A stretch of DNA of 21,741 nucleotides from a virus. The stretch is taken from the IMG/VR virus record IMGVR_UViG_3300030108_003499, positions 1 to 21,741 of that record. The stretch is one strand, 5' to 3'. The translations under genes and the position numbers were made by a program. Below are positions 1 through 21,741 of the stretch, piece by piece (within the stretch, counting starts at the first letter, position 1; each line of letters opens with the position of its first letter). Under the pieces are notes generated by a model that worked only from the letters and a program-made list of their open reading frames with translations, made no database searches and had not been told where the DNA came from.

Positions 1-3000
1 ATTGTTGATTCTGTTAATAATACGTATAAACTTGTTACAAAAGATGTAAATATTTTAAGAATCGGTGATAAAGTATCAACTCACGAAACTCTTGCTTCTG
101 GATCTCAATGGGGAGATAAAATTACATCAAGTTTTGATCCGATATCGAACAAAGAATATATTGTTACTGATGTGTTTGATGAAAATACTTGTTTAATTAC
201 AGGAACAGGAATTTCTGATCCAAGAAAAGTTACTAAAATTACTCGTCGAATTTCAAAAATAGATTCAGATCTACATCCAAACTTAAATAAATTTACAGCA
301 AATATACAAAACATATATCTTAAACCTGATATAGGAACTGTGAATGGTGTTCCATACTATGGCCCTTTTCATGAACATGAAGGTAAAAAAATGGTCGGAG
401 CTCAGCATGTTCCATTTCCTCATGATTTTATAATACCAAATCCTGATTCAAATAAAATTTTAGTTGCTTCTTCATCTCTACCATTCACAGGAGTATCAAA
501 ATTAAACCCCAAATTTCAAAAATATACTTTTAGTGGAACATATAATTTAAATGACGAAGAAATAAAAATTACAGATCAAGTTGATCATAATTATTTTACC
601 GGTGATGCCGTTTACTACACACCAGAAAAAACAAAAGTAACAAATACTTTACCTGATGGAACAGTAGTCGTTCAGGAATTTATATCAAGCCAAATTTTTG
701 ATGAGGGATTATATTTTGTAAAAAGAATTGATGCTAATACAGTAAAATTTGCAAAAAGTCAATCTGATATAAACAGTGACAATTTTGTAAAAGTTAAGAC
801 TCCAGATGGTGTTGATAATGTAACCATTACATCAAATGATATCGAAAAGTATGAATTTAACGGTAAATTAATTGAATCACAAAAACTGTTTAGAGAAATT
901 TCTACACCAGTCTCAGATGGACATATTCATAAAACAGTTCCCGGATACACTGGTATCTTAGTGAATGGAGTTGAGATTTTAAACTATAAATCAAAAAATG
1001 CAGTTTATCACGGAACACTTGATTCAGTTGATGTAGTAAGTTCAGGTGAAGATTATGATGTGATTAATCCACCTATTTTATCAATTACTGATAACGTAGG
1101 ATCTGGAGCCACAGGAACTTGTGCGGTAAAAGGTTCCTTTAAAGAGATAAGAGTTTTAGACTCTGGATTTGATTATATTGAAGAACCAGTTATAAAGATT
1201 ACTGGTGGTAACGGAAATAATGCAAATGCAGTTGCTAAATTAAATACAGTTCAACATGAAGTGATTTTTAATGGTGATGGTGTTGGATTAGGAACAATAT
1301 TTGATTCTAGTGGAGCTGGGATAGGAACTACAGTTCCAAATGGTAAACCAGACTCAATAGGGTTTAGTACCTATCATAAGTTTAGAACAGGTGAGAGAGT
1401 CATATACGACCCTCTGGGAGGAGTTCCTGTATTAGGTTTATCTACAGATGCAACTTACTATGTTTCTAGTCAGAGTGAGTATTCAATCAAATTGCACCCC
1501 ACATATGATGAGGCTGTAAGTGGAGTTGGCACTATATCTCTTACCAAGCCATTTGGTAATGGTGTTCAATCATTTAAATCACTTAACGGAAAAGCTATTC
1601 TTAGTTCTGTTGTATTAATTGATAAAGGGAGTGGTTACGAAAATAAACAAAAAACATGTAATTCGATTGGTATTAATACATCTTTAAACACAATAAACAT
1701 AAAGAACCATGACTTTAAAACTGGTGAAATTGTAAGATACTCATTTGATGGCACAACAATAAATGGATTATCAACTTCATTAGATTACTATGTAACTGTT
1801 GTTGATGAAAACTCATTTAAATTGTCAAACGTGGGTGTTGGAACAACTGTTAAAAGTTTTTATTTTGATACAAAACAATATAATGATTTAAGAAGTGTAG
1901 GATTAGGAACTCATAAATTCAACTATCCACCAATTAATGTTGAAGTGATTGGAAGAGTTGGTATATCATCAATCGCTGGAAAAACATATGATGCTATTGT
2001 TCAACCAATAGTTAGAGGTGAAATCACTTCAATAAACCTAACAAATAATGGTGTTGGATATGGAGCATCTGAGATACTAAACTTTAATCGAAAACCAGAA
2101 GTAGATTTATACTCAGGAAAAGACGCTGTAATCATACCAGTTGTAGCAAATGGAAGGATAGTTGATGTAAGTGTTAGTTATGGTGGAACTGATTATAACT
2201 CACCACCCGACTTAGTTGTTTTAGGAATTGGATCTGATGCTAAACTCACTCCAGAGTTAAATTCTTCAGGAAATATAGTTTCTGTAAATATTCAAAGTGG
2301 AGGCATTGGGTATGGTGTATCAACTACTTTTGTTAGAGTTGATGCAGCTGGGAAGGGAGTCAAAGTTGAACCTGTCATACAAAAATGGACTGTCAATGAA
2401 GTTTCAAAAAATCTACTTAATTTAAATGATGATGATGTATTCATTAGTAAACCGGTAAACTCTGATTATGGATTGCAATGCTCTTATGCTTACGCTCCTA
2501 GAAATTTAAGAAAGATATCATATGCTTCCGATGCTGATGGAAACATATTATATGGTAAGAAAGATTTAAATTTAGTGAATGGTGTTGAATCGGATAATGA
2601 TTCTCACTCTCCAATATTAGGATATGCGTATGATGGCAATCCAATATATGGCCCATTTGGATTTATTAATAAAACAGGTGGTAACATTGTTCAGTTATCA
2701 TCAGGTTATGTTGATGAGTCAACTAAAAAAGCAAATAGACCTCCTACAAGTGTATTTCCTCCTGAGTTTTTTGTCGAAGATTTTACGTTCAAACCATCAA
2801 ATGATGATACAGTTTTAGATCAAAATAATGGAAGATTTTGTGTAACACCTGAGTATCCAAATGGCACTTACGCATATTTTGCGACTTTTGATACAACTGC
2901 AGCTTCAGATGGTGTATTTAAAAATTTCAAAAAACCCAAATTCCCATACTTAATTGGAGAAAATTATAATTCAAAACCAAATAGATTTAATTATCTAAGA

Positions 3001-6000
3001 TCTTCTAGTCAAGAATATTATGACCTAGAAAAATCTAATCATGTGAGGAATACTTATCCTTATTCTTTAAACAAAGATTTTAGTGGTTATGATTACTTTT
3101 TACAATCAAATAATTATGTTACTCAAGATTCAGTAATTGATTTTGCTGAAAGAGGTAATGTCACAAGAGTTGGTATCTTATCAGAAGGTATTAATTATCA
3201 AATAAATGATACCGTAGTTTTTGATGACAGCGTTGAATCCTATTTTAAAGCAACTGCAAAAGTAAGTAAAGTTTCTGGCCCAGATATATCCGAAGTAAGT
3301 TATTCAACATTAACAAGATCAAATATTGAATTTTACCCCGCAGGAAGAGGTTTATTTGTAGGTATCGCATCAACAAGTCTGCAATTAAAAAATAACACTC
3401 TTGTTAATGTAGGTGGTTTATCAACGACTGATGCTAATCTAAAAGGAACTTACAATATTGGCATCAGTACTGTTAAATTAGAATTAACACAGGATATTGA
3501 GGCTCCAAGTTCAACAGGCGATGATTTTATATCATTCTTTCCAGTGCGAGGTGATTTAAAATCAATAAGGGAAAATGATGTATTTAAAGTAGGTGTTGGT
3601 ACTGAACAAATTAAAGTATTGAATGTAGATGAATTGTCAAAACGTATTAGAGTTTTGAGAAGACATAATAATACAACTGGAGTATCTCACACTGCGTCTG
3701 TAGTTTTAGAGGAATTACCTAGAAGTTTTTCATTTGACATTGGTGTATCAACAACTTATAGTGCAAGAAGAAATAGAGAGTATTATTTTAATCCAGCAGA
3801 AGCAGTGGGAATATCTACTCCAGCTGATGTTGCTGCAGTCGGTGTAGGAACAATAAGACAGATATCAAATCCCGGTGCTGGTAAGACACAAATATTCATA
3901 CCATCAAGAGCAATATACTTACCAGATCATGGACTTGAAACTGGTGATATCGTAACATATCAACTAAACGCGACTAATGAAACAGCAATTAATGTAAAAT
4001 TTCAACGTGCTGTCCCAGAGAACGACGAAACATTATTCCAAAATGCTCCATTATTTGTCGGTAAAATATCTAATGACTTTATTGGATTGTCCACTGTCAA
4101 AATTGGTATTGGTAGCACTGGTGGTTTTGTAGGTTTAGGTGCAACGATAAGTGATGTAGCAGGTCTTGGAACTCAAAGTTTAATATATTTTATGAATGTT
4201 GGTGTTGGAACTAACCATAGTTTAAAAACTCAATACCCAGTAATTACGGGTGAAATTAAAAGAAATCTAGTATCTGTTGTTGGAACTGCAACACATGGAC
4301 TTCTTGATAATGACACTGTAGTGATAGATGCGAGCTCTGGTTTATCCACGACTGTAACTGTAAAATACAATGTGGCAAATAGAAAAGCAGTTTTTAATCC
4401 ACTTTCATTCAATGATTCTGGTATAACATCTGCAACTTCATCTACAGGCATCCCAAACACTATCAATATAGCAGATCATGGATTAGTTACTGGTCAGAAA
4501 GTTATTCATACGTTCACTGGTTCTGAAAGTTCTTTAACTAATAACAAAGAATATTATGTTTATGTTATTGATAGTAATAAAATATCTTTAGTTGAAAATG
4601 GGTATGAAGTTACTAGATCAAAACCTGATTTTGTTAAAGTTGCAATAACAACTGCTGGAGTTTTATCACCAATAAATCCATCGGTGAAAATTTTTAGAGG
4701 ATCAACTGTCAACTTTGATTTATCAGACTCTTCCTTATCATATATTCAAAATACATCAAGTCTCCCAGCTTTTACATTTAAGTTATATAAAGATAATTCA
4801 TTTACAGAAGAGTATAATACAAATGGCACAAGTAACGTATTTGAAGTAACAAATACTGGAACTGTCGGAGTCACTGCAGATGCAAAATTAACTTTGAAAG
4901 TAAATAAGAATACTCCAAGTCTTTTATACTATAAATTAAATGCAATTGAAACAAATGAAAATAAGTTAGAAAATAAACAGATTGTCGTAGATAACGAAGT
5001 TGATTTAAATAATCAATTAATAGTTAAGGATAGTAAATTTAGCGGAACTTTTAAAATTACCTCAACAGGTTCTACTACATTTACATATGATTTAGATTCA
5101 ATACCAGAAGCGTCTTCCTTTACATCTTCGGACTCAACACTTAAATATTCAACCATCTCTACCACAGCTTATGGTGGTGTGAAAGAAGTCTCTGTAATTG
5201 ATGGTGGAGGTGGATATTTAGATGTTCCCGGTATCACCACTGTCACTTCAAATGTGGGTACAGGTGTTGTTCTGGAATCATTCAGTTCAAATATAGGAAA
5301 GGTCACAAAAACAACTTTAGATAATATTGGATTTGATTATCCATCCGACTTTACCTTAGAACCAGATTTAATATTCCCACAAGTTTTAAGAATAACACCA
5401 TTAACAGGATTCAAATCTATAGGTATAACATCATTAGGCAAAGGATATATTCAGAATCCTAGTTTGGTTGTTTTAGATGGTGTAACTAAAAAACAAATCA
5501 CTGATGTAGACTTAAGATATAGACCAGATGAATTGTTTGTTGAAATATTAAAAAACAGCGAATCCATGAACGCTGCCACTCCCACCATCATTCCTACAGG
5601 TAACTCAAATGGAATAAGGGTATCAAATTTAGTTTATGATAATGATGGCCAACACGTTACTGCAACAATTAAAAATGCGTTTAGTGGTGTTGTTGGATAT
5701 TCGGGAACTTATATTGATCCTTTCCCATTTACAGTTGGTGATAAAGTTTTAGTAGAAAATGCAAGTGTTGGTGTTGGTTCAACTGCATCCGGATTTAATT
5801 CCTCTGGTTATGATTATGCAAGATTTGAAATTACTGAGGTAACTCCTAATTTTGGTGGCATTGGAACTGTAAAATATGATATGTCTAATTATTTGTCCCA
5901 AAATGTTGAATATCCCGGTGTTTTTGATACTGTAAATTCAGTGGCCACACTTATACCAGATAAATGGTTCCCACAATTTGATATTGAATTACAACCTAAC

Positions 6001-9000
6001 AAATTTAGAGTTGGTGATGAGGTTGAAAGTTTTGATAGCACTGGCACACAAATAAAAGGAACAGTATTTGATTGGAATAACTCAAGTAAGTATCTTACAG
6101 TTGAAAGTAATAGAGAATTTGAAATTGATAAATTAATTCAACAAGTAAGATTTAGAGGAGAGAGAATAGGTGGAAAAACTTACGCATCACCCACTGGTGC
6201 AAAAGGTTTAATAAAAGAAATAATAAAATTTGAAGGTAAATACAACTTAGATTATTTTTCTACAGTTAAAGATGGGTTTGAGTATAATACTGGATTCCTA
6301 AATGATGAGTTGCAAAGAGTACACGATAATAATTATTATCATGCTTTCTCATATGCGATTAAATCGAAAGTTCAAATAAAAGAATGGGAGGATATAGTTA
6401 GTTCTCTTAATCACACAGCTGGTTTTAAAAAATTTAGTGATTTGCAAGTTGAATCAGATAAATTATCAACTTCATCCAGCAGATTATCTTCAATTGATCC
6501 TACAAAAAGTGTTGTAACAACTCTTGTAGATTTAATAAGTGTTCAAAGTTTAAATACCGTATATGATTTTGATTTAGCAACTGAAAATTATTTGCAGGGT
6601 GTTGATAAACCATTTTCAGACGAAATTAATTTTCACACAAGATTAATTACTGATTACTCTGAGTCTGTTTCAAACCGTGTTGTAAAAATTGATGATATAA
6701 GCAACATCTTTAACAATAATGCAAGATCGACACAATATGCTGATGTCTTCCGTAATGCGTTAACTGATGGAAGAACTCAGATGTTCTTTGCACTGGTATC
6801 TGATAGATTATTTACCGGTGAGAGACAAATTACCATTGTTAATACACTTCATGATACTGGTAGAGGTCAAACCATGCTTAACCAGTATGGTGACATGGAA
6901 ACAGTTCTTGATTTGGGTAATTTTGATTATGTCATTGAAGGCAATGAATCGGTTCTCAGATATTATCCAAATAAATTTAAACTTAACAATTATAATGTTG
7001 TTTTATGGTCATATCAGCTAGATACACAAAAATTAGGAATATCAACTGACACTGTATCTTGTGGCAGTACAACTATTCCCGGAGCACCCACAAATCCAAC
7101 CACAGGACTAAACGGATCATTAATAAGTATTGCGACAACAGCTGTTTCAATTGCTGGAGGAGCAGCAGGAACAGTATTTACACTTGGTGGTATTGGCACT
7201 AATATATCTGGTCATAGATCAGCAAAAGTGTTGGTAAGTGTTGAAGCTAAAGGTGGAACTTTAAATGGTAGTGTTGAATATGATCAAGTAAGTTTAATAC
7301 ATGATGGAACAAATGTTGGATTCCAAGAGTATGGGCAACTTACAATTCATTCTGTGGATGCGTATTCATCAACAAGTAATATTGGAACTTACTTCCCATT
7401 CATGGATGGAAATGATTTAGTCCTTTCATATACACCTGATGTCGGAATGACCACTGCTCATATTAGTGCTTTAGCGATTGGTATTGCAACAGAGGGATAT
7501 ATTGGAATAGGATCATATGATTTCTCCTACGCAGAGATGTCTGCTCAAACAACAGGTATATCCTCAAGTTCAACTCCCATACCAGTAGGTATCGCAAGTT
7601 ATAGTAATGAGTATGATGCTGCTTACGTGATTGTTCAGATAGCAGATGTTTTAAATGGTAGTTATGAATTAACTGAAGTAGTGATGATTGATGACTACGA
7701 CGGATCTGATCCAGAAAATGTCATGCTCACAGAATTTGGAAATGTAAAAGTTGGAACAGCTTTTGCAGGTTTGGGAACAATAAGTGCGAGAAGAACTGGC
7801 ACAGATGATGATATAACTGAATTGACTTTTGTTCCAAATGCAGGTATTGGCGTTTCTATAACAACATTTATGAACGCATTGAGACCAGAGGAAAATACAT
7901 CTTTATTACCCTCAGAGGCTACAAGAGAAGTTGGTGGAGAGGCGATAAAAGATCTCACAAATGCTTCACTTGAAAGTGGATTTGCGATTTACGAAGGTAC
8001 TGAGGTGTCAATCAAGAGAAAATTTGCACTTGAGAATGATGGTAATCCTATTTTCAAAAAACCATATGACGGTTCAAGTTCTGAGATTATTGATTTAACA
8101 AATAATATTATTACTATTCCAAATCATTTCTTTACCACAGGTCAGAAAGTAAATTATTCAGCCGGTGCTGGAACATCAATTGGTATCAGCACTGCTCCAT
8201 TTAGCATGCCTGAGTCAGTGTTTATTATTAAAAAAGGTGAGGATAAAGTTCAAGTTGCTCTAACTGCTGAAAATGCATTAAAGCAGATTGCACTTCCAAT
8301 TGGATTATCCACTGTAGGTATTGGAACATCTCATACATTCACTGCCATAGACGCTAATCAAAAAGTTTTAGTTGCTATTGATAACGCAATACAATCTCCG
8401 ATAGCTGGAACATCTGTCACAACAACCATAGACAGATCATATACGATAGGTGATGACGTAATACATTTTTCCGGTATTACATCTTTCTTTGGAGCAGATT
8501 ATATACAAGTTGGATCTGGCACAACTTCAGAAATAATGAAAATTATTTCAGTTGGTATTGGAACAACTAATGCAATCAAAGTAAGAAGAGGATGGCTTGG
8601 AACAACTATAAGAGCAAGAGAGGGTGGTGCTTTAGTTGAAAAGATTAGAGGTAATTATAATATAGTTGAAAACGAAATTAATTTCATAGAGGCACCTCCG
8701 GGTAAAAATCCAATTAGTTCAACTACAAATCCACCTAGTGAAAGAGATTTTGTTGGCATAACAACATCATCTAGTTTCCAAGGAAGAGTATTTACTCGAA
8801 CAGGGGTAACAGGTGGAACTGAGGAAACTTACACTGATAATTATTTGTTTGATGATCTAAGTCAAGGTTTTAATGGATTGACAAAAGATTTTGATTTAAC
8901 TCATAGTGGTGGAACTGCAATCACTGGTGTTGCTACAAACAACGCATTAATATTAATTAACGGTGTATTGCAAGCTCCCGGTTCAAACGGAAACTTTACT

Positions 9001-11847
9001 TTATCAGAACCATCTGGAACCCAGTTATCATGGACAGGATCAGGTTTGGTCACAGCAACTAGAGATCCTAATGGCGCATCAATACCTGTTGGAGGTTTAA
9101 TAGTTTCAGTTGGATCAACAAGAGGATTTGGTTATCAACCATTAGTTTCTGCTGGTGGAACTGTTGGTATTGGTACATCAACTGGTAAAGTTTTATTCGT
9201 ATCAATTGGCAACTCTGGATCTGGTTATAGAGCAGGTATTCAAACTGTTGTCAATGTTGCTATTCAAACTGAAAGTTTTAGTGGTGCAGGAGTCTTTTCT
9301 ATCGGAACAGCAGCAGTATCTGACGGACACGTAACCAGTGTTGCAATTACAACTGACAGAGTGTTCTATGTGCCTAGAGACATAACAAATGTTGGTTACA
9401 CGTCCATTACAGGTCTTACAACTGTTACTACATCAACAGCACATAACTTATCTGTTGGTAATGAAATAGTATTATCTGGAATCGCATTTACTTGTGATTA
9501 CGCCCCAGCTGTTGGAGTTCAAAGTGCAATCTATACTAATACTACAGGTATAATGACAGTAACAACATCTGCTGCTCATGGTTTATCAACAACTGGTAAG
9601 AGTAGTGATGTTTTATTAACTGGACTTGGGTTCACTTGTGCTTTAGATAATGGTAGTGCACTTCATTATTATCCTCGTGCAAACTCTGTCACTAATCCAC
9701 ATGGTGGTGATCCAATTTACTGTGGCACACCTGTTATTGGCGTTGCAAGTGCGACTCAGTTTACAATAAATGCTGGTATATCTACAGTTCCAACTTTCTA
9801 TGTAACTGGTGGTAGTGCTCAACCGGTATTAATAGCACCTAGAGCAAATAATAACTCTGCAAGTAAACAAGATGTAGGATTTGATGGATCAACTGTTTTA
9901 CGAGTTCTGAGTGCAACTGAATTTGAAGTTAACACTGGTATATCAACAAGACCACATAATTATGCGAGATGTGGTAAAGTCAATCAACTTATGAAAGTTG
10001 TGATTGATGATCCACTATCATATAGTGATATTCCATTAGTCTATAGTGAAAATAGTCCCGGTATAGGTGGAACAGAAGCAAGGGCTGATGTGGTTGTAAG
10101 TCAAGGATCTACGGTCGTTGATTTTAAAATTACTAATCTTGGATTTGGATATGGTGTAAATCAGATATTAACACTTCCATTAGCCGGAATTGATACATAC
10201 TTCTCATCTGTCGGTATTCCAACTACGTCTAACGCTAATTTTGAAGAATTAGAATTAACCATCAATCAAGTTGATAGTGATCAGTTTACTGGTTGGGCAG
10301 TTGGACAACTACAAGTTCTAGACAACTTCTCCAATTTATTTGATGGATCAAGAAGAACATTCCCAATATCAGTTGGTGGTGATGCGTTGTCTATTCAATC
10401 AAGACCCGGATCTTTAGTAAAAGTTGAGGATACATTGTTTGTATTCATAAATGATATTCTACAAATACCCGGTGAATCATATTCATTCCCCGGTGGAGCT
10501 ACGATAACATTTGATGAACCACCAAAAGCGGAAGATACACTTAAGATACTATTTTATAGAGGAACAGGTGGTGCTGATGTTGTTGACAGAGATGTCATTC
10601 AAACAGTAAAAGTTGGTGATACGCTTACATTAGGTTATCATGATACTTTAGATCAAAAAGATTGGTTACAAGAGAACGATAGAAGTGTTGTAGAAATAAC
10701 ATCATCTAATTCTGTTGACACTAACGTATATAATGGGCCTGGTGTTTTTGAGGACACTAGAGAGAAGAGACCAGTTAAGTGGACAAAACAAACTGAGGAT
10801 CTGTTTATTGAGGGTAAAATTGTAAGTAAGAGTCGTGAACTATATGATGGAAGAATATTCCCAACTACAAATCTTATACAGTCTGTTGGTATTGGATCTA
10901 CAGTTGTATATGTAAGTAATTTAAGACCATTTTTCAACGCTAAAAATGAAAACTTAGTTAATACAGATTTCCAAAAAGATATTGTTATATTCAATAACGC
11001 TGAAAGAGTCGCTGCTGCTGCAACTGCTGTTGTATCTGCTGCAGGAACAATTACATCAGTTGTAATATCTGATGGTGGTAAAGGATACACAAGTGCTCCA
11101 ACTGTCACAATTCAAAATCCAGTTGGACTTGGAACAACTGCTCGTGCTGAGGCTACAGCGACTATTGCAAATGGTTCTGTATCTGCGATTACAGTTGGTG
11201 TTCAATCTGGAGTCGGATACACGGGAACTAATCCACCTGTTGTACTAATAGGTGCTCAACCAACTCTTACTGAGAGTAATACTGTTGTATCATTCACAGG
11301 TGACAGTGGTGTGATAAGTGGTATTGCAATAACAACAGTTGGTGGTATCACTCATCCTACAATACAACTAGATTTGGTCATTCCATATGATTCAGATTTA
11401 AGAAACTCTGATATAACACAAGGTGGAACAAATGCAATAACAGAATCTGCCATCGCAGCTGGTGATTATTTTGTAATTAAGAACTCAAATGTTGGTTCTG
11501 CAAGATCATCAATGGATTATGATGATGATAGCATCGTGGGTATTGGAACAACCTTTATAGATAATGTATATCGTGTTGCTGCTGTATCAGGTGTTACAAC
11601 TGATGCGGTTGGATTTGGACAAACTGCGTTAACAAGAGTCATTGTCAGCGTTGCAAATACTGCCGGACTTGTCGGACTTGCAAATAGTTCCTACTACGGA
11701 GACTACAGTTTTGGAAGAATTGTCATGTCTGATCGTAATGTTTCTCGTGCTTATACAGTAAATACATCTAATGGTATTACTGGAATCGAGACTGGTGTTA
11801 TATTAACAAGAAAGTCTTCCTTAAAAGTAGGAAGTTATACCACATAA
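1..11847 (+). CDS. Giant modular virion structural protein, 5' end outside window (YHYH-like domain; probable baseplate/fibre component)
   Basis: The reading frame is open from base 1 to the TAA at 11845-11847 with no stop, so the gene starts upstream; the GTG at 172 is only the first start-like codon inside the window. 3948 residues are visible. The protein is almost entirely beta-rich, Gly/Ser/Thr/Asn-rich and without membrane segments or a catalytic signature. Landmarks, by visible residue: a GPFHEHEG...MVGAQH motif (about 117-143); a YHYH-like domain (about 874-965); a helix-prone island (about 2081-2154); a conserved-looking block DGRTQMFFALVSDR (about 2241-2345); two tandem beta-sandwich copies (about 2405-2629); two INGVLQ-PG modules (about 2961-3020 and 3441-3525); and at least a dozen GxGY repeats. 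The next gene is gp8-like, so it occupies the place of T4 gene 7 (baseplate wedge), but T4 gp7 is about 1000 residues and I could not align it. Similar giant proteins are usual in marine T4-like phages. Structural role is confident; the gp7 equivalence is inference. Confidence 0.85.
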   Translation: MVDSVNNTYKLVTKDVNILRIGDKVSTHETLASGSQWGDKITSSFDPISNKEYIVTDVFDENTCLITGTGISDPRKVTKITRRISKIDSDLHPNLNKFTANIQNIYLKPDIGTVNGVPYYGPFHEHEGKKMVGAQHVPFPHDFIIPNPDSNKILVASSSLPFTGVSKLNPKFQKYTFSGTYNLNDEEIKITDQVDHNYFTGDAVYYTPEKTKVTNTLPDGTVVVQEFISSQIFDEGLYFVKRIDANTVKFAKSQSDINSDNFVKVKTPDGVDNVTITSNDIEKYEFNGKLIESQKLFREISTPVSDGHIHKTVPGYTGILVNGVEILNYKSKNAVYHGTLDSVDVVSSGEDYDVINPPILSITDNVGSGATGTCAVKGSFKEIRVLDSGFDYIEEPVIKITGGNGNNANAVAKLNTVQHEVIFNGDGVGLGTIFDSSGAGIGTTVPNGKPDSIGFSTYHKFRTGERVIYDPLGGVPVLGLSTDATYYVSSQSEYSIKLHPTYDEAVSGVGTISLTKPFGNGVQSFKSLNGKAILSSVVLIDKGSGYENKQKTCNSIGINTSLNTINIKNHDFKTGEIVRYSFDGTTINGLSTSLDYYVTVVDENSFKLSNVGVGTTVKSFYFDTKQYNDLRSVGLGTHKFNYPPINVEVIGRVGISSIAGKTYDAIVQPIVRGEITSINLTNNGVGYGASEILNFNRKPEVDLYSGKDAVIIPVVANGRIVDVSVSYGGTDYNSPPDLVVLGIGSDAKLTPELNSSGNIVSVNIQSGGIGYGVSTTFVRVDAAGKGVKVEPVIQKWTVNEVSKNLLNLNDDDVFISKPVNSDYGLQCSYAYAPRNLRKISYASDADGNILYGKKDLNLVNGVESDNDSHSPILGYAYDGNPIYGPFGFINKTGGNIVQLSSGYVDESTKKANRPPTSVFPPEFFVEDFTFKPSNDDTVLDQNNGRFCVTPEYPNGTYAYFATFDTTAASDGVFKNFKKPKFPYLIGENYNSKPNRFNYLRSSSQEYYDLEKSNHVRNTYPYSLNKDFSGYDYFLQSNNYVTQDSVIDFAERGNVTRVGILSEGINYQINDTVVFDDSVESYFKATAKVSKVSGPDISEVSYSTLTRSNIEFYPAGRGLFVGIASTSLQLKNNTLVNVGGLSTTDANLKGTYNIGISTVKLELTQDIEAPSSTGDDFISFFPVRGDLKSIRENDVFKVGVGTEQIKVLNVDELSKRIRVLRRHNNTTGVSHTASVVLEELPRSFSFDIGVSTTYSARRNREYYFNPAEAVGISTPADVAAVGVGTIRQISNPGAGKTQIFIPSRAIYLPDHGLETGDIVTYQLNATNETAINVKFQRAVPENDETLFQNAPLFVGKISNDFIGLSTVKIGIGSTGGFVGLGATISDVAGLGTQSLIYFMNVGVGTNHSLKTQYPVITGEIKRNLVSVVGTATHGLLDNDTVVIDASSGLSTTVTVKYNVANRKAVFNPLSFNDSGITSATSSTGIPNTINIADHGLVTGQKVIHTFTGSESSLTNNKEYYVYVIDSNKISLVENGYEVTRSKPDFVKVAITTAGVLSPINPSVKIFRGSTVNFDLSDSSLSYIQNTSSLPAFTFKLYKDNSFTEEYNTNGTSNVFEVTNTGTVGVTADAKLTLKVNKNTPSLLYYKLNAIETNENKLENKQIVVDNEVDLNNQLIVKDSKFSGTFKITSTGSTTFTYDLDSIPEASSFTSSDSTLKYSTISTTAYGGVKEVSVIDGGGGYLDVPGITTVTSNVGTGVVLESFSSNIGKVTKTTLDNIGFDYPSDFTLEPDLIFPQVLRITPLTGFKSIGITSLGKGYIQNPSLVVLDGVTKKQITDVDLRYRPDELFVEILKNSESMNAATPTIIPTGNSNGIRVSNLVYDNDGQHVTATIKNAFSGVVGYSGTYIDPFPFTVGDKVLVENASVGVGSTASGFNSSGYDYARFEITEVTPNFGGIGTVKYDMSNYLSQNVEYPGVFDTVNSVATLIPDKWFPQFDIELQPNKFRVGDEVESFDSTGTQIKGTVFDWNNSSKYLTVESNREFEIDKLIQQVRFRGERIGGKTYASPTGAKGLIKEIIKFEGKYNLDYFSTVKDGFEYNTGFLNDELQRVHDNNYYHAFSYAIKSKVQIKEWEDIVSSLNHTAGFKKFSDLQVESDKLSTSSSRLSSIDPTKSVVTTLVDLISVQSLNTVYDFDLATENYLQGVDKPFSDEINFHTRLITDYSESVSNRVVKIDDISNIFNNNARSTQYADVFRNALTDGRTQMFFALVSDRLFTGERQITIVNTLHDTGRGQTMLNQYGDMETVLDLGNFDYVIEGNESVLRYYPNKFKLNNYNVVLWSYQLDTQKLGISTDTVSCGSTTIPGAPTNPTTGLNGSLISIATTAVSIAGGAAGTVFTLGGIGTNISGHRSAKVLVSVEAKGGTLNGSVEYDQVSLIHDGTNVGFQEYGQLTIHSVDAYSSTSNIGTYFPFMDGNDLVLSYTPDVGMTTAHISALAIGIATEGYIGIGSYDFSYAEMSAQTTGISSSSTPIPVGIASYSNEYDAAYVIVQIADVLNGSYELTEVVMIDDYDGSDPENVMLTEFGNVKVGTAFAGLGTISARRTGTDDDITELTFVPNAGIGVSITTFMNALRPEENTSLLPSEATREVGGEAIKDLTNASLESGFAIYEGTEVSIKRKFALENDGNPIFKKPYDGSSSEIIDLTNNIITIPNHFFTTGQKVNYSAGAGTSIGISTAPFSMPESVFIIKKGEDKVQVALTAENALKQIALPIGLSTVGIGTSHTFTAIDANQKVLVAIDNAIQSPIAGTSVTTTIDRSYTIGDDVIHFSGITSFFGADYIQVGSGTTSEIMKIISVGIGTTNAIKVRRGWLGTTIRAREGGALVEKIRGNYNIVENEINFIEAPPGKNPISSTTNPPSERDFVGITTSSSFQGRVFTRTGVTGGTEETYTDNYLFDDLSQGFNGLTKDFDLTHSGGTAITGVATNNALILINGVLQAPGSNGNFTLSEPSGTQLSWTGSGLVTATRDPNGASIPVGGLIVSVGSTRGFGYQPLVSAGGTVGIGTSTGKVLFVSIGNSGSGYRAGIQTVVNVAIQTESFSGAGVFSIGTAAVSDGHVTSVAITTDRVFYVPRDITNVGYTSITGLTTVTTSTAHNLSVGNEIVLSGIAFTCDYAPAVGVQSAIYTNTTGIMTVTTSAAHGLSTTGKSSDVLLTGLGFTCALDNGSALHYYPRANSVTNPHGGDPIYCGTPVIGVASATQFTINAGISTVPTFYVTGGSAQPVLIAPRANNNSASKQDVGFDGSTVLRVLSATEFEVNTGISTRPHNYARCGKVNQLMKVVIDDPLSYSDIPLVYSENSPGIGGTEARADVVVSQGSTVVDFKITNLGFGYGVNQILTLPLAGIDTYFSSVGIPTTSNANFEELELTINQVDSDQFTGWAVGQLQVLDNFSNLFDGSRRTFPISVGGDALSIQSRPGSLVKVEDTLFVFINDILQIPGESYSFPGGATITFDEPPKAEDTLKILFYRGTGGADVVDRDVIQTVKVGDTLTLGYHDTLDQKDWLQENDRSVVEITSSNSVDTNVYNGPGVFEDTREKRPVKWTKQTEDLFIEGKIVSKSRELYDGRIFPTTNLIQSVGIGSTVVYVSNLRPFFNAKNENLVNTDFQKDIVIFNNAERVAAAATAVVSAAGTITSVVISDGGKGYTSAPTVTIQNPVGLGTTARAEATATIANGSVSAITVGVQSGVGYTGTNPPVVLIGAQPTLTESNTVVSFTGDSGVISGIAITTVGGITHPTIQLDLVIPYDSDLRNSDITQGGTNAITESAIAAGDYFVIKNSNVGSARSSMDYDDDSIVGIGTTFIDNVYRVAAVSGVTTDAVGFGQTALTRVIVSVANTAGLVGLANSSYYGDYSFGRIVMSDRNVSRAYTVNTSNGITGIETGVILTRKSSLKVGSYTT
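349..429 (+). other. GPFHEHEG-MVGAQH motif near N-terminal side of giant protein
   Basis: Residues about 117-143 of the visible protein read YYGPFHEHEGKKMVGAQHV and then PFPHDF. The cluster of four histidines (HEH, QH, PH) is exceptional in a protein otherwise poor in histidine. From memory, similar Y-x-G-P-[FY]-H-x-H...M-V-G-x-x-H strings occur in structural proteins of marine T4-like phages. Metal binding is possible because of the histidines but is inference. Confidence 0.4.
1021..2340 (+). repeat. Cluster of GxGY beta repeats in giant protein
   Basis: Six related units occur, each a beta strand followed by G-x-x-Y and a short hydrophobic strand: VVSSGEDYDVINPP (1021), RVLDSGFDYIEEPV (1141), VLIDKGSGYENK (near 1612), NLTNNGVGYGASE (near 2035), VSYGGTDYNSPPD (near 2170) and NIQSGGIGYGVST (near 2290). 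The best-formed copies match the widespread phage and adhesin pattern V-x-[DN]-G-G-x-G-Y-x-x-x-P-x-V. Further copies occur near 3170, 5180, 5290, 5410, 9100, 9200, 10115 and 11050. Confidence 0.6.
2620..2895 (+). other. Degenerate YHYH-type domain within giant protein
   Basis: Residues about 874-965 contain GYAYDGNPIYGPFGF, then after about 45 residues LDQNNGRF, TPEYPNG and TYAYFATFD. This follows the order of the YHYH family: a D-G-x-P-I-Y-G core, an L-D-x-x-N-G-R segment and a terminal G-T-Y-H-Y-H-x-T. Here the terminal motif reads GTYAYFAT, so both histidines of the name-giving YHYH are lost (H to A and H to F) while the scaffold residues are kept. The following KFPYLIGENY segment may be part of the same unit. 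The domain assignment rests on motif recognition only. Confidence 0.65.
6241..6460 (+). other. Helix-prone, histidine- and tyrosine-containing island in giant protein
   Basis: Residues about 2081-2154 break the beta-repeat pattern. They contain LNDELQRVHDNNYYHAFSYA, followed by KSKVQIKEWEDIVSSLNHTA and GFKKFSDLQVES. The charge pattern (Q, R, K, E, D, W) and lack of Gly/Thr repeats suggest helices. From memory a similar D-N-x-[YF]-Y-x-x-F-S-Y...W-x-x-x-V...H-x-A-G-[FT] string occurs in other large T4-like structural proteins. It may be the conserved core that anchors this protein in the baseplate, which is inference. Confidence 0.4.
7213..7887 (+). repeat. Tandem pair of diverged ~90-residue beta-sandwich domains
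   Basis: Copy 1 (7213-7482) runs from AKVLVSVEA through LNGSVEYDQVSLIHDG, EYGQLTIHS, IGTYFPFMDGNDLVLSYTP and VGMTTAHISALAIG. Copy 2 (7606-7887) runs from AYVIVQIAD through LNGSYELTEVVMIDD, EFGNVKVG, LGTISARRTG, ITELTFVPN and IGVSITTFMNALR. The elements are in the same order with similar spacing, so this is an internal duplication. Identity is low and the DNA does not match over long runs. A jelly-roll or Ig-like sandwich is the likely fold. Confidence 0.6.
8461..8700 (+). other. E-I-M-K-I / R-G-x-x-G-T module in giant protein
   Basis: This segment reads ADYIQVGSGTTSEIMKI, then after a G-I-G-T turn VRRGWLGTTIRAREGG, then GNYNIVENEINFIEAPPG. The pattern resembles a phage module of the form Y-I-x-I-x-x-E-x-M-x-I...V-x-R-G-x-x-G-T...H-x-x-G. 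A related copy lies in the downstream DUF4815-type gene at about 19874-20020 (IKIRDEIIKYTG, then TGITRQQDSTLAKNY). Confidence 0.5.
8881..10575 (+). repeat. Two INGVLQ-PG modules within giant protein
   Basis: Copy 1 (8881-9060) contains KDFDLTHSGG, ALILINGVLQAPGSNGNF and LSWTGSG. Copy 2 (10321-10575) contains RRTFPISVGG, LFVFINDILQIPGESYSF, ATITFDEPPKAEDTLKIL and FYRG. Both follow the recurrent phage tail-protein pattern in which a strand LxVxINGVxQxPGxxYxxxGxxIxFxxxPxxGDxIxI forms a compact beta domain. Here they lie about 1.4 kb apart, separated by H-G-L and GxGY type modules. Confidence 0.55.
11041..11265 (+). repeat. Well-conserved tandem pair of GxGY repeats near C-terminus of giant protein
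   Basis: The pair reads ITSVVISDGGKGYTSAPTVT, an inter-repeat VGLGTTARAEATATIANG, and then VSAITVGVQSGVGYTG and NPPVVLIGA. It follows an Ala/Val low-complexity stretch (11011-11046, VAAAATAVVSAAG). This is the closest match in the window to the textbook V-x-G-G-x-G-Y-x-x-A-P-x-V repeat and is presumably a short beta-helix or beta-prism segment. Confidence 0.65.
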
Positions 11848-11850
11848 ATA
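11843..11850 (+). promoter_or_regulatory. Possible T4-type late promoter upstream of gp8-like gene
   Basis: CATAAATA overlaps the stop codon of the giant gene and lies about 20 bases before the gp8-like ATG at 11870. It fits the T4 late -10 element TATAAATA and the NATAAATA form described for marine T4-like phages. A second, weaker CTAAATA (11862-11868) touches the start codon. The sequence is A+T-rich, so such octamers also arise by chance; position in one of the few intergenic gaps is the main support. Confidence 0.35.
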
Positions 11851-11869
11851 ACTAAAAAATTCTAAATAA

Positions 11870-13426
11870 ATGTCTGCCATAATAACTGACCAGATAAGAA
11901 TATTAAATGCGAAGAATTTTGTAGCTGGAGTATCTTCATCATCTAATTCTTATTATACTTTTGTCGGTTTGACTGAGCCGACAAAAATTCAAGCAACATG
12001 GAATAATAATCCCCCTGCGCCCATTGATAGTTTCAATGATCAGAATGATTATTATGACACAATGATTGCTTTAAAAAAAGTAACAGCAAGTGACGTAAAA
12101 CAAGTCGTAAGAAAAAATAGTTGGACTTCAGGGACAACATTTGATTATTACAGACCAGATTATAGTATTAACAATCCACCAAAAAATGGACAAGGTACAA
12201 CTTTATATAATGCGACTTATTATGTGGTTAACAGTGATTTTAGAGTTTACATTTGTTTAGAAAATGGTACTAATCCTGAGAACCCTGATGGTAAACCATC
12301 CCTTGATGAACCAACGTTTACGGATTTAGAACCAAAAGCTGCAGGATCAAGTGGAGATGGATATATCTGGAAATATCTTTACACGATAAAACCATCTGAG
12401 TTGGTTAAATTTGACTCTACTGAATATATGCCAGTTCCATCTGATTGGTCAACTGGTAGTGATAATTCTTCTGTCAGAGACAACGCGGTTGATGGTGGAA
12501 TTAAAGTAGTTGTTATTCAAAATAGAGGTGTAGGATTAGGAACTGCAAATAGAACATACACAAGAGTCCCAATAAAAGGGGATGGAAGTGGAGCAGAGTG
12601 TACTGTAACAGTTAACGCTGATCAACAAGTCGGGTCTGTTGTGGTTACAAATCAGGGGTCTGGATACACATTTGGAACTGTTGATATCGTAGCTGGTGGT
12701 CTACCAAGACCAGATTCTTATCCTCAACTTGATGTTATTATTCCACCACAAGGTGGACATGGTAAGGACATTTATAAAGAACTAGGAGCATCTAATGCTT
12801 TAGTTTATTCACGTATTGAAAATGATCCAGAAAATCCTGACTTTATTACTGGAAATGAAATATCAAGGATAGGTATTATTGAAAATCCACAAGCATTTGG
12901 ATCTTCATCTTTACTTACCTTAGATAAAGCTAGTGCAGCATATGCTTTAAGACTAACTGGCACTGGTTATAGTTCAGCAACTTTTACACCAGACTCAATC
13001 ATTACACAAACAATTGGAACTGGTGTGACCGCAATTGGTAAGGTTCTTGGATATGATCAAGTTACTGGTGTTTTAAAATATTGGCAAGACCGTACTATGG
13101 CAGGTTTCACAACGGTTGGATTAGGAACCACTGCGCCCATACATGGATTTAATGCTGATAGATTTACTGCTGATATTTCTGATGGAGGTAATTTCAGCAT
13201 TGTTCCTAATAATGGTTCTGACACATTAGCGATTCAAACATCATTTAGCGGTCTATCTACCTCAATAAATAATAAGACATATTACCTTGGTCAAACATTT
13301 ACAAATGGTGTGTCAAACCCAGAGGTTAAAAAATACTCTGGTAATATAATATATGTTGATCATCGACCAGCCATCACCCGTTCTTCTAATCAAAAAGAAG
13401 ATATTAAAGTTATATTGCAATTCTAA
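11870..13426 (+). CDS. 8: Baseplate wedge subunit gp8-like
   Basis: Wedge component of the T4-type baseplate, expected to contact gp6, gp7 and gp10 in the assembled wedge. Of 518 residues, three parts align by eye with T4 gp8: an N-terminal strand then YYTFVGLTEPT (T4: IFITFGRSEPW); a central GDGYIWKYLYTIKP...TEYMPVP (T4: GDGYVWEYLFEIPP...NEYIVVP); and the C-terminus SGNIIYVDHRPAITR...KEDIKVILQF (T4: SGEMIYMENRPPIIM...TEEINILFTF). T4 gp8 has 334 residues; the extra length lies in two insertions, one after TEYMPVP carrying a GxGY repeat (about 209-277) and one before SGNIIYV. Start ATG is supported by the N-terminal alignment. No Shine-Dalgarno-like purine run precedes it. The DUF4815-type gene follows after 6 bases, suggesting cotranscription. 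Confidence 0.9.
   Translation: MSAIITDQIRILNAKNFVAGVSSSSNSYYTFVGLTEPTKIQATWNNNPPAPIDSFNDQNDYYDTMIALKKVTASDVKQVVRKNSWTSGTTFDYYRPDYSINNPPKNGQGTTLYNATYYVVNSDFRVYICLENGTNPENPDGKPSLDEPTFTDLEPKAAGSSGDGYIWKYLYTIKPSELVKFDSTEYMPVPSDWSTGSDNSSVRDNAVDGGIKVVVIQNRGVGLGTANRTYTRVPIKGDGSGAECTVTVNADQQVGSVVVTNQGSGYTFGTVDIVAGGLPRPDSYPQLDVIIPPQGGHGKDIYKELGASNALVYSRIENDPENPDFITGNEISRIGIIENPQAFGSSSLLTLDKASAAYALRLTGTGYSSATFTPDSIITQTIGTGVTAIGKVLGYDQVTGVLKYWQDRTMAGFTTVGLGTTAPIHGFNADRFTADISDGGNFSIVPNNGSDTLAIQTSFSGLSTSINNKTYYLGQTFTNGVSNPEVKKYSGNIIYVDHRPAITRSSNQKEDIKVILQF
12494..12700 (+). repeat. GxGY beta-repeat insertion inside gp8-like gene
   Basis: Residues about 209-277 of the gp8-like protein read IKVVVIQNRGVGLGTANR, then AECTVTVNADQQ, then VGSVVVTNQGSGYTFGTVDI. 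This is the same module type as in the neighbouring giant genes, including the V-G-L-G-T turn. It has no counterpart at this place in T4 gp8 as I recall that sequence. Confidence 0.6.
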
Positions 13427-13432
13427 TCACCC

Positions 13433-16400
13433 ATGGCACAAACAACCAATCTAAATGTATCGCCATATTTTGACGATTTTAATGCAGATGACAATTATTA
13501 TAAGGTATTGTTTAAACCCGGTCTTCCGGTTCAAGCAAGAGAACTAACAGGCTTACAATCAATATTACAAAATCAAATTTCAAAATTTGGTCAACATGTC
13601 TTCAAAGAGGGTGCAAAAGTCATACCCGGAAACACAACATACTTCACAGATTATTTTTGTGTAGAATTAAATAATGAATATCTTGGTATAACTGTAGAGT
13701 CTTATATTAATCAGTTATTAAATCGAAAAATAGTTGGATTAACATCTGGTGTTAGCGCGACTATAGTTAAAATTTTAAGTTCATCAGAATCAGAGAGAGA
13801 TAATCTTACAATTTATATAAAATATGACTCATCAGGTGTGGCAAATGATAATTCAAAATTTATTGACGGAGAATTATTTGCTGCTGATGTTGATATAGTC
13901 TCAGGCCCTGAAAATAGTTCATTTATACCAACTGGTGAAGCATTTGCATCTGCTATTTCTACAAACGCAACCTCAACTGCTGCTTCATTTTCCGTATCCG
14001 AGGGAGTTTATTTTGTTAGAGGCACTTTCGTTAATGTCCCAACACAAACACTTTTACTAAGTCAATATTCAAACACTCCAACAGGTAGAATCGGATTAAG
14101 AATTTTAGAAGAAACAATAAATTCTGATGAGGATGAGAGTTTAACAGATAATTCAAAAGGTTTCAACAACTTCGCTGCTCCCGGTGCTGATCGTCTAAAA
14201 ATTACCTGCAATTTATTTTTTAAGGGAATAGATGATTTAAATGATGATGATTTTGTTGAACTTGCATCTGTAAGAGATGGTGAATTAAGAAATAGACTTA
14301 CATCTTCGGATTATAATTTACTTGATGATGAGTTAGCTCGAAGAACTTTTGCAGAATCTGGAGATTATACAACAAGACCTTTTTCAGTGAGTGTTAGAGA
14401 ATCATTAAATGATCAACTTGGAAATAACGGTGTCTATAGTGAAGGTCAGTCAACAGAGGGTGGTGCAATTGCAAATGAAAATTTAGCACTATTTCAAGTA
14501 TCATCAGGTAAGGCATTTGTAAGGGGTTATGAAATTGAAAAAACAAACTCAAGTTATCTGGATGTTTTAAAACCAAGAACCTCTAAAACATTAAAAGGCA
14601 AAAGAATAAATTATAATACTGGTGCGACTCTTAGATTGAATAATATAAAAGGATCACCAGAAGTTGGTATTGGAAATACGTTTGTTGTTAGTTTAAGGGA
14701 TCAAAGACACATTGGATTACCAGTTAATTCTGGTATTGCAACTGGAAAGGAAATAGGTCTTGCTAGAGTTTATGATTTTGCATTAGAGTCTGGATCATAC
14801 AATGCGACAAATGGAAATATTAATGAGTATGATGTTTCTTTGTATGATGTTCAAACATTCACTGAGGTTACTTTAAATACGAATCACACACTTTCAACTC
14901 CAGTTTTTGTTGAAGGTAAATTTAGTGGTGCTACAGGATTTTTAAGATCATCAGTATCTAATAGTACATCATTAACTTTGTATGAAACACAAGGTGATAT
15001 CATACCTAATGAACCACTTATTTTCAATGGTATAGAAAATGGAAGAGTTGCATTAGCGATAACATCTTTTGGTGTATCCGACGTAAAATCACTTTTTGCT
15101 GGCCCCACATTAGGATTAGATGGAAATGTTGGAGCTGCACAAAGTTTTGTAAGTGATGTAGTGCAGAGAGATCAATTTATATTTGGAAATGCAGTTATAA
15201 CAGAGGTTAATGGATCAACTGGTTTGAGCACAGTTACAAGTTCAAATTCTCAATTCCCCGGTAAACTTAAAGTAGGGAATTTATTGAGTTTTGGTGGTTT
15301 AGATAGTGATTTAAAATCTATAGTACGAGTTACTGAAGTAGGAACAAATAGTATTTCTGTGACAGGAGTTGCAACTGTTACTGGTGTTAATGAAGGTCAA
15401 TTACCAAAACAAGGAACAACTGGTGTGACTACATCATCCACTGGTGGTAATTTCTTTAATGCATCTGATCTAACATTGATAACAACTCCAATTGAAAAAT
15501 CTGATGATAATAGTTTGTTTACACAGTTACCAAAAGATAATATATCAGATGTTGACATATCAAACGCAACTTTAAATATAAGAAAAACATTTGATGTGAC
15601 CATTGATGCATCTAATAATCAAATGAGTGCAGCTGTTTCTGCTGGAACTAATGAGACATTTTTACCTTTTGATGAAGAAAGATATTCATTAGTAAGAAAA
15701 TACGATGGAGTAACTGAAGTTTTAACATCAGATAAATTTACATTTACTAATGGAAACGGATCGTTACAAATTAAAAATGTTGGATCTGATCTATCAGCTG
15801 ATCAAGGAGCAACTTTAGTTGCCACACTCGCAAAAACAAATCCAAAAGCCAAAGTAAAAAGAAAACAGAGAGTAAACACCCTTAATATTACAAAATCAAG
15901 AATTGAAGGATCAGGGACAGGTGGAACCACTCTTAATGATGGATTGGAGTTTGGTAGTTTTCCTTTTGGAACTCGTGTACAAGACAAAAAAATATCATTA
16001 AACACTCCAGATGTTCTAAAAGTATTGGGTATATTTGAATCGACCAATACGAGTGATGCTTCTGCACCAAAAATTACTTTATCATCCATAAACAGTGCTG
16101 CTGGTAAAACAACAGATATGATAATTGGTGAAAAAGTTCGTGGAAATACAACTGGTGCAATAGGTATATACGCTGAAAGAATAAGTGATACACAAATATC
16201 CTTTGTTCCTTTAAATGAAACTGATTTGAAAGAAAATGAAACTGTTACATTCTTAGAATCAAATATTCAAGCTGTTGTTAATACGATTGATGTTCCTAGT
16301 AAAAATGTCACATTTAACTACAAATTTAACAGTGGACAAAATCTCTCTTTTTATGATTATGGATTTATACAAAGAGACAAAGATGCTGATCCCCCAAGTA

Positions 16401-19400
16401 AAAGATTAAAAGTATACTTTACAAATGCGTATTTTGAATCATCAGATGATGGTGATGTTACAATTAAAAATTCATACGATAGTTTTGATTACAATGATGA
16501 TATTCAAACAGTTGATGGAGTAAGAAATACTGATGTTATTGACATAAGACCAAGAGTTTCAAATTACTCTGTATCTGAAAGCACTAGATCACCACTTGAA
16601 TTTTTAGGAAGAACATTTAACTCATCAGGTAGTTCTGCTTCAAATGTTCTTGCTTCAGATGAGTCTATGCTTGTAGATTTTTCATTCTTCTTAGGGAGAG
16701 TAGATAAAATTTACTTAACAAAATATGGTTCATTAATTGTGTCTCAAGGAACACCGGGGGAAGATCCAGATAAACCAGTTCCGATTGACGATTCATTAGA
16801 AATAGCAGAGATAAAACTACCTGCATACTTATATGATGTATCCGATGCTAAATTATCCTTCTTAAAGCATAAAAGATATCGAATGAAAGATATCCGCAAA
16901 CTAGAAGAAAGAATTAAAAATTTAGAATACTATACGTCACTATCATTATTAGAGACAACAACTGCAAATTTATTTGTTACTGATGAAAATGGATTAAATA
17001 AATTTAAATCTGGATTCTTTGTTGATAATTTTACGTCATTCACTCCACAAGAGGAATCAGTAAAGATTAAAAACAGTATTGATAGTTTCCAAAAAGAAGT
17101 TAGACCATCTCATTATACAAATGCCATAGATTTGCAGTTAGGGCCTGTTGAAGGACAAAATAATATATTTAATGGTGCAGATCCAGAGGGAACTAATATT
17201 AGAAAAACTGGTAATATAATCAGTCTAGATTATGATGAAACAGTATATTTAAGTCAACCATTTGGAACTAGATCTGAAAGTGTTACTCCATTTATACTTA
17301 ATTTCTGGACTGGATCATTAGATTTAACTCCAGCATCTGATACTTGGGTTGATACCGTTAGATTAGATCCAAAAATTATTCCAACTGAGGGAAATTTTTC
17401 AAGTGTAGTTGCCGAGGCTGAGCAGAGAGGATTCGATCCTCAAACTGGTTTAACAGATACTGTTTGGGGTGGTTGGCAAACTGTTTGGACAGGAGTAGAG
17501 CAAACTTCTCACATTCACACTAGAAACAGGACTGTCATGGGAAGAAGGCGCGGTAGACGAGCTCTTTTCCTTGAAACACGAGAACAGGGTACAATAACAA
17601 GAACAGATGTAGGAACTTCTACCAGACAGGGAACAAGGGAATTAATTACAGAAACGTTTGATCAAGAATCTCTTGGAGATAGAACAATAAGTAAAGAAGC
17701 GATCACTATAATGAGATCGAGAAACATTACGTTTGAAGGTAAAGGTTTCAAACCACAATCAAAATTGTTTGCGTTTTTCGATGGTGTCAATGTAACTAAA
17801 CATTGCTTCCCCAAACTTATTGAAATATCAATGAAGTCTGGTGTATTTCAAGTTGGAGAAACTGTAACAGGGACAATTCAAACAAACTTCACAGGAAATA
17901 GAACAAAAACCGTGAAGTTTAGAGTTGCAAATTCAAATCATAAAGAAGGGCCATTTAATGCACCAACAAGGGTATATGTTAAGAATCCATATACAACCAG
18001 CACAGCAGTTTCCGCGTTAGAAACATACTCAGGAACTCCCGGATTTGTTCAGTTAACTGGAGCATCTGCATCCATAATACCATCATCATATTCATCAACA
18101 TCGACAACTTTAAACGTAGATTTAGTTTCATTAGCGGAGCAACCTCAAGGAGATTTCTTTGGTAACGTTGAAAGTGGAATGACCTTGAAAGGAGGGACAT
18201 CGGGTGCTGAAGCTGAAGTAGCAGATGTAAGATTGATCTCCGATTATGCTTCCTCACTACAAGGAAGTTTCTTCATACCAGATCCTAATGTTGACGCGAA
18301 TCCTAAATTTGAAACTGGTAAAAAGGAATTTGTTCTTATAGATGACGATCAAAACAGATCATCTGAGGCCACAACTTTTGCTACTGATACTTTTGAATCG
18401 TCTGGTATAATCGAGACTGTCCAAGAAAATATATTATCAGTTAGAAATGCAAAAGTTGAAACAGTAAGTGTCTCTGAATCAAGAGAGGCAAGAAGATCAG
18501 AGACAACTCGTGTTGATAGAACCATATCAAGAAGATTTCTTAGAATGGCAAGAAGATGCGATCCACTTGCTCAGTCTTTCTTTGTAAATGAAAATAGTGG
18601 TGTATTTTTAACAAGTTGTGAAGTTTATTTTGAAACTGTAGATGATGGAGGTATCCCTGTTCAACTTGACATAAGAACAATGAAATTGGGAACACCAACT
18701 CAAGAAGTTCTCCCATTTTCTCAAATTAATTTAGATCCTGATCAAATATCAACTTCTACGAACGGAACTGTTGCAACTAAATTTACTTTTAAATCACCAG
18801 TTTATCTGTCACCGGGAACTGAATATTGTATATGTATGCTATCCTCATCAGCTAAATATAGAGTCTTTATATCAAGGGTTGGTGAGAATGATTTAGTGAC
18901 TGATGAGTTCGTTTCAAATCAACCTACTTTGGGGTCATTATTCAAGTCACAAAACGCATCAACATGGGAACCAAGTCAATGGGAAGATTTAAAGTTTGTT
19001 TTGAATAGAGCAGAATTTGTTTCTCAAGGAACTATTGAGATCTATAACCCCATATTATCTGAGGGTAACAAACAAATTCCAACATTGATGCCTGATTCTA
19101 TAAATCCAATATCTAAAAAAATTAGAATTGGTATATCATCAGCATTTAGTGGTAAAGCAAATGATGTTCACCCAAATATTGGTAACACAATTTCTCAAGA
19201 TAACTCAGAGGCAACTGGTAACTTAGTTGCAACTGCTGGTATCGCAACTGGAACATTGACTGTATCTAGAGTAGGTTTAGGATATACCCCCGCGAATGGA
19301 ACTGCTGGTGGTAGTGGACAAACTGTTACAGGTGTGGCTCTTACAACAGTGACAGGTAGTGGTCGAGATGCAGAGGCAACAGTTGTTTATAATGAGGGAT

Positions 19401-21052
19401 CTGTCGTTTCAGCAACAATCACTGGTGGTGGTGCAGGTTATTCAGTGGGTGATGTTTTAGGAATATCAACAGATTTGGGTATTAACGCAAGACTAACAGT
19501 TGCATCTATTGGTAGTACAAGTGAATTAGTTCTTGATAATGTTCAAGGTGAATTTGCAGTGGGTTCTGGAAACTTACTGTTCGCAGGTGCTGTGGCAGGT
19601 GTTACAAGTGCAATAACTGGTGCTGGTGGTGATACAGGTGCTTCAATTCCGACAAGTGGTATAACAACGGTGAGTGATGGTCTTCATATCCTTGTTAATC
19701 ACAAAAATCATGGTATGCATCATATTAATGATAGAGTTACAATCTCTGGTGTTGAAGGTGATGTTACACCACAAAAACTTACTGTTTCATATGCTAACAA
19801 TTCAACTGCTGCAATAACAGTCGATAGTGTTGGAATATTTACATCTTTTGAAAATGTTGCTGTGGCTGCAACGAATCCCGGTTACATTAAAATAAGAGAT
19901 GAAATAATCAAGTATACAGGAACTTCTGGTAATACATTAACTGGGATTACAAGACAACAAGATTCAACTCTTGCAAAAAATTATATTGTCGGAGATTTAG
20001 TTACTAAGTATGAATTAAGTGGTGTTTCACTACGTAGAATTAATTTAACTCACAATTTTAGTGATGTCACAGATTCAAATCCATTTACACTTGACTCATA
20101 TAAGGTAAAACTTGATATGGGTGCTAATGGTATTGGAAGGAGCACAACGACAGCAGCTAGTTTCCCACCACGTCTATTTTTAGATCAATCTAAATCTACA
20201 GGTGGTGTAAATATCAAGGCAACACAAAATATGCCTTTCCAATTAATTACACCAATAGTTCAGAATGTTACAGTTCCGGGAACAAATTTAAGTGCAACAA
20301 TCAAAACTGTAAGTGGAACAAGTATTAATGATGGATCAGGATCTGGTGCCGATATACCATTTACAGTTCAAGAAGTTGAAGATGTGGCACTAAATGAAAT
20401 AAATTACCTTAACTCGCCAAGAATAATCGCATCAAGAGTTAACGAAACCAATAACTCCAGTATCACAGTTCTCCCCGGTGATAGATCATTTAACATGAGT
20501 TTGAATTTAAATTCAGACAATACTTTATTATCACCCGTTATTGATACGGAAAGAATAACTGCAGTCTTGACATCAAACCGTATTGATAAACTTGTTTCAA
20601 ACTTCGCTACTGATAGTCGTGTGGATACATTAGATGATGATCCTTCATCCACTCAGTATATTTCCAAAGAAAATATTCTAGAAACATCAGCAACATCAAT
20701 TAAAATAATTGTTGATGCTCATGTGAATGATTATAGCGATGTGAGAGCATTTTACGCTATCTCTCAAACACCCGGAACTGATCCAATATTTGTTCCATTC
20801 CCCGGTTTTGAAAATTTAAATGAGAGGGGTCAAATTATTTCTGTTGAAAATAGTAATGGAAAACCTGATGTATTAGTTCCATCATCTCAAATAAGAGGAT
20901 TTCATCCAGATGATCTTCAATATAAAGAGTTGACATTTACAGCAAATGATCTTCAAGCGTTTAAATCGTTTAGAATTAAATTTGTCATGACATCAACTAA
21001 CCAGGCTTACGTTCCTAGAATCGCAAGTCTTAAAGTTATAGCTCTTGCGTAA
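13433..21052 (+). CDS. DUF4815-type giant virion structural protein (baseplate/tail-fibre region)
   Basis: A 2539-residue protein. The N-terminus (SPYFDDFNADDNYYKVLF, then KPGLPVQARELTGLQSILQN, residues about 10-48) is the hallmark of the DUF4815 family found in marine T4-like phages. Further landmarks: a charged coiled coil, MKDIRKLEERIKNLEYYTSL (about 1149-1168); an Arg-rich stretch GRRRGRR (about 1370); MRSRNITFEGKGFKP then LFAFFDGVNVT (about 1426-1465); DPLAQSFFV followed by GVFLTSCEVYF, LGTPTQEVLPFS and GSLFKSQNASTWEPSQWEDL (about 1709-1870); GxGY repeats (about 1940-2015); and a beta C-terminus. No enzymatic motif is visible. The start is fixed by the N-terminal family match and lies 6 bases after the gp8 stop; there is no clear ribosome-binding site, so translational coupling is likely. 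Exact position in the virion is not established by sequence. Confidence 0.85.
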   Translation: MAQTTNLNVSPYFDDFNADDNYYKVLFKPGLPVQARELTGLQSILQNQISKFGQHVFKEGAKVIPGNTTYFTDYFCVELNNEYLGITVESYINQLLNRKIVGLTSGVSATIVKILSSSESERDNLTIYIKYDSSGVANDNSKFIDGELFAADVDIVSGPENSSFIPTGEAFASAISTNATSTAASFSVSEGVYFVRGTFVNVPTQTLLLSQYSNTPTGRIGLRILEETINSDEDESLTDNSKGFNNFAAPGADRLKITCNLFFKGIDDLNDDDFVELASVRDGELRNRLTSSDYNLLDDELARRTFAESGDYTTRPFSVSVRESLNDQLGNNGVYSEGQSTEGGAIANENLALFQVSSGKAFVRGYEIEKTNSSYLDVLKPRTSKTLKGKRINYNTGATLRLNNIKGSPEVGIGNTFVVSLRDQRHIGLPVNSGIATGKEIGLARVYDFALESGSYNATNGNINEYDVSLYDVQTFTEVTLNTNHTLSTPVFVEGKFSGATGFLRSSVSNSTSLTLYETQGDIIPNEPLIFNGIENGRVALAITSFGVSDVKSLFAGPTLGLDGNVGAAQSFVSDVVQRDQFIFGNAVITEVNGSTGLSTVTSSNSQFPGKLKVGNLLSFGGLDSDLKSIVRVTEVGTNSISVTGVATVTGVNEGQLPKQGTTGVTTSSTGGNFFNASDLTLITTPIEKSDDNSLFTQLPKDNISDVDISNATLNIRKTFDVTIDASNNQMSAAVSAGTNETFLPFDEERYSLVRKYDGVTEVLTSDKFTFTNGNGSLQIKNVGSDLSADQGATLVATLAKTNPKAKVKRKQRVNTLNITKSRIEGSGTGGTTLNDGLEFGSFPFGTRVQDKKISLNTPDVLKVLGIFESTNTSDASAPKITLSSINSAAGKTTDMIIGEKVRGNTTGAIGIYAERISDTQISFVPLNETDLKENETVTFLESNIQAVVNTIDVPSKNVTFNYKFNSGQNLSFYDYGFIQRDKDADPPSKRLKVYFTNAYFESSDDGDVTIKNSYDSFDYNDDIQTVDGVRNTDVIDIRPRVSNYSVSESTRSPLEFLGRTFNSSGSSASNVLASDESMLVDFSFFLGRVDKIYLTKYGSLIVSQGTPGEDPDKPVPIDDSLEIAEIKLPAYLYDVSDAKLSFLKHKRYRMKDIRKLEERIKNLEYYTSLSLLETTTANLFVTDENGLNKFKSGFFVDNFTSFTPQEESVKIKNSIDSFQKEVRPSHYTNAIDLQLGPVEGQNNIFNGADPEGTNIRKTGNIISLDYDETVYLSQPFGTRSESVTPFILNFWTGSLDLTPASDTWVDTVRLDPKIIPTEGNFSSVVAEAEQRGFDPQTGLTDTVWGGWQTVWTGVEQTSHIHTRNRTVMGRRRGRRALFLETREQGTITRTDVGTSTRQGTRELITETFDQESLGDRTISKEAITIMRSRNITFEGKGFKPQSKLFAFFDGVNVTKHCFPKLIEISMKSGVFQVGETVTGTIQTNFTGNRTKTVKFRVANSNHKEGPFNAPTRVYVKNPYTTSTAVSALETYSGTPGFVQLTGASASIIPSSYSSTSTTLNVDLVSLAEQPQGDFFGNVESGMTLKGGTSGAEAEVADVRLISDYASSLQGSFFIPDPNVDANPKFETGKKEFVLIDDDQNRSSEATTFATDTFESSGIIETVQENILSVRNAKVETVSVSESREARRSETTRVDRTISRRFLRMARRCDPLAQSFFVNENSGVFLTSCEVYFETVDDGGIPVQLDIRTMKLGTPTQEVLPFSQINLDPDQISTSTNGTVATKFTFKSPVYLSPGTEYCICMLSSSAKYRVFISRVGENDLVTDEFVSNQPTLGSLFKSQNASTWEPSQWEDLKFVLNRAEFVSQGTIEIYNPILSEGNKQIPTLMPDSINPISKKIRIGISSAFSGKANDVHPNIGNTISQDNSEATGNLVATAGIATGTLTVSRVGLGYTPANGTAGGSGQTVTGVALTTVTGSGRDAEATVVYNEGSVVSATITGGGAGYSVGDVLGISTDLGINARLTVASIGSTSELVLDNVQGEFAVGSGNLLFAGAVAGVTSAITGAGGDTGASIPTSGITTVSDGLHILVNHKNHGMHHINDRVTISGVEGDVTPQKLTVSYANNSTAAITVDSVGIFTSFENVAVAATNPGYIKIRDEIIKYTGTSGNTLTGITRQQDSTLAKNYIVGDLVTKYELSGVSLRRINLTHNFSDVTDSNPFTLDSYKVKLDMGANGIGRSTTTAASFPPRLFLDQSKSTGGVNIKATQNMPFQLITPIVQNVTVPGTNLSATIKTVSGTSINDGSGSGADIPFTVQEVEDVALNEINYLNSPRIIASRVNETNNSSITVLPGDRSFNMSLNLNSDNTLLSPVIDTERITAVLTSNRIDKLVSNFATDSRVDTLDDDPSSTQYISKENILETSATSIKIIVDAHVNDYSDVRAFYAISQTPGTDPIFVPFPGFENLNERGQIISVENSNGKPDVLVPSSQIRGFHPDDLQYKELTFTANDLQAFKSFRIKFVMTSTNQAYVPRIASLKVIALA
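16870..16960 (+). other. Coiled-coil segment in DUF4815-type protein
   Basis: Residues about 1146-1175 read KRYRMKDIRKLEERIKNLEY, then YTSLSLLE. The heptad spacing of I, L, I, L and the alternating K/R and E indicate a short coiled coil, the clearest helix in an otherwise beta-rich protein. From memory this string is one of the most conserved parts of the family, which fits a trimerisation or docking role (inference). Confidence 0.6.
19215..19640 (+). repeat. GxGY beta-repeat block inserted in DUF4815-type gene
   Basis: Residues about 1928-2069 contain GTLTVSRVGLGYTPANG, VVSATITGGGAGYSVGDVLG and a following Gly/Ala/Thr-rich strand set. The block sits between the family-typical DPLAQSF...EDL domain and a C-terminal beta region, and matches the repeats of the upstream giant protein and of gp8. 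Confidence 0.55.
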
Positions 21053-21276
21053 TGGAATTTATTAAAGTAAAAGATAATGAACATTTGATAAAAAATACTA
21101 AATCAAATTTCATTGTAAATACAAACAAATCTGAATATGATGAATACATCGCTCGTCGTAAACTTAAACAGAGTGAAAAACAAAAAGTTGAAAATATTGA
21201 AAGAGATATATCAACTCTAAGGAATGAAATCACTGAAATCAAAGACATGTTAAGGAGTCTGGTAAATGGCAACTAA
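21052..21276 (+). CDS. Small coiled-coil protein of unknown function, 74 aa
   Basis: The ATG at 21052 shares its A with the TAA of the preceding giant gene (TAATG), a classic translational-coupling arrangement that fixes the start; there is no separate Shine-Dalgarno. The N-terminal half (FIKVKDNEHLIKN, then VVNT-like IVNTNKSEYDEY) is polar. The C-terminal half (about 38-70) is strongly charged, with heptad-spaced V, I, I, L, I, I, L, L (KVENIERDISTLRNEITEIK), so it should form a coiled coil and probably oligomerises. Small proteins of this pattern sit among structural genes in marine T4-like phages, but I know no assigned function. A minus-strand frame over the same bases is a shadow. Confidence 0.8.
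   Translation: MEFIKVKDNEHLIKNTKSNFIVNTNKSEYDEYIARRKLKQSEKQKVENIERDISTLRNEITEIKDMLRSLVNGN
21252..21257 (+). promoter_or_regulatory. Strong ribosome-binding site for the 141-aa gene
   Basis: AAGGAG lies 8 bases before the ATG at 21266, inside the end of the 74-aa gene. It is the only textbook Shine-Dalgarno among the starts in this window and decides the start of the downstream gene. Confidence 0.7.
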
Positions 21277-21691
21277 AAAAATTACTTTTGATCCAGAGGC
21301 AGGAGTTGCATATCCATGCGATTTAATCATGAATGTCGGTGCTGATTTTAGTGCCACTTTTAATGTTGTTGATACATCAAACACTGGATTTAATTTTTCA
21401 ACCACAAATTCAGTTGGATTGAATACTGTAAGTGGTTGGACGGGATCATCTCAGATGACAAAAAGCACAGCGATTGGATCAACTGCCTTTCCAGTGGCCA
21501 CGTTTAGTGTAGGTATAGACACAACTCCATCAAGTGGATATGGTTTGACTATATCATTGGGATCAACTGCCACAAGAAGTATAAACGCAGGTAGATATGT
21601 GTATGATGTTTTAGTGGGATCAGGTATGACGGTGTATCGAATTGTAGACGGAAATATACTTGTTAGAGGTGGTGTATCTTCTGCACCCTAA
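21266..21691 (+). CDS. Small virion structural protein, probable beta-sandwich, 141 aa
   Basis: Starts 11 bases before the end of the 74-aa gene, behind a strong ribosome-binding site. The sequence has an N-terminal ITFDPEAG segment, then DLIMNVGADFSATFNV, GWTGSSQMTKS, GLTISLGSTATRSINAGRYV and YDVLVGSGMTVYRIVDGNIL with the end VRGGVS. The pattern D-L-x-[IV]-x-x-G-x-[DT]-[FW]...A-x-I-R...T-x-x-[LI]-x-x-G-x-Y-x-Y-D-[IV] resembles the small beta-sandwich proteins of phage tails (LtfC/p132/Gp6-like or baseplate-upper-protein type). That family link is by recall and tentative. It is likely a decoration or fibre-associated structural protein. Confidence 0.75.
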   Translation: MATKKITFDPEAGVAYPCDLIMNVGADFSATFNVVDTSNTGFNFSTTNSVGLNTVSGWTGSSQMTKSTAIGSTAFPVATFSVGIDTTPSSGYGLTISLGSTATRSINAGRYVYDVLVGSGMTVYRIVDGNILVRGGVSSAP

Positions 21692-21694
21692 ATA
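21688..21694 (+). promoter_or_regulatory. Possible late-promoter-like CTAAATA before the last gene
   Basis: CTAAATA overlaps the stop codon of the 141-aa gene, 20 bases before the next ATG. The same heptamer sits just before the gp8-like start (11862-11868). It resembles the T4-type late element, but A+T-rich background makes chance occurrence plausible. Confidence 0.25.
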
Positions 21695-21699
21695 TTGAC

Positions 21700-21704
21700 A
21701 GAGG
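21700..21704 (+). promoter_or_regulatory. Ribosome-binding site of the gene running off the right edge
   Basis: AGAGG lies 10 bases upstream of the ATG at 21715 in the 23-base gap, an acceptable Shine-Dalgarno that supports that start. Confidence 0.5.
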
Positions 21705-21714
21705 TATAGTATAA

Positions 21715-21741
21715 ATGGCTCAACCATCAAGTAGATCAACA
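21715..21741 (+). CDS. 5' end of a further gene (first nine codons, MAQPSSRST)
   Basis: An ATG with a plausible ribosome-binding site opens a frame that reads MAQPSSRST and continues past the window. From memory, a conserved structural protein of marine T4-like phages begins with a similar M-x-x-P-S-[ST]-R string, so it is probably one more virion gene, but nine codons cannot establish this. Confidence 0.6.

Follow-up and report, generated by a model that had tools for sequence, protein, structure and literature searches.

A small clade of T4-like cyanophages nearly devoid of CCWGG and GGWCC sites, probably purged by host restriction

Avoidance of restriction sites by phages is already known. 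For orthodox Type II sites, Rusinov et al. 2018 (PMC6286503) report complete or almost complete site elimination in about one-tenth of viral genomes. The cyanophage clade described here resembles those cases in that short palindromes of the Type II kind are nearly eliminated in a dsDNA phage. It differs from them in that close relatives (gp8 79% identical) avoid different sets of sites, and in that Pro-Gly and Gly-Pro are points where nested sites (CCWGG/CCGG and GGWCC/GGCC) coincide. The main text of PMC6286503 does not contain the words ccwgg, cyano, synechococcus or prochlorococcus. The literature covered, from which subscription journals are mostly absent, yielded no account of cyanophages avoiding CCWGG or GGWCC, of a conflict at Pro-Gly or of a clade-level switch of this kind. 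The closest described enzyme systems are the Dcm-Vsr pair of E. coli (NC_000913), the Mza defence system (PADLOC MzaB-E) and SinI restriction-modification.

The window, i.e. the whole stretch of 21,741 nucleotides that was analyzed, is a contig of a T4-like cyanophage with gp7, gp8 and VrlC-like genes. The hosts of its clade are probably Prochlorococcus or close kin. SynMITS9220M01 and S-SM2 both have an annotated gene at the position of the gp7-like one. The features are as follows, the short sites being given without strand.

1..11847, + strand: gp7-like initiator of the baseplate wedge, its left end open at the contig edge, containing the lone in-frame CCTGG and 11 of 23 CCSGG Pro-Gly pairs
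11870..13426, + strand: gp8 baseplate wedge protein, 518 aa, serving as clade marker
13433..21052, + strand: VrlC-like structural protein, 2539 aa, with the remaining 12 of the 23 CCSGG Pro-Gly pairs
21052..21276, + strand: small conserved phage protein, assigned from its location (as in SynMITS9220M01, G002 and G025)
21266..21691, + strand: another small conserved phage protein, likewise assigned from its location (as in SynMITS9220M01, G002 and G025)
10738..10742: residual CCTGG, the sole in-frame CCWGG of the window, within Gly-Pro-Gly (GGG-CCT-GGT)
21001..21005: residual CCAGG, out of frame
CCSGG (n = 23, all Pro-Gly, span 940..20805): 940, 3871, 5227, 5914, 7078, 8698, 8977, 10057, 10405, 10468, 10489, 13517, 13625, 14180, 15257, 16754, 18038, 18812, 19877, 20276, 20474, 20771, 20801
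GGSCC (n = 8, span 361..17952): 361, 2650, 3277, 10735, 13904, 15101, 17141, 17948

The initial annotation had reported that 23 of the 24 Pro-Gly pairs are written with CCC or CCG, and our recount over the five open frames is identical (19 CCC, 4 CCG, 1 CCT and no CCA), the coordinates it listed being correct within a few bases. Its further statements, that Pro elsewhere is mostly CCA or CCT and that only two CCWGG occur, at 10738 and 21001, are also accurate: Pro not before Gly is CCW in 229 cases and CCS in 28 (Fisher p = 1.3e-18 for the contrast with Pro-Gly). Since CCW is normal before a G that is not followed by a second G (70 CCW vs 7 CCS), the switch to CCS needs the following GG, and the comparison of Pro codons before G-G and before other bases, which had been proposed as a check, thus confines the CCS preference to positions before GG. 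The other proposed check, a codon-shuffled null, places CCWGG far below expectation. When amino acid, first two bases and next base were all kept, 15.2 ± 2.0 in-frame sites were expected against one observed, and none of 1000 shuffles was as low. The out-of-frame count of the window alone (1 seen vs ~1.9 expected) has no power at this size. The description of the depletion as specific to one palindromic 5-mer was incomplete rather than wrong: CCWGG is strongly depleted, but the mirror word GGWCC had been overlooked and is wholly absent, with 6.0 expected in frame and 1.5 out of frame. Gly before Pro is GGW in none and GGS in 8 cases, compared with 598 GGW and 50 GGS elsewhere (p = 2e-9).

Among the gp8 clades compared, the avoidance corresponds to a single one, of five contigs, in the gp8 tree (support 100/97). 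Pooled over this clade, and with counts given from here on as observed/expected under codon-shuffle nulls, CCWGG is at 5/61 in frame and 1/7.6 out of frame, and GGWCC at 0/28 and 0/5.6; within-gene shuffles agree with the pooled nulls. The loss is therefore independent of frame when the clade is pooled. L004 by itself gives a weak signal (2 seen vs 4.9 expected). Strong depletion, both in and out of frame, is limited to CCWGG and GGWCC among the 16 SSWSS words tested, the next lowest being CGWCG out of frame (8/14.9) and GCWGC (1/2.0). GTAC, GAATTC and ACTAGT are likewise low in the clade. These counts are to be read with the fact that the avoider groups were picked after CCWGG counts had been inspected. 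CCWGG avoidance acts at the DNA level, and CCWGG is just one among several palindromes avoided by the window clade. Pro-Gly dipeptides are slightly rarer in both avoider groups (odds 0.81 and 0.83 vs 0.98-1.15).

When the analysis was repeated in related phages, as the initial annotation had suggested, the avoidance proved common to the five-contig clade and absent from its sister. Of 18 Pro-Gly sites aligned between the window and the sister G004, 17 are CCS in the former and CCW in the latter, a pairing seen at 19 of 180 other aligned prolines; every aligned Pro-Gly written CCS in the window (n = 17) is CCW in the sister. The sister L005 and the named cyanophages examined write nearly all Pro-Gly pairs with CCW, and CCWGG is undepleted in 17 other cyanophage contigs (336/339 in frame, 53/57 out of frame). 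Intermediates outside the clade were found among 82 gp8 relatives (Pro-Gly W/S of 11/8 in L041, 4/4 in L063 and 3/3 in L037).

A second avoider lineage consists of G031, a distant 66 kb contig with the same double avoidance, and L144 (CCWGG 6/42 in frame and 0/13.6 out of frame; GGWCC 0/19 and 0/8.9). The share of L144 in these counts is small, and the codon phase assigned to it around gp23 may be incorrect in part, the greedy frame caller having favored an overlapping frame. The gp23/gp43 screen judged loci with at least 2.5 CCWGG expected, short loci being excluded. Three passed, and one of these, L122, was dropped as too short (6.3 kb, 1 seen vs 4 expected). The host of G031 is probably Prochlorococcus, as suggested by its ndhI-like gene, which is matched by 20 phage records, 12 at 80% identity or above and 8 below 60%. 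The 12 are two records each of the Prochlorococcus phages P-TIM40 and P-TIM68 and eight AG-345 records. According to PMC6122165, plate AG-345 was the extracellular sort gate, and therefore AG-345 viruses carry no host information.

We consider it probable, at roughly 0.74, that restriction-type selection by past or present hosts acted on this small clade of T4-like cyanophages and purged it of several Type II sites. Host restriction systems of CCWGG/GGWCC specificity would have cleaved entering phage DNA, and variants with fewer sites would have survived, the purging being strongest for CCWGG and GGWCC, followed by GTAC, GAATTC and ACTAGT. The Pro-Gly pairs changed their spelling synonymously, through the middle base of the site. 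Candidate cognates are a SinI-type pair and a Dcm-like methylase accompanied by Vsr, MzaBCDE-like genes and an integrase. Selection against the CCWGG site in DNA, which the initial annotation had favored, is well supported by the shuffle nulls, by the loss both in and out of frame and by the opposite spelling of the sister. The host agent of EcoRII/Dcm type that it had proposed is one that we infer: a Dcm-like methylase in the host family and a shortage of CCWGG in two host-like genomes speak for it, while the methylase carriers show no CCWGG avoidance.

Among 400 genomes of the family of Synechococcus WH7803, two (G212 and G281) carry a Dcm-like methylase, and any C5 methylase is present in 35 of the 300 counted for this purpose. 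A search of 32 phage records, which did not include G031, found no C5 methylase. The methylase of G212 and G281 shares 50% identity with E. coli Dcm over 315 aa, including the variable region, and the Vsr gene just upstream encodes a protein 40% identical over 122 aa; the gene at L383:9917-10810 has a PF00145 C5 methylase domain. Kinship thus makes CCWGG its candidate specificity. Unlike in E. coli, these genes sit beside MzaBCDE-like genes and an integrase. At L383, where the whole Vsr-Dcm-MzaBCDE-like locus spans 9233-18228, the HATPase, Z1, DUF4420 and AIPR genes follow in the order of the Mza system (MzaB E 4e-73, MzaC 8e-110, MzaD 5.5e-11, MzaE 3e-78), but are preceded by the Vsr and Dcm-like genes, and no match to MzaA, a sigma factor according to PMC9523054, was found among the five proteins scanned.

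For GGWCC, one of the 400 genomes (G103) has a RE_SinI match (E = 3e-40) adjoining a C5 methylase, a pair whose specificity we take to be GGWCC. As a positive control, G103 (42% GC in the sampled DNA) is itself low in this word out of frame (3/29, with no other SSWSS word as low), less so in frame (19/27), and does not avoid GGCC (108/107). EcoRII-C gave one weak match among the 400 genomes, in G418 on a 3 kb contig. It was the only Type II enzyme family seen in ten proteins beside N4/N6 methylases at six loci of AT-rich host-family genomes, the others matching N6_N4_Mtase, in one case ResIII, or nothing. Candidate cognates for CCWGG and GGWCC therefore exist in the host family, but they are rare, putative and unlinked to the window phage.

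The putative hosts, in which a repeat of the count had also been suggested, are divided. Out-of-frame CCWGG is at expectation in the carriers G212 and G281 (16/15.4 and 14/16.9) and at 12/17.6 in G162. It is short in G313 (1/13.2 and 16/39.9 in two samples) and G288 (32/49.3), with 0 of 100 shuffles as low in each case, and is the most depleted out-of-frame SSWSS word in both. An earlier sample of the two (5/16.5) was thus confirmed on fresh stretches. In frame, G313 shows a small loss (104/112), and its CCGG is not avoided (23/27 in frame, 46/38 out of frame). The shortage in G313 and G288 implies that host-like lineages do come under CCWGG pressure; no enzyme of this specificity was identified in either genome.

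It is unlikely, though worth weighing, that the cutting enzyme is instead a nuclease made by the phage against host DNA, or by a competitor phage, the phage being protected by absence of CCWGG and GGWCC rather than by methylation. The near-complete avoidance despite the rarity of matching host systems, the near-expected counts in the host-like G212, G281 and G162, as a target should have, and the lack of a C5 methylase in the 32 phage records searched would all fit. However, several unrelated specificities would each require an enzyme, and the shortage of CCWGG in G313 and G288 themselves fits host restriction better. No such nuclease was recognised in the 66 kb of G031, by SynMITS9220M01 protein matches and by eye in the unassigned proteins, although the contigs are incomplete and this absence weighs little.

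Three other explanations were each tested and are contradicted by the counts, in the case of composition by those for in-frame sites. Poor translation of CCA-GG and CCU-GG, which the initial annotation had named as its alternative, would account for a signal that lies mostly in frame, but we reject it: out-of-frame CCWGG is lost in the clade and in G031 and L144 alike, the mirror word behaves in the same manner, CCW before a single G is normal, and a sister with the same proteins does the opposite. Deamination of methylated C is equally hard to credit, even though Dcm-type methylases exist in related hosts and its products are slightly raised in places (CTWGG 73/65 in the second group, 22 of 300 shuffles as high; in-frame CCWAG 71/64.5 in the window clade, 1 of 300). 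Their totals are near expectation (CTWGG 65/71 and CCWAG 92/91 in the window clade, CCWAG 87/87.5 in the second group) while 56 of the 61 in-frame sites expected have disappeared, and deamination of methylated C cannot produce the change seen, in which the middle base goes from W to C or G. A compositional bias common to phage and host, to which the partial shortage in G313 and G288 might point, is very improbable, since the nulls retain codon use and next base, the 17 other cyanophage contigs, G212 and G281 show no depletion, and the small in-frame loss of G313 is far from that of the phage clade.

Within host restriction as the preferred explanation, the nested sites allow a further, tentative reading. 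Any Pro-Gly pair (CCN-GGN) necessarily includes either CCWGG or CCGG, just as any Gly-Pro pair includes either GGWCC or GGCC. Phages restricted at both nested sites could not escape both synonymously and might have to sacrifice one, the choice reflecting the stronger restriction pressure; we regard this as possible but doubtful. In Prochlorococcus-type phages, no CCGG occurs outside CCSGG, every Pro-Gly of the counted stretches is CCWGG, and out-of-frame CCWGG is mostly absent, with counts of 0/4.8 in P-SSM2, 8/53 in six virus particles from AG-345, 1/18 in the CCGG-avoiding clade and 0/6.9 in the sister L005. The window clade and G031 would have made the opposite choice, CCSGG rather than CCWGG at Pro-Gly; G031 and L144 avoid CCGG off Pro-Gly (9/28), yet write Pro-Gly mostly as CCSGG (48/12). 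With a change of regime, a lineage would have altered the spelling of almost every Pro-Gly pair. Against this reading, AG-345-P14 and E08 have CCGG at 0/11.7, and their out-of-frame CCWGG is not clearly lowered (17/25 with pooled and 17/20.5 with within-gene shuffles). Its probability is further reduced by G313, which loses CCWGG out of frame, hardly in frame, without avoiding CCGG; together with G103, this implies that a difference between frames can arise without nested conflict. If the reading is true, the either/or at Pro-Gly would allow two selective pressures to be compared directly within a single genome.

Prochlorococcus is regarded as nearly free of restriction-modification, with typically 0 to 1 systems per genome according to PMC8262939, yet several Type II specificities have left strong marks, particular to individual clades, in its phages. 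If these marks stem from host enzymes, there is, or was, more restriction in the host pangenome than the sampled genomes show, and the spelling of a phage genome would become a readout of the restriction-modification systems that its lineage has met.

The window (34.5% GC over 21,741 bases) is a single-contig virus record, and its + strand carries five consecutive open frames with counterparts in T4-like cyanophages: gp7, gp8, a VrlC-like structural protein and two small proteins. The best match of its gp8 is Synechococcus phage SynMITS9220M01 (70%); no DNA-level near relative was found in the phage collection, and no tRNA in the window.

As the initial annotation had counted, 23 of the 24 Pro-Gly pairs are spelt with CCC or CCG, the exception being one CCT, and CCWGG (W, A or T; S, C or G) occurs only twice. 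This spelling departs from that of the other prolines of the window (p=1.3e-18), and none of 1000 codon-preserving shuffles reached an in-frame CCWGG count as low as that observed. The scarcity of CCWGG is thus real, but tying the depletion to this word alone overlooked its mirror: GGWCC is absent from the window, where all 8 of 8 Gly-Pro pairs use GGC or GGG.

We pooled 90 kb of the clade (the window, gp8-relative loci L002 and L004, contigs G002 and G025), in which L002 is not independent of the window since their gp8 proteins are 97% identical. With frames called by a simple caller on fragmentary contigs, and groups chosen after the counts were seen, CCWGG is found 5 times in frame against 61 expected and once out of frame against 7.6; the corresponding values for GGWCC are 0 against 28 and 0 against 5.6. 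The out-of-frame shortages contradict the codon-pair effect previously offered as the alternative; the depletion acts on DNA, not codons. Within-gene shuffles gave the same outcome, and only these two of the 16 SSWSS words stand out, although the shuffles preserve codon use and the next base rather than every context effect, and several non-palindromic words also deviate. Totals of the deamination products CTWGG and CCWAG lie near expectation, and slight excesses are confined to single frames or groups. Other low words (seen/expected) are GTAC (78/196), GAATTC (4/23), ACTAGT (0/17) and TTCGAA (0/7.5); CCGG is not low (110/70).

The avoidance was recovered in related phages, within one gp8 clade. 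Among 82 gp8 relatives (two named phages and the top 80 of 599 loci from IMG/VR), L002, L003 and L054 show it clearly, and the short L004 shows it too (2 CCWGG against 4.9 expected); no comparable avoider was found among the others, L041, L063 and L037 being intermediate. In the gp8 tree (83 rows) these four loci and the window form one clade (support 100/97). The sister locus L005, with a 79% identical gp8, spells Pro-Gly as CCW in 29/29 cases. When the window is aligned with the whole contig of the sister (G004), CCS in the former faces CCW in the latter at 17/18 Pro-Gly sites, against 19/180 sites for other prolines (p=9e-14), indicating that synonymous changes re-spelt the Pro-Gly pairs of one lineage.

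Screens with gp23 and gp43 of SynMITS9220M01 (160 IMG/VR loci, judged only if at least 2.5 sites were expected) yielded two further avoiders long enough to use: L144, and L131, which belongs to the 66 kb contig G031. Together, G031 and L144 have CCWGG at 6/42 in frame and 0/13.6 out of frame, and GGWCC at 0/19 and 0/8.9. Since G031 avoids at 43% gp8 identity to the window whereas phages at 60-70% do not, the trait either originated independently or has been lost frequently. The ndhI-like gene of G031 has 12 close phage matches, all to P-TIM40, P-TIM68 or AG-345 virus particles, and is 83-84% identical to AT-rich host-family genomes, 81% to G103 of that family and 79-80% to three larger Synechococcus, suggesting that G031 probably infects Prochlorococcus.

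Other phage sequences showed oddities of their own. Prochlorococcus phage P-TIM68, which encodes a D12-class adenine methylase, is nearly CpG-free (L350, KM359505 68000-90000: odds ratio 0.04, 22 CG in 22 kb; L461, 120000-140000: 0.14, 78 CG in 20 kb); other cyanomyovirus stretches measured gave 0.24-0.65. In phage contigs L165 and L166, AGCT is almost missing (one occurrence each, against 57 and 41 expected) and CCGG is absent (13 and 10 expected). A 'putative cytoplasmic protein' of SynMITS9220M01 (L084:25369-26427), between two clamp-loader genes, matches the Druantia DruA family (E=8e-10).

The depletion, its specificity, its phylogeny and its synonymous route are established here; the most likely cause is restriction at CCWGG and GGWCC by a putative enzyme of a putative host, with a presumed benefit to phages that lose the sites. 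Some hosts would cut entering phage DNA at both words, variants with fewer sites would survive, and the cheapest loss at Pro-Gly and Gly-Pro would be a W to S change at the third codon base. We searched the family of Synechococcus WH7803, which we take to be Cyanobiaceae; its genomes of about 31% GC and 1.6-1.7 Mb appear to be Prochlorococcus-like. C5 methylases occur in 35/300 genomes. A candidate for the cognate methyltransferase envisaged by the initial annotation does exist, but in just 2/400 genomes (G212 and G281): a Dcm-like gene (50% identity to E. coli Dcm across 315 aa), preceded by a Vsr gene and followed by matches to MzaB, MzaC, MzaD and MzaE and by a phage-type integrase.

L383:9233-18228, Vsr, Dcm-like methylase and MzaBCDE-like genes adjoining a phage-type integrase, Prochlorococcus-like genome
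L384:8514-17611, the same set adjoining a phage-type integrase, second Prochlorococcus-like genome

Despite this gene, neither G212 nor G281 avoids CCWGG. A SinI-type pair, presumably specific for GGWCC, was found in 1/400 genomes, G103, where out-of-frame GGWCC is low (3/29) and no other SSWSS word is as low; the measure therefore detects a real system. In Prochlorococcus-like G313 and G288 (L408-L410, L463-L482), CCWGG avoidance is weaker than in the phages: out of frame it is the lowest of 16 words in both samples of G313 (1/13.2 and 16/39.9) and in G288 (32/49.3), whose single first 20 kb stretch shows no shortage (4/3.5). No CCWGG enzyme was identified in either genome. Separately, a conserved C5 methylase of ~690 aa occurs in L352, L365, L367-L370, L372 and L377-L380, with two co-directional genes beside most; in six genomes its position on contig 1 is approximately 0.36-0.39 Mb.

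Prochlorococcus typically has 0 to 1 R-M systems, according to PMC8262939, and this scarcity makes a paradox of the site shortages in Prochlorococcus-type phages. CCGG outside CCSGG is absent from P-SSM2 (0/9.4) and six AG-345 particles (0/57), and out-of-frame CCWGG (0/4.8; 8/53) and GGWCC (1/4.9; 7/38) are short, while in-frame CCWGG is intact (37/35; 217/207). In these stretches (L345-L349, L456-L460) CCGG is almost nil, and GCGC, TTCGAA and AGCT are low in most. Because every Pro-Gly pair contains either CCWGG or CCGG, these phages may be trapped between the two sites, and the window clade and G031 may have taken the opposite horn; G031 and L144 avoid CCGG off Pro-Gly (9/28), yet use CCSGG at Pro-Gly (48/12). 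AG-345-P14 and E08 fit this conflict poorly, and G103 and G313 warn that a difference between frames can arise without it.

Restriction-site avoidance by phages is a kind of phenomenon already known (PMC6286503). The distinctive features here are a switch of the avoided set from one close relative to another, and a possible interaction of nested sites.
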